From Ramlibacter sp. (GTDB lineage: Bacteria > Pseudomonadota > Gammaproteobacteria > Burkholderiales > Burkholderiaceae_C), in the NCBI RefSeq assembly GCF_028291745.1, contig NZ_JAQGNQ010000112.1:1-64000 (forward strand): a stretch of DNA of 64,000 nt. The letters are read 5' to 3'. Below the pieces are notes generated by a model that saw only the letters and a list, made by a program, of their open reading frames with translations, did not search any database and had not been told where the DNA came from. Positions 1 to 64,000 of this stretch are shown piece by piece; position 1 is the first letter of the stretch, and each line of letters starts with the position of its first letter. Position numbers and translations under genes: made by a program.

Positions 1-774
1 GACGCTGATCCCCGCATCGACCGTCTTGCGTGAATTGGTGATCACGCCGGCGCGCACCAGCTGCGCGGCCGCATCGCCCATCACACCGGAGTGGAAGCCG
101 AGATCGCGCCGGTCGACCAGCTGGCGCAGGATCGCCTCGGGCAGGCTGCCGATGCCCACTTGCACGGTCGCGCCATCCTCCACCAGGCTGGCGACCTGGC
201 GCGCCACCCCGGCCTCGGCGGGATGCGACTTCGCGGCCGGCGCCTCGAGCGGGGCACGGTCCGTGTACAGCACGTAATCGATGTCTTCGGGCGCGAGCGC
301 GTGCGGCCCGCAAGTCGCGGGCGCCTGCGCGTTGACCTCCGCGATCACGACGCGGGCCCGCGCGATGGCCGGAACCAGGTAGTCCGCGGCCAGCGACAGG
401 CTGTGGCGGCCATCCGGCCCGGCCGGTGCCAACTGCAGCAGGACGACGTCCACCGGATAGCTGCCGTCGGCGACCATCCGGCCGAACTCCGAGTAGTGGC
501 AAGGCAGGATGTCCAGCTTGCCGGCGCGTGCCAAGCTGCGGTTGTTGCCCGCCGCGCAATACGAGACGAATGACACGCAGTCGGCATGCGCGGTCTGCAC
601 CGCGTCGGACCAGGAGATGCCCACGAAAGCGGTGAAGGCGCCGATCGCGTGGCGCTGCGCCATCAGGGCAGCGGTCAGCGGCGTCGGCTCGGCGGCGGCC
701 TGGCCCCACATCACCACGTCGCCGGGACGCACGATGCCGTCCAGGCGCGGGTCGGCGGCGGCCAGCGACTTCAC
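1..774 (-). CDS. acetyl-CoA hydrolase/transferase family protein, C-terminus off the window
   Basis: The visible 258 residues match the acetyl-CoA hydrolase / 4-hydroxybutyrate CoA-transferase family, cytoplasmic enzymes that move CoA between carboxylates. The family signature VGIGSLPEAIL followed by DLGFHSG and GVITNSRKT lies near the visible end. The first available start is GTG (MKSLAAADPR) with no clear ribosome binding site, 19 bp after the stop of the TctC gene, which suggests co-transcription. In characterised 4-hydroxybutyrate and acetate CoA-transferases I recall a catalytic Glu in the H-S/T-E motif. Here that position reads HSG, so the acceptor activity is uncertain. The gene runs off the left edge. 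It probably serves activation of the substrate taken up by the neighbouring receptor. Confidence 0.8.
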   Translation of the reverse strand, partial: MKSLAAADPRLDGIVRPGDVVMWGQAAAEPTPLTAALMAQRHAIGAFTAFVGISWSDAVQTAHADCVSFVSYCAAGNNRSLARAGKLDILPCHYSEFGRMVADGSYPVDVVLLQLAPAGPDGRHSLSLAADYLVPAIARARVVIAEVNAQAPATCGPHALAPEDIDYVLYTDRAPLEAPAAKSHPAEAGVARQVASLVEDGATVQVGIGSLPEAILRQLVDRRDLGFHSGVMGDAAAQLVRAGVITNSRKTVDAGISV

Positions 775-793
775 GTGTCGTTGCGATGAAGGC

Positions 794-1774
794 TCAGTCG
801 ACCTGCGCGCCCGAGTCCTTGACGATCCTGGCCCAGCGCACGAGGTCCTCGCGCACCAGGCTGGCCAGCTGTTCGGGCGTGCTGGCCGCCGGCTCCACGC
901 CCAGCGCCAGGAAGCGCTCCTTCATCTCGGGCGTATCGATCGCCTTGGCGATCTCGCCATGCAGCTTCAGGACGATCTCGTGCGGCGTGCCGGCCGGGGC
1001 GAACAGGCCGTACCACGCGTTCGCGTACAGGCCTGGGATGGTCTCGGCCAGCGTCGGCAGGTCGGGCGCGAGCGCTGTGCGCTTCTCGGTGCACACCCCC
1101 AGCGCGCGCAACTGCCCACTCTTGACGAAGGGCAGCAGGCCGGCAATGCTGCCGAAGGTGATCTGCGCCTGGCCGCCGATCACGTCGGCGGCCGCGGCCG
1201 CCGCGCCGCGATAAGGCACGTGCACGATGTCGATGCCGGCGGCGGTCTTGAGCATCTCGCCCAGCATGTGGTTGACGGTGCCGTTGCCGGCCGAGGCGAA
1301 GTTGATCTTGCCCGGCTGCGCCTTGGCCAGCGCCACCAGCTCCCGCAGGTTGCGCACCGGCAGCGCGTTGTTGACGGCCAGCATGTAGGGCGCGACACCC
1401 ACCTCCATCACCGGCTCGAAGTCCTTCACCGGATCGAAGCCGGCCTTGCGGTACAGGAAGGGGTTGATGGTCTGCACGCTCTGCGCGTTCAGCAGCAGCG
1501 TGTAGCCGTCTTTCGGCTGGCGGGCAACGTAGCCCGTGCCGAGATTGCCGCCGGCACCCGGTCGGTTGTCGACGATCACCGCCGCGCCGATGGTGCCCGC
1601 AAGCTTCTGCGCCAGCGCCCGGCCGATCACGTCGTTGGCGCCGCCGGGCGCCTGCGGCACGACGATGGTGATCAGCCGGTTCGGATAAGGATCCGCCGCG
1701 CGGGCGAGACCGGCGAACAGCAGGGACGTGGCCAGCGACGTCGCTCCGGCAAGGAAGGTTCTTCGGGTGCTCAA
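794..1774 (-). CDS. Bug/TctC-family tripartite tricarboxylate transporter receptor
   Basis: A 326-residue periplasmic solute-binding protein of the Bug (TctC) family, which captures small carboxylates for tripartite tricarboxylate transporters. The N-terminus STRRTFLAGATSLATSLL with a downstream ARA cleavage-type site is a signal peptide with a twin-arginine-like RR. The mature protein begins DPYPNRLITIVVP and carries the family segments PGGANDVIGR, NRPGAGG and DGYTLL. The start is TTG, preceded by GGAG at a spacing of 8 nt; no ATG fits better. It is divergent from a GntR regulator and upstream of the CoA-transferase. No membrane subunits (TctA/TctB) are nearby, as is usual for orphan Bug proteins. 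The ligand cannot be read from sequence. Confidence 0.9.
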   Translation of the reverse strand: MSTRRTFLAGATSLATSLLFAGLARAADPYPNRLITIVVPQAPGGANDVIGRALAQKLAGTIGAAVIVDNRPGAGGNLGTGYVARQPKDGYTLLLNAQSVQTINPFLYRKAGFDPVKDFEPVMEVGVAPYMLAVNNALPVRNLRELVALAKAQPGKINFASAGNGTVNHMLGEMLKTAAGIDIVHVPYRGAAAAAADVIGGQAQITFGSIAGLLPFVKSGQLRALGVCTEKRTALAPDLPTLAETIPGLYANAWYGLFAPAGTPHEIVLKLHGEIAKAIDTPEMKERFLALGVEPAASTPEQLASLVREDLVRWARIVKDSGAQVD

Positions 1775-1808
1775 GGGCTGGTCTCCGTGCGCTCGGTCGG
1801 CGCTTATA

Positions 1809-1822
1809 CTTGTCCGTACAAG
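1809..1822. promoter_or_regulatory. candidate GntR operator (CTTGT-N4-ACAAG)
   Basis: A perfect inverted repeat CTTGTCCGTACAAG lies in the 66-bp divergent spacer between the TctC gene and the GntR gene. It fits the GT-N-AC form of GntR operators. A TATACT hexamer at 1805-1810 overlaps its left arm and could be the -10 of the regulator, so binding would give autorepression and could also control the TctC side. Confidence 0.55.
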
Positions 1823-1840
1823 CAGACAGCATAGCAGCCG

Positions 1841-2635
1841 ATGCCTCCCTCCACAACGCGCAAGACCCCGCACTCCGAGACCGTCGGTGGGGTCGCCGCA
1901 AGCCTGCCCAAGCACGGCCGGGTGGCGCAGGCGCTTTCGGCCGAGATCCAGCGTGGCAAGTACAAGGTGGGCGATCTGCTGCCGTCGGAGGCACTGCTCA
2001 GCCTGCGTTTCGGCGTCAGCCGGCACACGGTGCGCGCGGCGCTGCAGACCTTGCAGGGCCTGGGCCTGGTCAGCAGCCACCAGGGGGTGGGCACGCAGGT
2101 GCGGGAGAGGCACCCCGTCCCGCGCTACAGCCACTCGTTCACCTCCGCCGAGGACCTGCTGCAGTACGCCACCAGCACGCCGGTGCGCACGCTCGATCGC
2201 AAGGAGGTGGCGGTGACCGCCGCGATGGCGGCGCAATTCGGCTGCGAGCCGGGCGAACACTGGTGGCGCGTGCGCACGGTCCGCATGGACCCGGCCAGCC
2301 GCACGGTGGTCGCCTATTCCGAGATCCACATCCCGCTGGCTTTCGGCGCCGTGCTGGCGGAGACGGCGAAGAGCCGCCAGCCGATCTTCGCGCTGATCGA
2401 GCGGCGCTTCCAGGAAGCCATCGTCGAGATCCAGCAGGACATCACCTGCATCGCCCGGCTGCGCGCCGAGGAGGCGACGCAGCTGCAAGTCGCGCGCAAC
2501 GCGCCCGGCATGGAGATCACCCGCCGCTACATCGGCCGCAAGGGCCGCGTGCTGGAGGTGGCGCGCTCCGTGCACCCCAGCGAGGTCTTCAGGTATTCGA
2601 TGCGCGTGCAACTGCGCCACGAAAGCGATTCATGA
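1841..2635 (+). CDS. GntR-family regulator with UTRA domain (HutC type)
   Basis: A 264-residue transcription regulator. Residues about 28-92 form the GntR winged helix-turn-helix (KYKVGDLLPSEALLSLRFGVSR, then HTVRAALQTLQ). The remainder matches the UTRA effector-binding domain of the HutC subfamily, ending with RRYIGRKGRVLEVAR. It is divergent from the TctC receptor with a candidate operator between them. Its stop codon overlaps the ATG of the enoyl-CoA hydratase gene (ATGA), so regulator and catabolic genes are probably one operon. The inducer is probably the substrate or a CoA derivative of this cluster, which is an inference from position. Confidence 0.9.
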   Translation: MPPSTTRKTPHSETVGGVAASLPKHGRVAQALSAEIQRGKYKVGDLLPSEALLSLRFGVSRHTVRAALQTLQGLGLVSSHQGVGTQVRERHPVPRYSHSFTSAEDLLQYATSTPVRTLDRKEVAVTAAMAAQFGCEPGEHWWRVRTVRMDPASRTVVAYSEIHIPLAFGAVLAETAKSRQPIFALIERRFQEAIVEIQQDITCIARLRAEEATQLQVARNAPGMEITRRYIGRKGRVLEVARSVHPSEVFRYSMRVQLRHESDS

Positions 2636-3426
2636 ATTTCCCCGGCTACGACACGGTGCAGGTTGTGCCGCACGACGAGCACGTGCTGCTCGCCACCTTG
2701 AACCGGCCGCCGGTGCTCAATGCGCTGAACACGCAGATGGGCCGCGACCTGTTCGACCTGTTCTCGCGGCTCACCGCCGACGCGGGCGGCGTGCGCTGCG
2801 TGGTGCTCACGGGCGCCGGCAAGGCCTTCTGCGCCGGCGGCGATCTGAAGGAGCGCGACGGGATGACGCGCGCGCAGTGGCAGGCCCAGCACGAGCTGTT
2901 CGAGCGCGCCTTCGTCGCGCTGCTGGAATGCCCCACCCCGGTGGTCGCGGCCGTCAACGGGCCGGCCTTTGGTGGCGGCTTCGAGATGGCGCTGTGCTGC
3001 GACTTCCTCTATGCCGCCGCGAGCGCGAAGTTCGCGCTGCCGGAGGTGAAGCTCGGGATCATGCCGGGCGGCTGCGGCACGCAGAACCTGGCGCGCGCCG
3101 TCGGCGAACGCCGCGCCAAGGAACTGGTGCTGACCGGGCGCGCCTTCACAGCGCAAGAAGCGCTGGCCTGGGGCGCGGTCAACCAGGTGTGTGCGCCCGA
3201 CGCCCTGCTGCCGGACGCACTGGCCACCGCGCGGGCGATCGCCGACAACGCGCCCTTGTCGGTACGACAGGCCAGGAAGTCCATCCACTACGGGCTGCAG
3301 GTCGACCTGCTGACCGGCTACCGCTTCGAGATCGAGGCCTACAACCGGCTGGTCGACACCGAGGACCGGCACGAGGGCGTGCGCGCGTTCAACGAAAAGC
3401 GCAAGCCCGATTTCCAGGGCCGCTGA
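2632..3426 (+). CDS. enoyl-CoA hydratase/isomerase family protein
   Basis: A 264-residue crotonase-fold protein that would hydrate or isomerise an acyl-CoA in the cytoplasm. The CoA-binding segment LNRPPVLNALN (about residues 23-33), the oxyanion-hole segments AFCAGGDLK and PAFGGGFEMALCCD, and the acidic LPEVKLGIMPGG are all present, so both catalytic glutamate positions look intact. Length is standard for the family. It overlaps the regulator gene by 4 bp and is followed 22 bp later by a CaiB-type CoA-transferase, then an acyl-CoA dehydrogenase, so it belongs to a beta-oxidation-like cluster. The exact substrate is unknown. Confidence 0.92.
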   Translation: MNFPGYDTVQVVPHDEHVLLATLNRPPVLNALNTQMGRDLFDLFSRLTADAGGVRCVVLTGAGKAFCAGGDLKERDGMTRAQWQAQHELFERAFVALLECPTPVVAAVNGPAFGGGFEMALCCDFLYAAASAKFALPEVKLGIMPGGCGTQNLARAVGERRAKELVLTGRAFTAQEALAWGAVNQVCAPDALLPDALATARAIADNAPLSVRQARKSIHYGLQVDLLTGYRFEIEAYNRLVDTEDRHEGVRAFNEKRKPDFQGR

Positions 3427-3448
3427 GCCCGCAGCAGGAAGCAAGCGG

Positions 3449-4639
3449 ATGAAACCCCTGTCCGGACAGCGCGTCATCGACCTGACGCAGAACGTCGCCG
3501 GCCCCTACTGCACGCAGGTGCTGGCGGACCTCGGTGCCGAGGTGATCAAGATCGAGCGCCCGGGCGCCGGCGACGACACCCGCCACTGGACGCCGCAGGT
3601 CGGTGAGGGCCTCTCGGCGACTTACGCCACGCTCAATCGCGGCAAGCGCAGCCTCGCGCTCGACCTCGACCAGCCGCAGGGACAAGCGCTGCTGCGCCGG
3701 CTGCTGCGCCCCGACGACATCGTCGTGCACTCGCTCAAGCCGGGCAGCGCGGAGCAGCGGGGCCTGGGCTACGAGCACCTGCTGCCGCACTGCCCCGGCC
3801 TGATCTACTGCGCGCTCAGCGCCTTCGGCAACATCGGCCCGCTGTCCGCGCTGCCCGGGTATGACCCGCTGATCCAGGCCTATGCCGGCATCATGTCGGT
3901 CAACGGCCACGACGGCCAGCCGCCCGCGCGGGTGGGCGTGTCGCTGGTGGACATGGGCACCGGCCTGTGGTCGGTGATCGGCATCCTGGCCGCCCTGGCG
4001 CGCCGCAAGGACAGCGGCGAGGGCGCGCGCGTCGACACTTCCCTGCTGGAGACCGGCCTCGCCTGGATGACCAATCCGCTGGCCAACTACAGCGCCAGCG
4101 GCAAGCTGCCGCGCCGCATGGGATCGGCGACGGCGATGCTCGCGCCCTACGAGGTGTTCGAGACCGCCGATGCGCACGTGTTCATCGGCTGCGGCGCCGA
4201 CCGCATGTTCCAGAAGCTGGCCGCTGCCCTGGGCAGCAGCCAGCTGGCGCAGGATCCGCGCTTCACTCGCAACGCGGACCGCGTCGCCCATCGCGATGCG
4301 CTGCACGAGGCGATCGCCACCCTCACCCGGGCGCAGACCACGCAGGCGGTCGTCGACCAGCTGCGCGCCGCCGGCGTGCCGGTGAGCGCGGTCAACGACC
4401 TGGCTGGCCTGCTGCAGGATCCCCAGGTGCAGACCCTCGCTTTGCACCAGCCGATGGCTTCGCCGTCCGGCGCGACGCTCAGCGCCGTCGGCACGCCGAT
4501 CCGCATCGACGGCCAGCGCGCCTTCGACGCGCACCTCAGCCCGCGCGTCGGCCAGGACACCGAGGCCGTGCTGCGCGCAGCCGGTCTGTCGGCCGACGAG
4601 ATCGCCACCCTTGCCGCGCAGGGCGCAGTGCAGGTCTGA
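3449..4639 (+). CDS. CaiB/BaiF-family (class III) CoA-transferase
   Basis: A 396-residue class III CoA-transferase, which transfers CoA from an acyl-CoA donor to a free acid without a ping-pong thioester release. The N-terminal motif MKPLSGQRVIDLTQNVAGPYC and the segment GAEVIKIERPGAGDDTR are typical. The catalytic aspartate is D168 in VSLVDMGTG. It lies between the crotonase and the acyl-CoA dehydrogenase, with short spacers, so it probably activates the substrate acid for this pathway. A second, unrelated CoA-transferase is present on the other side of the regulator, so the cluster has two candidate activating enzymes. Confidence 0.92.
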   Translation: MKPLSGQRVIDLTQNVAGPYCTQVLADLGAEVIKIERPGAGDDTRHWTPQVGEGLSATYATLNRGKRSLALDLDQPQGQALLRRLLRPDDIVVHSLKPGSAEQRGLGYEHLLPHCPGLIYCALSAFGNIGPLSALPGYDPLIQAYAGIMSVNGHDGQPPARVGVSLVDMGTGLWSVIGILAALARRKDSGEGARVDTSLLETGLAWMTNPLANYSASGKLPRRMGSATAMLAPYEVFETADAHVFIGCGADRMFQKLAAALGSSQLAQDPRFTRNADRVAHRDALHEAIATLTRAQTTQAVVDQLRAAGVPVSAVNDLAGLLQDPQVQTLALHQPMASPSGATLSAVGTPIRIDGQRAFDAHLSPRVGQDTEAVLRAAGLSADEIATLAAQGAVQV

Positions 4640-4656
4640 AACCCACGAGAGAACCC

Positions 4657-5817
4657 ATGGACTTTTCCTACTCCGACACCCAGCAAGAGATCGCGGCTGC
4701 GGTGCGTGACCTGTGCGCGCGCTTTCCCGCCGAATACTGGCGCCGCTGCGACGCCCAACTGGCCTACCCCGATGAATTCGTCGCGGCGATGACCGAGGCC
4801 GGCTGGCTCGCGTCGCTGATTCCCGAGGCCTATGGCGGCTCGGGCCTGGGCCTGCTCGATGCGTGCGTGATCCTGCAGGAGATCAACGGCCAGGGCGGCA
4901 ACGCGGCCACCTGCCACGCCCAGATGTACACCATGGCCAGCGTGCTGCAGCATGGCAGCGAACAGCAAAAGCAAGCCATCCTGCCGCGCATCGCGGACGG
5001 CTCGCTGCGCCTGCAGGCCTTCGGCGTCACGGAGCCGGGCGCGGGCTCCAACACGCTGCGGATCAAGACCTTCGCGAAGAAGGTCGCCGGCGGCTACGTG
5101 ATCAACGGCCAGAAGATCTGGACCTCGCGCTTTCGCCAGTCCGACATGTACCTGCTGCTGGCGCGCACCACGCCCTATGAGGAGGTCGAGAAGAAGACCG
5201 ATGGCCTCAGCCTGTTCCTCGTGGACATCAAGAAAGCCGGCAAGGCGCTGCAGGCGCGCACCATAGACACCATGCTGAACCACCACACCAACGAGGTGTT
5301 CATCGAGAACCTCGAGGTGGGCGAGGAGTGGCGCGTCGGCGAGGAAGGCAAGGGCTTTCGCTACCTCCTGAGTTCGCTCAATGCCGAACGCCTGCTGGTG
5401 GCCAGCGAATGCATAGGCGATGGCCGCTGGTTCATCGAGAAGGCGCGCAGCTATGCAACCGAGCGCATCGTGTTCGACAGGCCGATCGGCGCCAACCAGG
5501 GCGTGGCCTTCCCGATCGCCAAGGCGCACATGAACGTGAGCGCCGCCGAATTGATGCGCAACCAGGCGGCGACGCTGTTCGATGCCGGCAAGCCCTGCGG
5601 CGGCGAGGCCAACATGGCCAAGTACCTGTGCAGCGAGGCCTCCTGGGAGGCAGCCGAGGCGGCGATGACCACCTTCGGCGGCTTCGGCTTCGCCACCGAA
5701 TACGACATCGAGCGCAAGTGGAAGGAGACGCGCCTGTTCCGCACCGCGCCGATCTCCAACAACCTGGTGCTGGCCTATGTGGCGCAGCACCTGCTGGAGA
5801 TGCCGCGCTCCTACTAG
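4657..5817 (+). CDS. acyl-CoA dehydrogenase family protein
   Basis: A 386-residue FAD-dependent acyl-CoA dehydrogenase, introducing a 2,3 double bond and passing electrons to ETF. It has the usual three-part fold: N-terminal helices (MDFSYSDTQQEIAAAVRDL), a middle beta domain with AFGVTEPGAGSNTLRI and KIWTSRF, and the C-terminal helical domain with GGFGFATEYDIERKWKETR. The region where medium-chain enzymes carry the YEGT catalytic glutamate instead reads FRTAPISNN, so the base may lie elsewhere, as in isovaleryl-type enzymes. It is the last gene of the cluster and faces pcaF across a small hairpin. Confidence 0.92.
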   Translation: MDFSYSDTQQEIAAAVRDLCARFPAEYWRRCDAQLAYPDEFVAAMTEAGWLASLIPEAYGGSGLGLLDACVILQEINGQGGNAATCHAQMYTMASVLQHGSEQQKQAILPRIADGSLRLQAFGVTEPGAGSNTLRIKTFAKKVAGGYVINGQKIWTSRFRQSDMYLLLARTTPYEEVEKKTDGLSLFLVDIKKAGKALQARTIDTMLNHHTNEVFIENLEVGEEWRVGEEGKGFRYLLSSLNAERLLVASECIGDGRWFIEKARSYATERIVFDRPIGANQGVAFPIAKAHMNVSAAELMRNQAATLFDAGKPCGGEANMAKYLCSEASWEAAEAAMTTFGGFGFATEYDIERKWKETRLFRTAPISNNLVLAYVAQHLLEMPRSY

Positions 5818-5835
5818 GGCCTGCTCAGAGGCCCT
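5816..5835. terminator. hairpin between convergent genes
   Basis: AGGGCC and GGCCCT arms with an 8-nt loop lie exactly between the convergent acyl-CoA dehydrogenase and pcaF stops. There is no clear T-tract, so this is only a plausible bidirectional terminator. Confidence 0.35.
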
Positions 5836-5838
5836 GAC

Positions 5839-7044
<1,206 letters not shown>

Positions 7045-7059
7045 GGGTGGGCTCCGGGT

Positions 7060-7698
7060 TCAGGCCGCGATCGGCAGGTTGATGAGACGTTCGAGTTCCG
7101 CGCGGCTCAGGCCTTCGACCGTGTCGATCAGCTTGAGCCCCTGCGGCGTGCATTCCAGCGTGCCCAGGTCCGTGTAGATGCGCTTGACGCAGGCGATGCC
7201 GGTCAGCGGATAGTTGCAGCGCTCGACGACCTTGCTCTCGCCCTTCTTGGTGAGCAGGTCCATCATCACCCAGGTCTGCTTGGCGCCGATCGCCAGGTCC
7301 ATCGCGCCGCCGACCGCGGGGATGGCGCCGGGCTCGCCGGTGCTCCAGTTGGCGAGGTCGCCCCGGGCCGAGACCTGGAAGGCGCCGAGCACGCAGATGT
7401 CCAGATGGCCGCCCCGCATCATCCCGAACGAATCGGCGTGATGGAAGTAGGCGCCGCCCGCCAGCAGGGTGACCGGCTGCTTGCCGGCGTTGATCAGGTC
7501 GTAGTCTTCCTGGCCCGCGGCCGGCGCCGGGCCCATGCCCAGGATCCCGTTCTCGCTTTGCAGGATCACCTCGCGACCGGCCGGGATGTGATTGGCGACA
7601 GTCGTCGGCATGCCGATGCCGAGGTTGACGTAGGCGCCGTCGTGGATGTCCTGCGCCACGCGCGCGGCCAGCTGGTCCTTGCTCCGCTTGTTCATCAT
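7060..7698 (-). CDS. pcaJ: 3-oxoadipate (3-oxoacid) CoA-transferase subunit B
   Basis: A 212-residue beta subunit of a class I CoA-transferase that converts 3-oxoadipate plus succinyl-CoA to 3-oxoadipyl-CoA and succinate. The catalytic glutamate is E49 in SENGILGMGP, and the glycine-rich GIGMPT lies ahead of it. Its ATG overlaps the pcaI stop as ATGA, giving the tight coupling expected of a heterodimeric enzyme. The partner pcaI and the thiolase pcaF on either side distinguish it from acetoacetate-specific Scot/AtoA homologues, though overlapping specificity is possible. Confidence 0.92.
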   Translation of the reverse strand: MMNKRSKDQLAARVAQDIHDGAYVNLGIGMPTTVANHIPAGREVILQSENGILGMGPAPAAGQEDYDLINAGKQPVTLLAGGAYFHHADSFGMMRGGHLDICVLGAFQVSARGDLANWSTGEPGAIPAVGGAMDLAIGAKQTWVMMDLLTKKGESKVVERCNYPLTGIACVKRIYTDLGTLECTPQGLKLIDTVEGLSRAELERLINLPIAA

Positions 7699-8396
7699 GC
7701 AGCCTCCTTGAAGCCGCCGGCCTGCGTGGCCACGCGGGGAATCTTGACGATCTTGCCGACGTAGATGCCAGGCGTCACGACCGCTTCCGGATCGAGTTCG
7801 CCCAGTTCCCTGATTTCGTACACGCTGGCCACCGTGAGTTTCGCGGCCGTCGCCATCACCGGGCCGAAGTTGCGTGCGGCCTTGCGGTACACGAGGTTGC
7901 CCCAGCGGTCGGCCGCCTCGGCCTTGATCAGGGCGACGTCGCCGTGGATCGGGTACTCCAGCACGTACTGCCGGCCGTCGATCTCGCGCGTCTCCTTGCC
8001 CTTGGCCAGCTCGGTGCCGTAGCCCGTGGGGCAGAAGAAGGCGCCGATGCCGGCGCCCGCCGCGCGCATGCGTTCGGCGAGGTTGCCTTGCGGCACCAGT
8101 TCGAGTTCGAGCTTGCCGCTGCGATACAGGCCGTCGAAGACGTGGCTGTCGACCTGGCGCGGGAAGCTGCAGATGATCTTGCGCACGCGGCCGGTCTTCA
8201 GCAGCGCGGCGAGACCCTGGTCGCCATTGCCCGCGTTGTTGTTGACGACCGTCAGGTCCTTCGCGCCCTGCGCGATCAGGCCGTCTATCAATTCACCGGG
8301 AATGCCCGAGGTGCCGAAACCGCCGATCAGGACGGTGGAGCCGTCTTTCACGCCCGAGAGCGCATCGGCAATGGAGGCCGCGATCTTGTCGATCAT
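7695..8396 (-). CDS. pcaI: 3-oxoadipate (3-oxoacid) CoA-transferase subunit A
   Basis: A 233-residue alpha subunit partnering PcaJ. It begins MIDKIAASIADALSGVKDGS and has the family motif GGFGTSGIPGELIDGL and the conserved NNNAGNGDQGLAALL and GNLAERMRAAGAGIGAF segments that form the CoA site. The start follows AAGGA with an 8-nt spacer. It is the first gene of the pcaIJF operon and is divergent from an IclR-type regulator; the 87-bp spacer contains a GTTCG palindrome typical of PcaR/PobR-type operators, so induction by a pathway intermediate such as beta-ketoadipate is likely. Confidence 0.92.
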   Translation of the reverse strand: MIDKIAASIADALSGVKDGSTVLIGGFGTSGIPGELIDGLIAQGAKDLTVVNNNAGNGDQGLAALLKTGRVRKIICSFPRQVDSHVFDGLYRSGKLELELVPQGNLAERMRAAGAGIGAFFCPTGYGTELAKGKETREIDGRQYVLEYPIHGDVALIKAEAADRWGNLVYRKAARNFGPVMATAAKLTVASVYEIRELGELDPEAVVTPGIYVGKIVKIPRVATQAGGFKEAA

Positions 8397-8444
8397 GGAG
8401 GGAATCCTTGGAGAGGGATCTTGCGGGGGAGCTTGCGAGCTGAT

Positions 8445-8474
8445 GTTCGCTATGCGAACAAGTGTTCGTATAAT
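8445..8474. promoter_or_regulatory. IclR/PcaR-type operator overlapping the regulator promoter
   Basis: A perfect palindrome GTTCGC-TAT-GCGAAC (8445-8459) is followed by a third GTTCG half-site at 8464-8468. A perfect TATAAT (8469-8474) comes next, only 9 bp before the regulator ATG. The palindrome closely resembles the GTTCG-N5-CGAAC sites of PcaR, PcaU and PobR. It covers the -35 position of the regulator promoter and lies upstream of pcaI, which suits autorepression together with control of pcaIJF. Confidence 0.75.
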
Positions 8475-8483
8475 GAATTCTAC

Positions 8484-9287
8484 ATGCCAGCTCCCGCGCG
8501 ATCGCAAAGCCCCACGGCCGAGGCGCGCCCCGGCGATGCCTACGTGCAGTCCTTCGCCCGCGGGCTGGAAGTGATCCGCTCCTTCAGCGCCGCCGCGCCG
8601 CGCCAGACGCTGAGCGAAGTGGCCGGCCGCACCGGTCTCACCCGGGCCGGCGCCCGCCGCATCCTGCTGACCCTGCAGACGCTGGGCTATGTGGAAAGCG
8701 ATGGCCGGCTGTTCGCGCTGACGCCACGCATCCTGGACCTGGGCTTCGCGTATCTCTCTTCGATGCCGATCTGGAACATCGCCGAGCCGGTGATGGAGAC
8801 GCTGGTGGAGCAGGTCAAGGAGTCGTGCTCCGCCGGCGTGCTGGAGGGGACGGACATCGTCTACGTGCTGCGCGTGTCCACGCGCAAGATCATGCGCAAC
8901 ACGCTGGGCGTGGGCTCGCGCCTGCCGGCGTACTGCACGTCGCTGGGACGCATGCTGCTGGCCGGCCGGCCCGACGACGAGGTACTGCGGCTGCTGCGCG
9001 CCAGCAAGCTGGAGGCGCGCACGCGGCACAGCCTGACCGACAAGGATGCGATCCTGGCCAAGGTGCAGCAGGCGCGGCGTCAGGGTTGGTGCCTGGTGAA
9101 CCAGGAACTCGAGGAAGGGCTGGTGTCCATCGCCGCGCCGGTGCTGGATCGCGCCGGCCGCACGATCGCCGCTCTCAACATCAGCGGCCAGGCCAATCGC
9201 ACCCCGCCGCGGCAGATGCAGGAGACGATGTTGCCGGCACTGCGGGAGGCGGCGGCACAGGTTTCGCAGCGGCTCCTGATGGCCTAG
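8484..9287 (+). CDS. IclR-family regulator of the beta-ketoadipate genes (PcaR-like)
   Basis: A 267-residue IclR-family regulator. The N-terminal winged helix-turn-helix spans about residues 20-85 (YVQSFARGLEVIRSF, TLSEVAGRTGLTRAGARRIL), followed by the effector-binding domain with LEGTDIVYVLRV and LEEGLVSIAAPVLD. It is divergent from pcaI with a strong IclR-type operator between them, which makes a PcaR role likely. Because -10 TATAAT lies immediately before ATG and there is no Shine-Dalgarno sequence, the mRNA is probably leaderless or nearly so. PobR-type regulation of another ring-cleavage branch is the main alternative. Confidence 0.88.
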   Translation: MPAPARSQSPTAEARPGDAYVQSFARGLEVIRSFSAAAPRQTLSEVAGRTGLTRAGARRILLTLQTLGYVESDGRLFALTPRILDLGFAYLSSMPIWNIAEPVMETLVEQVKESCSAGVLEGTDIVYVLRVSTRKIMRNTLGVGSRLPAYCTSLGRMLLAGRPDDEVLRLLRASKLEARTRHSLTDKDAILAKVQQARRQGWCLVNQELEEGLVSIAAPVLDRAGRTIAALNISGQANRTPPRQMQETMLPALREAAAQVSQRLLMA

Positions 9288-9290
9288 GTT

Positions 9291-9321
9291 TTGCTCCCTC
9301 TCCGGGTGGGAGAGGGAGCAA
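9291..9321. terminator. strong 13-bp hairpin between convergent genes
   Basis: A 13-bp perfect stem (TTGCTCCCTCTCC and its complement) with a 5-nt loop sits 3 bp after the regulator stop and 3 bp before the OsmC stop. It lacks a long T-tract but is well placed as a bidirectional terminator or mRNA 3' stabiliser. Confidence 0.6.
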
Positions 9322-9324
9322 CGC

Positions 9325-9723
9325 TCACGCTAGCTCCGTCGCGATCTCGAACCGGCTCTGCAAGGCCTTGTGGATCGGGCAGGCATTCGCCACGCGCAGC
9401 AGATCCGCGCGCTGCTGTGCATCCAATGCGCCGGTCATCGCCACCTTGCGATTCATCCGGTAGCTGCCACCGCCTTCATCGTGCGTGAGGCTGACTTCGA
9501 CGCTCTCCAGGGGATATTGCTTGCGCTTGGCATAAAGCTGCAGCGTCAGGATGGTGCAGGCCACCAGCGCCGAATCGAGCAGGTCGTGCGGATCGGGATC
9601 GCCCCCCGCGCCGCCGGCCGAAGGCGACAGGTCCGCCCGCCATTGCGCCGTGCCACCCGCGAGTTCGACCGCGGTGCTGCCGGCCACGCTGCGGCCGGTG
9701 ATGGGATAGGAGGATGCGCTCAT
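9325..9723 (-). CDS. OsmC-family peroxiredoxin-like protein
   Basis: A 132-residue OsmC/Ohr-superfamily protein, cytoplasmic thiol-dependent peroxidases. The two redox cysteines are C56 in DSALVACTIL and C115 in NACPIHKAL, at the normal spacing. The chosen ATG (MSASSYPITG) has AGGTGA upstream; an in-frame extension would translate the adjacent palindromic repeat and is rejected. It is transcribed toward the pcaR-like gene. Whether it prefers organic hydroperoxides or another substrate cannot be told. Confidence 0.85.
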   Translation of the reverse strand: MSASSYPITGRSVAGSTAVELAGGTAQWRADLSPSAGGAGGDPDPHDLLDSALVACTILTLQLYAKRKQYPLESVEVSLTHDEGGGSYRMNRKVAMTGALDAQQRADLLRVANACPIHKALQSRFEIATELA

Positions 9724-9742
9724 GGCTTCACCTGGCTTTCTC

Positions 9743-9823
9743 GTAGGCTGGGCTTCGCACCAGCGAACCCCAGCGATGCGCGGCATGAACGCTGGGGTGC
9801 GGCTGCGCCGCAGCCCAGCCTAC
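9743..9823. repeat. palindromic intergenic repeat, GTAGGCTGGG family
   Basis: An 81-bp nested inverted repeat: outer arms GTAGGCTGGG / CCCAGCCTAC and inner arms CCCCAGCG / CGCTGGGG. It lies between the OsmC start and the DapA-like stop. The form is that of a REP-like element; no second copy was found in this window. Confidence 0.7.
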
Positions 9824-9843
9824 ACCGTGCAGCCGGCGCGTGC

Positions 9844-10782
9844 TCACGCCAGCTCGCGCAGCCGCTTGTCCTGCCTGCGCACCAGCAGCGCGATGTCCGC
9901 GACATCCTGCGCCGACAGCTTCGGCCCGGGCTTGCGCACGAAGGCGGAGGCGATCACGCCGCGCTGCTGGAACAGGTGCTTGCGCACGGCCAGGCCAACG
10001 CCGGCCTGCTGCTCGTAGCGGGCCAGCGGCAGGTACGCGTCGAACAGGTCGTGGGCGCGCTCGCGGTCGCCGCGCGCATGCGCCGCCACCACGTCGACCA
10101 TCATCTCGGGATAGGCGAAGCCGGTCATTGCACCGTCGGCGCCGCGCGTCAGCTCCTCCGGCAGGAACAGTCCGCCGCCGTTGCCGGTGAGGATGGACAC
10201 GCGCCGCAGCTCGCCCTTCTCGCTGGCGGCGCGGAGCGTGGAAAGCTTCGCGAGGCCCGGCCAGTCCTCGTGCTTGAGCATCACGCAGGTCGGCGAATTC
10301 TTCAGGATGCGCAGGATCACCGAGGGCGACATCTGCACGGTGGTGGACACGGGATGGTCCTGCAGCACCCAGGGCACCCTGGCGCCCAGCGTCTCGTCGA
10401 CCATCTGGAAGTACGAGACGATCTGGTCGTCGGTGCGCACCGTGGCCGGCGGCGCGACCATCACGCCGGAGGCGCCGAGGTCCATTACCGAATCGGTCAG
10501 CTCCTTCATCGCCGCGAAGCCCGGGGCCGAGGCGCCGACCACCACCGGCACCTTGCCCTGCACGCGGGCCAACACCTGGCGCACGAAGGTGCGCGACTCC
10601 TCGATGGTGAGCTTGGTCGCCTCGCCCATGATGCCCAGCACGGTGAGGCCGGTGACGCCCTGATCGAGGCAGAAGTCGATCATGCGGTCGGTGCTGCCGA
10701 GGTCCAGCGCGCCGCTGTCGCTGAAGGGGGTGACGGTGATGAGGTAGACGCCCTTGGCGGACGTGTCGAGTTGGTGGGTCAT
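9844..10782 (-). CDS. DapA-superfamily aldolase/lyase
   Basis: A 312-residue TIM-barrel protein of the dihydrodipicolinate synthase / N-acetylneuraminate lyase superfamily. The Schiff-base lysine is K170 in CVMLKHEDWPG. Two hallmarks of true DapA are absent: the GTTGE motif reads GIMGEATKL, and the YNVP tyrosine region reads VLQDHPVST (about 140-147). It is therefore probably not a lysine-pathway enzyme but a catabolic aldolase or dehydratase on a 2-oxoacid or sugar acid. It stands alone between repeat elements, so context gives no substrate. Confidence 0.8.
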   Translation of the reverse strand: MTHQLDTSAKGVYLITVTPFSDSGALDLGSTDRMIDFCLDQGVTGLTVLGIMGEATKLTIEESRTFVRQVLARVQGKVPVVVGASAPGFAAMKELTDSVMDLGASGVMVAPPATVRTDDQIVSYFQMVDETLGARVPWVLQDHPVSTTVQMSPSVILRILKNSPTCVMLKHEDWPGLAKLSTLRAASEKGELRRVSILTGNGGGLFLPEELTRGADGAMTGFAYPEMMVDVVAAHARGDRERAHDLFDAYLPLARYEQQAGVGLAVRKHLFQQRGVIASAFVRKPGPKLSAQDVADIALLVRRQDKRLRELA

Positions 10783-10830
10783 GGGGTGCTCCGGAGATCC
10801 TTCATGTCGGAGCGTACCAGCACCTTTGGC

Positions 10831-10865
10831 AATGTCATTGCGGGCTTTGGCCCGCAATCCACCAC
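10831..10865. repeat. dispersed palindrome, TCATTGCGGG family (half unit)
   Basis: The unit TGTCATTGCGGG-cttt-GGCCCGCAATCCACC forms one hairpin and matches half of the longer elements at 16028-16113 and 48108-48210. It lies just upstream of the DUF1841 promoter. Confidence 0.7.
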
Positions 10866-10888
10866 GGCGCCTCAGCCGCAGCGCGTGC

Positions 10889-10894
10889 TAATCT
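10889..10894 (+). promoter_or_regulatory. -10 hexamer TAATCT, close to the start codon
   Basis: TAATCT ends 10 bp before the ATG of the DUF1841 gene, so the transcript would have a leader of only a few nucleotides. No Shine-Dalgarno sequence is present. Confidence 0.4.
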
Positions 10895-10904
10895 CGATCG
10901 CACC

Positions 10905-11336
10905 ATGTTCAATCCGTCCCAGGAAGACGTGCGCCGATTCTTCTGCGGCGTGCATGCGAAGGCCCGTTCGGGGCAGCTGCTCGATGCGCTGGAAACGCTG
11001 GCCAGCGAATGGCTGAAGGAACACCCCGAATACGACCCCGACATGGCCGACGCGCAGGCCGCGGTCGCGCGCGTCTACGACGGTACGGAGGGCGCGAGCA
11101 ATCCCTTCCTGCATCTGTCGATGCACCTGTCCATCAGCGAGCAATGCTCCATCGACCAGCCGCGCGGCATCCGCCAGGCCGTCGAACTGCTGGCAGCGCG
11201 GCGCAACTCGCTGCACGACGCGCATCACGAGGCCATGGAATGCCTCGGCCAGATGCTGTGGGAAAGCCAGCGCGCCGGCAGGCCGCCGGACGGCGAGGCG
11301 TATGTGGAGTGCGTGCAGCGGCGGGCAACGCGCTAG
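10905..11336 (+). CDS. DUF1841 family protein
   Basis: A 143-residue protein recognised as DUF1841, a conserved beta/gammaproteobacterial family of unknown function. It opens MFNPSQEDVRRFFC and contains NPFLHLSMHLSISEQCSID and a histidine-rich LHDAHHEAMECLGQMLWE segment near the C-terminus, both diagnostic. The conserved histidines suggest a metal site, but this is an inference. The gene is monocistronic, with a promoter almost abutting its start codon and a dispersed hairpin upstream. Confidence 0.85.
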   Translation: MFNPSQEDVRRFFCGVHAKARSGQLLDALETLASEWLKEHPEYDPDMADAQAAVARVYDGTEGASNPFLHLSMHLSISEQCSIDQPRGIRQAVELLAARRNSLHDAHHEAMECLGQMLWESQRAGRPPDGEAYVECVQRRATR

Positions 11337-11357
11337 GCGGCGCGTTCGTGAAGAGAT

Positions 11358-11454
11358 TTGAACGCAGAAGTCGCAGAAGAAAACCAGACACGCAAAAGCA
11401 GAATGAACGCGAAGCATCAGTGCATTGCGTCCTTCTGCGTCTTCTGCGTTCAAG
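11358..11454. repeat. dispersed inverted-repeat element, TTGAACGCAGAAG family, copy 1
   Basis: About 97 bp bounded by inverted termini: TTGAACGCAGAAGTCGCAG at the left, and a CTTCTGCG-rich end closing with TGCGTTCAA at the right. A second, slightly longer copy lies at 54282-54404. The interior differs between copies and encodes nothing. It resembles a MITE or REP-type element. Confidence 0.75.
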
Positions 11455-11490
11455 GTTGCCGAATGCCGCACGCCGTCGACAAAGCGCCAA

Positions 11491-11514
11491 AGCAAAGGGC
11501 CCCGCGGGGCCCTT
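11491..11514 (-). terminator. rho-independent-type terminator after cytochrome c4
   Basis: On the minus strand, AAGGGCCCC-GC-GGGGCCCTT is followed by TGCTTT. It begins 22 bp after the cytochrome stop codon. The T-run is interrupted. Confidence 0.65.
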
Positions 11515-11535
11515 CGTCCTTGATGCAGCCAGTGC

Positions 11536-12279
11536 TTACTGGTGATGAAAGCGCGACTCCTGCACCGTCTGCAATTCGCTGTCCAGCGAGCCCACGTAAT
11601 TGGCCAAAGCCTTGAGGTCCGCATTGGAGAACTGCTTGGCGATCGCGCCCATCACGCCGTTGTTGCGACCGAAGGTGGGGTTGTTCTCGGTCTTGTAGGC
11701 CTTCAGCGCCACGAACACGTAGTCGGGATACTGGCCCGAGATCTTCGGATAGCTGGGGTCGATCGGCTTCGACAGGTTGGCGCCGTGGCACGAGAAGCAG
11801 GCCGCCTTCTGGACCAGGCCGGCCACCTGCGCATCGGCCTCGCGGTTCGGCTTGTCGCCCAGCGTGGCGCGGCCCTGCTTGCCCAGGTTTTCGTAGTAGT
11901 TGGCGATGTCCGAGATGTCCTGCTCGCTCAGGCTCTCGGCGATGCCGCGCATGGTGGGATGCTTGCGGTCACCCGTCTTGTACGCATTGAGCGCCGCGGC
12001 GATGTACTTGGCGCCCTGGCCCGCGATCTTGGGAACGCGATAGACCTCGGGGAAGCTGGCCTTGTAGCCGACGATGCCGTGGCAACCCACGCACATCGCC
12101 ACCTTGGCCTCGATCGACTTCGGGCTGGCCGGCGTCGCTGTCTTCGCCGGTGCGGCGGCCGCGGCAGGCGCTGGCGCGGCAGCGGTTGCGGGGGCGGCGG
12201 CAGGCGCTGTCTGCGCCTGGCCCATGCTGGTCGCGCAAGCGACAAAGAGGGCGAAAAGCGTGGTCAACAACTTGTTCAT
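11536..12279 (-). CDS. dihaem cytochrome c4 family protein
   Basis: A 247-residue periplasmic cytochrome. A signal peptide (MNKLLTTLFALFVACATSMGQAQ) is followed by an unusual Ala/Pro-rich linker of about 30 residues (24-53). Two class I c-type haem domains carry CVGCH (C63-H67) and CFSCH (C161-H165), each with a distal Met region. This is the cytochrome c4 arrangement, which shuttles electrons between the bc1 complex and terminal oxidases. The Ala/Pro linker could act as a flexible tether if the signal peptide is retained as a membrane anchor. The gene stands alone and has its own terminator. Confidence 0.9.
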   Translation of the reverse strand: MNKLLTTLFALFVACATSMGQAQTAPAAAPATAAAPAPAAAAAPAKTATPASPKSIEAKVAMCVGCHGIVGYKASFPEVYRVPKIAGQGAKYIAAALNAYKTGDRKHPTMRGIAESLSEQDISDIANYYENLGKQGRATLGDKPNREADAQVAGLVQKAACFSCHGANLSKPIDPSYPKISGQYPDYVFVALKAYKTENNPTFGRNNGVMGAIAKQFSNADLKALANYVGSLDSELQTVQESRFHHQ

Positions 12280-12371
12280 TTTGCGCGCACAATCCCGCGA
12301 AGGTCAGTTTCTTTCGATCAACCGGCGATTATAGGGGGCGGCCCCGACGCCCTTTGCCCACCCCCCGCACC

Positions 12372-13214
12372 ATGAAGTTCCAAGGCTCCCAGAACTACGT
12401 TGCCACGCAAGACCTGATGCTGGCAGTGAACGCCGCGATCACGCTCAAGCGCCCGCTGCTGGTCAAGGGAGAACCCGGCACGGGCAAGACGATGCTCGCC
12501 GAAGAGGTCGCGCAGGCGCTCGATCTGCCGCTGCTGCAGTGGCACATCAAGTCCACCACCAAGGCGCAGCAGGGCCTGTACGAGTACGACGCGGTCAGCC
12601 GCCTGCGCGACTCGCAACTCGGGGACGAGAAGGTCAGGGACATCCACAACTACATCGTCAAGGGCGTGCTGTGGCAGGCCTTCACGGCGGAGCAGCCGGT
12701 CGCGCTGCTGATCGACGAGATCGACAAGGCCGACATCGAGTTTCCCAACGACCTCCTGCGCGAACTCGATCGCATGGAGTTCTACGTCTACGAGACGCGC
12801 GAACTGGTGCGCGCGCAGCACCGCCCGCTGGTGTTCATCACCTCGAACAACGAGAAGGAATTGCCGGACGCCTTCCTGCGCCGCTGCTTCTTTCACTACA
12901 TCAAGTTCCCGGATGCCGAGACGATGAAGCAGATCGTCGACGTGCACTTTCCCGGCCTCAAGAAAGACCTGCTGGCGTCGGCCCTCAAGACCTTCTACGA
13001 CGTGCGCAACCTGCCCGGCCTGAAGAAGAAGCCCAGCACCTCCGAGCTGCTCGACTGGCTGAAGCTGCTGGTGGCCGAGGACATCCCGGTCGAGGCCCTG
13101 CAAAGCAGGGACGACAAGGTGGCGGTGCCGCCGCTGGTGGGCGCCCTGCTGAAGAACGAACAGGACGTGACGCTGTTCGAGAAGCTGGTGTTCATGCAGC
13201 GGCACAACCGGTGA
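12372..13214 (+). CDS. MoxR-family AAA+ ATPase
   Basis: A 280-residue MoxR-type AAA+ ATPase, a chaperone that usually works with a von Willebrand factor A (VWA) protein to mature or insert metal cofactors. Walker A is GEPGTGKT (33-40), Walker B is LLIDEID (112-118), sensor 1 is FITSNNEKELPDAFLRRC. The VWA/CoxE-like partner lies 1.6 kb downstream in the same direction with two intervening genes, which are likely co-transcribed. The protein matches the compact MoxR form without a C-terminal extension. The client protein is unknown. Confidence 0.92.
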   Translation: MKFQGSQNYVATQDLMLAVNAAITLKRPLLVKGEPGTGKTMLAEEVAQALDLPLLQWHIKSTTKAQQGLYEYDAVSRLRDSQLGDEKVRDIHNYIVKGVLWQAFTAEQPVALLIDEIDKADIEFPNDLLRELDRMEFYVYETRELVRAQHRPLVFITSNNEKELPDAFLRRCFFHYIKFPDAETMKQIVDVHFPGLKKDLLASALKTFYDVRNLPGLKKKPSTSELLDWLKLLVAEDIPVEALQSRDDKVAVPPLVGALLKNEQDVTLFEKLVFMQRHNR

Positions 13215-13219
13215 GCACG

Positions 13220-14137
13220 ATGCGTCGCGTTGTTCTCGCCCTCTCGCTGGCCATCTTCTTTGGCGCCGTCGCCGCGCAGGGGCAGTCCGCGGCGCCCGCC
13301 GCGCCAGCCCCCGAGCAAGAACTGCGTCGCCTGTGCGCCACCATCTCCATGGCGCCGGTGGACGGCCGCGAGATGGCGCGCCGCGCCGAATGCGTGCTGG
13401 CCGGCGTGCTTCCGAGTCCGGACCCCATCAAGGAGGCGCGCGGTCTCTCGCGCGCCGCGCTCGCCGCTGGCGAGCCCATGGGCGGCCTGATGCTGTACCT
13501 GGCGTACCAGCGCGATCCGGCCAACCAGTTCCTGCGCGATGGCAAGGTCGACCCCGATGCGTATCGTCGGCTCGCCGCGCGCAGCATCGAGCAGCGCAAG
13601 GAGCAGATCGATGCGATCGAGGCGCTGGGCTTCGCGGCGGGCAAGGGCAACTTTGCCGCGGGCGTGCTGCTCGCCAACTACTTCCACGACACCCTCGCGC
13701 CGCGCAACGTGGCGCGGGTGGGTGCAATCACCGCGCTGACGATGCGCAACGGCCAGCGCACCCCCATGCTCGAACGCATGGCCGGCGAGGCTGACGCGAT
13801 CGCGAAGAATGCCGGTGCCACCAAGACCTCGGTGCGCAGCTTCTTCGAGGCGTACCACGATGCCAGCGTCGCCGCGGAGGCAGGCTACCAGGCGCAAAGC
13901 GGCGGCCAGACCTGCAGCGCGCTGCAACTGCAGTCCGTCAGCTCCGGGGAGGTCGAAGACCCCGAGTACCTGCCGCTCAAGGGCACGCTGGTCGCCGACA
14001 GCTATCTGCTGCGCGGGCACTGGTCCGAGTTCTGGAGCTTCCAGGGCTGCGGCCAGGAGGTGCCGGTGAAGGTCGACTTCGCCGCCGACGGTGCGGGCGG
14101 AAGCAGTTCGCGCGCCGGCTACAACAAGGGAGGCTGA
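13220..14137 (+). CDS. exported hypothetical protein in the MoxR-VWA cluster
   Basis: A 305-residue protein not assigned to a family. A signal peptide (MRRVVLALSLAIFFGAVAAQG) is followed by an Ala/Pro stretch and a helical domain with four or so scattered cysteines (LRRLCATI, RRAECVLA, GGQTCSAL, FQGCGQ), which could form disulfides in the periplasm. The ATG has GGTGA upstream; a GTG 9 bp earlier overlapping the moxR stop is the alternative start. Sel1-like helical repeats are possible from the alanine-rich pattern but are not clear. Its place between moxR and the VWA gene suggests a linked function. Confidence 0.75.
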   Translation: MRRVVLALSLAIFFGAVAAQGQSAAPAAPAPEQELRRLCATISMAPVDGREMARRAECVLAGVLPSPDPIKEARGLSRAALAAGEPMGGLMLYLAYQRDPANQFLRDGKVDPDAYRRLAARSIEQRKEQIDAIEALGFAAGKGNFAAGVLLANYFHDTLAPRNVARVGAITALTMRNGQRTPMLERMAGEADAIAKNAGATKTSVRSFFEAYHDASVAAEAGYQAQSGGQTCSALQLQSVSSGEVEDPEYLPLKGTLVADSYLLRGHWSEFWSFQGCGQEVPVKVDFAADGAGGSSSRAGYNKGG

Positions 14138-14142
14138 AGGCC

Positions 14143-14748
14143 ATGCAAAAGCCGCAGCCGGTGACTCTGGGCTCGGCCTCGGCCTCGGCCGCGGTGCGGC
14201 TCGAGCCGATGACGCGCGACCACGTCGCCGGCCTGGAAGCGGCCGCACGCGATGGCGAACTCTGGAACCTGCGCGTCACCTCGGTGCCCGCGCCGGGCGA
14301 GGCAGCCAGCTATGTCGCGGCCGCCTTGCAAGGCCGGGAGGACGGCCACATGCTGCCCTTCGTGGTGGTCGACGCCGCGAGTGGCAGCGTGATCGGCAGC
14401 ACGCGCTATCACGACATCGTGCCGGCCGTGGAGCGGCTCGAGATCGGCTACACCTGGTATGCCAAGAGCTGGCAGCGCACGCACGTCAACACGACCTGCA
14501 AGCTGATGCTGCTGCAGCATGCCTTCGAAACCCTGGGCGCGCAGCTGGTGGGCTGGCGCACGGACAACTACAACTTCGCCTCGCAGCGCGCCATCGAGCG
14601 GCTGGGCGCGAGGAAGGACGGCGTGCTGCGCCACCACGCGCTGCGCCGCGACGGCACCGTGCGCGATACGGTGATGTACAGCCTGGCCGCGGGCGAGTGG
14701 CCGGAGGTGAAGGCGCACCTGGAGTACCAGCTGGCGCGGGCGCGGTGA
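14143..14748 (+). CDS. GNAT-family N-acetyltransferase (RimJ/RimL type)
   Basis: A 201-residue acetyltransferase of the GNAT fold that would use acetyl-CoA on a protein N-terminus or small molecule. RLEPMTRDHVAGLEAAA opens the domain, GSVIGSTRYHDI is the central strand, and NYNFASQRAIERLGARKDG is the typical C-terminal acetyl-CoA-binding loop and helix of the RimJ/RimL group. It starts 5 bp after the preceding stop and ends 25 bp before the VWA gene, so it appears to be part of this operon. A functional link to MoxR is not evident. Confidence 0.85.
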   Translation: MQKPQPVTLGSASASAAVRLEPMTRDHVAGLEAAARDGELWNLRVTSVPAPGEAASYVAAALQGREDGHMLPFVVVDAASGSVIGSTRYHDIVPAVERLEIGYTWYAKSWQRTHVNTTCKLMLLQHAFETLGAQLVGWRTDNYNFASQRAIERLGARKDGVLRHHALRRDGTVRDTVMYSLAAGEWPEVKAHLEYQLARAR

Positions 14749-14773
14749 AGCCGCCAGCGAAGCGGAGCCTGAC

Positions 14774-15964
14774 ATGCTGATCGACTTCTTCTACACGCTG
14801 CGCAGCGCCAAGCTGCCCGTCTCCGTCAAGGAGTACCTCGTCCTGCTGCAGGCCTTGCAGGCAGGCGTGGTCGGGCCCGAGAGCGACGGGCAGTACAGCC
14901 TGGACGACTTCTACTATCTCGCCCGCACGGCGCTGGTGAAGGACGAGAAGCACTACGACAAGTTCGACCGCGCCTTCGCGGCCTACTTCAAGGGCGTGGA
15001 GCTGCTGGCCGACTTCACCAAGGAGATCCCGCTCGAGTGGCTGCGCAAGAACCTCGAACTCGAACTCTCGCCCGAGGAGAAGGCGAAGATCGAGAAGATG
15101 GGGTGGGACGAGCTGATGGAGACGCTGAAGAAGCGCTTCGAGGAACAGAAGGACCGGCACGAAGGCGGCAGCAAGATGATAGGCACCGGCGGCACCTCGC
15201 CTTTCGGCGCCTACGGCTTCAATCCGCAAGGCATCCGCATCGGCCAGGACAAGAGCCGCAACAAGAGCGCGGTGAAGGTGTGGGACCAGCGCGCGTACAA
15301 GGACTACGACGACAGCCAGGAGCTGGGCACGCGCAACATCAAGATCGCGCTGCGCCGCCTGCGCAAGTTCGCGCGCGAGGGCGCCGAGGAAGAACTGGAT
15401 CTCGACGACACCATCAGGGCCACCGCGGCGAACGCAGGGTGGCTGGACATCAGGATGGTGCCGGAGCGGCACAACAACGTGAAGGTGCTGCTGCTGATGG
15501 ACGTGGGTGGCACGATGGACGAACACATCCACCGCGTCGAGGAGATGTTCTCCGCGGCCAAGGCGGAGTTCAAGCATCTGGAGTTCTACTACTTCCACAA
15601 CTGCGTCTACGACTTCATGTGGAAGAACAACCGCCGGCGCTTCAGCGAGAAGTTTCCGACCTGGGACATCCTGCGCAAGTACAACAAGGACTACAAGCTG
15701 ATCTTCGTGGGCGACGCGACGATGAGCCCGTACGAGATCCTGCAACCGGGCGGCAGCGTCGAATACAACAACGAGGAGGCGGGCGCGCAATGGATCCAGC
15801 GCCTGACCAGCGCCTTCCCCAAGTTCGTCTGGATCAACCCCGAGCCGCAAGGCGTGTGGCAGTACCGCCAAAGCATCGCGGTGATGCAGCAGTTGATGAA
15901 CCACCGCATGTATCCGCTGACGATCAAGGGGCTGGAAGAGGCGATGCGGCTGCTGGTGAAGTGA
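14774..15964 (+). CDS. VWA domain protein, CoxE-like partner of MoxR
   Basis: A 396-residue protein with an N-terminal helical region and a C-terminal von Willebrand factor A domain. The MIDAS-type motif is DVGGTMD (D243), so the canonical D-x-S-x-S reads D-x-G-x-T. A charged, glycine-rich linker (about 120-160) joins the two parts. CoxE-like VWA proteins act with MoxR ATPases in cofactor maturation, for example in molybdenum hydroxylases. The gene follows the acetyltransferase by 25 bp and ends the operon just before a dispersed repeat. Confidence 0.9.
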   Translation: MLIDFFYTLRSAKLPVSVKEYLVLLQALQAGVVGPESDGQYSLDDFYYLARTALVKDEKHYDKFDRAFAAYFKGVELLADFTKEIPLEWLRKNLELELSPEEKAKIEKMGWDELMETLKKRFEEQKDRHEGGSKMIGTGGTSPFGAYGFNPQGIRIGQDKSRNKSAVKVWDQRAYKDYDDSQELGTRNIKIALRRLRKFAREGAEEELDLDDTIRATAANAGWLDIRMVPERHNNVKVLLLMDVGGTMDEHIHRVEEMFSAAKAEFKHLEFYYFHNCVYDFMWKNNRRRFSEKFPTWDILRKYNKDYKLIFVGDATMSPYEILQPGGSVEYNNEEAGAQWIQRLTSAFPKFVWINPEPQGVWQYRQSIAVMQQLMNHRMYPLTIKGLEEAMRLLVK

Positions 15965-16027
15965 GGGCTGGTGGGGCCTTCGGCAACCCACGCCACGAGA
16001 GTCCACGGCCGCGAGTGCCCTTGCCTG

Positions 16028-16113
16028 GATGTCATTGCGGGCTTGACCCGCAATCCACGCTGCGACGGCGGATGCGCCGTCGTGGATCCCGGGTCAAGCC
16101 CGGGATGACATCC
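16028..16113. repeat. dispersed palindrome, TCATTGCGGG family (full unit)
   Basis: An 86-bp element whose ends pair as GGATGTCAT and ATGACATCC, with inner GCGGGCTTGACCCGC and CCCGGGTCAAGCCCGGG hairpins. It lies between convergent VWA and aldo/keto reductase genes. Related copies occur at 10831-10865 and 48108-48210. Confidence 0.8.
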
Positions 16114-16122
16114 GCTGGGGTC

Positions 16123-16953
16123 TCACAACATCGCCAAGGGCGTCGCCTCCTGCGGCGGCGGGAACAGGCGATCCAGTTCTTCGAGCTGTGCGGCAGACAA
16201 GGGCCGCGCCAGCGCCCCGGCGTTCTCCTCCACCCGCTCCCGGCTGCCGCTCTTCGGAATCGCAATCACGCCCTCCTGCGCCAGCAGCCAGGCCAGCGCG
16301 ACCTGCGACACCGTCATGCCCTGACGCTGCGCGAAGCGCACCAGCGCCGGCGCGCGCAGCAGCCGTCCCTGGTCGAAGGGCGAATAGGCCATCACGGGAA
16401 TTGCTTGCGCGTGCAACCACGGGCGCAGGTCCCAATCGATGCCGCGCTCGGCGAGGTTGTAGAGGACCTGGTTGACCTGCACCGCGCCGCCGCCGGGCGT
16501 GCCCCACAGGTCCTGCATCGCATCGGTGTCGAAGTTGCTCACGCCCCAGTGGCGGATCTTGCCCGCCCGGCGCAGTGCCTCGAAGCCCTCCACCGTCTCG
16601 GCCAAGGGAACGCTGCCCGGCCAGTGCAGCAGATAGAGATCGATCGTCTCCACCCGCAGCCGGCCAAGACTCGCCTCGCACGACTTGCGCATTGCCTTGG
16701 CCGACGCGTTGTGCGGGTAGACCTTGCTGACCAGGAAGACCTGGTCGCGGCGGCCGGCGATCGCCTCGCCCACCAGCAGTTCCGAGCGGCCGTCGCCATA
16801 CATCTCCGCCGTGTCCACCAGCGTCAGGCCCAGGTCGAGCCCGCGGCGCAGCGCTGCAATCTCCTGCTGGCGCAGAGCCGGATCGTCACCGAGGTTCCAG
16901 GTCCCCTGGCCGAGCGCCGGCACCGTTTCGCCGCAGGGGAGGACGCGCTTCAT
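16123..16953 (-). CDS. aldo/keto reductase
   Basis: A 276-residue NADPH-dependent aldo/keto reductase with the complete tetrad: D47 and Y52 in LVDTAEMYGDG, K77 in FLVSKVYPHN and H110 in DLYLLHWPG. The NADP-binding C-terminal segment IPKSGSRERVEEN is present. It resembles YeaE/2,5-diketogluconate-reductase-like enzymes in length and motifs, but the substrate is not determined. It starts 4 bp after the stop of the PsiF-like gene, so the two are probably one transcript. Confidence 0.9.
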   Translation of the reverse strand: MKRVLPCGETVPALGQGTWNLGDDPALRQQEIAALRRGLDLGLTLVDTAEMYGDGRSELLVGEAIAGRRDQVFLVSKVYPHNASAKAMRKSCEASLGRLRVETIDLYLLHWPGSVPLAETVEGFEALRRAGKIRHWGVSNFDTDAMQDLWGTPGGGAVQVNQVLYNLAERGIDWDLRPWLHAQAIPVMAYSPFDQGRLLRAPALVRFAQRQGMTVSQVALAWLLAQEGVIAIPKSGSRERVEENAGALARPLSAAQLEELDRLFPPPQEATPLAML

Positions 16954-16957
16954 GCCT

Positions 16958-17242
16958 TCACCTCCTGGAGCATTCGCTGATGAACGCGCGCCGTGCCTCG
17001 CCGGTCTTGCCGCGTGCCTCGGCATTGCACTCCTGCATCACCTTCTGCTGCCGCTGGCGGCCGGCCGCGAGGCAGGCGCCCAGGAAGCGATTGTGCTCGC
17101 TGCCTTTCAGCTCGCGCGTATCGGCCTCGTAGCGGCAGGTCGTCATCAATTGCTGCTGCGGCGTCGGCTCGCGCCGCAGCTGCTGCGCCTGGACTGCGGT
17201 CGCCAGGAGCATGGCGGCGAGGGCGATGGCGGTGCGCTTCAT
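16958..17242 (-). CDS. PsiF-repeat family small exported protein
   Basis: A 94-residue protein with a signal peptide (MKRTAIALAAMLLATAVQAQ) and a C-terminal QKVMQECNAEARGKTGEARR segment that matches the PsiF repeat. A second, more divergent copy of the motif (TTCRYEADTRELKGSEHNRF) precedes it. PsiF proteins are small periplasmic proteins linked to phosphate starvation in enterobacteria; function is unknown. It lies directly upstream of the aldo/keto reductase. Confidence 0.75.
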   Translation of the reverse strand: MKRTAIALAAMLLATAVQAQQLRREPTPQQQLMTTCRYEADTRELKGSEHNRFLGACLAAGRQRQQKVMQECNAEARGKTGEARRAFISECSRR

Positions 17243-17290
17243 CGGGTTCCTTCCAGGGCAGTTGGGTGAAATTATCGGCCACCCTGCGGC

Positions 17291-18232
17291 TCAGGCGCCC
17301 TGCAGGTCGGGCGCCAGCCGGATCAAGGCGCCGCGCGCGGAGGCGGCGATCTGCAACTGCTCGATCAGCATGCGGTTCATCTCGGAGATCGCCACCGTCC
17401 GCGGCCGGTCGGTGCGCCACACCAGATGGCGCGAAATCGACAGCGCCTGCACCGGCCCGCCGGAGAAGCTGCCGCCGTCCGCATCGCCGCCCACAACGGA
17501 GTACGGAGTGACGTGATAGCCCACCCCTCGCCGCACCAGTTGCTTGATCACGTCCAGCGCCTCCGCCTGGATCACGATGTTCAACGCGAAGCCGTGGGCG
17601 GCGGCCGCCTTCTCCAGCAGCATGCGCAGCGAGTTGTGGTGGCTGGTCTGGATCAAGGGCAGCTGCCGCAGGTCCGCGATCGCGTAGCTGCGCTGTTCCC
17701 CGCCCGCGGGGCCCAGGAGCCACAAGCCCTCCTCGAACAGCAGCCGCGATTCCAGCAAGGGGTGGCTGTGGAATTCGGTCATCACCGCGACATCTAGGCG
17801 ATCCGACAACATCCATTCCTGCAGCACCTGGTTGTAGCCCTCGGCGAGGCTCACCAGCACGTCGGGGTAGTGGGCACGGTAGCGCGCCACGGTGCTGCCG
17901 ATCAGGAGATTGCCCACCGAAGGCGGAAAGCCGATGCGCACCGTGCCGGTCGGCACCTGCGCGCGCGAGATCACGTCGATCCGCGTCTGGTCCGCCATGC
18001 GCAGCAGGGCGGCGGCACGCACCTCGAGCAGCCGGCCGGCTTCGGTGGGCTCGGAGCCGCGGCTGTGCCGGTGGAACAGCGGCACGCCCAGCTCCTCTTC
18101 CAGCAGGCGGATCTGGCGGGTGATGGCCGGCTGCGCCACGTGCAGCGCGTCCGCCGCCTTGCTGAAACTGCGCAGTTCGGCCACGCGCAGGAAGTACTTC
18201 AGCTGGGTCAGGTCCAAGGTCACGGTCTCCAT
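17291..18232 (-). CDS. LysR-family regulator (CbbR/nitrogen-catabolism-like)
   Basis: A 313-residue LysR-type regulator. The N-terminal helix-turn-helix occupies about residues 8-65 (LKYFLRVAELRSFSKAADAL, HVAQPAITRQIRLLEEELG), followed by the periplasmic-binding-fold effector domain (RIGFPPSVGNLLIGS). METVTLDLTQ was chosen as the start, since the upstream TTG extension has no supporting features. It is divergent from the ornithine cyclodeaminase-TctC-CocE genes with a 114-bp spacer and is their likely activator. The inducer is unknown. Confidence 0.88.
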   Translation of the reverse strand: METVTLDLTQLKYFLRVAELRSFSKAADALHVAQPAITRQIRLLEEELGVPLFHRHSRGSEPTEAGRLLEVRAAALLRMADQTRIDVISRAQVPTGTVRIGFPPSVGNLLIGSTVARYRAHYPDVLVSLAEGYNQVLQEWMLSDRLDVAVMTEFHSHPLLESRLLFEEGLWLLGPAGGEQRSYAIADLRQLPLIQTSHHNSLRMLLEKAAAAHGFALNIVIQAEALDVIKQLVRRGVGYHVTPYSVVGGDADGGSFSGGPVQALSISRHLVWRTDRPRTVAISEMNRMLIEQLQIAASARGALIRLAPDLQGA

Positions 18233-18331
18233 CGGCGAACTCGCTGACAGGGTGCTGCAGCGTCGTGTGCCATTCAATTATCTGATGGCGAACGTCACAA
18301 TTTGGTATTTCCGCGATGACGGGCGCCTCCC

Positions 18332-18337
18332 TATAGT
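18332..18337 (+). promoter_or_regulatory. -10 hexamer TATAGT next to the start codon
   Basis: TATAGT ends 9 bp before the ATG of the cyclodeaminase-family gene, and no Shine-Dalgarno sequence is present. The transcript is therefore probably leaderless. The LysR gene diverges upstream, where its binding site would be expected. Confidence 0.5.
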
Positions 18338-18346
18338 GCGCCGCAG

Positions 18347-19309
18347 ATGGCACGATTTCTCAGCGAGCAGGACGTCGAACACCTGCTGACCATGCCCCTC
18401 GCGCTCGAGGCCGTGGAGCAGGCGATGGCCGAACTCGCGCGCGGCGAAGCCACCAACCTGCCGCGCGATCGCCTGCGCTCGCCCGAGACCAGCATGCACC
18501 TGCTGCAGGGGCTCGTGCCCAGCCAGGGTGCGATGGGCTACAAGGTCTACACCGTGCACCGGGGCGTCGTGCGCTTCCTGCTGCATCTGTATGACAGCCG
18601 CAGCGGCCGCTTGCTGGGCATCCTGCAAGCCGGCCTGCTCGGGCGCATGCGCACAGGCGCGGCCAGCGGGGTCGCCACGCACCAATTGGCCCGTGCCGAC
18701 GCGCGCACCCTGGGCGTGTTCGGATCGGGCAAGCAGGCGGCTGCGCAGGTCGAAGCCGTGTGCCTGGTGCGCCCGATCGCCACGGTGAAGGTCCATGCGC
18801 GCGATCGCGATCGGCTGACCGTGTTCTGCGATGCGCTGGCACGGCGGCTCGGCGTCGATGTGCGCCCCGCCGCGAGCGCGCGCGAGGCGGTCGAAGGCAG
18901 CGACATCGTCACCACCATCACCAGCAGCGAGACGCCCGTCTTCGACGGTGCCTGGCTTGCCGAGGGCACGCATGTCAATGCCGCGGGCAGCAACATGCTG
19001 AGTCGGCGGGAACTTGACGAAACCACCCTTGGCCGCTGCGAGCTGATCGTGACGGACAGCCGCGAGGTCGCGCGGCGCGAGTGCGGGGACCTGCTGCCGA
19101 TGATCGAAAAAGGCCGCATCGGCTGGGGCCAGGTCGCGGAATTGGGGGATGTCCTGATCGGTCGCGCGCCCGGCCGTGCACACGATGGCCAGATCACCTG
19201 TTTCGAGTCGCATGGCCTGGCCGTGCAGGACGTGGCGGTGGGCGCCCGCCTGCTCGCGTTGGCTGCGCAACGGGACGTCGGCAGCGCGCTGCCCCCGGAG
19301 CTCGAGTGA
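18347..19309 (+). CDS. ornithine cyclodeaminase / mu-crystallin family protein
   Basis: A 320-residue NAD(P)-dependent enzyme of the ornithine cyclodeaminase/mu-crystallin family, which also includes alanine dehydrogenases and ketimine reductases. The substrate-binding part has GYKVYTVH and GLLGRMRTGAASGVATHQL, and the Rossmann motif is LGVFGSGKQAAAQVEAV. It is the first gene of a run with a TctC receptor and a CocE-type hydrolase and is divergent from a LysR regulator. The true substrate may be an imino or amino acid released by the hydrolase, which is an inference. Confidence 0.88.
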   Translation: MARFLSEQDVEHLLTMPLALEAVEQAMAELARGEATNLPRDRLRSPETSMHLLQGLVPSQGAMGYKVYTVHRGVVRFLLHLYDSRSGRLLGILQAGLLGRMRTGAASGVATHQLARADARTLGVFGSGKQAAAQVEAVCLVRPIATVKVHARDRDRLTVFCDALARRLGVDVRPAASAREAVEGSDIVTTITSSETPVFDGAWLAEGTHVNAAGSNMLSRRELDETTLGRCELIVTDSREVARRECGDLLPMIEKGRIGWGQVAELGDVLIGRAPGRAHDGQITCFESHGLAVQDVAVGARLLALAAQRDVGSALPPELE

Positions 19310-19334
19310 AGACCCATACCAAGGAGACAAGCAG

Positions 19335-20333
19335 ATGAATCCAATGCGCACCGAAGCGCGCAGGCCGCGGCTGTTACGCCGCGCCGTGCTGGCCCTCGGC
19401 CTCACCCTGGCCGCCACCGGCGCGATGGCGCAGGCGTGGCCCAGCCGCCCGATCCGCATGATCGTGCCCTTCCCGGCAGGCGGCCCGACCGACGTCTATG
19501 CGCGCGTCATCGGGCAGCGCCTGAGCGAAGTGCTCGGCCAGCCGGTGATCGTCGAAGACAAGCCGGGCGCCACCGGCGTCATCGGCAGCACTGCCGTCCG
19601 CGATGCGCCACCCGACGGCTACACGCTGCTCTTCACCTCGAACAGCGCGCACGTGATCGGGCCGCTGCTGCACAACCCCGCGCCCTTCGATCCCGTCGCC
19701 GACTTCAAGCCGGTGATGATGGTGCTGCGCTACCCGATGTACCTGCTCACCTCGGCCAAGCTGCCGGTGACCAACGTGAAGGAGTTCGTGGCGCTGGCGA
19801 AGTCGAAGCCGGGCAAGCTGAGTTATTCGAGCGTGGGCATCGGCAGCGGTGGCCACCTGGCGTGCGAGCTGTTCAACATGGCGACCGGCATCAACACGCT
19901 GCACGTCGCCTACAAGGGCGCGGCGCCCGCGCAGGCCGCACTGGCCGCGGGCGAGGTCGACTACATGTGCGACAGCGTCGGCTTCTCGCAGCCGCTGGTG
20001 GACGCCGGCAAGCTGCACGGCCTGGCGATCATCGGCCCGAAGAGGGTCCCTGCCGTGCCCAGCGTGCCCACGGTCGCCGAGCAGGGCATCCCCGGTGTCT
20101 CCGCCTTCATCTGGCAAGGCGTCTACGGGCCCAAGGGCCTGCCCGACGCAGTGCGCGATCGCCTGAGCGCGGCGCTGACGAAGATCGTCAACGAGCCGGC
20201 TTTCAAGGAGCGCGTGGACAAGAACGGCTACGAACTGATGGCCAGCACGCCCGAGCAGCTGACGCGCGACACCGTTGCCGAGAAGGCGATGTGGAGCCGC
20301 ATCATCACCGAGAAGAACATCAAGGCCGAATGA
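19335..20333 (+). CDS. Bug/TctC-family tripartite tricarboxylate transporter receptor
   Basis: A 332-residue periplasmic binding protein. The signal peptide spans roughly residues 1-33 (arginine-rich n-region, hydrophobic AVLALGLTLAATGAMAQ), and the mature chain starts AWPSRPIRMIVPFPAGGPTD, the defining Bug N-terminus. EDKPGATGVIGS and DGYTLLFTSN follow. A GGAG ribosome binding site precedes ATG. It lies between the cyclodeaminase-family enzyme and the CocE hydrolase, suggesting it presents a related carboxylate; no TctA/TctB genes are nearby. Confidence 0.92.
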   Translation: MNPMRTEARRPRLLRRAVLALGLTLAATGAMAQAWPSRPIRMIVPFPAGGPTDVYARVIGQRLSEVLGQPVIVEDKPGATGVIGSTAVRDAPPDGYTLLFTSNSAHVIGPLLHNPAPFDPVADFKPVMMVLRYPMYLLTSAKLPVTNVKEFVALAKSKPGKLSYSSVGIGSGGHLACELFNMATGINTLHVAYKGAAPAQAALAAGEVDYMCDSVGFSQPLVDAGKLHGLAIIGPKRVPAVPSVPTVAEQGIPGVSAFIWQGVYGPKGLPDAVRDRLSAALTKIVNEPAFKERVDKNGYELMASTPEQLTRDTVAEKAMWSRIITEKNIKAE

Positions 20334-20358
20334 GCGGCCGCACCGACCAAGGAAATCC

Positions 20359-22110
20359 ATGACTGCAGTCGATTACAAGAGCGAGGTCCGCGACGGCATG
20401 CGGATCGACTGGGATGTGCCCATCCCCATGTCCGATGGCGTGGCCATGCGCTGCGACATCTTCCGGCCGGTGGGCGACGGACCCTACCCGGTCATCCTGA
20501 GCTACGGCCCGTATGGCAAGGGCCTGTCATTCCAGGAGGGCTACTCCACCGCCTGGAAGCTGATGATCGACGAGTACCCGGACGTCGCGCGGGGCTCGTC
20601 GAACAAGTACCAGAACTGGGAGGTGGTCGATCCCGAGAAGTGGGTGCCGGACGGCTATGTCTGCATCCGCGTCGACTCGCGCGGCGCGGGCCGCTCGCCC
20701 GGCGTGTCGAACCAGCACTCCCCGCAGGAGACGCAGGACATCGTCGAATGCATCGAGTGGGCGGGGGTGCAGCCGTGGTCGACCGGCAAGGTCGGCATGA
20801 ACGGCATCTCCTATTACGCGATCAACGCATGGCGCGCCGCCGCCAGGCAGCCGGCGCACCTGGCGGCGATCTGCTGCTGGGAGGGCAACACCGACCGCTA
20901 TCGCGAAGCATCGCACCACGGCGGCATCCTCAGTGTGTTTGCCAAGAACTGGCACGACATGCAGGTCAAGACCGTGCAGCACGGACGCGGCGAGCGCGGC
21001 GCCCGCAGCGCCGTCACCGGCGAACTGGTCTGCGGACCCGAGACGCTGCCCGACGAGGAACTGGCGAAGAACCGCGTCAACATGTGGCAGGAGTTCCTGG
21101 AGCACCCGCTGGACGACGCCTACTACCGCGCGCGTTCGCCGGACTTCTCCAGGATCGAAGTGCCCCTGCTGTCGGCGGCCAACTGGGGCGGCCAGGGCCT
21201 GCACCTGCGCGGCAACATCGAAGGCTTCATGCGTTCGGCCTCGCCGCAGAAATGGCTGGAGGTGCACGGTGGCGCGCACTGGGCGGAGTTCTATACCGAC
21301 TACGGTGTCGCCCTGCAGAAGCGCTTCTTCAACCACTTCCTCAAGGGCGAGGCCAACGGCTGGGACCGGCACCCCGCCGTGCAACTGAAGGTGCGCCGCA
21401 TCGACCGCTTCGAGGTGCGGCTGGAAAACGAATGGCCGCTGGCGCGCACCGAGTGGACGCGCTTCTATCTCGATCCGCGCACCATGCGCCTGGGCACGCA
21501 GGCGCCCGCCGATGCGCAGGACACCGAGTACGAGGCGATGGGCGACGGCCTCACCTTCATGAGCGAGCCGCTGAAGGAGGAGACCGAGATCACCGGGCCT
21601 TCGGTGCTGCGCCTGAACCTCTCGTCCGAGACCACCGATGCCGACGTGTTCGCGGTGCTGCGCGTGTTCGATCCGCAAGGCAAGGAGGTCGTGTTCCATG
21701 GTGCGCTCGATCCGAACACGCCCATCGGCCAAGGCTGGCTGCGCGCCTCGCACCGCAAGCAGGACGCCAGGCTGAGCCTGCCCTACCGGCCGTACTACAC
21801 GCATGACGAGGTGCAGCCGCTCAAGCCGGGCGAGTGCGTCGCGCTCGATGTGGAGATCTGGCCGACGTGCATCGTGGTGCCGCCGGGTTATCGCATCGGC
21901 CTGTCCGTGCGTGGCAAGGACTACGAGTTCGACGGACCGGCCGCGACCCTGTCGAACATGAAGAACCCCATGAAGGGCTGCGGCCCCTTCGTGCACGACG
22001 ATGCGGGAGATCGCCCGCCCGAGGTTTTCGGCAAGCGCAACCGCCTGCACTTCAGCGGCGGCAAACAGAACTACGTGACGCTGCCGCTGATTCCGCCCAA
22101 GCGCACGTAG
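20359..22110 (+). CDS. CocE/NonD-family (S15) hydrolase
   Basis: A 583-residue serine hydrolase of the CocE/NonD family (alpha/beta hydrolase plus C-terminal jelly roll, X-Pro dipeptidyl-peptidase clan). The nucleophile is S151 in GMNGISYYAINAW; an acidic/histidine pair is expected around LSAANWGGQG and VHGGAHWAEFY. The C-terminal domain begins near residue 370 (VRRIDRFEVRLENEWPLARTEW). No signal peptide is visible, so it acts in the cytoplasm on an ester or amide. It follows the TctC gene by 25 bp in the LysR-linked cluster. Confidence 0.9.
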   Translation: MTAVDYKSEVRDGMRIDWDVPIPMSDGVAMRCDIFRPVGDGPYPVILSYGPYGKGLSFQEGYSTAWKLMIDEYPDVARGSSNKYQNWEVVDPEKWVPDGYVCIRVDSRGAGRSPGVSNQHSPQETQDIVECIEWAGVQPWSTGKVGMNGISYYAINAWRAAARQPAHLAAICCWEGNTDRYREASHHGGILSVFAKNWHDMQVKTVQHGRGERGARSAVTGELVCGPETLPDEELAKNRVNMWQEFLEHPLDDAYYRARSPDFSRIEVPLLSAANWGGQGLHLRGNIEGFMRSASPQKWLEVHGGAHWAEFYTDYGVALQKRFFNHFLKGEANGWDRHPAVQLKVRRIDRFEVRLENEWPLARTEWTRFYLDPRTMRLGTQAPADAQDTEYEAMGDGLTFMSEPLKEETEITGPSVLRLNLSSETTDADVFAVLRVFDPQGKEVVFHGALDPNTPIGQGWLRASHRKQDARLSLPYRPYYTHDEVQPLKPGECVALDVEIWPTCIVVPPGYRIGLSVRGKDYEFDGPAATLSNMKNPMKGCGPFVHDDAGDRPPEVFGKRNRLHFSGGKQNYVTLPLIPPKRT

Positions 22111-22135
22111 TACACGTGCAGGTGTGTTGAGCAAA

Positions 22136-22160
22136 GTCGCCGGCCTCACCCGCCGGCGAC
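22136..22160. terminator. hairpin at the convergent gene ends
   Basis: A 9-bp perfect stem GTCGCCGGC / GCCGGCGAC with a 7-nt loop overlaps the stop codon of the TauE-like gene and lies 26 bp after the CocE stop. No T-tract follows on either strand. Confidence 0.4.
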
Positions 22161-22892
22161 GATAGCCCACGCTCCCAGCAGCACCAGCCCCACAAGGAAG
22201 CAGCGGCGGAACCCGGCCTCGCTCAGGTGCGAGCGCAGCCGCTGGCCGACGGCCATGCCCGCCAGCGCCGGCACGAGCGCGAGCGCCGACTGCAGCGATG
22301 CCGCCATGCCCAGCTCGCCACGCGCTGCGAGCAAGGCAGCGAGCGCGATCGTCGACGTGGAGAAGGACAGCCCCAGCGCCTGCGCCAGCGCGTCGCGGTC
22401 GAGTCGCAGCCACTGCAGATAGGGCACAGCCGGTAGCACGAAGACGCCGGTCAGCCCGGTGACCAGCCCCGTCGTGACGCCCGCGATCGTGCTGGCCAGG
22501 GCTTCCCGCCCGGGCCGGGGCCGCCGCGGGCGCCAGCCGGCCAGTCCACCGACGCCATAGGCTAGCAGGCAGGCACCGAGCAGTTGCCGGCCGAGCCCCT
22601 CGTTGGGCAGCGGCAGCCAGGCCGCGGCAGCGACGCCCACGACGATCGCAAGTTGCAGCGGCCACAAGCGTCGCAGCAGCGGGCGCAGGCCGGGCCCGAC
22701 CAGGCCCTGCCACAGGTTGGTCAGCAGCGAAGGCAGAGTGAGCAGGCCGGCCGCCTGCGGCACCGTCATGAGCAGGCCGAGAAAGCCCATCGCGAAGGTG
22801 GGCAGTCCCATTCCAAGCACGCCTTTCACCACGCCCGCGGCAAAGAAGACGAGGCCCACGAGCGCCAGCTCGGGAAGATGCGCGAACGACAT
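22146..22892 (-). CDS. TauE/SafE-family membrane transporter
   Basis: A 248-residue integral membrane protein with about eight hydrophobic segments. The opening LALVGLVFFAAGVVKGVLGMG and the central IAGVTTGLVTGLTGVFVLP are the two homologous repeats of the TauE/SafE (DUF81) family, proposed exporters or importers of sulfonates and other organic anions. It is divergent from a LysR-type gene, with 85 bp between start codons, and is its probable target. The substrate is unknown. Confidence 0.88.
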   Translation of the reverse strand: MSFAHLPELALVGLVFFAAGVVKGVLGMGLPTFAMGFLGLLMTVPQAAGLLTLPSLLTNLWQGLVGPGLRPLLRRLWPLQLAIVVGVAAAAWLPLPNEGLGRQLLGACLLAYGVGGLAGWRPRRPRPGREALASTIAGVTTGLVTGLTGVFVLPAVPYLQWLRLDRDALAQALGLSFSTSTIALAALLAARGELGMAASLQSALALVPALAGMAVGQRLRSHLSEAGFRRCFLVGLVLLGAWAIVAGG

Positions 22893-22965
22893 GGCGGGCA
22901 GTGTCGCGGCCTCGCAGGGCCGGCACCATCCATCTTTCATTGAGGCTCGCGCGTGGGCGCCTGCC

Positions 22966-22971
22966 CATAAT
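22966..22971 (+). promoter_or_regulatory. -10 hexamer CATAAT abutting the start codon
   Basis: CATAAT ends 6 bp before the LysR ATG, placing the likely +1 on or beside the start codon. No Shine-Dalgarno sequence precedes the gene. Confidence 0.45.
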
Positions 22972-22977
22972 CGATCC

Positions 22978-23892
22978 ATGCGCTTCGACTGGACCGACCT
23001 CCAGGTCTTCCTGCAGGTATGCGACGCCGGCAGCATGACGGCCGCTGCGCAGCGCTGCCACCTGACGCTGGCGGCCGTCAGCGCCCGCATCCGGGCCCTC
23101 GAAGAGGCCAACGAGCTCGTGCTGCTGCACCGGCAGGCGCGCGGCGTCACGCCGACGCTGGCGGGCGAGATCCTGGCGCGCCATGCGCGGCTGGTCTTCG
23201 AGCAGGTCCAGCGGCTGGAGCGCGATCTGCTGCTGGCGCGGGGCGCACCGGTGCAGCCCCTCGTCGTTCTCGCCAACAGCTCCGCGCTCGCGCGGCCGCT
23301 GGCACCGGCACTCGCCGACTGCGCTGGGGATGGCCGGACTGTCGTGGTGCGCGAAAGCGCGAGCGAAGCGACCGTGCAGGCTTTGCGCTCGGGCGCGGCG
23401 GAGGTCGGCATCGTCTCGGATGCGGTCGACACGCGCGGGCTGCTGGCGCGCGAACTCGGGCCCGATCCGCTGGTGCTGGTGGTCGCGACTGGCCACGCGC
23501 TGGCGGCCTGCGAAAGCGTGCCCTTCGCGGCCGTGCTGGGTCAACCCTGGGTTGCGTGGGGCGAACAGAGCGCGCTGTCCGCGCACCTGCAACTGCGCGC
23601 CGCGGCACTCGGCGCAAGGCTGCCAGCGCGATTCACGTATCCGCAAGCGGCAGGCGTGCTGCAACTGGTCGCCCGGGGGGCGGGAGTGACGGTGCTGCCG
23701 CAGGCCGTGGTGGACCTGCATGCGGGCGCAGCGGTGGCGTGTGTGCGGCTGGAAGAGCGATGGGCGCAGCGGCGCCTGCTGGTGTGCCACCGCGAAGGTG
23801 GCCCTGCCCTGCGCGCGCAGGTGGCCGACGCGCTGCTGCGCGCATGGCGGCTGGTGGCGCCCCCGGCGGGAGTCCAATTACCCCCCGTTTGA
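22978..23892 (+). CDS. LysR-family regulator, 3' end rewritten by the integrated element
   Basis: A 304-residue LysR-type regulator with the helix-turn-helix in residues 4-62 (LQVFLQVCDAGSMTAAAQRC) and an effector domain. It is divergent from the TauE-like gene. Its last 13 codons run through the 18-bp attachment repeat and into the mobile element, ending LVAPPAGVQLPPV. Before integration the frame would have continued into the tRNA-Arg gene and ended after APPAGIEPTSSA at a TAG in the anticodon region. The change affects only the extreme C-terminus, so function is probably kept. Confidence 0.85.
   Translation: MRFDWTDLQVFLQVCDAGSMTAAAQRCHLTLAAVSARIRALEEANELVLLHRQARGVTPTLAGEILARHARLVFEQVQRLERDLLLARGAPVQPLVVLANSSALARPLAPALADCAGDGRTVVVRESASEATVQALRSGAAEVGIVSDAVDTRGLLARELGPDPLVLVVATGHALAACESVPFAAVLGQPWVAWGEQSALSAHLQLRAAALGARLPARFTYPQAAGVLQLVARGAGVTVLPQAVVDLHAGAAVACVRLEERWAQRRLLVCHREGGPALRAQVADALLRAWRLVAPPAGVQLPPV
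23854..23871. repeat. left attachment repeat (18 bp)
   Basis: GTGGCGCCCCCGGCGGGA, identical to 43026-43043, where it forms the 3' acceptor and T-stem end of tRNA-Arg. Sequence identity stops on both sides. It lies inside the 3' end of the LysR frame. Confidence 0.85.
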
Positions 23893-23932
23893 GCTTGAAA
23901 GCATAGCTCCTTCGCCGCATCCGTTCGCGAGG

Positions 23933-24065
23933 TACCGTCAGAAGTACCGTCGTTAGCACCGGCTGGCGGATGGTGAGCACCACCGGTATCAGGGCGCACC
24001 GGGCGGTCCCGATCATCCGCCGCCGCAAGCTGGTGGTGGGCCAGTAGCGGGTACGCCGGACGGTA
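23933..24065. promoter_or_regulatory. left-end TACCGTC boxes, candidate integrase arm sites
   Basis: TACCGTC occurs at 23933-23939 and 23945-23951 with a 12-bp period, and inverted (GACGGTA) at 24059-24065. The right end has the same motif with the same 12-bp period beside the integrase gene. Paired direct repeats inside both ends are expected of tyrosine-integrase arm sites. Confidence 0.55.
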
Positions 24066-24292
24066 GCGCGACGCGAAGGCGGATCAACCAGCACGAAGCT
24101 CCAAGAGCACCACACCGCGCGCTGGTGCCGCACGCCCGCCCAGCGGCCAGCTCAGGCTCGTGGTGGGGCATCAGGCAGCATGGGCTTCAGCACGCCCATG
24201 CGCGGTGCTTCGGGTGACGCCGCCCTTGCAGCCGTGCGGGGCAAGTCTTCGTGCAAAGCCGCCCGGGAACTTGTGCTCTGCACAACGAATTT

Positions 24293-24310
24293 ATTTTCCA
24301 TTTGGAAAAT
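24293..24310. promoter_or_regulatory. palindromic operator ATTTTCCA-TT-TGGAAAAT
   Basis: A perfect 8-bp inverted repeat around TT, 63 bp upstream of the repressor start and just upstream of the likely promoter (TACAGT at 24319-24324). It is a natural candidate for autoregulation by the downstream HTH protein. Confidence 0.6.
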
Positions 24311-24373
24311 GTCTGTGCTACAGTAGAGACGCTCACGCAAAGACCCACCCGCAACGGAGACCAGGAGAAAAGG

Positions 24374-24733
24374 ATGCGCCTCAATGAATTCGGGAAGAAG
24401 GCCCGACTACTGCGAATGGAGCTCGATCTTTCGCTGAAGGAGCAGGCCGAAGCCATGTTGATTAGTTCCGCGCACCTGAGCGCGTTGGAGTACGGCGATA
24501 AGAAGCTGAACGAGGGCCACATCGATATGGCGGTTCGCTTCTTTGAGCGTGCCGGCGTGCCGAAGAACGAGCTGGCGGCGCTGCGCGACGCCGGTGCGAA
24601 GTCGATCGAGTCCATCAACACGAAGGACATGTCGGCTGATGCGCGCGCGATGGTGTACGCCTTCGCGCGCAAGCTGCAAGAGAACGGCAAACCGCCCACG
24701 GGCATCGAGAACTGGCTCAAAGACCGGAAGTAA
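24374..24733 (+). CDS. XRE-family HTH regulator (ImmR-like)
   Basis: A 119-residue DNA-binding protein. The Xre-type helix-turn-helix is in residues 3-62 (LNEFGKKARLLRMELDLSLK, EQAEAMLISSAHLSALEYG). A helical tail follows. ATG is preceded by AGGAGAAAAGG. The next gene is an ImmA/IrrE-type protease 24 bp downstream, an arrangement known from ICEBs1, where ImmR represses the element and ImmA cleaves it after induction. A palindromic operator upstream supports autoregulation. Confidence 0.88.
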   Translation: MRLNEFGKKARLLRMELDLSLKEQAEAMLISSAHLSALEYGDKKLNEGHIDMAVRFFERAGVPKNELAALRDAGAKSIESINTKDMSADARAMVYAFARKLQENGKPPTGIENWLKDRK

Positions 24734-24757
24734 CCACACTAGAGGACCGAGGAAGAC

Positions 24758-25333
24758 ATGACGACGCTAGGGAACGGACATCGCAGCAGGCTGCCCACCG
24801 GTATGAAGGTCGCCCCTACCAGCTACGCTAAGCTGGAACTCGCGGCGGACAGCCTGCGCCCCCTGCTCCCCCGGGAGCGCGGCTCGCAGTACAAGATCGA
24901 CGGCGCGCGCGTGCTTGAGCGCACGCTGCGTCAGGCGGAATACGAGTTTCACGTCGAACACGCTCACAACCTGGAAGACTGCGCGGCCTTCACCATCCCT
25001 GACGAGGGCCTGGTGGTGCTGCGGCAGGACGTCTACGACGGCCTGTTCCGCGACTCCGTCTTCTCGCGCAGCACCGTGATCCACGAGGTCGCGCACATCG
25101 TCCTGAAGCACCATGTCACCCTGCGTCGCGGCGCTGTCGGCCAGCACAAGTTCTACGAAGACAGCGAGTGGCAGGCCAAGGCAATGACGGCGGCGGTGAT
25201 GATGCCGATGGACGCGTGCCAGCAGGCGCGAAACGCGTATGACTTGGCAGAGATGTGTGGCACCAGCGTCGAGGCCGCTACGTACCGCCTAGAACGGCTG
25301 ATCAAGGAGAGGCTGATCTCGCGCAAGCTGTAA
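24758..25333 (+). CDS. ImmA/IrrE-family metallopeptidase
   Basis: A 191-residue zinc metallopeptidase of the ImmA/IrrE (COG2856) family. The motif HEVAH (H109-E110-H113) lies in STVIHEVAHIVLKHH, and the third ligand is probably the Glu in EDSEWQAKAMTAAVMMP. The last part, LAEMCGTSVEAATYRLERL, is the usual C-terminal helical segment. It follows the XRE gene, whose product is its probable proteolytic target on induction. No membrane or export signal is seen. Confidence 0.9.
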   Translation: MTTLGNGHRSRLPTGMKVAPTSYAKLELAADSLRPLLPRERGSQYKIDGARVLERTLRQAEYEFHVEHAHNLEDCAAFTIPDEGLVVLRQDVYDGLFRDSVFSRSTVIHEVAHIVLKHHVTLRRGAVGQHKFYEDSEWQAKAMTAAVMMPMDACQQARNAYDLAEMCGTSVEAATYRLERLIKERLISRKL

Positions 25334-25502
25334 AGAAAAAGCCCACGAAGTGGTTGCAACACTTCGCAGGCCTGTGGTTGGTGAAGCGGGTTTGACCAGC
25401 CACCCCGAACCGATGTCTTGTCAGGACCCCGCGAGTTTACGCCCGCGGCGACGGTTTGGGTAGAGAACATCCCGGATAGCCCCTTCAATTCAAGGAGGTC
25501 GC
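25334..25502. other. structured leader upstream of a 40-codon gene
   Basis: Directly after the protease stop: hairpin CGAAGTG-N7-CACTTCG (25346-25366), then a G·U-tolerant stem GGTTGGT / ACCAGCC. It could be a terminator remnant or an RNA leader for the small gene. No coding frame is supported. Confidence 0.4.
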
Positions 25503-25625
25503 ATGTCGACCAACGAGAACCAGCAGGGCGGCCGTTGGGTGTATTGCCGGTCCATTCGTCTCAAGAATGGCCGTGTGATCTACCCGAAGAACGCCCAGTT
25601 CTTCCGCTTCTGGGTCAAAGCCTGA
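25503..25625 (+). CDS. 40-residue basic small protein
   Basis: A short gene with an excellent ribosome binding site (AAGGAGGTCGC-ATG). The product, beginning MSTNENQQGGRWVYCRSIR and ending KNAQFFRFWVKA, is basic and aromatic with one cysteine. I do not recognise a family. It stands alone between two hairpin-rich spacers and upstream of two further small genes. Natural composition and the strong start signal are the evidence for coding. Confidence 0.65.
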   Translation: MSTNENQQGGRWVYCRSIRLKNGRVIYPKNAQFFRFWVKA

Positions 25626-25782
25626 CCCGCCGTTAGCGGCGTAGACGCCCGGTTCATACCGGTATGGACGGTCGAAGACCGTGTGCGGGTCGCAGCCTGA
25701 CGCTGTGGCTTCAACGATCCGACGAGTGCCAGGGGTTGGCCCTGGCACCGTCATCACCAACGCCACATCAAAGGACATCAAC
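25626..25782. other. hairpin-rich spacer between small genes
   Basis: Three perfect inverted repeats in 130 bp: CATACCGGTATG (25655-25666), ACGGTC-GAA-GACCGT (25668-25682) and a 9-bp stem GTGCCAGGG / CCCTGGCAC with a 5-nt loop (25726-25748). The last has no T-tract. A structured RNA leader or regulatory element is possible. Confidence 0.45.
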
Positions 25783-25932
25783 ATGTCAGGCAACAAAACG
25801 ACTCCCCGCGGCCGCGATGCGAAATCGGGCCAGTTCATCCCCGTGCGCGAGGCGCAGCGGCGCCCGAGCACCACCGTGGTGGAACGCGTCGCCGTCCGCT
25901 CTCCTGCGCCGAAACGAAAGGCGGGCCGGTAA
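25783..25932 (+). CDS. small conserved hypothetical protein (GRDAKSGQF motif)
   Basis: A 49-residue protein with AAAGGA 8 nt before the start. The core GRDAKSGQFIPVREAQRRPSTTVVERV resembles a family of very short proteins with RDA-x-TG-x-F and P-x-TTV motifs that I recall from many bacteria and phages, without known function. The stop codon overlaps the next start (TAATG), indicating translational coupling to the small membrane protein. Confidence 0.7.
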   Translation: MSGNKTTPRGRDAKSGQFIPVREAQRRPSTTVVERVAVRSPAPKRKAGR

Positions 25933-26126
25933 TGGAGGACTCGAAGACCAACGCTCGCCCGCCGCGCGACGCACTGGGAATCGGGTTCGGACTCTTCCTA
26001 GTCTTGGCCGGCGCCCTCACCTTGGCAGAGAACGCCGGGTGGATTTCCGCCCTGAAGTGGGGAGCCCCCGTCTTCTGGACGGTGGTCGGGTCCGTCATCT
26101 TCTACAAGTCGCTCCGAACCAAGTAA
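25932..26126 (+). CDS. small membrane protein
   Basis: A 64-residue protein with two hydrophobic segments (ALGIGFGLFLVLAGALTLA and WGAPVFWTVVGSVIFY) separated by a short turn and ending in a basic KSLRTK tail. It resembles the LiaF-like/DUF5668 transmembrane hairpin in pattern, but I do not assign it. It is coupled by TAATG to the preceding gene and followed by a strong terminator, so the operon ends here. Confidence 0.75.
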   Translation: MEDSKTNARPPRDALGIGFGLFLVLAGALTLAENAGWISALKWGAPVFWTVVGSVIFYKSLRTK

Positions 26127-26147
26127 CAGCGCTGGCTCACTCCCCTG

Positions 26148-26168
26148 GCCCGCTTCGGCGGGCTTTTT
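26148..26168 (+). terminator. rho-independent terminator
   Basis: GCCCGC-TTCG-GCGGGC followed by TTTTT, 21 bp after the small membrane protein stop. A textbook intrinsic terminator. Confidence 0.9.
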
Positions 26169-26500
26169 CAGTGGTGCTCGCAGAACCGGCAGCACAGTCT
26201 CACGCCCGGCGGTGACGTGCATCAGGAGGGGCGGCGCCACCCCTAGGAAGATTCGTGAATGCGCATCAACTCACCAGAAGCACTTGGCCTGGCGTGGCCT
26301 GCGCGGTCTGAGGCCGATGCGCGAGCGAGCGCTGCGGTGGCGCCTACTTCAACTGCAGATGCAGCCGTCGCCACGGCGCAATCCTCGTGGATGAGGAGTT
26401 GCCCCCGGTACAGTTCGGGGCGCCCTTCTCAGGTTCCCGAGCCCTACCGTCAGCCGGTTGACTGCCTGGACGGTCAGCCGAGGAGTCGATGGAGAGGTTC
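26169..26500. other. non-coding or weakly coding spacer
   Basis: About 330 bp after the terminator. An 81-codon frame starting at 26259 has an acceptable AGGAAG upstream but an unconvincing composition. No repeats or hairpins of note were seen. It should contain the promoter for the next genes. Confidence 0.4.
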
Positions 26501-26611
26501 ATGACCCATCTGGCGTTGCTGAAGAATCGGGCTTTCGCGAGCGGGGCGCGGGCGTCGACCAGGGCTCCAGTATCCGGAGAATGCACCCTCAACAAAGGAG
26601 TAGCGCGATGA
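26501..26611 (+). CDS. possible 36-residue protein coupled to the next gene
   Basis: A short frame, MTHLALLKNRAFASGARAST and onward, with GGAGAGG 3-6 nt before ATG. Its stop overlaps the start of the following gene as ATGA, the usual sign of coupling. Nothing is known of such a protein, and it could instead be a leader that regulates translation of the next gene. Confidence 0.35.
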   Translation: MTHLALLKNRAFASGARASTRAPVSGECTLNKGVAR

Positions 26612-26934
26612 CAACTGGCCCATGGCCCGCCTCGACGAGCGTGCATGCACCGACGCCGGGACCGTGGATCATCGTCCGGCAGCCAGGCGGCAGAAACCCG
26701 ATCCTGATCAAGAGTGCAGCCCTTCCGATGACTGCGCCGGCGGTGTTCCGCCTGCGTGACCAGAAGATGCACAACCTTGAAGCGAATGCACAGCTCGCCG
26801 CAGCATCGTGGGAACTGCTCGATGGTGCCAGGCGCGCGCGAGCACTACTCGCAAGCGTCGGGAATACTGAAGCGCGTGCGGTAGTCGAAGCGCTGGATGC
26901 CGCCATCGCCAAGGCTACCGGGGCCGGCCCATGA
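26608..26934 (+). CDS. phage-type small protein (Ead/Ea22-like)
   Basis: A 108-residue protein with AAAGGAG 7 nt before ATG. The C-terminal half, NAQLAAASWELLDGARRARA then DAAIAKATGAGP, matches the N-A-x-L-I-A-A-A-P-E-L-L and AIAKATG pattern of many phage and prophage proteins of the Ead/Ea22 type, function unknown. The N-terminal PTPGPWIIVRQPG is also typical. The stop overlaps the next ATG. Confidence 0.7.
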   Translation: MTTGPWPASTSVHAPTPGPWIIVRQPGGRNPILIKSAALPMTAPAVFRLRDQKMHNLEANAQLAAASWELLDGARRARALLASVGNTEARAVVEALDAAIAKATGAGP

Positions 26935-26990
26935 GCAATCTCCTCCTGCGCAGTCTGCGAAGAGCAGGTCTCAGCTCGGGACCCGCGTGA
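26931..26990 (+). pseudogene. 19-codon fragment resembling the start of the gene at 27498
   Basis: A frame beginning MSNLLLRSLRRAGLSSG overlaps the preceding stop by ATGA and ends almost at once. Its first residues resemble MSNLRLRGLREAGVITG, the start of the 91-residue protein at 27498. Both lie immediately upstream of the 3' end of a paralogous membrane-protein gene on the other strand. This suggests a diverged tandem duplication in which this copy was truncated. Confidence 0.45.
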
Positions 26991-27372
26991 GCCAGTACGC
27001 GGCGGCGGAGACGATGGCCGCCGCGAGCGAGACGAGGGCACTCCACATCGCATATCTCGCTGCCCGTTCGGATGCTAGGGCTGAGCGCTGCGCGGCGCGC
27101 ACGGCTTGCCGCTCCAGCTCCAGGGATTCGGCTGCCTTTGCGTCGGCTCGGGTCCGGTCTTGCCGATCCAGCCACTCGTTGATGAGGGATAGGATGCGCG
27201 GGTATCCACCGCTAGCCTTGGCAGCCGCATCGCGAAGGGCGACCTCTCCGGCTTCGCCACCGCCATGCTCGTCCACCCATTGCTGCACTTCTTCGACGCT
27301 CTTGAAGTCACGCAGGCCCGCGCCCGTGATCGCCGCGCCGCGCGCCATTTCAATCCTCCACTCACTGTCCAT
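26971..27372 (-). CDS. tail-anchored protein A, paralogue of 27953-28339
   Basis: A 133-residue protein with GGAGG before the ATG. Residues 1-60 look globular, 65-105 form a charged Ala/Arg/Glu-rich helix, and the last 28 residues are one transmembrane segment (ALVSLAAAIVSAAAYWLTRV). The stretch ASERAARYAMW just before the membrane segment and the TRVP end recur in the gene 600 bp downstream, while the N-terminal halves differ. This is the layout of small membrane-tethered effectors or exclusion proteins, but no function is known. Confidence 0.7.
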   Translation of the reverse strand: MDSEWRIEMARGAAITGAGLRDFKSVEEVQQWVDEHGGGEAGEVALRDAAAKASGGYPRILSLINEWLDRQDRTRADAKAAESLELERQAVRAAQRSALASERAARYAMWSALVSLAAAIVSAAAYWLTRVPS

Positions 27373-27497
27373 CTAACCTCCGGCTCGGGGCAGGAGGGCT
27401 TTGCTGATGTTCGCGCCTCTCCTCACGTCGATTGTGCCGGCTGGGAGTTCAGCCTCTCATTGCGCCCCGCAGCACCCGCGTCCAGCCACAATCGGCC

Positions 27498-27773
27498 ATG
27501 AGCAACCTTCGCCTACGCGGCCTGCGCGAAGCTGGGGTCATTACCGGCCAGGTGCTGCCCTTCGCGCGTGTCGGCGCGGCGGCGGCTGTTGCCACGCGCC
27601 ACAACGAGGTGCACCCGGATGCGCCGTGGATCGTCATGATCGTGGAGGCCATGAACAGCGGCGACTACTGGGTGGTCAGCGAAGAGGATGCCCAGCGCCT
27701 GGAGGCGAAGGGCTACACCCGGTACGTCACGAAGCAAGGCCTGCCGGAGACCTGGTCCCCGTTGCTCCATTGA
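27498..27773 (+). CDS. hypothetical protein, 91 residues
   Basis: Begins MSNLRLRGLREAGVITGQVL and continues with PDAPWIVMIVEAMNSGDYWV, an acidic, soluble sequence with no recognised domain. No strong ribosome binding site is visible. Its N-terminus resembles the fragment at 26931. Its neighbour on the other strand is one of the two paralogous tail-anchored proteins, so the pair may form a unit that was duplicated. Confidence 0.6.
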   Translation: MSNLRLRGLREAGVITGQVLPFARVGAAAAVATRHNEVHPDAPWIVMIVEAMNSGDYWVVSEEDAQRLEAKGYTRYVTKQGLPETWSPLLH

Positions 27774-27952
27774 CGAATTCGTAGGCGCGGTCGCAGCCGT
27801 TGCGTTGGCGCTGCGCGACTTCGTCGTCCGCGCAATCGGCTCGCCGAAGCGCGAGGCGGTCAGTCGCTGGAGGCCAGGGCGTACCAACAGCCGCTGCCGA
27901 CGATCAGGAGGGGCTTGGGCGAGATGGGCCGGCCGTCCGGCATCCAGACAAG

Positions 27953-28339
27953 CTAGCCGGGAACGCGGGTGATGAAGTACGTCGCAGCGAAAACGATCCC
28001 GGAAGCGGCCGAGATGAGCGCGCCCCACATCGCGTACCTGGCGGCGCGCTCCGAAGCCACGGCTGCGCGACGGGCTGTTTCCAGGCTCGCCTCTGCGTAC
28101 GCATCGGTGCGCTTGCGCTCTTGCAGCTCCAACCACTTCTCCGCCACCTGCGAGTTGTAGACGAACTCTCCGTTGGCTAGACCGGTACGTACGCGCAGTT
28201 CCCCGCCGTTGTACTTGGCCCAGGTGCCCACGGCCTCCACCGACTGCAGCCGCGACGGCGACTGGTTGCTGTAGTAACCCTCCTCCAATTCGTCGTCTTC
28301 GCCCATGCGCTGATTATCGCGTCGCGATGCATTCCGCAT
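27953..28339 (-). CDS. tail-anchored protein B, paralogue of 26971-27372
   Basis: A 128-residue protein. The ATG chosen (MRNASRRDNQRMGEDD) has GGGGGAG 6 nt upstream; MGEDDELEEG 11 codons later is the alternative. The N-terminal half is acidic and unlike that of protein A. The second half has the same charged helix, the shared ASERAARYAMW and a single C-terminal transmembrane segment (GALISAASGIVFAATYFITRVPG). The conserved membrane module with variable N-terminal parts suggests different sensing or effector domains on one anchor. Confidence 0.7.
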   Translation of the reverse strand: MRNASRRDNQRMGEDDELEEGYYSNQSPSRLQSVEAVGTWAKYNGGELRVRTGLANGEFVYNSQVAEKWLELQERKRTDAYAEASLETARRAAVASERAARYAMWGALISAASGIVFAATYFITRVPG

Positions 28340-28438
28340 GGCTGGCTCCCCCGCATGCCTCATGCACCAGCAGACCCTGCGAGGGACTGCCGGAAAAGCA
28401 CGGGAGAGCACGAGAGCACGCTGCGGACAATCGCTTCC

Positions 28439-29374
28439 ATGTCCGATAAGCACTCCCCGCCGTCGAAGATGAAGCCAGAGGCCGCCAAGAAAGCGGGCAA
28501 GCCCAATGCACCGGCGCACGCGAGGAAGTTCGTCCTGCAAGCCGACCTTTCAGAGGAGGACGCCTGGGCGCTCGCTGAGGCCAAGAACCTCACCGCGAAC
28601 GAGGAGCTGTTCGCCCAGGCGTACCTCGCGAACGGGCTCAATGCCACCCAGGCCTACATGGCCGTGCACCCCAAGGCCAAGCGAGGAACCGCGACTGTGG
28701 AGGGGTCCCGAACGCTTGCGAAAACCCACGTTTTGCGACGGGTGCGCGAGCTGGTCGCCGAGCGCAGCAAGAAACTGGAGATTGACGGCGAGGAGCTGCT
28801 GCGGCACACCCACGCGGTGGCGACGGCCGATCACCGGCACCTCACCCAGTATCGCTACTTCAACTGCCCGTACTGCCGTGGCCTCGACCACCGGCGCCAG
28901 CGCACGCTTGCCCAATTTGAGGATGACCGCCGCCGACACGAAGACGAGGAGCGGAAGCGCGAGGCGCACTGCGTAATCGCGGACAAGGCCTATGTGCCGG
29001 ACGACTTCGACGAGGAGGGTGGGCCCGGGTTCAACGAGTGCGCCGCGCCGGTCGAGGACTGCCCGAATTGCTTTGGCAACGGGGTGGGTCGCACGGTGAT
29101 CGCCGACACCAGCAAGGTGCCAGCCGATGCCGCGATTCTGTTCGCCGGGGTGAAGGAAACGAAGGATGGCGTGGAGGTGAAGTTCCACGACAAGCTGACC
29201 GCTCAGAGCATGTTGTTCAAGCACAAAGGCCTATTCGAGGCCGACAACGCGCAGCAGGCGGCGGCCACCTCACCCGAGGCGCTCGCGGCCATGGCTGCGG
29301 CCATGGAGGTCGGGCGAGCCAAGCAGCTCCAGAAACTCGCGGAACGCCGGGCGACCGGCTTCAGCGGGGATTAG
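28439..29374 (+). CDS. phage terminase small subunit-like protein
   Basis: A 311-residue protein. Residues about 48-110 (LTANEELFAQAYLANGLNAT, then SRTLAKTHVLRRVRELVAER) match the helix-turn-helix of terminase small subunits, which recognise packaging sites. Two CxxC pairs follow, C143/C146 in NCPYCRGLDHRRQRT and C208/C211 in DCPNCFGNGVGR, probably binding zinc. The C-terminal AAILFAGVKETKDGVEVKFH is also seen in phage small terminases. No large terminase follows; the next gene is convergent. In an element without capsid genes this protein may redirect a helper phage's packaging. Confidence 0.85.
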   Translation: MSDKHSPPSKMKPEAAKKAGKPNAPAHARKFVLQADLSEEDAWALAEAKNLTANEELFAQAYLANGLNATQAYMAVHPKAKRGTATVEGSRTLAKTHVLRRVRELVAERSKKLEIDGEELLRHTHAVATADHRHLTQYRYFNCPYCRGLDHRRQRTLAQFEDDRRRHEDEERKREAHCVIADKAYVPDDFDEEGGPGFNECAAPVEDCPNCFGNGVGRTVIADTSKVPADAAILFAGVKETKDGVEVKFHDKLTAQSMLFKHKGLFEADNAQQAAATSPEALAAMAAAMEVGRAKQLQKLAERRATGFSGD

Positions 29375-29381
29375 CTTGTAG

Positions 29382-29693
29382 CTACGCGGCAGGGTCAATG
29401 CTGTCCTGGGGGTCCGGCCAGTTTTCCCGCAGCGTGCGGTAGACCTGGTCCACCCATCTGCGGTCATTCTGGGCGTCAGGACCGACGTACCCGGTCCCCA
29501 TGTCGAAACTCCCCATCCGAAATACCACGCCGTCCAAGGCTAGGTTGCCGACGGCGGAGGACATGTACGCCGTGCCGTCAGCCCGCACTCTCAACTGCCA
29601 CGCCTGCGTGTCAGTAACGGAACCCAGCAGCCGCGCAATGTTGTCACGGGTGAACTGAGACGGGTCGTTGAGGTCGACGGTGAACATGCGCAA
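29382..29693 (-). CDS. hypothetical protein, 103 residues
   Basis: Starts MRMFTVDLNDPSQFTRDNIA and contains the beta-rich WQLRVRADGTAYMSSAVGNL. No cysteines, no membrane segments, no known family. It is convergent with the terminase-like gene, 7 bp apart. Composition is natural for the element and the frame is closed by normal start and stop signals. Confidence 0.6.
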   Translation of the reverse strand: MRMFTVDLNDPSQFTRDNIARLLGSVTDTQAWQLRVRADGTAYMSSAVGNLALDGVVFRMGSFDMGTGYVGPDAQNDRRWVDQVYRTLRENWPDPQDSIDPAA

Positions 29694-30058
29694 TTCTCGC
29701 GCGGATCCGGCCTGCGTTTGGCTTGATGCATCCGAATTTCGGCGCAGCCGGCGCGCGGGTCGGTGCAGTGCGGTACGAGCGCTGATCCGCCTAGCGCAGG
29801 CGATCCGAGTCCTGCGGCTTGCATGCGTCCCTCAGGCGCCGGGCCGGCCGCAACCTGGCTGCGGACGAAGCACTCTCCTCGCGTGCTCCATGCTGTGGCG
29901 GACGCTCGTGCGAAACGAAGACCCGCGCGAATGTGTCCGCCCGGAGGAGGGCGAGGCCCACGGGTCGCCCCATTGTTCCCGAGCGGTGACCGGCTCAGGG
30001 CAAGGCGCTATTTTCAACGGCTCAGCTTTACAGTACCGTCGCGGCCGGAGGAAATTCA
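29694..30058. other. intergenic region between divergent genes
   Basis: 365 bp with no supported gene. It must hold the promoters for the 103-residue protein and the small membrane protein. A TACAGT hexamer at 30029-30034 recalls the one upstream of the repressor gene. A single TACCGTC box overlaps it. Confidence 0.5.
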
Positions 30059-30364
30059 ATGAGTGATGCTGAACTGCTGCTGTTGGTCGAGAGCAAGAAG
30101 AAGTCGGGGTGGGTCGCCGCCTTCCTGAACCTCGTGGTGCCCGGCGCCGGCTATATGTACTGCGGGAACTGGATCTTGGGCCTCGTGGCCTTCCTGTTTG
30201 CCGTGGTGGTTCTCGTGGTGACCCTGGGAGCCGGAGCGGCCGTGGTTTACCCCGTGGTCTTCATCGACGGGTTTCTCGCGGCGGGTCGCGCCAACAAGAA
30301 CATGATCCAGAAGCTGATCGCCGACCGCGCTGCGATTGCGCGAGGCGAAGCGCCTGCGATCTAG
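30059..30364 (+). CDS. TM2-like small membrane protein
   Basis: A 101-residue protein with GGAGGAAA before the start. Two transmembrane segments (SGWVAAFLNLVVPGAGYMYCG and LGLVAFLFAVVVLVVTLGAGA) with P-G-A-G-x-x-Y in the first match the TM2-domain pattern. The charged KKKSGW before and NKNMIQKLIADRAAIARGEA after the membrane part lie on the cytoplasmic side. Such proteins occur widely in phages and mobile elements with no known role. Confidence 0.75.
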   Translation: MSDAELLLLVESKKKSGWVAAFLNLVVPGAGYMYCGNWILGLVAFLFAVVVLVVTLGAGAAVVYPVVFIDGFLAAGRANKNMIQKLIADRAAIARGEAPAI

Positions 30365-30370
30365 AGCGCA

Positions 30371-30386
30371 CCGGCCGAGAGGCCGG
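30371..30386 (+). terminator. hairpin after the TM2-like gene
   Basis: CCGGCC-GAGA-GGCCGG starts 6 bp after the stop codon; there is no T-tract, so termination is uncertain. Confidence 0.35.
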
Positions 30387-30420
30387 CCTCACCTGGTAGA
30401 TCGTTTCGGGAGCGCCCGGG

Positions 30421-31302
30421 TTGGATGACGAGTTAGGGGCCGCCGAGAAGGCGCGCAGGCGTGAAGCAGAGGAGTTCGGCTGCTACGGACTCGTGGGCGG
30501 GGCGGCTCGCCAGCTACGCACCCACAACTGGGTGAGGGCCTGCGAGGTCACGAAGCAAGATGGCCCGTTCTACTGTGGCCGCTGCTACTCCGACGCCATC
30601 GTGCGGAAATGCGATGAGAAGGTCGACCACTTCGCACACGAAGCCCCCAGGACTGCGGCGATAGGTGCAAAGGAAGGCGAACTCCACCTGGCCTGCAAGC
30701 GGCAAATCTGCGCAGAGCTTGCTGCCGGCTCGCCGGACGGAAGCTGGGAGGCCGAGCGGACCATTCCAGCAAACGCGAAGCGCGGCATTCGTGAGGTGCG
30801 CCCGGACATCAGCGGGAGGCTGCGAAACGGGCGTGTGGCCGTGGAGGTACAAGCGAGTGCTCTGAGCATCACCAGCATTCTGAAGCGGACCCTGACGTAC
30901 ACGCAGCGTCGGATCCCTGTTCTCTGGGTGGTGCCACTGCACGCGGAACTGCCCGACGCCCAGTTCCGCCCGCGCCTGTACGAGCGCTATTTCCAGAGCA
31001 TCTACTTCGGGCGCACCTACTACTGGTGGCCCGGGCTGGGCGCCTCGGTGATGCCGGTGCACTACGGCATTGCTAAGCGGCACATCCCGTACGCTGAATG
31101 GTACGAACAGGGCGGCGAGCACATCGAGGTTGGCGGCTACGAAGTAGATTACAAGGCCATCAAGCGGCCCGTGTTCGGTCCCTTGCTGAAGATCGACAAC
31201 CACTTCGCGCCGCACCGACGGGACGCCTTCACTCCGGAGAACGAGCGGAAGGCCGTCCCCGAATGCGACCTCTGGTTCGACCACATGGAGCCTTGGTGGT
31301 GA
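30421..31302 (+). CDS. CoiA-like nuclease-domain protein
   Basis: A 293-residue protein resembling competence protein CoiA and its PD-(D/E)XK nuclease relatives. A CxxC near C52/C55 (FYCGRCYSD) and the following KVDHFAH form the N-terminal zinc-like part. EGELHLACKRQI, then VRPDISGR with D129 and VAVEVQASA with E142/Q144 fit the nuclease core. The start is TTG with GGGAG 8 nt upstream. CoiA supports recombination of incoming DNA in competent bacteria. In this element it may process element or helper DNA, or act in defence. Confidence 0.7.
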   Translation: MDDELGAAEKARRREAEEFGCYGLVGGAARQLRTHNWVRACEVTKQDGPFYCGRCYSDAIVRKCDEKVDHFAHEAPRTAAIGAKEGELHLACKRQICAELAAGSPDGSWEAERTIPANAKRGIREVRPDISGRLRNGRVAVEVQASALSITSILKRTLTYTQRRIPVLWVVPLHAELPDAQFRPRLYERYFQSIYFGRTYYWWPGLGASVMPVHYGIAKRHIPYAEWYEQGGEHIEVGGYEVDYKAIKRPVFGPLLKIDNHFAPHRRDAFTPENERKAVPECDLWFDHMEPWW

Positions 31303-31421
31303 GGTCTGGCCGCTGCGGGCCCTTGAGCCGGGCCTGTGCGGGCGCCGCGACTGCAGCACGCGCGGTCGTCCCGGGCGGTGCTGCGCAGGGCCGACGCTCA
31401 GCCCGCAATCTCGCGGACCTA

Positions 31422-31877
31422 TTACACCGGCTCGCCTGCTGCGGCTCGCGCGTCCCTCTCCAAGGGAGCGTCCCGGTACCCGCACTGGGCGATCTGGGCC
31501 AGATAGACTGGCATGAAGCCCTCGACGCCGCCGAGGCTCTCGTACTGGTGCACGTGCCGCAGCTCGTGGGCTACTAACTGGTCGTTCCATTTTCCGGCGA
31601 CAAGGTAGATGCCGTATCCGAGCGTGACGCCGCCAGTGTGCGGGCCGAAAACACCCTGCTCCACCACGATCCTCGCCATGACGGGATCGTCCGGAGTTGG
31701 GATCGCCGGAACGACTTGCAGCCGGACACGGGTCGGATCCACCACGCCGACTCGCTGCGCAATGCCGATTCCAGATGGGCTCAGCGGAACTCCGGCGCGC
31801 AGGATCGCGGCCTCTTGGCTCTTGGCCCAGGTGATCGCCTTGGGCACGAGGACGGGCAGTAGCTCATGAATGTCCAT
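31422..31877 (-). CDS. HExxH-motif putative metalloprotease
   Basis: A 151-residue protein with LVAHELRHVHQYESLGG, giving HExxH (H104-E105-H108) followed by HQYE, a pattern shared with DUF4157-type and related metallopeptidase domains often found in toxins and mobile elements. GVTLGYGIYLVAG precedes it. The C-terminal part EGFMPVYLAQIAQCGYRDAP, then LERDA, completes a compact domain. No signal peptide is visible. It is the last gene of the long minus-strand run and convergent with the CoiA-like gene. Substrate unknown. Confidence 0.65.
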   Translation of the reverse strand: MDIHELLPVLVPKAITWAKSQEAAILRAGVPLSPSGIGIAQRVGVVDPTRVRLQVVPAIPTPDDPVMARIVVEQGVFGPHTGGVTLGYGIYLVAGKWNDQLVAHELRHVHQYESLGGVEGFMPVYLAQIAQCGYRDAPLERDARAAAGEPV

Positions 31878-32116
31878 CGCCTGATTGTCGCTCGCGCCGA
31901 CTACGCATGCGAGGCACTGCACGCGTCATGCGAACTGCCGGTCAGTGTGATTCCGGTCGGCAGGCAGGGGCAGCGTTCGGCGCTGCATTCCTCGCGCGCC
32001 GCACGGCGGTCGCTGTCGGACGACGACTGTTTGGACGGTCCAGGCGCACTCGCATGATGGGTGCAGCGTGGGGTAGGGCCGGGAACGCGGGCCGGCGGCC
32101 GCGCGAGGTCTCGGAA

Positions 32117-32401
32117 TCAGGCGGAGTACATCTCCGCTGCAACCGCACACGGCGGTCCCAGCGCGGATCCATTGCGGGTCGGACAATCCAGGCTGAGAGG
32201 CCTTGCCTGCGCGGTCGACCTTGCGCCTTGGCGCGGGCGCTCGGCGCGCCAGACCCAGAGGCGGCGCGTGGTGTCGGCAAGTTGCTGCCACGGTGGACCC
32301 TTGGGGTACTTGCTGCGGTCGGCAGCAATCGCCTCCAGCTCCAATGCGCGGATGGCTTCCGGCGTGCCTGGCGTGGTGGTCGGTGCGTCAGCCAGGTGCA
32401 T
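32117..32401 (-). CDS. hypothetical protein, 94 residues
   Basis: Begins MHLADAPTTTPGTPEAIRAL and continues ALELEAIAADRSKYPKGPPW. The first 50 residues have natural protein composition; the remainder is rich in Ala, Arg and Pro and less convincing. Its start overlaps the end of the upstream 83-residue gene by 14 bp, typical of this compact run. No family is recognised. Confidence 0.45.
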   Translation of the reverse strand: MHLADAPTTTPGTPEAIRALELEAIAADRSKYPKGPPWQQLADTTRRLWVWRAERPRQGARSTAQARPLSLDCPTRNGSALGPPCAVAAEMYSA

Positions 32402-32639
32402 CGCAGCCCCGTCGCCTGTCCTCGTAGCACGCGAGCACATTGAGCACTTCGCCCTCGGGGACTCCGCTCTGAAGGAGGTCCCAGGCGAGCGCCTGCAGCT
32501 CCGCCTGGTAGCTCGGATACGCGGCGTGAGCGAGGGCGTGGGCCTTCCGGTTGGCCGCCTTTGCAATTCGCGCGGGGAGCGACACCGACGCGCGCCGGCT
32601 GCGCACTGTCAGCGAGTCCTCATAGGTGAAGCTGTTCAT
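32388..32639 (-). CDS. hypothetical protein, 83 residues, possible ribbon-helix-helix
   Basis: MNSFTYEDSLTVRSRRASVS followed by LPARIAKAANRKAHALAHAA looks like a short strand and two helices, compatible with a ribbon-helix-helix type fold, though this is weak. It ends with a cysteine-containing ACYEDRRRGCDAPG. It starts 5 bp after the stop of the preceding gene and overlaps the next one, so it belongs to the same operon. Confidence 0.6.
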   Translation of the reverse strand: MNSFTYEDSLTVRSRRASVSLPARIAKAANRKAHALAHAAYPSYQAELQALAWDLLQSGVPEGEVLNVLACYEDRRRGCDAPG

Positions 32640-32644
32640 GCCGA

Positions 32645-33463
32645 TCAGAACCGGCGGAAACCGGCCCAGTCGTCTTTGCCGATGGCCGTGAGGCTCGCCA
32701 GGGAGAGCGCCATAGTTCCGTGGATCAGGTTGCCTGCGCTGTCTCGCGGCCCGGTGAGCGGATACGGGATGCCCTCGATGACGAGCGGCTTGAACAGCTT
32801 GTTGGCGTAGCTCATCCCGATGATCTGCGGCGCCTCCGACGGATACATCGTGCGAAAGCCCTTCTCCTGGGACGAGTCCAGCGCATTGCCCACGAGGCCC
32901 TGCTGCGCGAGCTTCTTCGGCACCGCCCAGGACATCAATTGATCCATGGGCGCCTCGACTTCGGAGGCGCCGTCATAGATCGCGCGGAAGTGCGCGGTGA
33001 CGGAGAGCTTCAGGGGCGGCATGCCGCTGAAAACCTGCGTCGAATTCAGCTTCGTGACGGCGGTGCGTCCTTCCAGGCTCTGCACGCTTTGCTGGCCTGC
33101 TGACAGCGCGTTCGAGAAAAGATCGTTGCCTGCTGGGATGTAGGCTTGCAGGGCGTTCAGGATCGCCTCGAAGCCGCCGGCCTGGAACATGGAGGACAGG
33201 CTGGACAGCTTCGCGTCCGCGGTCTGGTTCTCGAACGGCGAATGCCAGTTGGCCGTCTGCTCCAGGTTGCCGTCGGTGACCGGCGCCTGCACTTCGACGG
33301 AGCCAGGCACGCGCTCCCATCGCACGTTCGTTCCTTCCACAACGCGCCGCACGGGAAAGAAGCTCGCGATCAATTTCGGCGACAACCCCGTCCAGTCCGA
33401 AGAGAGGACCGGGTTCTCGGTCCCGGCGGACTGGCCGGCGTAGGCATTCGAGTTAGTGGGCAT
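32645..33463 (-). CDS. hypothetical protein, possibly phage virion-associated
   Basis: A 272-residue acidic-to-neutral soluble protein. Segments such as TAVTKLNSTQVFSGMPPLKL and YDGASEVEAPMDQLMSWAVP resemble, from memory, proteins encoded among phage tail or baseplate genes, but I cannot name a family. It starts MPTNSNAYAGQSAGTENPVL without a signal peptide. It overlaps the upstream gene by 11 bp. With the SWIM-type protein and the paralogous pair it forms a five-gene module without recognised capsid, portal or tail genes. Confidence 0.6.
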   Translation of the reverse strand: MPTNSNAYAGQSAGTENPVLSSDWTGLSPKLIASFFPVRRVVEGTNVRWERVPGSVEVQAPVTDGNLEQTANWHSPFENQTADAKLSSLSSMFQAGGFEAILNALQAYIPAGNDLFSNALSAGQQSVQSLEGRTAVTKLNSTQVFSGMPPLKLSVTAHFRAIYDGASEVEAPMDQLMSWAVPKKLAQQGLVGNALDSSQEKGFRTMYPSEAPQIIGMSYANKLFKPLVIEGIPYPLTGPRDSAGNLIHGTMALSLASLTAIGKDDWAGFRRF

Positions 33464-33980
33464 GGATGTGGTCAGGCAGAGTGGCGGCCTCTTCGTCCGA
33501 GGCGGCGTTGATCAAGCCGAGATCGGTCCGGAGGTGCAGGATGGCCTCGCCAGGCTCCAGGGTGAAGACGGCGATGGAGTCGGGTTCCGGAGGGTGAGCC
33601 GCGTGCGCGTCGCCCAGGTCTGCAGCCGAAATCAGCACCTCGTACACGAGGGCGGACCCGTCGGCCAGGAGCACGGCAAGCAACTCGCCAATCGCGGGCA
33701 GAGGGGCGTCGTCGCGCATCTCCACGACGGCGCGCAGGTACTGGCCGGACGCCTCCACCTCGACGCAGAGCTTTTCGCGCACGAAGTCGCTCTCGTCGGT
33801 GCCGGTGATCACGAGCCGGCCGCGGCCGAGGCTCTCGATGTCCTGGGCAGCATCGGCGAGGGCGTCGACCTTCAGCCAGTCATCCGGGTTCTCGTCGTTC
33901 AATGGGGTGCCGTTCTCGTCCACGATGCGCGCGCGCAGCAGCGTGAATTCGAAGGCGGATTCTTGGTTGGGCTGTCGCAT
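33453..33980 (-). CDS. hypothetical protein, 175 residues
   Basis: Opens MRQPNQESAFEFTLLRARIV and is strongly acidic (LNDENPDDWLKVDALADAAQ). It seems to consist of two beta-rich segments, with an alternating pattern in LCVEVEASGQYLRAVVEMRD. It ends in a histidine-rich LPDHIHAH. No domain is recognised. It overlaps the following gene by 11 bp and follows the SWIM-type gene by 47 bp. Confidence 0.6.
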   Translation of the reverse strand: MRQPNQESAFEFTLLRARIVDENGTPLNDENPDDWLKVDALADAAQDIESLGRGRLVITGTDESDFVREKLCVEVEASGQYLRAVVEMRDDAPLPAIGELLAVLLADGSALVYEVLISAADLGDAHAAHPPEPDSIAVFTLEPGEAILHLRTDLGLINAASDEEAATLPDHIHAH

Positions 33981-34027
33981 GTGATTCTCAGTTAGTAGGG
34001 GACGGCTGCGGCGGGTTGGCCGGCCGC

Positions 34028-35029
34028 TCATGACCCTGCGGGTTGCTGGAGGACGCGCTGGAGCGCCTGCAAGATGGCTCCGGCGCTCACGTCCGTGCGG
34101 GCCTGGAGCGCGGAAAGGGTCGCGGCTACGTCGGCCCTTGCGTCTCCCGCGCCCCGTGTCGCCAGCGCACGGCGAACGCCGGCGAGCACGGCGCTCCGGT
34201 GAGCATCGTCTGTCGTGCGGATCGCGCGCGGCTTCACCGTCACGCCCTGCGCGGCCTGCTGCTGGCGCACCAGAATGACCTGAGGCTTCACGCGCCGCGG
34301 CGCCTCCAGGCGCTGGCGGTCTGCTTCGATCATTCCGGCGATCTGCCGGCGCGTGAACATGCCTGATTTCAACTCCGAGGCAACGCGTACCACGTGCTTG
34401 CAACAAAGTCCGCGCAGGTGCGGGTTCCGGATCTTCGGGAACCCAGGCTCGGCGCGGCCCGCGTTGAAGCCTCCGATGGAGCTGAGAAATCTGTAGAAGT
34501 AGCGGTGCCGTTCGCAGTCGCAGTCCAGCTTCAAGTGGCCCTGCTGCCCCAGCCACGCAGCCGCTTGGAGCGCGGTCCCGGGGCGTGACAACGCCGCGCC
34601 GTAGCCTGGGAAGAGGATGGTGACCATGTGCCGGTTCACGCGGCTCTCCGGGCCAGCGCTGACGCTGAACACGACCTCGCCGGCGCGCAGGCGCGCGGGG
34701 ATGGCGTGCGGGATCTCGCGTCGGGCGCGCTCCCGATCTGCCGGCGTACTGAGGTCGATCACCTCCTGCGCCGTGATGCCCGCCTGCAGCTTGCCGCCCA
34801 CGGCCGCGACCGACTTCCGAAAGGCGACGAGGTCCGCCTGGGTGATCGGTCGCGCCTCTCCGCGCAGGGTCGTCCAAAGCAGGCGCGCCGGCGAGTGCTT
34901 GCCGCCCTGCATGGCCTCCGGCGTGAGGATCGTGGTCGCGCGCTGGCGGCTTTGCAGATCGTTCAGCCGTCGGCGGTTCAGCTCCGCGACCGCGTTGCCG
35001 ACTTTTGGGGGAAGGGGGCGAGTGCTCAT
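34028..35029 (-). CDS. SWIM-type zinc-finger-like protein
   Basis: A 333-residue protein with a CxC-x(n)-CxH arrangement: C170 and C172 in LKLDCDCERHRYFYRF, and C210/H212 in RGLCCKHVVRV. This is the SWIM zinc-binding pattern, associated with DNA or protein binding. The residues between (GGFNAGRAEPGFPKIRNPHL) are unusual for SWIM. The C-terminus carries a long helical region with RRALATRGAGDARADVAATL. It overlaps the next gene upstream by 4 bp. Possible roles are DNA recognition or an element-specific structural function. Confidence 0.65.
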   Translation of the reverse strand: MSTRPLPPKVGNAVAELNRRRLNDLQSRQRATTILTPEAMQGGKHSPARLLWTTLRGEARPITQADLVAFRKSVAAVGGKLQAGITAQEVIDLSTPADRERARREIPHAIPARLRAGEVVFSVSAGPESRVNRHMVTILFPGYGAALSRPGTALQAAAWLGQQGHLKLDCDCERHRYFYRFLSSIGGFNAGRAEPGFPKIRNPHLRGLCCKHVVRVASELKSGMFTRRQIAGMIEADRQRLEAPRRVKPQVILVRQQQAAQGVTVKPRAIRTTDDAHRSAVLAGVRRALATRGAGDARADVAATLSALQARTDVSAGAILQALQRVLQQPAGS

Positions 35030-35628
35030 GCTGCGAGGGGCGCCTTGGCCCGGAGGAGATGGTCGATGCCGACGCCGCGCAGGTGGCGCAGGTCTCGCTC
35101 AGGATCATTGCGCCATGCGTCGACGGCCCTCGCCAGGCGGTTTGCCTCGCGCGCGGCAGCCTCGTGGAGCGACGCGCGCATAGCCTGCGCCGTCGGCCCG
35201 CCGCCGAATCCGAAGACCGGCGCTGCGCTCGGGGCGTGCGCCTCTGCTGCGTGCGCGAGGCACTCGTCGACCACCTCCTCCAGTTGCTGACGCTTGTCTC
35301 CCAGGCGGTCGGCTGCGAGAGCAGATTCGTCGGCCCACGACCGGCGCTCCGCCTTCAGCGCCGCCAGCAGGTCGAGGAGGGCTTCATGGACCGGGAGGCC
35401 CCCCTGGTCGCCTGCTTCGACCGCCAGCGCGAGGAAATGCCAGGGGCCGGCGTCCTTCACCAAGCGATACAGCTCGCGCGTGCAGCGGACCGCGAGATTC
35501 CTGTTCTCAACGTCTGCCCTTGCGCGCACGAGTCGGGCGCGTACCGGTGGCGAAGGGGCGGCCTCTTGCCCGAACGGGTGGGCCTGCATGTTGCGGCCGC
35601 CAGTGCCCAGCAGCGCCTGGTGCTTCAT
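35026..35628 (-). CDS. hypothetical protein, HLRG-x-GID family member 1
   Basis: A 200-residue, mainly helical protein. Its C-terminus, AVDAWRNDPERDLRHLRGVG then IDHLL, is repeated in the adjacent upstream gene, so the two are paralogues with diverged N-terminal parts. Middle segments (LLDLLAALKAERRSWADESA, LEEVVDECLAHAAEAHA) suggest coiled coil. Starts and stops of the pair overlap by 4 bp. No known family; the conserved W-x(2)-DP-x(2)-D-x(2)-HLRG-x-GID end may bind a shared partner. Confidence 0.65.
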   Translation of the reverse strand: MKHQALLGTGGRNMQAHPFGQEAAPSPPVRARLVRARADVENRNLAVRCTRELYRLVKDAGPWHFLALAVEAGDQGGLPVHEALLDLLAALKAERRSWADESALAADRLGDKRQQLEEVVDECLAHAAEAHAPSAAPVFGFGGGPTAQAMRASLHEAAAREANRLARAVDAWRNDPERDLRHLRGVGIDHLLRAKAPLAA

Positions 35629-36362
35629 GCCGGGACTGCGCTGCGGTGGATCTGCGCGTCGACCAAGTCATCGATCCCGATCCCGCGAAGGTGCTCGGCA
35701 TCGTGCAGCGGGTCGTCATGCCAGCACTTGATGGCCTTCAGGACCGTGTCGGCATTCCGAAGGGTCTCCTGGTGTTTCTGCACTTCCGCATCCCTCTCCG
35801 CTGCAGTCTGAGCTGCCGCGCTCTCGACCCCCGGCATCACCTCGCTCATCTGATGCACGGTGAGGCCGGCGGCCAAGAGCTGTTGCCACCGCGAGATGTT
35901 GCGGACCGGCTCGCGTGCGCTGCGAAGCAGGGCGTCCAGCGTCCGCAGAGCGCCGCCGCGGGCGGCAGTCATCCGGAAGTCGAGCTCGCCGACCGCCCGG
36001 GTGAGCGGCGCGCTACGCTCCATTTCCGCGCGGCGACGACCCACAGCCGTCTGGCCCTCCTGCTTGAGCGTCTGCTGTTCGGCCTGGAGCTTGCCGAGTT
36101 CGACGCGAAGCCATTCAGCGGGCGTAGTTTCCAGGGCGGCCGAGCCGTAGGTGGCGCCGGTCAAGAAGTGCTCCAGCGCGCCCTGTTCGACGAGGCGCGT
36201 CAACTCGTAGGCGCAGGACTGGGCCAGTCGCGTGACTTCGCGGTCGGCGACGGCAAGCTTGTGCGCGCGCACGGTCTCCACGTCCGGAAGCACCGCGCCC
36301 CCCGTGAGGGGGCCATGCAGGAAGCGCCAGAGGCTGTTGGAAATTGAGGTCGCGGGGTGCAT
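35625..36362 (-). CDS. hypothetical protein, HLRG-x-GID family member 2
   Basis: A 245-residue helical protein. The end, AIKCWHDDPLHDAEHLRGIG then IDDLV, parallels the end of the downstream neighbour. Long amphipathic helices (LGKLQAEQQTLKQEGQTAVG) point to coiled coil. The two proteins are translationally coupled and probably form a hetero-oligomer. An XRE-type regulator gene lies 14 bp upstream in the same direction, so the module may be under its control. Confidence 0.65.
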   Translation of the reverse strand: MHPATSISNSLWRFLHGPLTGGAVLPDVETVRAHKLAVADREVTRLAQSCAYELTRLVEQGALEHFLTGATYGSAALETTPAEWLRVELGKLQAEQQTLKQEGQTAVGRRRAEMERSAPLTRAVGELDFRMTAARGGALRTLDALLRSAREPVRNISRWQQLLAAGLTVHQMSEVMPGVESAAAQTAAERDAEVQKHQETLRNADTVLKAIKCWHDDPLHDAEHLRGIGIDDLVDAQIHRSAVPA

Positions 36363-36376
36363 AGGATGTCCTTTCG

Positions 36377-37135
36377 TCAGGTGGTTTGAAATTCGCCTGC
36401 GCTACGGCGGCCGCGCGCAGTCGTGAGCTCGCCGGCACGGGAGAGTGCATGCGCACGCGCGTATGCGGATCTCTCCAGGAACCGGTCAAGTTGTGCGGTG
36501 GAATCCCGCATGTCGCGTGACGTGCGGAGCAATGTGGCGCCGCCGCGCGCGTCGTCGAACAGGCGGGAGTTAAGCTGCTTGAAACGTTCGATGGCATCGC
36601 ACAGCGCGTTCGCGCGAGTGGAGAACCTCGCCACGCGGAGCTCGTCTCCAGCCGGCGATGCGCACGCGTCCAACAGGCATTGGGCGACGGTCTCCGTGTT
36701 GAACCGCAGAAGCCGCTCGACCCGCCGGAGCACCGCAAAACGCGACGCCAATTTCGGGTCACGGTCGAATTCCGGACTCTCGCCGAGCAAGTAGTCCACT
36801 GACACGGAGTAGACCTTCGCCGCCTTGATTAGCACATCGTGCGGCGGCAGGCGCTTGCCTTGCTCGACGAGGGAGACCTGGGTCGAATTGGAATATCCGA
36901 GGCGCGCAGCAGCTTCTGTCTGATCGAAGCCATTGATACGTCGGGCCTCTTGCATGCGCTCTCCCACCACGCGCCTGAGGTGAGCATTCGACTGCGCACG
37001 TGGACCACGTTCTCCAGCGACCTCGTCCGGGCTTTCCAGCTCCTCCAGGTCCTCCTCCACCAGTGCCGCGAGCTGCGCGGGCAAGTGCGGGGCCTGGCGA
37101 GTGGCGGATTCGAGTTCGGCTGCGGGTGATGTCAC
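36377..37135 (-). CDS. XRE-family regulator with extended C-terminal domain
   Basis: A 252-residue protein. The helix-turn-helix spans about residues 55-115 (RRVVGERMQEARRINGFDQT, EAAARLGYSNSTQVSLVEQG). A helical domain of 130 residues follows (RFAVLRRVERLLRFNTETVA). GTG was chosen as the start with GGAG 9 nt upstream; an in-frame ATG at 37234 would add an unlikely 33 residues. It precedes the undescribed gene module by 14 bp and may govern it. The spacer upstream holds AAACGA repeats that could be its operator. Confidence 0.75.
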   Translation of the reverse strand: MTSPAAELESATRQAPHLPAQLAALVEEDLEELESPDEVAGERGPRAQSNAHLRRVVGERMQEARRINGFDQTEAAARLGYSNSTQVSLVEQGKRLPPHDVLIKAAKVYSVSVDYLLGESPEFDRDPKLASRFAVLRRVERLLRFNTETVAQCLLDACASPAGDELRVARFSTRANALCDAIERFKQLNSRLFDDARGGATLLRTSRDMRDSTAQLDRFLERSAYARAHALSRAGELTTARGRRSAGEFQTT

Positions 37136-37520
37136 TGCGATGCGCTCCGTGTGATGAAGACCGCATGCTGGCCTGCGTGGACTCGCAACGCCCAAATGTT
37201 TTCCCAATTCAGCCTTGTGCTGCGCGACGTTCATCGAAAGCCGGTATAGAGCCGCGCGTCGACCTAACGGGGCGGGAGCCGTCAAACGAGTTTTGAAACG
37301 AATAAGGTTTTGCGAGGGTGCCGCCACGCGCGCAACAGCCCCGAAAGCGTCCTGTCGCGAGTGGGAGAACTGCTGCCTGTCATTGGGGGCAGCGACGCCG
37401 CCGCCTGCGAAAGTGCGATGCGACGGCGTCACCCTAACCACCCCCACGTAGCCCTAATCACCCCCACATGCCGACGGCGTGCGCGGCGTGCGCGGTGAGC
37501 CAAGGGAGGGCTCGCGAGGC
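37136..37520. other. repeat-bearing spacer, candidate regulatory or replication region
   Basis: 385 bp with no supported gene. It contains CAAACGA-N5-GAAACGA (AAACGA twice with a 12-bp period, 37284-37301) and the 20-bp tandem repeats at 37432-37471. Base composition is locally lower in GC around 37270-37320. Confidence 0.5.
37432..37471. repeat. 20-bp tandem repeat, two copies (iteron-like)
   Basis: CCCTAACCACCCCCACGTAG is followed directly by CCCTAATCACCCCCACATGC, 16 of 20 positions equal. Two copies only. Such iteron-like repeats can bind an initiator or regulator; this lies just downstream of the second terminase-like gene. Confidence 0.55.
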
Positions 37521-38108
37521 TCACAGCTTGGCCCTCGCCGGTTGGGGCCGCGCACGCTGGCTTTGCTCCGACAGAAAGGTGCCGCGACCCGTCCTGACAT
37601 TCAGCGCAGCGTGCCGGAGGACTCCATGCCCAAGGCATGAGGGGCACTGCGGATGAGGCGGCTTCGTCGGGTCGAATCCATCCCCGCCTTCCGGATCGAA
37701 GGGCCGAGCCCTGTAGATCTTTCCGGCTCTCTCATAGAGGCCGCGCATCTTGGCCTGGTCGCGGCGATGTGCTCGCCGGTCCGCCTGCATCTCCTGCCGC
37801 GTGCGCTGGCGGCGGTGGTCGCGGCCGTGGCAGTACGCGCAAGCCTGGTGGACTGAAACCAGTACGGCGAGGTCCTGGCCGCCACTGGTGTGCCCGCTAT
37901 CCGGCTCGTGCGCGTCGCGGTCCCGCATTGCGGCGAGCAGCGCCTGTACGTCGGGCCGCCTGGCGAGCCGTGGCCCCTCCCTGACCGCGGTGCCCCAGCT
38001 CGCGCGCGGGTGCGCCCGTAGGTAAGCCGCCACCGGGTCGCGGTCGACGATGAACTCGCGTGCGAACTTCTCGCATTCGGCAGGTCGGTCACAGGCCTTC
38101 AGGCTCAT
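37521..38108 (-). CDS. second terminase small subunit-like zinc protein, C-terminally short
   Basis: A 195-residue paralogue of the 28439 protein. The N-terminal FAREFIVDRDPVAAYLRAHP parallels the terminase helix-turn-helix, and the zinc-like part is closely conserved: C90/C93 in ACAYCHGRDHRRQRT and C155/C158 in QCPSCLGHGVLR. The C-terminal region with VKETKDGVEVKFH, present in the first copy, is missing. A truncated small terminase could compete in, or retarget, packaging. It lies between the replication-type gene and the iteron-like repeats. Confidence 0.75.
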   Translation of the reverse strand: MSLKACDRPAECEKFAREFIVDRDPVAAYLRAHPRASWGTAVREGPRLARRPDVQALLAAMRDRDAHEPDSGHTSGGQDLAVLVSVHQACAYCHGRDHRRQRTRQEMQADRRAHRRDQAKMRGLYERAGKIYRARPFDPEGGDGFDPTKPPHPQCPSCLGHGVLRHAALNVRTGRGTFLSEQSQRARPQPARAKL

Positions 38109-38141
38109 GACGCAATCCCTCTTGCCGCGCAAGCAACAACA

Positions 38142-38156
38142 AGAGGCGAAGCCTCT
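38142..38156 (-). terminator. hairpin with T-rich tail after the replication-type gene
   Basis: On the minus strand, AGAGGC-TTC-GCCTCT is followed by TGTTGTTGCTTG. It lies between the replication-type gene and the second terminase-like gene and may limit read-through. Confidence 0.45.
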
Positions 38157-38160
38157 CTGT

Positions 38161-38335
38161 GACGGTTCCTCTGATGGTTCATGACGGTTCTATGGTGATT
38201 TGGGTGCAACGGGGTTCAGGGGGCTACCGAACCGTAGTTCACCCCGTTGTGAACGCTGGTGCAGGAGGGGGTGCAACTGCCTGCACTGCTCCCGACGGGA
38301 TTCCACTCGGCATCCCGTCGGGCTCCCGACGGGAG
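38161..38335. other. origin-like cluster of direct and inverted repeats
   Basis: GACGGTTC occurs at 38161-38168 and 38183-38190. CAACGGGGT / ACCCCGTTG arms (38208-38216, 38241-38249) form a large cruciform. Inside the replication-type gene, CCCGACGGGAT / ATCCCGTCGGG (38291-38301, 38312-38322) and CTCCCGACGGGAG (38323-38335) follow. The density of repeats in and beside a replication-type gene resembles an origin, as in lambda where iterons lie within gene O. Confidence 0.45.
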
Positions 38336-38703
38336 AATGGAGCGTCGCAAGCTCCTGAACTCGTTTGCAGGGGTGCACTCGGGTTCAGGGATGCAGCGGG
38401 GTTCGGGGGCGCACTGGATTGCGCCGGTGGCGCTGTGTCGGCCTCAGGCAGCACGATCTGATAGAGGTTCGTTCCGTTTCTGCCGGCGCCCCGATGCGCA
38501 CGAAGCTCGCCGCGCTCCTGCAGCCCCTTCAGGAGGTACATGGCGTTCCTTTCCCCGGTGCGGCACTTGCGCGCGAGAGTCGGGATCGACGGAAAGGCGC
38601 GGCCCTGATCGTCGGCGTAATCCGCAATCGCAAGAAGCATCAGAAGCTCCGTGCCCGATGACGCGGACTGCTCCCAAACGCGCGTCATCACCCTGATGCT
38701 CAT
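38239..38703 (-). CDS. replication-type winged-helix protein (HTH_36 / O-like N-terminus)
   Basis: A 154-residue protein. The first 75 residues (MSIRVMTRVWEQSASSGTEL, LLMLLAIADYADDQGRAFPS, YLLKGLQERGELRAHRGAGR) match the helix-turn-helix domain 36 / phage replication O-type N-terminus that binds origin DNA. The rest is a short Pro/Ala/Ser-rich tail with PDGMPSGIPSG, encoded by palindromic DNA. Full replication proteins carry a larger C-terminal domain, so this may be a compact or truncated initiator. It overlaps the upstream gene by 4 bp. Confidence 0.75.
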   Translation of the reverse strand: MSIRVMTRVWEQSASSGTELLMLLAIADYADDQGRAFPSIPTLARKCRTGERNAMYLLKGLQERGELRAHRGAGRNGTNLYQIVLPEADTAPPAQSSAPPNPAASLNPSAPLQTSSGACDAPFSRREPDGMPSGIPSGAVQAVAPPPAPAFTTG

Positions 38704-39071
38704 GATCGCTGCCTAGCCTCTGGATCGCCAGAACGCCTCTCCGCGCCCACGTCCAGCCACGATCCAGCGATAGCGCCACGGGCGTGCAGGTGATTCAGCC
38801 AAGCGCCGACCTGCTCCCGGTTCTCGAAGCGGATCGTCTCAGCGCCACGGGTGGCGATCAGCACCTCGCAGCCAGCGTCGTCCTCCATCTGCACCAGCGT
38901 GAAGCTGGCGAAGGCCGCCTCCGCCGTCAGCGCGCTCAGCTCCTTCGCGTCCGCACGGCTTGCATGGCGCACGTATGGCCGACGGCCGGCACGGGCGTGC
39001 ATCAAGCCACGGACTAGGGCAGCATCGGCTCCCCACCCATGCGTCGAGGAAACGTGATTACGGCGCTGCAT
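38700..39071 (-). CDS. hypothetical protein, 123 residues
   Basis: Starts MQRRNHVSSTHGWGADAALV. The C-terminal part TLVQMEDDAGCEVLIATRGA, then ENREQVGAWLNHLHARGAI, looks like a small alpha/beta domain typical of accessory proteins in mobile elements. It overlaps both neighbours by ATGA-type junctions, so it is translated as part of the AlpA-replication block. No family is recognised. Confidence 0.6.
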   Translation of the reverse strand: MQRRNHVSSTHGWGADAALVRGLMHARAGRRPYVRHASRADAKELSALTAEAAFASFTLVQMEDDAGCEVLIATRGAETIRFENREQVGAWLNHLHARGAIAGSWLDVGAERRSGDPEARQRS

Positions 39072-39286
39072 CACTCGCCCTTGTGCGCCTGGGAGTCCCG
39101 CCACTGCAGGAGGCTGTCCTCGTTGAACACGGTGCACCTGGGGGACAGGCGAATCCCCTTCGGGAAGTCCACTCTCTCACGGTTCCAGGTCCACAGCGTG
39201 GAAATGGAGATTCCGAGGGTTGCGGCTGCTACTCGCGGCCTGAGTGAGCGCCCTTTTCCGTGGGGCGTGGTGATTGCTTCCGACAC
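39071..39286 (-). CDS. AlpA-family regulator/excisionase-like protein
   Basis: A 71-residue MerR-like winged helix protein with the AlpA pattern PRVAAATLGISISTLWTWNR, then DFPKGIRLSPRCTVFNEDSL. GTG start with AAGGAG 6 nt upstream. AlpA proteins activate integrase or late functions in P4-like satellites and PICI. It is the first gene of a coupled block leading into the replication-type gene. A palindrome overlaps its upstream region and may be its own or another regulator's operator. Confidence 0.82.
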   Translation of the reverse strand: MSEAITTPHGKGRSLRPRVAAATLGISISTLWTWNRERVDFPKGIRLSPRCTVFNEDSLLQWRDSQAHKGE

Positions 39287-39298
39287 TTGCTGCTCCTT

Positions 39299-39318
39299 GT
39301 TGTAGTTGCTCGTACAAC
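39299..39318. promoter_or_regulatory. inverted repeat GTTGTA-N8-TACAAC upstream of the AlpA-like gene
   Basis: Six-base arms with an 8-nt spacer lie just upstream of the GTG start, against the ribosome binding site. A regulator bound here would block transcription or translation of the AlpA-replication block. Confidence 0.45.
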
Positions 39319-39440
39319 GTGGGCAGATGGTCATCCTTTCGGCTTGCGGCGGGAAGACAGGTGCCCGGCACATGCATGCACATGCCGGGCATCTACAGGG
39401 GTGGGTGATCGCTACTCCGCGCGCCGCAGAACTCCGCGAG

Positions 39441-40232
39441 CTACTTGCCTTTCAGCCAAGCGCGCACCGAGTCCCAGTCGGGGGCGTCGTCCCTGTACTC
39501 CTCCTGGATCAGTGGGTGGAAGTGATCGGCGCAGGCCTTCTTGGTCGCTGAAGGATTCGCTCGCCGCCAGTCCAACATCTGGCTCAGGTACTTCGCCTTC
39601 GCTGCGCCCGCCCACCGCTTATCTGCCTTCTTCTTCTGCACGCCGGAGACGTTGCGCGCACGCTCGGCCTCGGCTGCTCTGAGCGCGTCAACCTTCTCCC
39701 GAAGGCCTCCGATGACGGCGCGCGACGCATCTTCCAGAGCGCCAGCCTCCTCCTCGGCGTCGCAGCGCACCGACTCGCCGAATTGCATCAGCACGTCGAG
39801 CGGGACTGCTGCTTGCCAGATGGTCTCGCGCGCCCGTGGGTTCGCAAAGACCCATGCGCGCTTGCGGAACGCATACACGAGCGCCAGGCCGGCCATGGCG
39901 CTGTAGTTCGACCGCTGGCGAACTGCCTCTGCGCGATCCACGGAGGAACTGGAGCCGCCTGTGGCCTGCAGCCGTTCGAGTGCCGTTCGATTCGACTCGA
40001 TCAGCGAGGCCCATTCCGCGCTGCTTGCTCGCGTGAGCCCCAGGTCGCGCAGGAGGCCGGCGGGCGCACAACCGAGAAGAATCGCGATCACATCTTCGCC
40101 GGTCGGCTCGCGGTGCCCCTCGATACCGGGCGACGGCAGGCTGCCATGCGCCTGCACGGGCCCCACTCGCGCCCTCAGTACGACCACGTTCGAATGCTGC
40201 TTCTTGGACTGGCCTTCTGGATCTTTCTTCAT
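39441..40232 (-). CDS. hypothetical protein, 263 residues
   Basis: Begins MKKDPEGQSKKQHSNVVVLR. A predominantly helical protein with GEDVIAILLGCAPAGLLRDL near the N-terminus and a long coiled-coil-like helix (LREKVDALRAAEAERARNVS) before a basic C-terminal domain (KKKADKRWAGAAKAKYLSQM) that ends AWLKGK. The basic part may bind DNA. The family is not recognised. It follows two small genes in the right-end operon. Confidence 0.6.
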   Translation of the reverse strand: MKKDPEGQSKKQHSNVVVLRARVGPVQAHGSLPSPGIEGHREPTGEDVIAILLGCAPAGLLRDLGLTRASSAEWASLIESNRTALERLQATGGSSSSVDRAEAVRQRSNYSAMAGLALVYAFRKRAWVFANPRARETIWQAAVPLDVLMQFGESVRCDAEEEAGALEDASRAVIGGLREKVDALRAAEAERARNVSGVQKKKADKRWAGAAKAKYLSQMLDWRRANPSATKKACADHFHPLIQEEYRDDAPDWDSVRAWLKGK

Positions 40233-40260
40233 TGTCGGTTTCCTGCGCTGGGCGCAGACG

Positions 40261-40614
40261 CTATCGCTGCCCCAGGGCAATCGCCGTTTCAACAAGGGTC
40301 TCGTACGCGGCCGCGTTTATTCCATGAGCTTGCTGAAGCAAGGCGACAACCCCGTCCAGGGCCTCGCGGGAAGCAGCGCCACGCGAACCGGCGGGGCCGC
40401 TGCGCATCTGCCGCAGCTTCGCGACTGCGGCGTCGAGCGACTGCGACACAGCCTCCATCAGCGATTCGACGGTGCGGCCAGCAGGAATCACGATGGACCT
40501 GCTCCCCGCCTCCAGCTCGAAGGAGTGCGTCGTCTCGGCGTCCACGATCCAGAGCCCCGCCGGCTGCGCAGCGTGTTGCACCTTGCGCGGAAGAACAGAA
40601 TGTCGATGTGCCAT
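40261..40614 (-). CDS. hypothetical protein, 117 residues
   Basis: ATG with GGAG 6 nt upstream (an earlier TTG in frame lacks one). Residues 24-55 look beta-rich (LWIVDAETTHSFELEAGSRS) and the remainder helical (LMEAVSQSLDAAVAKLRQMR). No cysteines or membrane segments. No family recognised. Lies 15 bp downstream of the 98-residue gene. Confidence 0.55.
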   Translation of the reverse strand: MAHRHSVLPRKVQHAAQPAGLWIVDAETTHSFELEAGSRSIVIPAGRTVESLMEAVSQSLDAAVAKLRQMRSGPAGSRGAASREALDGVVALLQQAHGINAAAYETLVETAIALGQR

Positions 40615-40629
40615 TTGGATCTCCAAGGG

Positions 40630-40926
40630 TTAGGCGGCCTGCCCAGGCCCGCCCTGCATGCCGAGAGACGCGGCGGGCGCGGCCGGGTGACGCTCGCGCC
40701 GCCACGAACGAACCAGGTACACATCACCGGCCCGGCGACAGGCGCGCTTCAGCAGCCGATTCGCGACGCCGATGCTGGTGACGCGACGCGACACCGGCAC
40801 ATCCGCCAGCCGCTCTCCAGTGGCGAGCACGAGCGTGCGCGCGACGAAGTAGCTGAAAGTGCCTGCCGCAGCCAGCGCGGGGGGCTGGTCAAGGCCAGCG
40901 GTGTTGACGACAATGCTCGAACCCAT
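40630..40926 (-). CDS. hypothetical protein, 98 residues
   Basis: MGSSIVVNTAGLDQPPALAA with a central FVARTLVLATGERLADVPVS, then a strongly basic region (RRVTSIGVANRLLKRACRRA). It ends in a glycine- and alanine-rich tail. It could be a small DNA- or RNA-binding protein, but no family is recognised. It is the second gene after the Cro-like regulator. Confidence 0.5.
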   Translation of the reverse strand: MGSSIVVNTAGLDQPPALAAAGTFSYFVARTLVLATGERLADVPVSRRVTSIGVANRLLKRACRRAGDVYLVRSWRRERHPAAPAASLGMQGGPGQAA

Positions 40927-41036
40927 GGTGTAGCGCCTCCAACGCGCTTACTTGGTTAGGCCAGGCCCCCAGGGTTGCCGCCCCGGGGGTCTGTCCGATT
41001 TGCCCAGCTCTTAGTGCCGCCGCTGGGCGTGGCGGA

Positions 41037-41237
41037 TCAATGCACGGCGACGTAGGTGTCGTGCAGCCGCTTGATCTCCAGCATGGCGCCGAGAAACGGT
41101 CCCACCCAGCCCGGGATTGGGACTGCGCCCCTCGCCCAGCGGCTCGGCGTGTTCGGCCTGCACCCTGCCCTGCGGCAAAAGTCGCTCTGCTTCCATCCCA
41201 GTTCGGCCAGCGCCTGAAGAAATTCCGTGCTTGTCAC
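41037..41237 (-). CDS. Cro-like HTH protein
   Basis: A 66-residue protein (MTSTEFLQALAELGWKQSDF, then CRRAGCRPNTPSRWARGAV) with a helix-turn-helix typical of Cro-type regulators in mobile elements. GTG start with GAGG upstream is preferred; a GTG 36 bp earlier is possible. The spacer to the excisionase-like gene carries two copies of a perfect palindrome, probably its operators, so it may control the integrase-excisionase side and its own operon. Confidence 0.7.
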   Translation of the reverse strand: MTSTEFLQALAELGWKQSDFCRRAGCRPNTPSRWARGAVPIPGWVGPFLGAMLEIKRLHDTYVAVH

Positions 41238-41293
41238 ATCGCCTCGTATTGCGGTTAGATCGAAGACTACCACTTTACCGAAATGTCGACAAA

Positions 41294-41370
41294 GATAGAC
41301 TTTCTATCACCATCCAGTTGATACAACGTCCATTATGTCAAATGGAAAACGCCGCGATAGACGCTCTATC
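41294..41370. promoter_or_regulatory. paired operators GATAGA-N3-TCTATC
   Basis: GATAGA-CTT-TCTATC (41294-41308) and GATAGA-CGC-TCTATC (41356-41370), centre to centre 62 bp, each followed by AC. They sit between the Cro-like gene and the excisionase-like gene. Two identical palindromes with variable centres are strong candidates for repressor sites. Confidence 0.75.
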
Positions 41371-41391
41371 ACGGCGCTGCGAACGGGTCGT

Positions 41392-41604
41392 TCACCGTAT
41401 GGGAGGTCGCGGTGGAAGCGGCAAGTCGAAGCCGGCGGCGCGGAGCGTCGACAGGCGCCAGCCCATCGTCCTGAGACTAAGTTTCACGTCGGGCGGGGGC
41501 AGCTTGCCGCGCTTGATCCACACGCGAATCGTCTCGCCACAGACCCCGCCGCACATCTGCCGCAGCTCGTGGCGCCAGATCACCACATCGTCCGGCGGAT
41601 GCAT
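41392..41604 (-). CDS. excisionase-like (AlpA/MerR-type) protein
   Basis: A 70-residue protein, VVIWRHELRQMCGGVCGETI then RVWIKRGKLPPPD, with a winged-helix DNA-recognition pattern shared by excisionase-like proteins of integrative elements. Its ATG overlaps the integrase stop (ATGA), coupling the two. Such proteins bend DNA at the attachment site and promote excision. The paired palindromes downstream of the gene belong to the next operon. Confidence 0.75.
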   Translation of the reverse strand: MHPPDDVVIWRHELRQMCGGVCGETIRVWIKRGKLPPPDVKLSLRTMGWRLSTLRAAGFDLPLPPRPPIR

Positions 41605-42851
41605 CAGGCGGCCTGCGCACGCAGTTCGACAACATCCGCGCCTCTGCGCAGCTTGTCCAGGTAGTCCGCCCACTCGCGCATCATCTTGCGGCGCTGCTCC
41701 AGGTAGTCCGCACGGTCGTAGGCGGCGCCCAGAGGCCCCGACTTGCCGTGCGCCAGTTGCGCCTCGATCACCTCCGGGTCAACACCGGATAGTCGCTCCA
41801 CCATCAGCGTGCGCGCCATGGCGCGGAAGCCGTGCGCGGTCATCTCGTCGGTGCTGAACCCCATGCGTCGAAGCGCCGCGTTGATGGTGTTGTCGGACAT
41901 GGGCCGTTCCCCTGTGCGCAGCGACGGGAAGACGTAGCGGCCGTGCCCGGTGAGCGAGTGCAGCTCGCGAAGGATCGACACCGCCTGCGGTGCCAGCGGC
42001 ACCAGATGGGGCCGGCCGTTGATCTTCTGGTGCAGTCGGCGCTTCATCGCCTGGGCCGGGATGGTCAGCATGCCGCTGTCTAGATCGACCCAGGCCCATT
42101 CCATCTGCCGAATATTCCCCGGCCGCTGGAACACAAGCGCCGAGAGTTGCAGCGCAGCGCGGGTCATGGGCTGGCCGTTGTAGCCATAGATCGCGCGCAG
42201 GAGGCCGCCAGCCTGCACCGGCTCCAGGACGGCGGCCATGTGTTTCACCACCAGCGGCTTAAGCGCGCCATGGAGGTCGGCAACCGGGTTGCGCTCACAG
42301 CGCCCCGTCTGGATTCCATAACGGAACACCTGACCGAGGGTCTGGCGCAGCGTGTGCGCCGTCTCGCTGACCCCGCGCTTCTCGACCTTGCGCAGCGCGT
42401 CAAGCAGCATTGGAGCGGTGATCTCCGGGAGAGGTAATCGGCCGACTTGCGGGAACAAATCCTTCTCCATCCGCTGGATCCAGAGCGCCGCGTACTTGGG
42501 GCTCCAGGCGCTGGCCTTCGTGACGTGCAGCTCACGGGCGACCGCCTCCAGCGTGTTCGCCGCTGCAGCAACGGTGGCCGCCTTTTCGGCACGCTTGGCG
42601 ATGCCGGGATCTACTTGTTCCGCCAGCAGCTCGCGCGCCTTGTCGCGGCGCTGGCGAGCCTTCGCCAGCGAGACCTCGGGGTAGATGCCCAGCGCCAGCG
42701 TCTTGCGCTTGCCGGCGTAGCGATAGTCGAAGCGCCAGTACTTGCCAGCCGCCTTGACCAGCAGGTACATGCCCGCGCTATCCGTGTGTTTGTCGCCCGC
42801 CGGCTTGCCGGTATGCTTGACCTGGCGGACGAAGGTGTCGGTGAGTGCCAT
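41604..42851 (-). CDS. tyrosine recombinase integrase (P4-like)
   Basis: A 415-residue phage integrase with an N-terminal DUF4102-type arm-binding domain (MALTDTFVRQVKHTGKPAGD, GMYLLVKAAGKYWRFDYRY) and a C-terminal catalytic domain. Catalytic residues: R243 in FQRPGNIRQ, H340-x-x-R343 in TAHGFRAMA, H368 in LAHGKSG, and Tyr378 in AAYDRADYLEQRR. The P4-type is typical of tRNA-integrating elements. The gene ends in the excisionase-like gene and begins 175 bp from the tRNA. Confidence 0.95.
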   Translation of the reverse strand: MALTDTFVRQVKHTGKPAGDKHTDSAGMYLLVKAAGKYWRFDYRYAGKRKTLALGIYPEVSLAKARQRRDKARELLAEQVDPGIAKRAEKAATVAAAANTLEAVARELHVTKASAWSPKYAALWIQRMEKDLFPQVGRLPLPEITAPMLLDALRKVEKRGVSETAHTLRQTLGQVFRYGIQTGRCERNPVADLHGALKPLVVKHMAAVLEPVQAGGLLRAIYGYNGQPMTRAALQLSALVFQRPGNIRQMEWAWVDLDSGMLTIPAQAMKRRLHQKINGRPHLVPLAPQAVSILRELHSLTGHGRYVFPSLRTGERPMSDNTINAALRRMGFSTDEMTAHGFRAMARTLMVERLSGVDPEVIEAQLAHGKSGPLGAAYDRADYLEQRRKMMREWADYLDKLRRGADVVELRAQAA

Positions 42852-42863
42852 CGGTGCCCTGCT

Positions 42864-42926
42864 GACGGTATCCAGGCAGCAAGGTCCCAGCGATACCGCC
42901 AAAGATACCGCCAAATAGACGGTATT
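42864..42926. promoter_or_regulatory. right-end TACCGYC boxes, candidate integrase arm sites
   Basis: GATACCGCCAAA is repeated exactly in tandem (42892-42903, 42904-42915), flanked by inverted GACGGTA at 42864-42870 and 42918-42924. The 12-bp period equals that at the left end. They overlap the integrase promoter region, so the integrase may also regulate itself. Confidence 0.6.
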
Positions 42927-43025
42927 TCATGATACTACGGCAGAGTACATCGCACTAACGGCGAGGGCCCGCGCCCTCTGAAATCAGCCGTTTTCGCACT
43001 ACAGCGGATCTCATCGCACGCCGAT

Positions 43026-43043
43026 GTGGCGCCCCCGGCGGGA
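43026..43043. repeat. right attachment repeat (18 bp), within tRNA-Arg
   Basis: Identical to 23854-23871. It covers the CCA end, the acceptor 3' strand and the start of the T-stem of the tRNA gene. Confidence 0.85.
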
Positions 43044-43101
43044 ATCGAACCCACATCTAGCGCTTAGGAGGCGCTCGTTCTATCCATTGAACTACGGCGG
43101 C
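43027..43101 (-). tRNA. tRNA-Arg(CCU)
   Basis: A complete cloverleaf on the minus strand with encoded CCA. The anticodon loop reads CTCCTAA (anticodon CCU), the T-loop TTCGATT is intact and the D-arm follows GTAGTTCAATGGATAG. Acceptor pairing GCCGCCG with CGGGGGC leaves one G4·G69 mismatch. The 3' 17 bases are part of the element attachment repeat. Confidence 0.95.
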
Positions 43102-43135
43102 GGGACCGGTCATTGTATGGCGGGCGCAGCGCCGC

Positions 43136-43930
43136 TCACTCAGCGATGAAGGACGCGATGGCGTCCAGGAACTGCCCGGGCGCCTGCAGCTGCGGCACGT
43201 GGGCACAGCCGGCCAGCAGCTGGAAGCGCGCATCGGGCAGCAGCGACGCGAGTTCGCGCGCCATGGCGGGCGGCGTGGCCTCGTCCTGCTCGCCCACGAG
43301 CACGAGCACCGGCACCTGCACGCCCGCGGCCTGCTCGCGCAGATCGAGCGTCGCCAGCGCGGCGCAGGCGGTATGGAAGGTCTCGGGGTGCACGGCGATG
43401 AAGCGCTCGCGGCGCTGCGCAATCAACTCCGGGTGCTGCGCCTGGAACTCGGGCGAGAACAGGCGGCGCATGGCGACGTCGGCGATGCCGGCAAGCCCCT
43501 TGGCGGCAGCAGCGGTCGACATCCCGCGAAAGGCCTGCCGGCCCGGCTCGGAAAAGGCCGCGCCGCAATCGGCCAGCACCAGCCGGCGCGCAATGCCCGG
43601 ATGGCGGATCGCCGTCAGCAGCGCGACGAAGCCGCCATAGCCGTTGCCCAGCACGATCGGCGCTTCGTCGAGTTGCAGCGCACGGATTGCGTCGGCGACG
43701 CGGTCGGCCACCGCCTCGAGCCCGCCCGCCACCGGATGCGAACCCGCGAAGCCCGGCAGGTCCGGCATCACCACCCGGTGCGTTGGCGCCAGCAACTGCG
43801 CGAGCGGCTCGAAGCTGCTGCTGTCGGCCAGCAAGGAGTGCAGCAGCACGATGGCGCGGCCCTGCCCCAGCACGCGTGCGCTGACGGCTTCCTCGCCGAC
43901 GCGCAGGGTGATCTCCCGGGTGTCGCTCAT
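43136..43930 (-). CDS. alpha/beta-hydrolase fold protein without the nucleophile serine
   Basis: A 264-residue alpha/beta-hydrolase of the 3-oxoadipate enol-lactonase / BioH-like type. The oxyanion segment LLHSLLADSSSFEPLA, the acidic member in GEQDEATPP and the histidine in GCAHVPQLQAP are present. The nucleophile elbow reads GNGYGG (residues 95-100), with glycine at the position of serine. Unless another residue substitutes, it is not a classical hydrolase. It lies 26 bp downstream of a periplasmic receptor gene in the same direction. Confidence 0.82.
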   Translation of the reverse strand: MSDTREITLRVGEEAVSARVLGQGRAIVLLHSLLADSSSFEPLAQLLAPTHRVVMPDLPGFAGSHPVAGGLEAVADRVADAIRALQLDEAPIVLGNGYGGFVALLTAIRHPGIARRLVLADCGAAFSEPGRQAFRGMSTAAAAKGLAGIADVAMRRLFSPEFQAQHPELIAQRRERFIAVHPETFHTACAALATLDLREQAAGVQVPVLVLVGEQDEATPPAMARELASLLPDARFQLLAGCAHVPQLQAPGQFLDAIASFIAE

Positions 43931-43956
43931 GTTCTTGTCCTTGGTTGTATCGGCAA

Positions 43957-45204
43957 TCATTTTTCCAGGTTCTTCGCCGGCGGCCAGTCGCGCGAATACA
44001 CCGGGTTGGCCAGGAAGTCCCTGGCGTCGTATTTCCAGAACTGGCTGACCGCGGGATAGGTCTTGACCACGGTGTTCACCAGCTTGCCGTCCTTGCGCTC
44101 CACCTTGCGGATATAGACGTCCATCAGCGGATTGCCCAGTGCGTCGAGCCGGATGGTGCCGCGCGGATCGTTGGTCAGTTCCACCTTGCGCAGCGCCGCC
44201 ATGAAGGCCTGCTTGTCGGCGATCTTTCCGTTCACCGCCTTGACCGCCTGCTCCAGCATCAGCGCGGCACCGTAGGCGCCGATGGAGTAGTAGCCCGGGT
44301 CTTGCTGGTACTCGCGCTGCATGGCGGCCACGAAGCGCTTGTTGCTGGCGTTCTGGATGCCGGCCGAATACCAGCCGGAGGAGACGATCCCGAGCGCCTC
44401 GTCGCCCATCGTCTTGAGCACGCCCTCGTCCACGGTGGTCATCGCGGCCAGCACCGGGATCTTCGCCTTCATGCCGTACTCGTTGTACTGCTTGAGGAAC
44501 TTCACGCCATTGCCGCCGGCGAAGACCGCGAACACCGCATCGACCTTCGGATTGATCTGGCTGATGTAGCTGCCGTAGTCGGCCACGTTCAGCGGCGACC
44601 ACAGCTTCTGCACGATCTGGCCGCCGTTCTCCTCGAAGGTGCGCTGGAAGCCGGCGGCGCTCTCGTGGCCGAAGGCGAAATCGTCGGCAATGATGGCGAC
44701 GCGCTTGTACTTCAGCTCCCTGGCTGCGTATTCGCCCAGCGGATGGTTCGATTGCGCCGACGTCCCGACCGCGCGCACGAACCACGGGTTGGGTTTGCGC
44801 TGCGTCAGGTCTTCGGCCGCCGCCGAGGGCGAGATCACCGGGATCTGCACCTTGCGGATGTAGTCGTCCACGGCCAGCGCCTCGAAGGCGGCGAGCGGGC
44901 CGATGATCACGTCGACCTTGTCGCGCTCGACCAGCTCCTGCGCCTTGGTCTTGGTGATGGCGGGCTGGCCGCCGGTGTCGGCCGTGAACAGTTCCACCCG
45001 GCGGCCGCCGATCTGGTTGTTGCGCTCCTTCAGGAACAGCTTGAGGCCGTCCTCCATCTGCTTGCCGCCGGCCGCGAGCGGGCCCGACTTGATGGTCAGG
45101 AAGCCTAGCCGCAACGGCTCCCCCTGCGCGTACGCCGGCACGCTGAAAAAGGAGGCCGCCACCATCGTGGCCGCGGACGCGATCGAACACCAGGTGCGCA
45201 ACAT
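43957..45204 (-). CDS. ABC transporter substrate-binding protein (LivK / amide type)
   Basis: A 415-residue periplasmic binding protein of the Peripla_BP_6 family (branched-chain amino acids, amides, aromatic acids). The signal peptide MLRTWCSIASAATMVAASFF ends near VPAYAQG; mature motifs are RLGFLTIKSGPLAAGGKQME, VDVIIGPLAAFEALAV and GYYSIGAYGAALMLEQAV. ATG has AAGGAGAG upstream. The permease and ATPase genes are not adjacent. It is divergent from a GntR/FCD regulator, and a 17-bp operator lies 20 bp upstream of its start. Confidence 0.9.
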   Translation of the reverse strand: MLRTWCSIASAATMVAASFFSVPAYAQGEPLRLGFLTIKSGPLAAGGKQMEDGLKLFLKERNNQIGGRRVELFTADTGGQPAITKTKAQELVERDKVDVIIGPLAAFEALAVDDYIRKVQIPVISPSAAAEDLTQRKPNPWFVRAVGTSAQSNHPLGEYAARELKYKRVAIIADDFAFGHESAAGFQRTFEENGGQIVQKLWSPLNVADYGSYISQINPKVDAVFAVFAGGNGVKFLKQYNEYGMKAKIPVLAAMTTVDEGVLKTMGDEALGIVSSGWYSAGIQNASNKRFVAAMQREYQQDPGYYSIGAYGAALMLEQAVKAVNGKIADKQAFMAALRKVELTNDPRGTIRLDALGNPLMDVYIRKVERKDGKLVNTVVKTYPAVSQFWKYDARDFLANPVYSRDWPPAKNLEK

Positions 45205-45223
45205 CGGAAGCTCTCCTTGGATC

Positions 45224-45240
45224 GCGCCTGAGATATCAGG
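45224..45240. promoter_or_regulatory. GntR/FCD operator copy 1 (GCGCCTGAGATATCAGG)
   Basis: The palindromic core CCTGAGATATCAGG, 20 bp upstream of the receptor start. The identical 17 bp occurs in inverse orientation at 45361-45377, near the regulator start. Confidence 0.7.
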
Positions 45241-45360
45241 CCAGCGAGCTCGCGACCATACAAAGCGCGCCCCGCCCTTCCAATGGGGGAATACCACGAC
45301 GGTGTTTCCCCTCGGACAGCGCTTCGAGAGCGCGCTCGGCCGGCTATCATGCGCCGCGCC

Positions 45361-45377
45361 CCTGATATCTCAGGCGC
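45361..45377. promoter_or_regulatory. GntR/FCD operator copy 2, inverse orientation
   Basis: CCTGATATCTCAGGCGC, the exact complement of copy 1, 17 bp before the regulator GTG. A TATCAT hexamer at 45344-45349 could be the -10, placing the operator just after +1, suited to autorepression. Confidence 0.7.
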
Positions 45378-45394
45378 CTGAACCAGGATGCCCC

Positions 45395-46084
45395 GTGCTG
45401 GCCGCCGTCCCCGCCAATTCATCGACCGAACAAGCGCCCAAGGGCCTGCTGCGCGAGCAGGTCCACGAGCAGCTGCGCGCGGACATCATCAGCTGCCGCA
45501 TCGCCCCGGGCGCGGAGATCCGCGAGGGCGAACTGGCCTTGCGCTTCGGCACCAGCAAGTCGCCGGTGCGCGATGCGCTGATGCACCTGCAGCGCGAAGG
45601 CCTGGTCACGCCGCTGCCGCGCCAGGGCTACCGCGTGGCGTCCATTTCGCTCAGCGACGTCCAAGACATGTTCCACCTGCGCGGCGCGCTGGAGCGCGCG
45701 TGCACGGACCGCATCGTGCGGAACGCGAGCGACGCGCAACTGCAGGAGCTCGATCGCTTTCGCAGCTTCGTGCCCGGCGAGTGGCCCGGCGGCTTCATTG
45801 CGTACAACCGCGCCTTCCACTGCAGCCTGGCGCTGCTGGCGGGCAATGCGCGTCTGCTCGACCACTTCACCGGGCTGATCGACCAGATGGAGCGCGCCGT
45901 GCTGGTGAGCGTGGCCAACGTGCGCGGCGGCGATCCGCAAGCACTGGTGCGCGAACACTGCGAAATCATCGCCGCGCTGCAGGCGCGGCAAGGCCGCAAG
46001 GCCGCCACTCTGGCCGAGCGCCACATCGCGGCCGCGGGCAAGCGCGTCAGCACTGCCATCGCCCGGATGGTGGTGACCGGCTGA
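45395..46084 (+). CDS. GntR-family regulator with FCD domain
   Basis: A 229-residue regulator. The winged helix-turn-helix is in residues about 15-80 (LREQVHEQLRADIISCRIAP, ELALRFGTSKSPVRDALMHL), and an all-helical FCD effector domain follows (FHLRGALERACTDRIVRNAS). GTG start with AGGA 6 nt upstream. It is divergent from the receptor gene and 29 bp ahead of the aldehyde dehydrogenase. The matched operator pair suggests it governs receptor, hydrolase-fold protein and dehydrogenase together. Confidence 0.9.
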   Translation: MLAAVPANSSTEQAPKGLLREQVHEQLRADIISCRIAPGAEIREGELALRFGTSKSPVRDALMHLQREGLVTPLPRQGYRVASISLSDVQDMFHLRGALERACTDRIVRNASDAQLQELDRFRSFVPGEWPGGFIAYNRAFHCSLALLAGNARLLDHFTGLIDQMERAVLVSVANVRGGDPQALVREHCEIIAALQARQGRKAATLAERHIAAAGKRVSTAIARMVVTG

Positions 46085-46113
46085 ATCGAATCGGACACAG
46101 GAAAGGGATCCCC

Positions 46114-47637
46114 ATGTCGGCAAGCGAAAGCGCACGCGTGCGCGTGCACGGTCTGTTCATCGATGGCGCCGAGGTGCCCGCCGCCAGCGACGAGCGCCTG
46201 GACGTCCTCAATCCCGCCACCGGCGAGGTGATCGCGCGCATCAGCCATGCAAGCGGCGAAGACGTGGATCGCGCGGTCCGCAGTGCGCGCGCCGCCTTCG
46301 AGGCCAGGGAATGGGCGTCGCTGTCCAACCGAACTCGCGCGAAGTTGATCAACAAGCTGGCCGACGTGTTCGAGGCGCACCTGGAAGAGATGTTCACGCT
46401 GGAGACGGCCAACAACGGCCGCTCGGTCAACGAGACGCGGGCGCAGATCTCGCGCCTGCCGGACTTCTTCCGCTACAACGCGGGCCTGGCCATCGCGCGC
46501 CGTGATTCGGTCATTCCGGTCGACGGCAACTACCTGAATTACACGTTGCGCACGCCGGTGGGCGTGGTGGGCAACTCGACGCCCTTCAACCATCCGCTGA
46601 TGATCATGGTGAAGTCGCTGGCGCCCACGCTGGCCTCCGGCTGCACGACGGTGGTCAAGCCCTCGGAGTACACCCCGCTTACCACGCTGCGGCTGGCGGA
46701 ACTGTTCGTGGAAGCCGGCTTGCCGCCGGGGGTGTTCAACGTGGTCACCGGCCTGGGCCCCACCACCGGCAAGGCGCTGGCCGAACATCGCGGCATCAAC
46801 AAATGGGTGCTGACGGGCGGTACCGAAGCCGGTCGCATCACGGGTGCGCTGGCCGGCAGCAACTTCGCCCACCAGACGCTGGAGCTTGGCGGCAAGACGC
46901 CGGTGCTGGTGTTCGAGGATTTCGATGTCCAGCAGGCGGTGAACTACGCGGCTTTCGGCGCCTTCATCGGCGCCGGCCAGACCTGCATCTGCGGCAGCCG
47001 GCAGATCGTGCACGAGAGCATCTACGACGAATTCGTGGCGAAGCTGGCGGCCAAGGCGCAGACCATCCGCATCGGCAACCCCGTCGATCCTTCGGTGCAA
47101 CTCGGGCCGGTGGTGTCCAGGCGCCAGCAGGAGCGCGTGCTGCGCTATGTCGACATCGGCCTGAACGAGGACCATGCGCGGCTGGTCGCCGGCGGCAAGG
47201 TGCCGGCCGATCCCGCCCTGGCCCGCGGCTTCTTCGTGGAGCCGACAGTGTTCGCAGATGTCACGCCGGCCATGCGCATTTTCCAGGAAGAGGTTTTCGG
47301 GCCCTTCGTATCCGTCAGTAAGTTCAAGACCGAGGAAGAGGCCCTCGCGATGGCCAACGACTGCGACTTCGGGCTGGCGGCCGCCATCCGCACGAACAAC
47401 GTCACGCGCGCGCACCGCGTCGCTGCGCGCCTGAAGTGCGGCATCGTCTGGGTCAACGACCACCACCGCCTCGATCCCGCCTCGCCCTGGGGCGGCGTCA
47501 AGGATTCGGGCACGGGCCGCGAGTCCGGCAGCGAATCGTTCGACCAGCACTTCGAAACGAAGAGCGTCATGGTCCGGCTGGATGACGCACCGTTCGACTG
47601 GTATCAGGACACAGCGAACCAGCCACGGCTGAATTGA
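46114..47637 (+). CDS. aldehyde dehydrogenase (NAD(P)+)
   Basis: A 507-residue aldehyde dehydrogenase with the nucleophile C291 in GAGQTCICGSR, the general base E257 in LELGGKTP and the oxyanion N159 in TPFNHPLM, all in the right order. The position of proline and NAD-binding VVKPSEYTPLTTL fit the betaine/hydroxymuconic semialdehyde group. The substrate is not clear. GGAAAGGGATC precedes ATG. It follows the GntR/FCD gene and is probably regulated by it. Confidence 0.93.
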   Translation: MSASESARVRVHGLFIDGAEVPAASDERLDVLNPATGEVIARISHASGEDVDRAVRSARAAFEAREWASLSNRTRAKLINKLADVFEAHLEEMFTLETANNGRSVNETRAQISRLPDFFRYNAGLAIARRDSVIPVDGNYLNYTLRTPVGVVGNSTPFNHPLMIMVKSLAPTLASGCTTVVKPSEYTPLTTLRLAELFVEAGLPPGVFNVVTGLGPTTGKALAEHRGINKWVLTGGTEAGRITGALAGSNFAHQTLELGGKTPVLVFEDFDVQQAVNYAAFGAFIGAGQTCICGSRQIVHESIYDEFVAKLAAKAQTIRIGNPVDPSVQLGPVVSRRQQERVLRYVDIGLNEDHARLVAGGKVPADPALARGFFVEPTVFADVTPAMRIFQEEVFGPFVSVSKFKTEEEALAMANDCDFGLAAAIRTNNVTRAHRVAARLKCGIVWVNDHHRLDPASPWGGVKDSGTGRESGSESFDQHFETKSVMVRLDDAPFDWYQDTANQPRLN

Positions 47638-47858
47638 CTCAGGCAGGCAAAGGATTCCGCCTACTTGAGCTTGGGCCTTTCGCTACAGCCGAGGCCGCGG
47701 CCGCAGCGGATGCGCTGCGCCGCACCATTGCATCGCGTTACAGCTTCAACACTTCGTTTGCAAACAGGTGTCTTCGCAGGGTCACAAAGGGCCCCTAGCA
47801 TGGGGAAACCAGCAAGGGAAACGCAGTAGCGAAGCAAGCAAGCCCAGGAGACAGCCAG

Positions 47859-48086
47859 ATGACATCCGCCGACTATCGGATCGAAAGCACCCAGCCCATC
47901 GCCGGCCGTTTCTGGCCCGTCGCCGGCTCGTTGCAGCTGGCCGTGAAGGACCGCGCCCTCGCCGTCAGCCTGGCGGCCAAGAGTTTCACGAGCAACAGCG
48001 AGATCCGCGTGGTCCACGTGCCGACCGGCGAGGTGGTGTTCCGCAAGCCAGGCCAACGGGCGGAGTGGAACGGCGAGGATTTCTAG
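47859..48086 (+). CDS. hypothetical protein, 75 residues
   Basis: A small protein, MTSADYRIESTQPIAGRFWP and then QLAVKDRALAVSLAAKSFTS, likely a single beta-rich domain ending VVFRKPGQRAEWNGEDF. A purine-rich AGGAGACAG precedes ATG. No family is recognised. It lies between the aldehyde dehydrogenase and a dispersed repeat, with 221 bp of non-coding DNA before it. Confidence 0.6.
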   Translation: MTSADYRIESTQPIAGRFWPVAGSLQLAVKDRALAVSLAAKSFTSNSEIRVVHVPTGEVVFRKPGQRAEWNGEDF

Positions 48087-48107
48087 GCGGACGTCCTGGA
48101 GGTTATT

Positions 48108-48210
48108 GATGTCATCCCGGGCTCGGGATCCATGCTGCGGTGGTGCAAGCGCCGTCGTGGATTGCGGGTCAAGCCCGCAATGACATCCAAGGTAGGCCCG
48201 CAATGACATC
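48108..48210. repeat. dispersed palindrome, TCATTGCGGG family (unit plus extra half)
   Basis: GATGTCATCCCGGG and related arms pair with CCCGCAATGACATCC, followed by an additional partial copy GGCCCGCAATGACATC (48195-48210). Compare 16028-16113 and 10831-10865. Confidence 0.78.
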
Positions 48211-48230
48211 GTGGCAATGACAGGGAGCGA

Positions 48231-48968
48231 TCACGGCAGCCGCAACTGCTCCACCGCCTCCCGCAAATCGTGCGCCCACGCGCGCCGGTCCCGCCCCTCC
48301 GCCCGCTGCATCTGCCCGAACCGCACCTGCGCCACGAAGGGCCGGCCCGCGAGCGTGCGCCAGAGCGAGCCCAGCAGCGTGTCATCCCCGAGGTAAAGCG
48401 GCCCATCGCTGTCTTCGCCGGTACGCGCATCGACGAACCGCAGGCCCACCGGCTGCACCGGCACATCGGCAGAAATCGCGGCCTGGATCAGGTTGCCGTG
48501 AAAGGGCAGCAGGCTCTTGCCATCGCCGGTCGTGCCCTCGGGAAACACCGCGACGATCTCGCCCGCCTCGAGGCTTTGCGCCATGTGGTGCACCACGCGC
48601 ATGGCATCGCGCCGCTTCTCGCGCTCGATGTACAGCGTGCCGCCGCCGGTGGCCAGCGTGCCGATCAAGGGCCAGTGCTTGACGTCGGACTTGGAGACGA
48701 AGCGGCAATGCCGCGCCGCATGCATCACCAGGATGTCGAGCCACGAAATGTGATTGGCGACCAGCAGCACCGGCCCGTGCGGCGGCGGCCGCCCCTGCAC
48801 CTGCAGCGGAATGCCCAGGATGTGCAGCATGCCCCGCGCCCAGGCCTGCACCATGGCCTGCCGCCGCTGCTCGGTCCAGTGCGGGAACAGCAGCACGATG
48901 GTGAGCCAGCCACGCAGCGCATGCCCCACCGCGCGGGCCAATCGCCAGAGCGCGCGCAGCGACTTCAC
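48231..48968 (-). CDS. lysophospholipid acyltransferase (PlsC family)
   Basis: A 245-residue 1-acyl-sn-glycerol-3-phosphate acyltransferase-type enzyme, making phosphatidic acid at the inner membrane. Motif HX4D is NHISWLD (H73-D78), and the glycerol-phosphate-binding motif FPEGTT is at residues 142-147. One N-terminal hydrophobic segment (LRGWLTIVLLFPHW) anchors it. It overlaps the pyrX stop by 4 bp and is the end of the pyr gene chain. Confidence 0.9.
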   Translation of the reverse strand: MKSLRALWRLARAVGHALRGWLTIVLLFPHWTEQRRQAMVQAWARGMLHILGIPLQVQGRPPPHGPVLLVANHISWLDILVMHAARHCRFVSKSDVKHWPLIGTLATGGGTLYIEREKRRDAMRVVHHMAQSLEAGEIVAVFPEGTTGDGKSLLPFHGNLIQAAISADVPVQPVGLRFVDARTGEDSDGPLYLGDDTLLGSLWRTLAGRPFVAQVRFGQMQRAEGRDRRAWAHDLREAVEQLRLP

Positions 48969-50269
48969 CGGGCGGGCGCGGCTTCGTAGGCGACCTGGCC
49001 GCCGACGATCGTGAAGCGCACCTGGCCGGGCAACTCGTGGCCGGCAAAGGGCGTGTTGCGGCCCTGGCTGCGCAAGGCAGCGGGCCGCACGGTCCAGGCC
49101 GCGTCCGGATCGAAGATGCAGACGTCGGCCACGCCGCCATCGAGCAGCTGCCCTGCGCTGGCCTGCAACGTGCCAAGGGCGCCGCCCAGCACCCGCGCGG
49201 GCTCATTGGTCAGCACCGCCAGCGCACGCGCGAGGCCGGCGCCGCTGTCCTTCCCCCATTTCAAGGCGAGGCCCAGCAGCAGTTCCAGCCCGGTGGCGCC
49301 GGGTTCGGCTTCTGCAAAAGGGAGCACCTTGGCGTCTTCGTCGACGGGCGTGTGATCGGACACCAGAGCGTCGATGGTGCCGTCAGCGAGACCGGCACGC
49401 AGGGCATCGCGATCGCGCTGCTGCCGCAGCGGCGGCGACAGGCGCATGCGGCTGTCGAAGTAGCCGATGTCGACATCGGTCAGATGCAGCGAATTGATGC
49501 TGACGTCGCAGCTGACCTTCAGCCCCTCCTGCTTCGCCTGCCGCACGAGCGCGACGCCGGCGGCGCTGCTGATGCGGCACAGGTGCACGCGCGCGTCGGT
49601 CGCGCGCATCAGCTCGAAGATCACGTGCAGCGCAATCGTCTCGGCGGCCACCGGAATTCCCGCCAGCCCGAGCCGCGTGGCGAGCGGACCACTGGCCGCC
49701 ACGCCCTTGCCCAGGTGGTACTCCTGCGGCCGCAGCCATACGCTGTAGCCGAAAGTCGAGGCGTACTGCATGGCACGCTGCAGCACCTGCGTGTTCTGCA
49801 ACGGCACTTCGGCCTGGCTGAAGCCGACGCAGCCGGATTCGGTGAGTTCGGCCATCTCGGTCAGCACCTCGCCCGCGAGGCCGCGCGTGAGCGCGCCAAG
49901 CGGGAACACGCGCGCCTGGTGCAGCTTCTCGGCGCGGGACTTCAGCATGTCGACCAGGCCCGGCTCGTCGAGCACGGGGTCGGTGTCCGGCGGGCACACC
50001 ACGCTGGTGACGCCGCCGGCCACCGCCGCTGCCATCTCGGACTCCAGCATGCCCTCGTGCTCGTGGCCCGGCTCGCGCAGGCGCACGGCGAGGTCGATCA
50101 AGCCCGGCGCGACCACGCAGCCGCGCGCGTCGATCGTGCGATTGGGCGCAAAGCCCTCGGGCATCTGGCCGACGCCGATCACGCGGCCAGCGGCCAAGGC
50201 CACGTCGCACACCCTGTCGAAGTTGCGGGCGGGATCGATCACGCGGCCGCCCTGGATCAGGATCTTCAT
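48965..50269 (-). CDS. pyrX: dihydroorotase-like protein lacking the metal site (PyrC'/PyrX)
   Basis: A 434-residue class I dihydroorotase homologue. The metal-binding DxHxH that should precede LREPG reads [10 protein letters not shown], with Ala61 and Arg63 in place of both histidines. This is the hallmark of the non-catalytic PyrC'/PyrX that is needed to assemble active aspartate transcarbamoylase in Pseudomonas and relatives. Its ATG overlaps the pyrB stop, matching stoichiometric assembly. A catalytic dihydroorotase must be encoded elsewhere in the genome. Confidence 0.92.
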
Positions 50270-51237
50270 GCCGCCTCCCGCACGTTGCCGGCCACGATGC
50301 CCATGACCGCCATGCGCACCGCGATGCCGAAGGTCACCTGCGGCAGGATCACGCTCTGCTTGCCATCGACCACGGCGGAGTCGATCTCGACGCCGCGGTT
50401 GATCGGCCCCGGATGCATCACGATGCAATCGGGCTTGGCAAGCGTCAGCCGCTCCGGCGTGAGCCCATAGCGCTTGAAGAATTCCTGCGAGGACGGCAGC
50501 AGCGCGCCGCTCATGCGCTCGTTCTGCAGCCGCAGCATGATGATCACGTCGCAGCCCTTGATGCCCTCTGCCAGCGAATGGCACACGCGCACGCCCATCT
50601 GCGCCATGTCGTTGGGCACCAGCGTCTGCGGGCCGACCACGCGGACCTCGGCGCAGCCCAGCGTGGTCAGGGCGTGGATGTCGGAGCGCGCCACGCGCGA
50701 ATGCAGCACGTCACCCACGATCGCCACCGTGAGATTGCTGAAGTCCTTCTTGTAGTGGCGGATGGTGTACATGTCCAGCAGCCCCTGCGTGGGGTGGGCA
50801 TGGCGGCCGTCGCCGGCGTTGACCACGTGCACGTGCGGCGCGACATGCTGCGCGATCAGGTAAGGCGCACCCGATTCGCTGTGCCGCACCACGAAGATGT
50901 CGGCGGCCATCGCCGACAGGTTGGCGATGGTGTCCAGCAGCGACTCGCCTTTGCTGGCCGAAGAGCGCGCGATGTCCAGGTTGATCACGTCAGCCGACAG
51001 CCGCGTGGCGGCGATCTCGAAAGTCGTGCGCGTGCGCGTGCTGTTCTCGAAGAACAGGTTGAACACGCTCTTGCCGCGCAACAGCGGCACCTTCTTCACC
51101 TCGCGGTCGTTGACGCTGACGAATTGCGAGGCGGTGTCGAGGATGTGCGTGAGGATGTCGCGGGGCAGCCCCTCGATGGAGAGCAGGTGGATCAGCTCCC
51201 CGTTCCGGTTCAATTGCGGGTTTCTTTTGTAGAGCAT
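50266..51237 (-). CDS. pyrB: aspartate carbamoyltransferase catalytic subunit
   Basis: A 323-residue enzyme forming N-carbamoyl-aspartate in pyrimidine synthesis. The carbamoyl-phosphate motif STRTR is at residues 66-70 ([12 protein letters not shown]); [17 protein letters not shown] and [14 protein letters not shown] are also typical. It is located 6 bp after the pyrR stop and coupled to pyrX by ATGA. No pyrI regulatory subunit is present, in agreement with a PyrB-PyrX dodecamer. Confidence 0.96.
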
Positions 51238-51243
51238 GGGATC

Positions 51244-51765
51244 TCAGCTTGCGCGCTCCACCTGGAAGCTGAAGCGCCCATCGTTGGCGCGCGCCAGGGC
51301 CAGCGACTGGTCGGCCGGCAGCGAAACGCGCGCGGCCGCATAGTCGGCCTGGATCGGCAGCTCGCGCCCGCCGCGGTCCACCAGCACCGCGAGCAGCACG
51401 CCAGCCGGTCGGCCGTAATCGAACAGTTCGTTCAGCACGGCGCGAATCGTGCGGCCGGTGTAGAGCACGTCGTCGAGCAGCAGGATGTGGGCGCCGTTGA
51501 CGTCGAAGGGCAGTTTGGTCTGCGCGGTCGCCGACAGGCCACGCCGCGCAAAGTCGTCCCGGTGCATCGCCGACGAGATCACGCCCGGCTCGCCCGCCAG
51601 AGCGAGGTCTTGCTGCAGGCGCTCGCCCAGCCAGGCGCCCCCGGAGGTGACGCCCACCAGCCGCGTGCCGGCCTGGCGCAGGTTCTGCACGCCGCGCAGC
51701 AGCTCGCGGTAGAGCGCCTCGGCGTCGAGCGTGAGCGCGCCGGATGGGACGGGGGCGGAATTCAA
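51244..51765 (-). CDS. pyrR: bifunctional pyr operon regulator / uracil phosphoribosyltransferase
   Basis: A 173-residue PyrR. The phosphoribosyl-binding motif ILLLDDVLYTGRTIRA spans residues 94-109. In Gram-positives PyrR attenuates pyr mRNA; in Proteobacteria its regulatory role is less clear. The start is TTG with GAGGAG 6 nt upstream, and it overlaps the ruvX stop by TTGA. No convincing PyrR anti-antiterminator was seen upstream of pyrB. Confidence 0.93.
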   Translation of the reverse strand: MNSAPVPSGALTLDAEALYRELLRGVQNLRQAGTRLVGVTSGGAWLGERLQQDLALAGEPGVISSAMHRDDFARRGLSATAQTKLPFDVNGAHILLLDDVLYTGRTIRAVLNELFDYGRPAGVLLAVLVDRGGRELPIQADYAAARVSLPADQSLALARANDGRFSFQVERAS

Positions 51766-52181
51766 GGCAGGCTCCTCAGGAACTGTTCCAGGATGACGCA
51801 GGCCGCGCCGGCGTCGGCATCGCGTGCGCCGGATGCCAGCGCTTCGGTGGTGCTGTAGCGCTCGTCGACTTCGTACACCGGCTTGGCGCAGCGGCCGCGC
51901 AACTGGCGCGCGAACTTGCGCGCGCGGGTCGTATTCTCGTGGCTGGCGCCATCGGGGTGGAAGGGCACGCCGACGACCAGCGCGTCGGGCTGCCACTCCT
52001 TCACCCGGGCCTCGCACTGCGCCAGGCGCGCGTCGCTGCCCTCGGCCCGGATGGTGGGCTGGGGCGTGGCGCTGCGCAGCATCCGGTTGCCCACGGCGAC
52101 ACCGGTGCGCCTGAGGCCGAAATCGAAAGCGAGAAAGGTCTGGAAATGCGCGGGAACGTCGGGCACGGAGTCCGCGTTCAT
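51762..52181 (-). CDS. ruvX: putative pre-16S rRNA nuclease (YqgF/RuvX)
   Basis: A 139-residue RNase H-fold YqgF protein, the nuclease that matures the 5' end of 16S rRNA. The first acidic residue is in FLAFDFGLRRTGVAVGN, the second in VDERYSTTEA, and the last in the C-terminal ARDADAGAACVILEQF, as in active YqgF. It is coupled on both sides: its start overlaps the yqgE stop, and its stop overlaps the pyrR start. Confidence 0.94.
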   Translation of the reverse strand: MNADSVPDVPAHFQTFLAFDFGLRRTGVAVGNRMLRSATPQPTIRAEGSDARLAQCEARVKEWQPDALVVGVPFHPDGASHENTTRARKFARQLRGRCAKPVYEVDERYSTTEALASGARDADAGAACVILEQFLRSLP

Positions 52182-52777
52182 GCGTGCCCGGCTCCGGGCG
52201 AAAGCATCCACAACTGCAGGCCCAGGAGGCCCAGCGCTTTCGTGTAGCGCTCTTCGATGGGCGTGTCGAAGATCACCGCAGGGTCGGCGCTGACGGTCAG
52301 CCAGCTGTTCTCGGCGAGCTCCGACTCCAGCTGGCCTTCGCCCCAGGCGGAGTAGCCTAGCGTGATGAGCAGCTTGCGCGGGCCGGAGCCGGTGGCGATG
52401 GCCTCCAGCACGTCCTTGGAGGTGGTCATCTCCAGGCCGCCGGGGATGGTCATCGTTGACGCATAGACCGACTCGCTGGCGTCCAGCCCCTCGGCATGCA
52501 CGGCCTCGTGCAGCACGAAGCCGCGCTCGGTCTGCACCGGGCCGCCCTGCAGCACCGGGGTGCGCGCGAGTTCGTCCCGGCCCAGCGGTAAGTCGACTTT
52601 CTCGAACAGGTTGCCCAGGTTGATGTCCGTGGGCTTGTTGATGACGAGGCCGAGCGCGCCCTTGGCGCTGTGCTCGCACAGGTACACGACGGAGCGTGCG
52701 AACGAGCCGTCCTGCAGGCCCGGCATGGCGATCAGGAAGTGGTGCGTCAGGTTCATGGAATCGGCTTCGTTCGCCAT
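52178..52777 (-). CDS. YqgE/AlgH family protein (DUF179)
   Basis: A 199-residue YqgE/AlgH protein. LTHHFLIAMPGLQDGSFARS and ALGLVINKPTD are the family motifs, and GYSAWGEGQLESELAENSW is near the end. Its position immediately before ruvX is the classic linkage. Function is unknown; AlgH was tied to alginate regulation in Pseudomonas. MANEADSM is taken as the start, although MNLTHHF seven residues later is possible. Confidence 0.93.
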   Translation of the reverse strand: MANEADSMNLTHHFLIAMPGLQDGSFARSVVYLCEHSAKGALGLVINKPTDINLGNLFEKVDLPLGRDELARTPVLQGGPVQTERGFVLHEAVHAEGLDASESVYASTMTIPGGLEMTTSKDVLEAIATGSGPRKLLITLGYSAWGEGQLESELAENSWLTVSADPAVIFDTPIEERYTKALGLLGLQLWMLSPGAGHA

Positions 52778-52795
52778 GGGGCAGATTTTAAGTGG

Positions 52796-53185
52796 ATGGA
52801 ACCCTCCTGCGAATCCGCGCTGCTGTGGTACCGCCGCGACCTTCGGGTGGCGGACCAGGCCGCGCTCTACCACGCACTCACATCCGCGCGGCGCGTGCAC
52901 TGCGTCTTCGTGTTCGACACCGCCATTCTGCAAGGATTGCCGCGGCGCGATCGGCGGGTCGAGTTCATCCGCGCTGCGGCCGCGGCGCTCGACGGCCAGC
53001 TGCGAGCGCTCGGCGGGCCGGGTTCCGGACTACCGGTGCCGCGCAGCTGCTGCGCGAGTTCGCCTCCCGTGGACCTGGCGGCGGCAGGCATCGCGCTGGG
53101 CCGCGGCTACCGGCTGCCCATCGTCGACGATGCCCAGGCGCACGCGGCGACGCTGCGCCGCTATGCGGCGGTCAAGGCGGGCTGA
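52796..53185 (+). pseudogene. decayed deoxyribodipyrimidine photolyase
   Basis: A 129-residue frame that joins the start of a class I photolyase (ALLWYRRDLRVADQAALYHA, RRVHCVFVFDTAILQGLPRR) to its last part (GIALGRGYRLPIVDDAQAHA, TLRRYAAVKAG). About 350 residues, including the antenna remainder and the FAD-binding domain, are missing. Residues 78-95 look frameshifted (another frame gives TTGAAQLLREFASRG). The gene cannot encode a working enzyme. It is divergent from yqgE by 18 bp and overlaps the convergent hydrolase gene. Confidence 0.82.
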
Positions 53186-54077
53186 CGGCGGCGACCGCGG
53201 GCTGCACCCGACGCATGAAGGCCAGCGAGGCATCTGCCACCTCGCGCCAGCCGCTGTCCACCGTGAGCGCGTGGCCGCGACCGGGCATCTCCGCGATCTC
53301 GGTGAGACCGCCGTTGCGGCGCTGGCGCCGATACGAGGCATTGGCGATCGCCCAGGGGACGGTGTGGTCCTTCTCGCCGGAGATGATCAGCATCGGACCG
53401 CGCTCCGGGTTGGCGGTGTCGACCTTCACCTCGGTCCAGGGATTGAAGTTGGCGGTGGCCGCCTGGAACAGCGGCGCGCCCGAGGCGGGAACGGCAAAGG
53501 TTGCGTAGAGTTCGCGCGCCTCCTGCTCGCCGACGGCATTGGCGAAGGCAAAGCGGAACTGCTCGAAGGTGAGCGCCACCGCCTTGCCGCGATTGGCCGG
53601 ATTCCCCAGCACCGGCCAGGCCGAACGCAGCGCCGAGATCGGCAGGGGCAGCACGCCGCGAAACGGCGCGGGGTCGATGGCCACCGTTGCCAGCGCCAGC
53701 CCGCGGCCCGCGAGCATCTGCACCAGCAGGCCCCCGAAGGAGTGGCCGACGATGATGGGCTTGCGCCGCAGTCGCCGAATGACCGTCTCGAAGTGATCGG
53801 CGACCTGGCCGACCGTCTTGTTGGCGAAAACCTCGGGATGCGCATTCGCTTCGGCCACGGTGCGCGGATCGTCCGGCCAGCCCGGGGCGAGCGCGGTGTA
53901 GCCGGCCTCCTCGAAGACACTGGCCCAGCGGTCCCAGCTGCTGGGCAGCAGCCAGAGTCCGTGCACGAACACCACCGGCTGCAAGCCGCTGGCATTGGCG
54001 CGCGCGACCTGCGCGGCCTCGTGTTCGGTGAGGGGAGAGGAAGCGCCGGCGGACGGCGCGGAGCCTGGCTGGTTCAT
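53172..54077 (-). CDS. alpha/beta-hydrolase
   Basis: A 301-residue alpha/beta-hydrolase with an intact elbow GHSFGG in PIIVGHSFGGLLVQML, an acidic residue in ISGEKDHTVPW and the histidine in GRGHALTVD. The N-terminal PVVFVHGLWLLPSSWDRWA is the oxyanion loop. It has no signal peptide. GGAGGT precedes ATG by 3 nt, a short spacing. It resembles esterases and haloperoxidase-like enzymes of unknown substrate. It ends inside the decayed photolyase. Confidence 0.85.
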   Translation of the reverse strand: MNQPGSAPSAGASSPLTEHEAAQVARANASGLQPVVFVHGLWLLPSSWDRWASVFEEAGYTALAPGWPDDPRTVAEANAHPEVFANKTVGQVADHFETVIRRLRRKPIIVGHSFGGLLVQMLAGRGLALATVAIDPAPFRGVLPLPISALRSAWPVLGNPANRGKAVALTFEQFRFAFANAVGEQEARELYATFAVPASGAPLFQAATANFNPWTEVKVDTANPERGPMLIISGEKDHTVPWAIANASYRRQRRNGGLTEIAEMPGRGHALTVDSGWREVADASLAFMRRVQPAVAAVSPP

Positions 54078-54281
54078 GAGACCTCCACGGAAGTGGCTTT
54101 TTTGCGCAGGACGCGCCGAATCCTTATAAGCCAGCTCTTGCTGAAAGCAATGCGCGACCGCAGCCCGTCCGTCATGTCGACCGCACCCTCGCCGAACGCC
54201 TGGCCGCCCGCCGCTGCCAGCCTGGCGGGCCAGCCAGGACGCGCTGCACTGGCCGTTTGAGCCCGGCACTTGATCGAGGAG

Positions 54282-54404
54282 GTTTGAACGCAGAAGGCGC
54301 GAAAGTGAATTCAAAACACGCAGAATCACGGCCAAGAAAAGTTTTTCCAGCTTCGGGATCTCTTCTGCGCTTTTGGTTTTCCTTCTGCGACTTCTGCGTT
54401 CAAG
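54282..54404. repeat. dispersed inverted-repeat element, TTGAACGCAGAAG family, copy 2
   Basis: TTTGAACGCAGAAG at the left end and CTTCTGCGTTCAA at the right, about 123 bp. The outer arms match copy 1 at 11358-11454; the centre is different and longer. It lies between the hydrolase promoter side and the chpA terminator. The rest of 54078-54495 holds no gene. Confidence 0.75.
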
Positions 54405-54441
54405 GAAGATCCTCCCGCACCACCGCCCTCTGCAAGGCACA

Positions 54442-54467
54442 AAGCAAAAAGCGGCCCGAAGGCCGCC
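54442..54467 (-). terminator. rho-independent terminator of the pil chemosensory operon
   Basis: On the minus strand, GCGGCC-TTCG-GGCCGC is followed by TTTTTGCTTTG, 30 bp after the chpA stop. A strong intrinsic terminator. Confidence 0.9.
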
Positions 54468-54495
54468 TCTTGCTTGCGCGCGCAACGACTAGCCG

Positions 54496-57400
54496 TCAGG
54501 CCGTCACCGCCTGTGCGCTGTAGTGCTTCACCAGCGACAGCAGTTCTTCTTCCGAGTAGGGCTTGCCCAGGTAGTGGTTCACGCCCAGTTCCTTGGCGTG
54601 CTCGCGGTGCTTCTCGGCGATGCGCGAGGTGATCATCACGATCGGCAGGTGGGCCAGGCGCACGTCACCGCGGATGTTGCGGGCCAGGTCGAAGCCGTCC
54701 ATGCGCGGCATCTCGATGTCCGACAGCACCACCGTCGGCAGTTCGTCGGCCAGCCGCTCCAGCGCCTGCAGGCCGTCGGCGGCGAGCGCCACGCGATAGC
54801 CTTCGCGCGTCAGCAGGCGCTGCGTGACGCGGCGCACGGTGATCGAGTCGTCCACCACCAGCACCAGCGGCACGGTGGGCACCACCGGCATCAGCGGCGC
54901 CGCGGGCTTGCCGGTCTGCTCCAGCATGTCGGGCTGGGCACGGTCCGCGCTCAGCGCGCGGGCCTGCTCGCCGTACACCTGCATCAGGGCCACGGGGTTG
55001 TAGATCAGGACCACGGCGCCCGAGGCCAGCACGGTCATGCCGGCCAGGCCGGGCAGCCGCGCCAGTTGCGGGCCGAGGTTCTTCACCACCACTTCCTGGT
55101 TGCCCAGGACTTCGTCCACGTGCACCGCGACGCGCTGCGCCGCGGAGCGGAAGATCACCACGGGCAGCGTCTTGGTCTGCGGCTCCACCGTGTGCCGGGA
55201 AGACTGCAGCAGCGCGCCCGACCAGAAGAAGGGCAGCTGCTCGCCGGCGAATTCGAAGGTGCCGCTGTTGTAGGCCTGCTGGACTTCCTTCTGGCTGCCG
55301 CGGCGCACCAGCTCCACCAGGTTGGCCGGCACGCCGATCGAGAGCTTGCCCGAGCGCACCATCACCACCTGCGTCACCGCGGTGGTCAGGGGCAGGACCA
55401 GCTTGAAGCTGGTGCCGCGGCCGGCCTGCGTCGTGGTCTCGATGCGGCCACCGAGCGCGTTGACTTCGGCGCGGACCACGTCCATGCCGATGCCGCGGCC
55501 GGCGAGTTCGGTCACTTGCGCCGCGGTGGAGAAACCGGGCAGGAAGATCAGGTTGGCCGCGTCGCTGTCGGACAGCTGCTGCTGCGGCGTGATCAGGCCC
55601 TGCTGGATCGCCTTGTCGCGGATGCGGGCCACGTCGAGGCCGGCGCCGTCGTCCTGGAATTCCACCGAGACGTCGTTGCCTTCGTGGCGCATGTGCACGT
55701 TGATCGTGCCGCTGGGGGTCTTGCCGGCGGCCGTGCGCACGTCGGGCGTTTCGACGCCGTGGGCCACGCAGTTGCGCAGCAGGTGTTCGAAGGCCGGCGT
55801 CATGCGATCGAGCACGCCGCGGTCCATCTCGATGGTGCCGCCGATGATGTCCAGCTTGACCTGCTTGCCGCTTTCCTTGGCGGCCAGGCGCACCACGCGA
55901 TAGAGGCGCTCGGAGATGCCGTCGAATTCGACCATGCGCGTGCGCAGCAGGTCGCGCTGCAGCTCGCGGGTCTGGCGGGCCTGGGCGACCAGGTCGTCTT
56001 CGGTCGCTTCCACCACGCGCTGGATGTTGCGCTGCACGGTGGCCACGTCGTTCACCGATTCGGCCATCAGGCGCGTCAGTTCCTGCACACGCGTGAAGCG
56101 GTCGAACTCCAGCGGGTCGAAGCCGGCCGCCGTGTCCTTGGCCTGCGCCATGCGCGACTGCATCTGCGACTCGGCCTGCACTTCGATCTCGCGCAACTGC
56201 ATGCGCAGGCGGTCCAGGTTGCCCGTGAGGTCGCCGAGCGAGCCGCGCAGCTGGCGCAGTTCGGACTCGAGGCGCGAGCGCGTGATCATCACCTCGCCGG
56301 CCTGCATGACCAGGCGGTCCAGCAGCTGCGAACGCACGCGCACCGCCTGGTTGGCGGACTTGTGCGCGACGGTGACACTGGTCTGGGCCGGCATTGCGAT
56401 GGCGGTGCGCACCGGCGCCGGCTGGGCGGCCGGGGCGGCCTGCTGCGCCACCGGTGCGGGTTCGACCGCGGCCACGGGCACGGCTTGCAGCGGTTGCGGC
56501 GCGACCGCGGGCTGCGCAGCCACGACTTGCGGCGCGGCCGCGGGCTCGATCGCCTGCGGTTCTTCGGCGGGAGCGAAGCCGCCGGTGCCGCGCAGCGTGT
56601 CGAAGCGCGCCTGCATCGAATCGAAGCGATGCAGCAGGGCCTCGACGTCGGCGGCGGCGATGTTTTCGCTGCCCAGGTATTCGACCTCGGACTCCATGCG
56701 GTGCGCGAGCTCACCGAGCTGCAGCGCGCCGGCCAGGCGGGCGCTGCCCTTGAGGGTGTGCAGGTGACGCAGCACCTGGTCGCGCGGCTCGCGTTGCGAG
56801 GGATGGTTGGCCCAGGCGCGCAGGGCGCTGCCCAGGGCGGGCATCAGTTCGGCGGCCTCTTCCTCGAAGATCGGGAACAGGTCGGGATCGATCGCATCGA
56901 CCACGTCGGAGAGGTCTTCTTCGTCGTCCTCGATGGCAACCACCGGCGCACGGGGCGCGGCGGGCTGCAGCAAGGGGGCGGGCTGCAGCAGCAGCGCCGG
57001 TTGGGCGATGCGCGCGGCTTGCACGACGGGCGCGGGCTGGACCACCGGCACGGGCTGGACCATGGGCGCCGGCTGCGCGATGACCACGGGAGCAACGGTC
57101 TCCGCCGGTGCGGGCTGCACGGCTTCGGCCTGCGGCGGCGAGAAGTCGAAGTCGACGTCGATGTCGGTTTCGTCCAGCCGCGAGGGCGGGAAGCGGCTGT
57201 CGGTGCGCAGGTCGCCTTCGGCGTTCTTCAGCGCATGCAAGGCCTGCAGCAACACCGCATCGGGTTCCTTGAGGAAGCCGGCGGCGAACTGGTGCAGCAG
57301 GCGGCGCACTTCCTCGGCCGCCTCGGTGAACACGCGGGCGTGTTGCGGCGTGCCGTCGGCGAGCGCCTGCGTGTGCTGCAGCGCGCCTTCGAGGGCGCGG

Positions 57401-60400
57401 GCGATATCGGACAACGCCTGGAAACCGACGGTCGCCGAACTGCCGGCCAGCGCGTGCGCCCAGCCCACAGTGCTGTCGGGGACGGACTGGTTCATCTCCA
57501 GCGTCCACTCGCTGATCTCGGTCGCGAGCCGGCGTGACCACTCGTCCGCCTCGTTGAGGTAGACGTTGTAGAGAGGAATGCCGATGCGCAGCTTGCCGAT
57601 CACCTTGACCTGCTCGTCGCGCGCAGGCGCGGACGAATCGACCGGCTCGACTTCGGGCTCGGCTCCGGTCACTGCCGGCTGCACTTGCGCGACCGGCTCG
57701 GGCTGCGCCATCGGGGCGGCTTCCGCCGGCACCTGGGCGAAGCCGGCCACCGCGGAGAGGCTGGCGAAGTCGATGTCCTCCATGCCGAACGCGTGTTCGA
57801 CCTTCGGCTCGGACCTGGCCGCGGGCACATCGAGCTGGAGGCGCGGCATGACGGCCGTGGAGGCGAGCTCGGGCAATTCCTCGGGCTCGGCTTGCGCGGC
57901 CGGGACCGGGAGCGACGCGGGCGGGTGCGCCTCGGGCATGGCAAAGCTCGCAGCGAGCTGCGCGAATTCCGGCGGCAGTTCGTCGTCTGCGCCGAGCTCG
58001 GAAACTTCGGTCGCGGCCGGAGCAGCCAGCGAGGCTTCCGGGGTGAGGTCGAAGTCGAACGAGACCTCGGCCGGCCGGGCGGCGGGAGGATCGAGGTCCA
58101 GCGTGAAGCCCAGGTCCGCGAAATCCATGGTCGGCGCGGCTGGCGCGGCGGCCGGCTCGAGATCGGCAAAGCCGGAGTCCAGCGCCACCAGGTTCGACAG
58201 GATGGCTTCGTCCTGCACGGGCAGTTCGGCAGCCACTTCCACCGCGGCCGGCGCTGCGGGCGCGGCGGCCCCAGGCAGCGCGATGGGCAGCAGGCGCGAC
58301 TCGGTGCGCAGCGCGTCGGCGGCGGTGCGGAACGCGGCCGCTTGCCACTGGCTGTCAGTGTGTGCCGCGATGTCGTCGGTCCACCGGCCGAAGCCCTGCA
58401 TCGCCTCGACGCACAGCGTGCGCATGTCCGCGCCGGCCGACTTCTGGTCGGCCAACCAGGTGTTCAGCACCTGCTCCAGCGACCAGGCGGCCTCGCCGAA
58501 TTCGTTCAGGCCCACCATGCGCGAGCTGCCCTTGAGCGTGTGGAACGCGCGCCGCAGCGTCGTCATCTCGGGGAGGTTCTTGGGCTCATCGGCCAGCGCC
58601 TGCAGGGCGGCCAGGCCATTGGCGACGACCTCGCGCGCTTCCTCCAGGAAGATCTGCAGCAGTTCGTCGTCGCTCTCATCGTCGGCGGCGGGAGCAGCAG
58701 CGACGGGAGCGGGTGCGGGCTTGGCAGCCACCGGCGCGGGCGCGGGCACAGCCGCCACCGGTGCGGGAGCGGCTGCAGCGACCACAGCGGCGGGTGCAAC
58801 GGCGACCGGCGCCGGTGCCACCACAGGCGGCAGTTCCAGCGACGGCAGTTCGGGCAGGCGCGCAACGGGCGCGGCGACAGGCGACGGCGCAGCGATCACC
58901 TCGATCACGGGCGCGGCGGCTTCGGCCGCGGGTTCTTCCGCGCGTCCCATCAGCGGACGCAGTTCGCCACGCACGTCGTCCCAGATGAACAGCTTCTTGG
59001 CCAGCGTCGGCTGGTAGTTCAGCATGTCGATCAGGAAACCGAGAGCGCCGAGGTTGTTGCCCAGCTTCTCGAAGGTGCCGGCGGTGCGCGCCTTCGCTTC
59101 GTCGACATCGGTGGTGATGATGTTTTCCACCGTCTCGCGCATGCGCATCACTGCCTGCGAGGCCTGGTCCAGGCCCAGCACCGACAGCACGCCGCGCATC
59201 TGCTGCAGGAAGCCCGGCGCGTCGCGCAGCGGGGCCTTGTCGGCGGGATCGCGGAAGAACTGATCGAGCAGCTTCTCGAGCTCGCCCATGGTGCCGCGCA
59301 GTTCGCCGACGACGCTGCCCATGGTCTGCTTGTCGCTCACGCGCCGGTACAGGTCTTCGACCCAGTGCTCCAGCGGCTCGGGATGGCCGCCTTGCTGCAC
59401 CTTCTTCAGGCGCTCGGCCAGGCGCGCGGTGCGGTCGGCGAGTTGCTGGTCGTTGGGGTCCAGGTCCTGGAAGGCCGCTTCCAGGTACAGGACGGCCGTG
59501 GCCACTTCCATCGCCAGTTCGGCACTGGGCGCGCGGTTGCTGCGCACCACGTTGTCGATGGCGCCGTTCATGGCCTGCGCCAGCGGCTGGCTGCCGGGAT
59601 AGAGCTTCTGCAGCGTCTCGGCCAGCGCGTGGAACTGCTCGCCGACGCTCTTGACCTTGTGGCTGTCGCCGCCGGACAGGCCGGACCAGGTTTCCTTGGC
59701 GGTCGCGATGCGCTTGCGCAGCTGGTTCAGCAGCACCGGATCGAAGCGGCCGAAGGGGCTGGTGGCGTAGTCGACCGGCCTGGCCTTCGCGAGGCCGTAG
59801 CCCTGGCGCACGGCGGTCAGCGCGGGCGCGTCGGTGGGGCGCGCGGGCACGGCCTGCGCGCAGAAGAAGACGAGGTCCTGGGCCAGGCGCTCGGACACGC
59901 CCGCGTCGCCCTTGGCAAGCGCTGCGTACTGCAGCAGCACGCGCGATGCGGCGCGCTTGACGAACAGGTCGGCGGGCAGCAGGCCCAGCGCGATCGCCTC
60001 GAAGTAGCCGCCGGCGATCTTCCAGAAGATCTTCGGCTGGCGCGCGGTCTGCGCGGCGGCCAGGCCCACGCTCAGTTCGGCGAGGTCGCGGCCGGCGGCC
60101 GCGTCGGCGGTCTTGACGATGCGCAGCACCGCCTGGTCCATGCGCGAGCGCACGGCGGGTTCGTAGGCCAGGGGGCGGACCGCGGCGGGGGCCTGGAAGT
60201 CGTTCCACTGCCAGTTGATGCCCCACAGGTCGGCGGGATGGATGCGGTCGGCCCCGGTGAGGTCCTGCACGTCCTTGTACTGCACGAACAGCGACACCGG
60301 CGACACCGCCTTGCCACCAAGCAGCGCCTCGAGGAATTCGGTCAGCGCGAAGCCGGCGCGCTCCACCTTGGCGGCGGACGCCTCGGTGCACAGCTCGGGC

Positions 60401-60693
60401 CGCTCGACGAACCTCTGCACCGCCGCTTCCATGCTGCGCAGCATGTGCGCCGGGGCGGGCATGCCCACCATCTCGAGCGCGCCGACGGCCTGGTGCATGT
60501 GCTGGCGGGCGATGCGCAACTGGCCGGCATCGACCGAAGCCATATCCTGGCCGCGTGCCTGCGCCGCATCGCGCACGAAGCGCCGCAACGCCGACGAGGC
60601 CGATTCGAGCGACTTGCGCAGCTCGTCCAGCACCCAGGCCAGCGGGCCCAGGTCGTTGTTTGGCAGATCGTGATCTTGGGCTGCTGCTTGCAT
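54496..60693 (-). CDS. hybrid chemotaxis kinase of the type IV pilus system (ChpA/PilL)
   Basis: A 2,065-residue CheA-type kinase controlling twitching motility. In order: an N-terminal region with degenerate Hpt-like and FimL-like repeats, an Hpt with HTLKGSSRMVG (near 720), one with HALAGSSATVG (near 1085), an Hpt with HTLKGSARLAG (near 1313), long Ala/Pro linkers, and a CheA dimer/ATPase core with N-box HLLRNCVAHGVE (near 1640), DDGAGLD and GRGIGMDVV. A CheW domain and a receiver with LSDIEMPRMDG (near 1991) end the protein. It follows pilJ by 100 bp, and a hairpin lies between them. Confidence 0.93.
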   Translation of the reverse strand: MQAAAQDHDLPNNDLGPLAWVLDELRKSLESASSALRRFVRDAAQARGQDMASVDAGQLRIARQHMHQAVGALEMVGMPAPAHMLRSMEAAVQRFVERPELCTEASAAKVERAGFALTEFLEALLGGKAVSPVSLFVQYKDVQDLTGADRIHPADLWGINWQWNDFQAPAAVRPLAYEPAVRSRMDQAVLRIVKTADAAAGRDLAELSVGLAAAQTARQPKIFWKIAGGYFEAIALGLLPADLFVKRAASRVLLQYAALAKGDAGVSERLAQDLVFFCAQAVPARPTDAPALTAVRQGYGLAKARPVDYATSPFGRFDPVLLNQLRKRIATAKETWSGLSGGDSHKVKSVGEQFHALAETLQKLYPGSQPLAQAMNGAIDNVVRSNRAPSAELAMEVATAVLYLEAAFQDLDPNDQQLADRTARLAERLKKVQQGGHPEPLEHWVEDLYRRVSDKQTMGSVVGELRGTMGELEKLLDQFFRDPADKAPLRDAPGFLQQMRGVLSVLGLDQASQAVMRMRETVENIITTDVDEAKARTAGTFEKLGNNLGALGFLIDMLNYQPTLAKKLFIWDDVRGELRPLMGRAEEPAAEAAAPVIEVIAAPSPVAAPVARLPELPSLELPPVVAPAPVAVAPAAVVAAAAPAPVAAVPAPAPVAAKPAPAPVAAAPAADDESDDELLQIFLEEAREVVANGLAALQALADEPKNLPEMTTLRRAFHTLKGSSRMVGLNEFGEAAWSLEQVLNTWLADQKSAGADMRTLCVEAMQGFGRWTDDIAAHTDSQWQAAAFRTAADALRTESRLLPIALPGAAAPAAPAAVEVAAELPVQDEAILSNLVALDSGFADLEPAAAPAAPTMDFADLGFTLDLDPPAARPAEVSFDFDLTPEASLAAPAATEVSELGADDELPPEFAQLAASFAMPEAHPPASLPVPAAQAEPEELPELASTAVMPRLQLDVPAARSEPKVEHAFGMEDIDFASLSAVAGFAQVPAEAAPMAQPEPVAQVQPAVTGAEPEVEPVDSSAPARDEQVKVIGKLRIGIPLYNVYLNEADEWSRRLATEISEWTLEMNQSVPDSTVGWAHALAGSSATVGFQALSDIARALEGALQHTQALADGTPQHARVFTEAAEEVRRLLHQFAAGFLKEPDAVLLQALHALKNAEGDLRTDSRFPPSRLDETDIDVDFDFSPPQAEAVQPAPAETVAPVVIAQPAPMVQPVPVVQPAPVVQAARIAQPALLLQPAPLLQPAAPRAPVVAIEDDEEDLSDVVDAIDPDLFPIFEEEAAELMPALGSALRAWANHPSQREPRDQVLRHLHTLKGSARLAGALQLGELAHRMESEVEYLGSENIAAADVEALLHRFDSMQARFDTLRGTGGFAPAEEPQAIEPAAAPQVVAAQPAVAPQPLQAVPVAAVEPAPVAQQAAPAAQPAPVRTAIAMPAQTSVTVAHKSANQAVRVRSQLLDRLVMQAGEVMITRSRLESELRQLRGSLGDLTGNLDRLRMQLREIEVQAESQMQSRMAQAKDTAAGFDPLEFDRFTRVQELTRLMAESVNDVATVQRNIQRVVEATEDDLVAQARQTRELQRDLLRTRMVEFDGISERLYRVVRLAAKESGKQVKLDIIGGTIEMDRGVLDRMTPAFEHLLRNCVAHGVETPDVRTAAGKTPSGTINVHMRHEGNDVSVEFQDDGAGLDVARIRDKAIQQGLITPQQQLSDSDAANLIFLPGFSTAAQVTELAGRGIGMDVVRAEVNALGGRIETTTQAGRGTSFKLVLPLTTAVTQVVMVRSGKLSIGVPANLVELVRRGSQKEVQQAYNSGTFEFAGEQLPFFWSGALLQSSRHTVEPQTKTLPVVIFRSAAQRVAVHVDEVLGNQEVVVKNLGPQLARLPGLAGMTVLASGAVVLIYNPVALMQVYGEQARALSADRAQPDMLEQTGKPAAPLMPVVPTVPLVLVVDDSITVRRVTQRLLTREGYRVALAADGLQALERLADELPTVVLSDIEMPRMDGFDLARNIRGDVRLAHLPIVMITSRIAEKHREHAKELGVNHYLGKPYSEEELLSLVKHYSAQAVTA

Positions 60694-60722
60694 TGCTTTA
60701 TGACTCGCTTCGCTGATGACTT

Positions 60723-60780
60723 CGCTGCGCCTCAACGGCGAATGACGCACCGGTCATTCGCCATCCCCCGTCGCGCAGCG
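60723..60780. repeat. nested inverted repeat between pilJ and chpA
   Basis: Inner stem GGCGAATGAC / GTCATTCGCC (60737-60746, 60753-60762) within outer GCTGCGC / GCGCAGC arms. It sits in the pilJ-chpA mRNA and may tune relative expression or stability. No T-tract follows. Confidence 0.6.
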
Positions 60781-60793
60781 ACGGAGTCATTCG

Positions 60794-63046
60794 TCAGGCA
60801 ATCTTGAACCGCGACACCGACTGGCGAAGTTCTTCGGCCATGCGGGTCAGTTCGCGCACCTGCTGCGCGGTGGAGCGGGTGCCTTCGCCGGTCTGTTCGG
60901 TCACGGCGAAGATGTGCTGGATGTTGCCGGCCACCACGTTGGCGGATTCGGCTTCCTTGGAGGCGGACAGCGAGATCTGTTCGATCAGGTCGGCCAGGCG
61001 GCGCGACACCTGGTCGATCTCGGTCAGCGCGGTACCCGCGGTGTCGGACAGCTTGGCCCCTTCCACCACACCCTGCGTCGAGCGTTCCATGGCGGCCACG
61101 GCGTCCTGCGTGTCGGTCTGAATGGCCTTCACCAGCGCCGAGATCTGGCGCGTCGCATCGGCGGAGCGCTCAGCCAGTCGCTGCACTTCTTCGGCCACCA
61201 CCGAGAAGCCGCGACCGGCTTCACCGGCGGATGCCGCCTGGATGGCAGCGTTCAGGGCCAGCACGTTGGTCTGTTCGGTAATGTCGGAAATCAGTTCGGT
61301 GATTTCGCCGATCTCCTGCGAGGACTCGCCCAGGCGCTTGATCCGCTTGGAGGTTTCCTGGATCTGGTCGCGAATCGAGTTCATGCCGCCGATGGCGTTC
61401 TGCACCGCCTGCAGGCCCGACTCCGCGGCTTTCAGCGACTGGCGCGCAACCTGGGCGGATTCCTGCGCCTGGCCGGACACCGTGTTGATTCGGCCGGCCA
61501 TGTCGAGCACCGACTGGCCGGTTTCGCGAATTTCGCGCAGCTGCTCGGTCGAGGCGGCCAGCAGTTCGGTGGAGGTGGATTCCACCTGCGCCGTCGTCTG
61601 CGCCACCCGCGTGACCGTGTTCTGCACCGCACCCACCAGCTGGCGCAGTTCTTCCACCGTGTAGTTCACCGAGTCGGCGATGGCGCCGGTGATGTCCTCG
61701 GTGACGGTCGCTTCCTGCGTCAGGTCGCCTTCGGCCACCGACTGCAGTTCGTTCATCAGGCGAAGAATGGCGGCCTGGTTGGCGTCGTTCACGCGCTTGG
61801 CTTCCTGCTCCTGGCGCTCGGCTTCCAGGCGCTGCGATTCGGCGCGTTCCTGGCGGTTGCGCGAGTCCTGCAGCTGCACGAAGGCCAGGCCGATGGCACA
61901 GGCGATCGCGAACAGCGAGGAGATGGCCAGCGCGACCAACGCACCGGCGCCCAGGCCGGTCTGCGCGGACAACTTGCTTTGCAGTTCTTCCATCGAGCGG
62001 CGCAGCGGCTCGGAGTCGGCGACGATCGAGGCCTGCGCTTCGCGGGCGGACACCAGGCCCTGCAGGTTGCCCAGGATGGCGCCGGCTTCCTGGCGCGTCT
62101 GCTCATAGAGCTTTAACAGCGCGTCGAGGCGTTCGCGGGTCTGTTCGTCCTTGGAGGCGACGAGGCGCAGCTCGGGGTTGCCATCCATCAGGCCTTGCGC
62201 GATCTCCTTGAAGGAGTTCAAGTCCTTGCCCAGCAGGAACACGGCTTCCGGCGACACGCCTTCCATGGTCAGGAATTCGTTGGCGGACTTGCCGATCCGC
62301 TGGGTCAGCATCACGAGCTGGCCGGCGGCGGAAATCTCGGCGGGATTCGCGTTCTGCTGCAGCTTGAGCGAAGACACCGTCTCGGCGATCTCCAGCAGGT
62401 CGGACGACTGGCGGTTGATCGTGCGCAGCGCGGTGCCCACCTGGGTCAGGATCTTCTGCTGCGCCAGCACGGTCTTGGCGTTCTTCTCGGCGCGCTCCAT
62501 CAGCGGCGTGATCTTCTCCAGGTCCTTCTGCTGGTCATCGGACACCGGCGCGAGGCGCAGCTCGGCGTCACCTGCCTTCAGGCCGCGCACGGTCTGCGCC
62601 AGCACCTGGGCCGATTCCCGCACGTCGGGAAAGGCCTGGGGGCTGCCGATCAGCGCCTGCGACACCGACTTGGCGAGTCGTTGCGACTGCATCAGCGACT
62701 GCCCGGTACCCGCCACCTGCTGCGCCACCTTGTCCGCCTGGTTCACCGAGTAGATCGCCACGCCGCCCAGCACCACCAACGCCACCGACAACAGCGTGAA
62801 CAGGATGCGCTGGTGGGTGGCCGTCGTGCGGCGCCCGAGCACCGGCACCGTGATCAGTTCCGCGCGGTCGATTTCCTCGCTGATCGAGTCGTCGTCGAGC
62901 GAGTCCCCCGCGATGCTGCCGCCGGATTCGATGCTGGCCGTGGATGGATCCGGGGCAGCGAGGCTCAGTTCCTGGGTGACGGACGGGTCCATCTCCTCGG
63001 ACGGGTTCTTGGCGAACAGGTTCTTCAGGGAAAAGCTGGCGGACAT
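60794..63046 (-). CDS. pilJ: type IV pilus methyl-accepting chemotaxis protein
   Basis: A 750-residue membrane chemoreceptor of the PilJ type. A cytoplasmic N-terminal stretch precedes TM1 ([20 protein letters not shown], about 80-100). Two PilJ-type helical periplasmic modules follow, then TM2 ([20 protein letters not shown]), a HAMP-like segment, and the signalling domain with the hairpin tip [38 protein letters not shown]. It couples through PilI (CheW) to ChpA. It lies 22 bp downstream of pilI. Confidence 0.95.
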
Positions 63047-63068
63047 GATGGTGCCTCAGTGGAGCGGA

Positions 63069-63599
63069 CTAAGCGCTGATGCTCAGGAAGTGCGGTTGCT
63101 GCGACAGCGCTTGCAGGTTGATTTCCTGCCAGAACGCACCGGTCGCATCGGTGAAGCCGCTGCCGAAGTAAGCCGGCGAGCCGGCGGGGGCGTCGCTCGA
63201 GGAGACGAAGGCGTCGGTATTGCGCAGCCCGGCGAGCCGGTCGATCAACAGCGCGCAGTTGACTTCCAGCAGCTGGTTCAGTGCCACCAGCCGCGACTCG
63301 GCGCGGCCGGCGTCCGAGCGCTGCGCGGGCGCCTGGCCACTGACGAAGCTGGCGAGGTCCACCACGCCATACAGGCCGCCGCGCAGGTTGGCCACGCCCA
63401 GGAACCAGCTGTGGGTGTACGGCACCGACTGGGTCGCGCTGTACGGGAAGATCTCGCCGGACTGGCTGAGCGGAAAGAGGTACTTCCTGCCGGCCGATTC
63501 GACGGCCAGCCAGCCCGCCTGCACGCCTTGGGTGCGGGCGGCCTGCAGTCGACTGGCGAGCCGGCTTTGCAGCTCGCGCAGGGCTTCGCGGTTGGCCAT
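63069..63599 (-). CDS. pilI: CheW-like scaffold of the type IV pilus system
   Basis: A 176-residue CheW-domain protein linking PilJ to ChpA. GWLAVESAGRKYLFPLSQSG and PYTHSWFLGVANLRGGLYGV are the CheW core. The protein has an N-terminal helix (REALRELQSRLASRLQAA) typical of PilI. It starts 38 bp after pilH stops and is 22 bp ahead of pilJ. Confidence 0.93.
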   Translation of the reverse strand: MANREALRELQSRLASRLQAARTQGVQAGWLAVESAGRKYLFPLSQSGEIFPYSATQSVPYTHSWFLGVANLRGGLYGVVDLASFVSGQAPAQRSDAGRAESRLVALNQLLEVNCALLIDRLAGLRNTDAFVSSSDAPAGSPAYFGSGFTDATGAFWQEINLQALSQQPHFLSISA

Positions 63600-63637
63600 G
63601 GGATCGGGTACTGCTTAGAAGAGGCGCGACGCGGACA

Positions 63638-64000
63638 TCAACCCAGGGCCTTGATCTTGGCCATGAGTTCGTCGGCATCCACCGGCTTGGTGATGTAGTC
63701 GCGCGCCCCCTGGCGCATGCCCCAGACGCGGTCGGTTTCCTGGTTCTTGCTGGTGCACATGATGATCGGCACGTCGGCGTACTGCGGATCGCGCGTGATG
63801 GCGCGCGTCAGCTGGAAGCCGTTCTGGCCCGGCATCACGACGTCCATCAGGATCAGGTCGGGCTTCTCTTCGCCCAGGCGGCGGAACGCATCCTCGGCGC
63901 TTTCCGCGGTCTTGACCGAGAACCCGTTCTTCTGCAACAGGTCGGTCATGAACATCAGTTCGGTCTTGCTATCGTCCACAACGAGTACTTTGCGGATGGC
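63638..64000 (-). CDS. pilH: twitching response regulator, N-terminus at the window edge
   Basis: At least 120 residues of a single-domain receiver protein: AIRKVLVVDDSKTEL, phosphoacceptor Asp in LILMDVVMPG, conserved Thr in IIMCTSKNQ and Lys in DYITKPVD. The first visible codons suggest only the start codon is missing. PilH is a phosphate acceptor for ChpA and lies first in the visible pilH-pilI-pilJ-chpA run; pilG is expected just outside the window. Confidence 0.93.
   Translation of the reverse strand, partial: AIRKVLVVDDSKTELMFMTDLLQKNGFSVKTAESAEDAFRRLGEEKPDLILMDVVMPGQNGFQLTRAITRDPQYADVPIIMCTSKNQETDRVWGMRQGARDYITKPVDADELMAKIKALG

Follow-up and report, generated by a model that had tools for sequence, protein, structure and literature searches.

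A tRNA-integrated element of Ramlibacter sp. that is probably a phage satellite with P1/Rb1-like tail genes

The window (the whole 64-kb stretch of DNA analysed here) contains a 19-kb integrated element whose genes indicate that it is probably a PICI-type phage satellite that has adapted to P1/Rb1-like myophages; its helper would then be a phage of that type. The PICI-type reading follows from the integrase, the AlpA-like and O-like proteins, the terminase small subunit (TerS) and the ImmR/ImmA-like pair, together with the finding of no large terminase or capsid gene. The element looks like one of a scattered set of satellites, apparently undescribed as a group, that have a few tail genes in common with P1 relatives. 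The features discussed below are, by position in the window:

22978-23892, + strand: LysR gene, outside the element; its last codons span the left repeat and its 3′ end is altered by the insertion
23854-23871: distal attachment repeat, 18 bp, in frame within the 3′ end of LysR
24374-24733, + strand: weakly ImmR-like HTH repressor (HTH match under the Pfam cut-off)
24758-25333, + strand: ImmA-like metalloprotease (PF06114, M78 peptidase, E 4e-6)
28355-29374, + strand: TerS (PF03592, E 8e-19; phrog_51, E 1e-28)
30421-31302, + strand: CoiA-like nuclease (PF06054, E 1.5e-9)
32645-33463, − strand: PmgG-like tail tube-linking protein (phrog_1114, E 5e-47; Rb1 41%)
33453-33980, − strand: small ORF separating the gp25-like and PmgG-like genes (weak relatives in L096, E 5e-4, and L331, E 9e-4)
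34028-35029, − strand: P1 gp25-like protein (phrog_4315, E 3e-65, and phrog_1722; Rb1 37%; invariant CxC..CxH)
35026-35628, − strand: ORF without assignment, overlapping its neighbours by 4 bp (no Pfam or PHROG match)
35625-36362, − strand: ORF without assignment (weak likeness to Rb1 27197-27403, E 3e-4)
36377-37447, − strand: HTH regulator, related to the gene upstream of TerS in phage Rb1
37521-38132, − strand: second, diverged TerS-like protein (phrog_51, E 1e-4; phmmer matches down to 3e-14)
38239-38703, − strand: replication initiation O-like protein (HTH_36, E 3e-8; phrog_8540, E 5e-20)
38700-39137, − strand: ORF without assignment, 4-bp overlap with the next gene (no Pfam or PHROG match)
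39071-39373, − strand: AlpA-like regulator (PF05930, a marginal 22.1 bits against a cut-off of 21)
41037-41273, − strand: small HTH-like protein (about 60% identity in L097 and L098; weak HTH_31)
41604-42851, − strand: tyrosine integrase with the P4-type domain set (Pfam Phage_integrase, Phage_int_M, Arm-DNA-bind_3)
43026-43043: tRNA-side attachment repeat, 18 bp (3′ end of tRNA-Arg plus one base)
43027-43101, − strand: tRNA-Arg(CCT), the integration target

Integration site and borders

The element is enclosed by two copies of an 18-mer, which the sequence-only reading had called identical and which are exact; they enclose 19,172 bp. This core comprises 17 nt of the tRNA and one further base. 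At up to three mismatches it was found at two places in the window, both exact, and at up to two mismatches at six places in the genome, where only the two bordering copies are exact. The longest exact match to the last 45 nt of the tRNA was 18, compared to a maximum of 16, reached once, in 200 simulated order-3 Markov sequences of 64 kb. A dinucleotide-shuffle control allowing three mismatches was uninformative, with two matches reached in 20 of 100 shuffles. The GC content is 72.6% at 23-24 kb and 62.9% at 24-25 kb, a fall that coincides with the left repeat. The integrase adjoins the tRNA, as had also been read, and its Pfam domains are those listed above. An element of Eoetvoesiella caeni (L098) has its border at the same 3′ end of tRNA-Arg(CCT) which, with the repeats, supports the earlier view that this is an integrative element, complete in appearance and exact in its borders. 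The closest relative of the integrase among 399 genomes of the order (67%) lies in G129, beside tRNA-Arg(TCT), and the elements of the nearest integrase relatives (G129, G085 and G245) have little else in common with that of the window.

Relatives lacking the element had been expected to show LysR directly beside the tRNA. This junction was not found, and homologues of the LysR pair sit elsewhere in congeners. Relatives with a single core do exist: in four congeners (G006, G008, G015 and G029) each fetched tRNA locus held one copy of the 17 tRNA core nucleotides and no relative of the window integrase, and thus uninserted tRNAs occur. Of eight congener loci fetched, four have the orthologue of the window gene at 14774-15964 no more than 350 bp from the tRNA, so the window has two blocks that are absent there, the 19 kb and a further 8 kb to its left. 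(The genomes compared were samples of those in existence: 36 congeners, 399 from the order and 299 from the family.)

Is the left border misplaced, with a real element of some 27 kb running from about 15,970 to the tRNA and including the LysR block? One relative, G026, does lack everything that separates gene 14774-15964 from the tRNA. Nevertheless, we consider this highly unlikely, as the exact 18-mer at 23854 outdoes all 200 simulations, GC content and gene type both shift at that repeat, and the homologues of the LysR pair have another location in congeners. A 27-kb element was rejected since the tRNA end has no second copy further left: the window has no third 18-mer at up to three mismatches, and inspection of 15,900-16,200 by eye revealed none.

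Regulatory, replication and packaging genes

Domain scans covered 30 ORFs with Pfam and 20 with PHROG. They bear out the earlier statement that the region is without metabolic genes, which holds across the 30 ORFs. The proposed ImmR/ImmA-like pair fared unevenly, its ImmA-like member having a clear peptidase match and its ImmR-like member only a weak one. PADLOC gave regulator- and peptidase-type matches only, plus one weak match to JetC. Relatives of the AlpA-like protein occur in L098, L111, L115 and L258. No primase was identified in the window; primase-type genes are common to L111 and L115.

A tRNA site, an integrase and ImmR/ImmA-like genes occur also in genomic islands and mobilisable elements, and all of these are present here. 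That the element is a non-phage island of this kind is nonetheless very improbable: TerS and the O-like, gp25-like and PmgG-like proteins are phage genes, and among the 30 ORFs Pfam revealed neither a relaxase nor a type IV secretion domain. For want of a relaxase among these, a conjugative or mobilisable element was rejected.

TerS shows 38-40% identity to F116 and DC1. The phmmer matches of the second TerS-like protein are partly the same phage ORFs that match TerS itself. No large terminase, capsid or sheath genes were found in the element, and capsid, portal and protease families had no match in either domain scan. The large terminase (TerL) and MCP of Rb1 had no match in the element or in the window's genome, and were missing from 13 of 14 genomes tested (this one included). 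The exception holds L119 of Hydromonas, which we read as a prophage. Rb1 TerL was also missing from the four IMG/VR records, which may be fragments, and an Rb1-like TerL at E 1e-60 was present in only 3 of 299 family genomes.

Tail genes shared with P1 and Rb1

The best PDB match of the predicted PmgG-like structure was the P1 baseplate (9vzk, 9ay5). Although phrog_1114 is titled ‘head morphogenesis’, the family is that of PmgG, a baseplate protein. For the gp25-like structure, the PDB gave no match below E 0.001; gp25 of P1 is conserved but has no firmly assigned function. A tape-measure-like gene, present in 5 of the 17 compact loci described below, is absent from the window element.

Four genes of the window have an Rb1 homologue at E 1e-4 and, on the minus strand, the subset HTH-gp25-PmgG keeps the order it has in Rb1. 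Both observations would suit a decayed P1/Rb1-like prophage in which gp25, PmgG, TerS and the HTH gene are chance survivors. TerS, by contrast, lies in the other half of the element and on the opposite strand from the HTH-gp25-PmgG genes, and the related loci argue further against decay.

Related compact loci

Three scans yielded at least 16 compact loci besides the window element: 12 in named Beta- and Gammaproteobacteria and Desulfosarcinaceae, and at least four in IMG/VR, where alignment scans covered the best 80 of 149 and the best 80 of 168 confirmed matches. The gp25 query led to 13 of the 16 and PmgG to three. Several of the resulting 17 loci are MAG or short contigs. Borders were resolved in six, the window element included (11.1-19.2 kb); tRNA repeats flank the other five (11.1-16.8 kb), of which one uses the same tRNA. 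In L096, L100, L106, L115, L118, L127 and L147, contig edges, the lack of a tRNA or the lack of a clear repeat prevented the assignment of attachment repeats.

Eighteen rows, window included, were first labelled satellite. Of these, L119 and L205 (Hydromonas) were removed, as TerL lies on the numbered contig of L119 and L205 has the same match pattern, and so were L144 and L220, short contigs in which no integrase was seen. L142, L212 and L221 are ambiguous, and L315 (6.6 kb) was dropped from the PmgG scan. In IMG/VR, alignment queries did better than single proteins, with which gp25 gave no relatives among 77 pattern matches, PmgG gave no match, and TerS gave 3 loci of 24 that have only TerS in common with the window element.

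At E 1e-4, Rb1 genes matched in these loci were gp25 (17/17, by choice, as gp25 was the query for 13), PmgG (11/17) and the homologue of the HTH regulator (10/17). Across 20,000 random draws, the recurrence of any one gene did not exceed six, in a test that takes no account of the easier detection of conserved genes. In L143 and L147, gp25 was the sole gene of the Rb1 set to match. The Rb1 genes annotated as large terminase, capsid protein, connector and protease had no match in any of the 17 loci at the same threshold. The Lysobacter element L118 matches Rb1 at 65% (TerS), 74% (tape-measure-like), 79% (g23) and 81-82% (PmgG) but has a different gene order, which argues against prophage decay; the order is also unlike that of Rb1 in L330 and L311. 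Several elements, moreover, combine repeats at tRNA ends with open replication, TerS and integrase genes. A simple prophage remnant was rejected, given the recurrence of one small gene set across 17 loci, the lack of a TerL or MCP match in every one of them and the differing gene order; decay of any such prophage is unlikely to explain the element.

Trees of the tail genes imply that gp25 and PmgG have been exchanged several times between phages and satellites, most simply by capture, although the trees (SH-aLRT support, short searches) do not fix the direction of exchange. After cleaning (leaving out L142, L212, L221, L161 and L162 for gp25 and L254 for PmgG), starred branches forced at least six label changes in the gp25 tree and at least seven in the PmgG tree. 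In the first trees, with doubtful rows kept and, for gp25, near-copies merged (L097 among them), these numbers were at least nine and at least six. Clustering of the satellite label was weak in the first trees, where shuffles clustering it as tightly numbered 37/500 (gp25) and about 200/500 (PmgG), against 0/500 and 41-55/500 after cleaning.

Discussion

How might such a satellite work? The integrase would recombine the 18-bp core at the 3′ end of tRNA-Arg(CCT). As read from the sequence, the element's own copy of the core keeps the tRNA whole, and the flanking LysR gene gains a new stop codon. Excision is presumably controlled by the ImmR/ImmA-like and AlpA-like proteins. Judging from their families, the O-like protein would be expected to initiate replication of the satellite once a helper phage has arrived, and TerS to direct the large terminase of that phage onto satellite DNA. 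The HTH-gp25-x-PmgG cassette may be read late, its products joining the helper's tail assembly, such that the particles would carry tube-linking parts specified by the satellite; some relatives might add a protein resembling a tape measure or tail lysin. Particles would not be expected from the element alone, as large terminase, capsid and sheath genes were not found.

Alternatively, a satellite might use its gp25-like and PmgG-like proteins as decoys, poisoning the tail assembly of a helper or rival rather than building tails. The sources cited describe Tai proteins of PICIs and P4-like elements that act by blocking tail assembly (PMC11364771), and PmgG as essential for P1 (PMC9024508), such that a near match could poison assembly. 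Set against this Tai-like role, if not decisively, are 21 invariant columns over 49 PmgG-like sequences of phages and satellites, and the recurrence of the tape-measure-like gene, which suggests construction. We regard interference as rather doubtful, though worth keeping in mind. Returning to tail building, it is possible, and we propose it only tentatively, that there are widespread, undescribed ‘tail-modifying’ satellites of P1/Rb1-like myophages, in which differing cores repeatedly capture gp25-PmgG(-tape measure) from the local helper to build satellite-specified tails on helper heads.

If so, they would mirror capsid-forming PICIs. The satellites known to us, including the families that PMC11389934 lists, seize the packaging of their helper or alter the size of its capsid. 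Repeated sharing of gp25, a tube-linking protein and, in some cases, a tape-measure-like protein between one satellite group and P1/Rb1-like phages would suggest that the tail is another step under satellite control. Such a group would offer a natural handle on the conserved gp25 of P1, and would supply the P1-like lineage with candidate satellites, for which we found no earlier report in the literature searched. The hallmark genes are easily searched for.

Comparison with known systems

The sequence-only reading had been that the element appears not to belong to any well-known phage or conjugative type. As regards phages this is half right: the gene set is that of a PICI-type satellite; what is unusual is the tail-gene cassette, which looks undescribed in the literature searched. 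P4-like satellites are marked by psu, sid, delta and alpha genes. None of these families was named among the Pfam (30 ORFs) or PHROG (20 ORFs) matches, and the likeness is limited to integrase type and AlpA.

Gram-negative PICIs, as characterised in the cited part of PMC6092414, are small and have a site-specific integrase, AlpA, a replication gene and sometimes TerS. The window element shares the small size, the integrase with specific repeats, AlpA (at a marginal score) and TerS; its candidate replication gene is the O-like initiator, with no primase identified in the window. It differs from what that part describes in its gp25-like and PmgG-like genes of P1/Rb1-like myophages, the type of its initiator, and its ImmR/ImmA-like pair. 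In the portion of the HE-PICI study drawn on here, neither of two tail Pfams had a match in satellite sets of 203, 923 and 273 islands (PMC10111431). Satellite AH14b of Pseudomonas sp. ANT_H14 (16.8 kb) has, in the passages cited, an integrase, AlpA, a primase and a tail assembly gene, and is packaged in the capsids of a helper predicted to be a siphovirus, with no terminase found (PMC4936722). It resembles the window element in having an integrase, AlpA and a tail gene, but the latter is lambda tail assembly protein I, as opposed to gp25 and PmgG.

Xanthomonas phage Rb1 (PQ569993) and Punavirus P1 both share the gp25-like protein with the window element, and Rb1 also has sequence homologues of PmgG, TerS and the HTH regulator. 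Unlike the element, both are complete phages, ~91-95 kb long and equipped with genes for a large terminase, a capsid and a tail, and the annotated recombinase of Rb1 is a serine recombinase rather than a tyrosine integrase. Finally, capsid-forming PICIs bring their own capsid genes. The window element would likewise be a satellite that supplies part of the particle; where cfPICIs (so named in the cited part of PMC11389934) supply capsid genes, the element, in which no capsid gene was found, has tail genes.

Borders and target tRNA

The sequence-only reading had delimited the element by identical 18-mers, and both copies (23854-23871 and 43026-43043) were exact, with no other exact copy found by a genome search. 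ARAGORN placed a tRNA-Arg(CCT) at 43027-43101 (minus strand), and the right copy comprises its last 17 nt plus one base beyond. In 200 order-3 Markov simulations, the longest chance match to the last 45 nt of the tRNA was 16, compared with the 18 observed. Base composition falls at the left repeat, which lies in frame within a LysR gene (22978-23892). As this gene would run on into the tRNA if the element were absent, the element provides a new LysR end. Loci from other genomes all lacked the full 18-mer, so the tRNA end itself forms the core.

In four congeners (G006, G008, G015 and G029), the tRNA 3' end matches all 17 nt of the core and occurs once, and no integrase relative was found at the tRNA in the 3-11 kb fetched from each. 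The empty site anticipated by the sequence-only reading, with a LysR gene directly adjoining the tRNA, was seen in no relative. An orthologue of gene 14774-15964 lies ≤350 bp from the tRNA in 4 of 8 fetched congener loci (G026, G015, G030 and G007), and homologues of the LysR/22146 gene pair lie at other places in G028, G015 and G009. Therefore, 15965-23853 is a second accessory block, 8 kb long and including the LysR pair, between gene 14774-15964 and the element, and absent from these fetched congeners at this tRNA.

Three further features were noted. In the window and G026, the orientation of the tRNA-Arg(CCT) relative to gene 14774 is opposite to that in G015, G030 and G007; this comparison took in loci L037, L039, L041 and L043. 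The others are:
16031-16109, imperfect palindromic repeat (by eye), in the gap separating gene 14774-15964 from the gene that follows
54496-60693, minus strand, 2065-aa ORF outside the element

Gene content of the element

Pfam and PHROGs both identified an integrase and a terminase small subunit (TerS):
28355-29374, TerS
Pfam also identified an AlpA-like protein and a CoiA-like nuclease, and PHROGs an O-like initiator and the gp25-like and PmgG-like proteins; a second TerS-like gene matched weakly. For the ImmR/ImmA-like pair proposed earlier, the M78 peptidase was identified by Pfam, while its HTH partner gave a weak match. Between 39137 and 32645, the minus-strand genes form an operon-like run, overlapping or lying no more than about 110 bp apart. 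The nearest phages to the TerS are of F116, DC1 and BcepIL02 type. The best phage records for the gp25-like and PmgG-like proteins are Xanthomonas phage Rb1 and Acinetobacter phage ABMM1, and the former protein also matched P1 gp25.

Across 69 sequences of the gp25-like family, C170, C172, C210 and H212 are invariant, a pattern that we take to resemble a SWIM zinc finger. The AlphaFold model of the PmgG-like protein (pLDDT 83) had the P1 baseplate as its best structural match (9vzk_2, E 2e-8; 9ay5_G, TM 0.79 on target). In P1, PmgG is described as the link between hub and tail tube (PMC12810830) and listed as essential (PMC9024508); the latter source assigns gp25 no role, labelling it only 'tail stability' and giving it a weak virion signal.

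Related loci

Scans with alignments found 73 loci in genomes; from IMG/VR, the best 80 of 149 were taken. The resulting 153 loci, together with the window and three phages, made 157 rows, classed as 136 phage-like, 18 compact (satellite-like) and 3 unclear, the IMG/VR part being those best 80 of 149. Removing four doubtful compact rows (L119, L205, L144 and L220) left 14 compact loci, window included; L119, which has a large terminase on its contig, was taken as a prophage. Scanning IMG/VR for PmgG yielded 76 phage-like and 4 compact loci among the best 80 of 168; 3 of the compact ones were kept (L315 was dropped). The 12 named hosts, about half of whose genomes are MAGs, are Xenophilus, Eoetvoesiella, an Alcaligenaceae strain, Sphaerotilus, beta strain AAP99, Nevskia, Halomonas, Pseudomonas, Lysobacter, Desulfosarcina (two) and Desulfatitalea.

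Table. Compact loci bounded by direct repeats of a tRNA 3' end
L097, 14,424 bp, tRNA-Thr
L098, 14,694 bp, tRNA-Arg(CCT), 15-bp repeat
L111, 13,224 bp, tRNA-Pro
L143, 16,764 bp, tRNA-Gln
L145, 11,143 bp, tRNA-Leu

L258, a whole IMG/VR record of 13,245 bp, has the order integrase, O-like, DnaB, HTH, gp25, PmgG, TerS. On one 15-kb contig, a Xenophilus azovorans locus (L331, G435:C87, 7157-14975) has two further gp25 and PmgG cassettes separated by about 5 kb, which may be tandem satellites. Some large satellite proteins that otherwise differ have about 40 C-terminal residues in common (roughly 43-70% identity):
L098, 13348-13482
L118, 16348-16464
L106, 7872-9974

Evidence for a satellite

Only 13 of the 90 Rb1 proteins tested matched anything in the 17 compact loci, and the same ones recurred: gp25 (17/17, partly by design, as gp25 was the search query for 13 loci), PmgG (11/17), HTH (10/17), helicase (6/17), TerS and a tape-measure-like protein (5/17 each). 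The last label comes from matches to PHROGs of the tape-measure, tail-lysin and transglycosylase families. Random draws (20,000) never gave a gene more than 6 recurrences, a figure weakened by detection bias and by the three loci chosen through PmgG. The Rb1 genes annotated as large terminase, capsid, connector and protease matched in 0/17 compact loci; the large terminase was matched widely among phage-like loci. Neither an Rb1-type large terminase nor a capsid protein was found anywhere in 13 of 14 genomes tested, the exception being the genome with the dropped L119. The large terminase was likewise not found in the four IMG/VR records, which may be fragments. The elements differ in their replication genes (either primase or O-like with DnaB), and two PHROG types of TerS occur: 309 in L097 and L111, and 51 in L118 and the window. 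Judged by gene content, the core of the element fits PICI-type satellites.

Exchange with phages

After label cleaning, 10 satellite-phage label changes were required by the gp25 tree (92 rows, 17 satellites) and 9 by the PmgG tree (75 rows, 11 satellites); starred branches forced at least 6 and at least 7 of these, respectively. Both trees came from short searches, with SH-aLRT as the support measure, and the direction of exchange is not fixed by these counts. As phages carry the full particle set, capture by satellites is the simplest interpretation.

Several satellites adjoin phages of related hosts in the first trees. For gp25, L115 lies beside a Pseudomonas prophage, the starred set with L111 includes a Halomonas prophage, and L098 groups with L172, which has the same match values as L104 (a Pusillimonas prophage). 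In the PmgG trees, L097 lies beside L172 and L118 beside Rb1; in the first of these, PmgG of the window clusters with phage contigs L251-L253 and L255 and with Xenophilus (support 98). As other satellites adjoin phages of unknown or different hosts, host matching is only suggestive. The Lysobacter element L118 shares with Rb1 PmgG (81-82% identity), g23 (79%), the tape-measure-like protein (74%), TerS (65%), O-like (66%), HTH (54%) and gp25 (51%). Its gene order, O-HTH-gp25-PmgG-g23-tape measure-TerS, differs from that of Rb1.

Proposed mechanism and comparison with known satellites

Borders, gene set, relatives, phylogeny and the absence of matched particle genes were read from sequence, and the following steps are proposed. 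ImmR/ImmA and AlpA would control induction of the element, TerS would act on a helper terminase to package satellite DNA, and gp25 and PmgG may act on the tail. They may serve either tail construction or interference; Tai proteins offer a precedent for the latter (PMC11364771).

Among the matches listed in searches of open-access journal papers, none joined PmgG or gp25 to satellites. In a comparison of P1-like phage-plasmids that names pmgG, 'satellite' appears only in the references; the other open-access papers that contain both words deal with other subjects. Compared with the Gram-negative PICIs as outlined in PMC6092414, the core of the window element fits, whereas its tail cassette does not.
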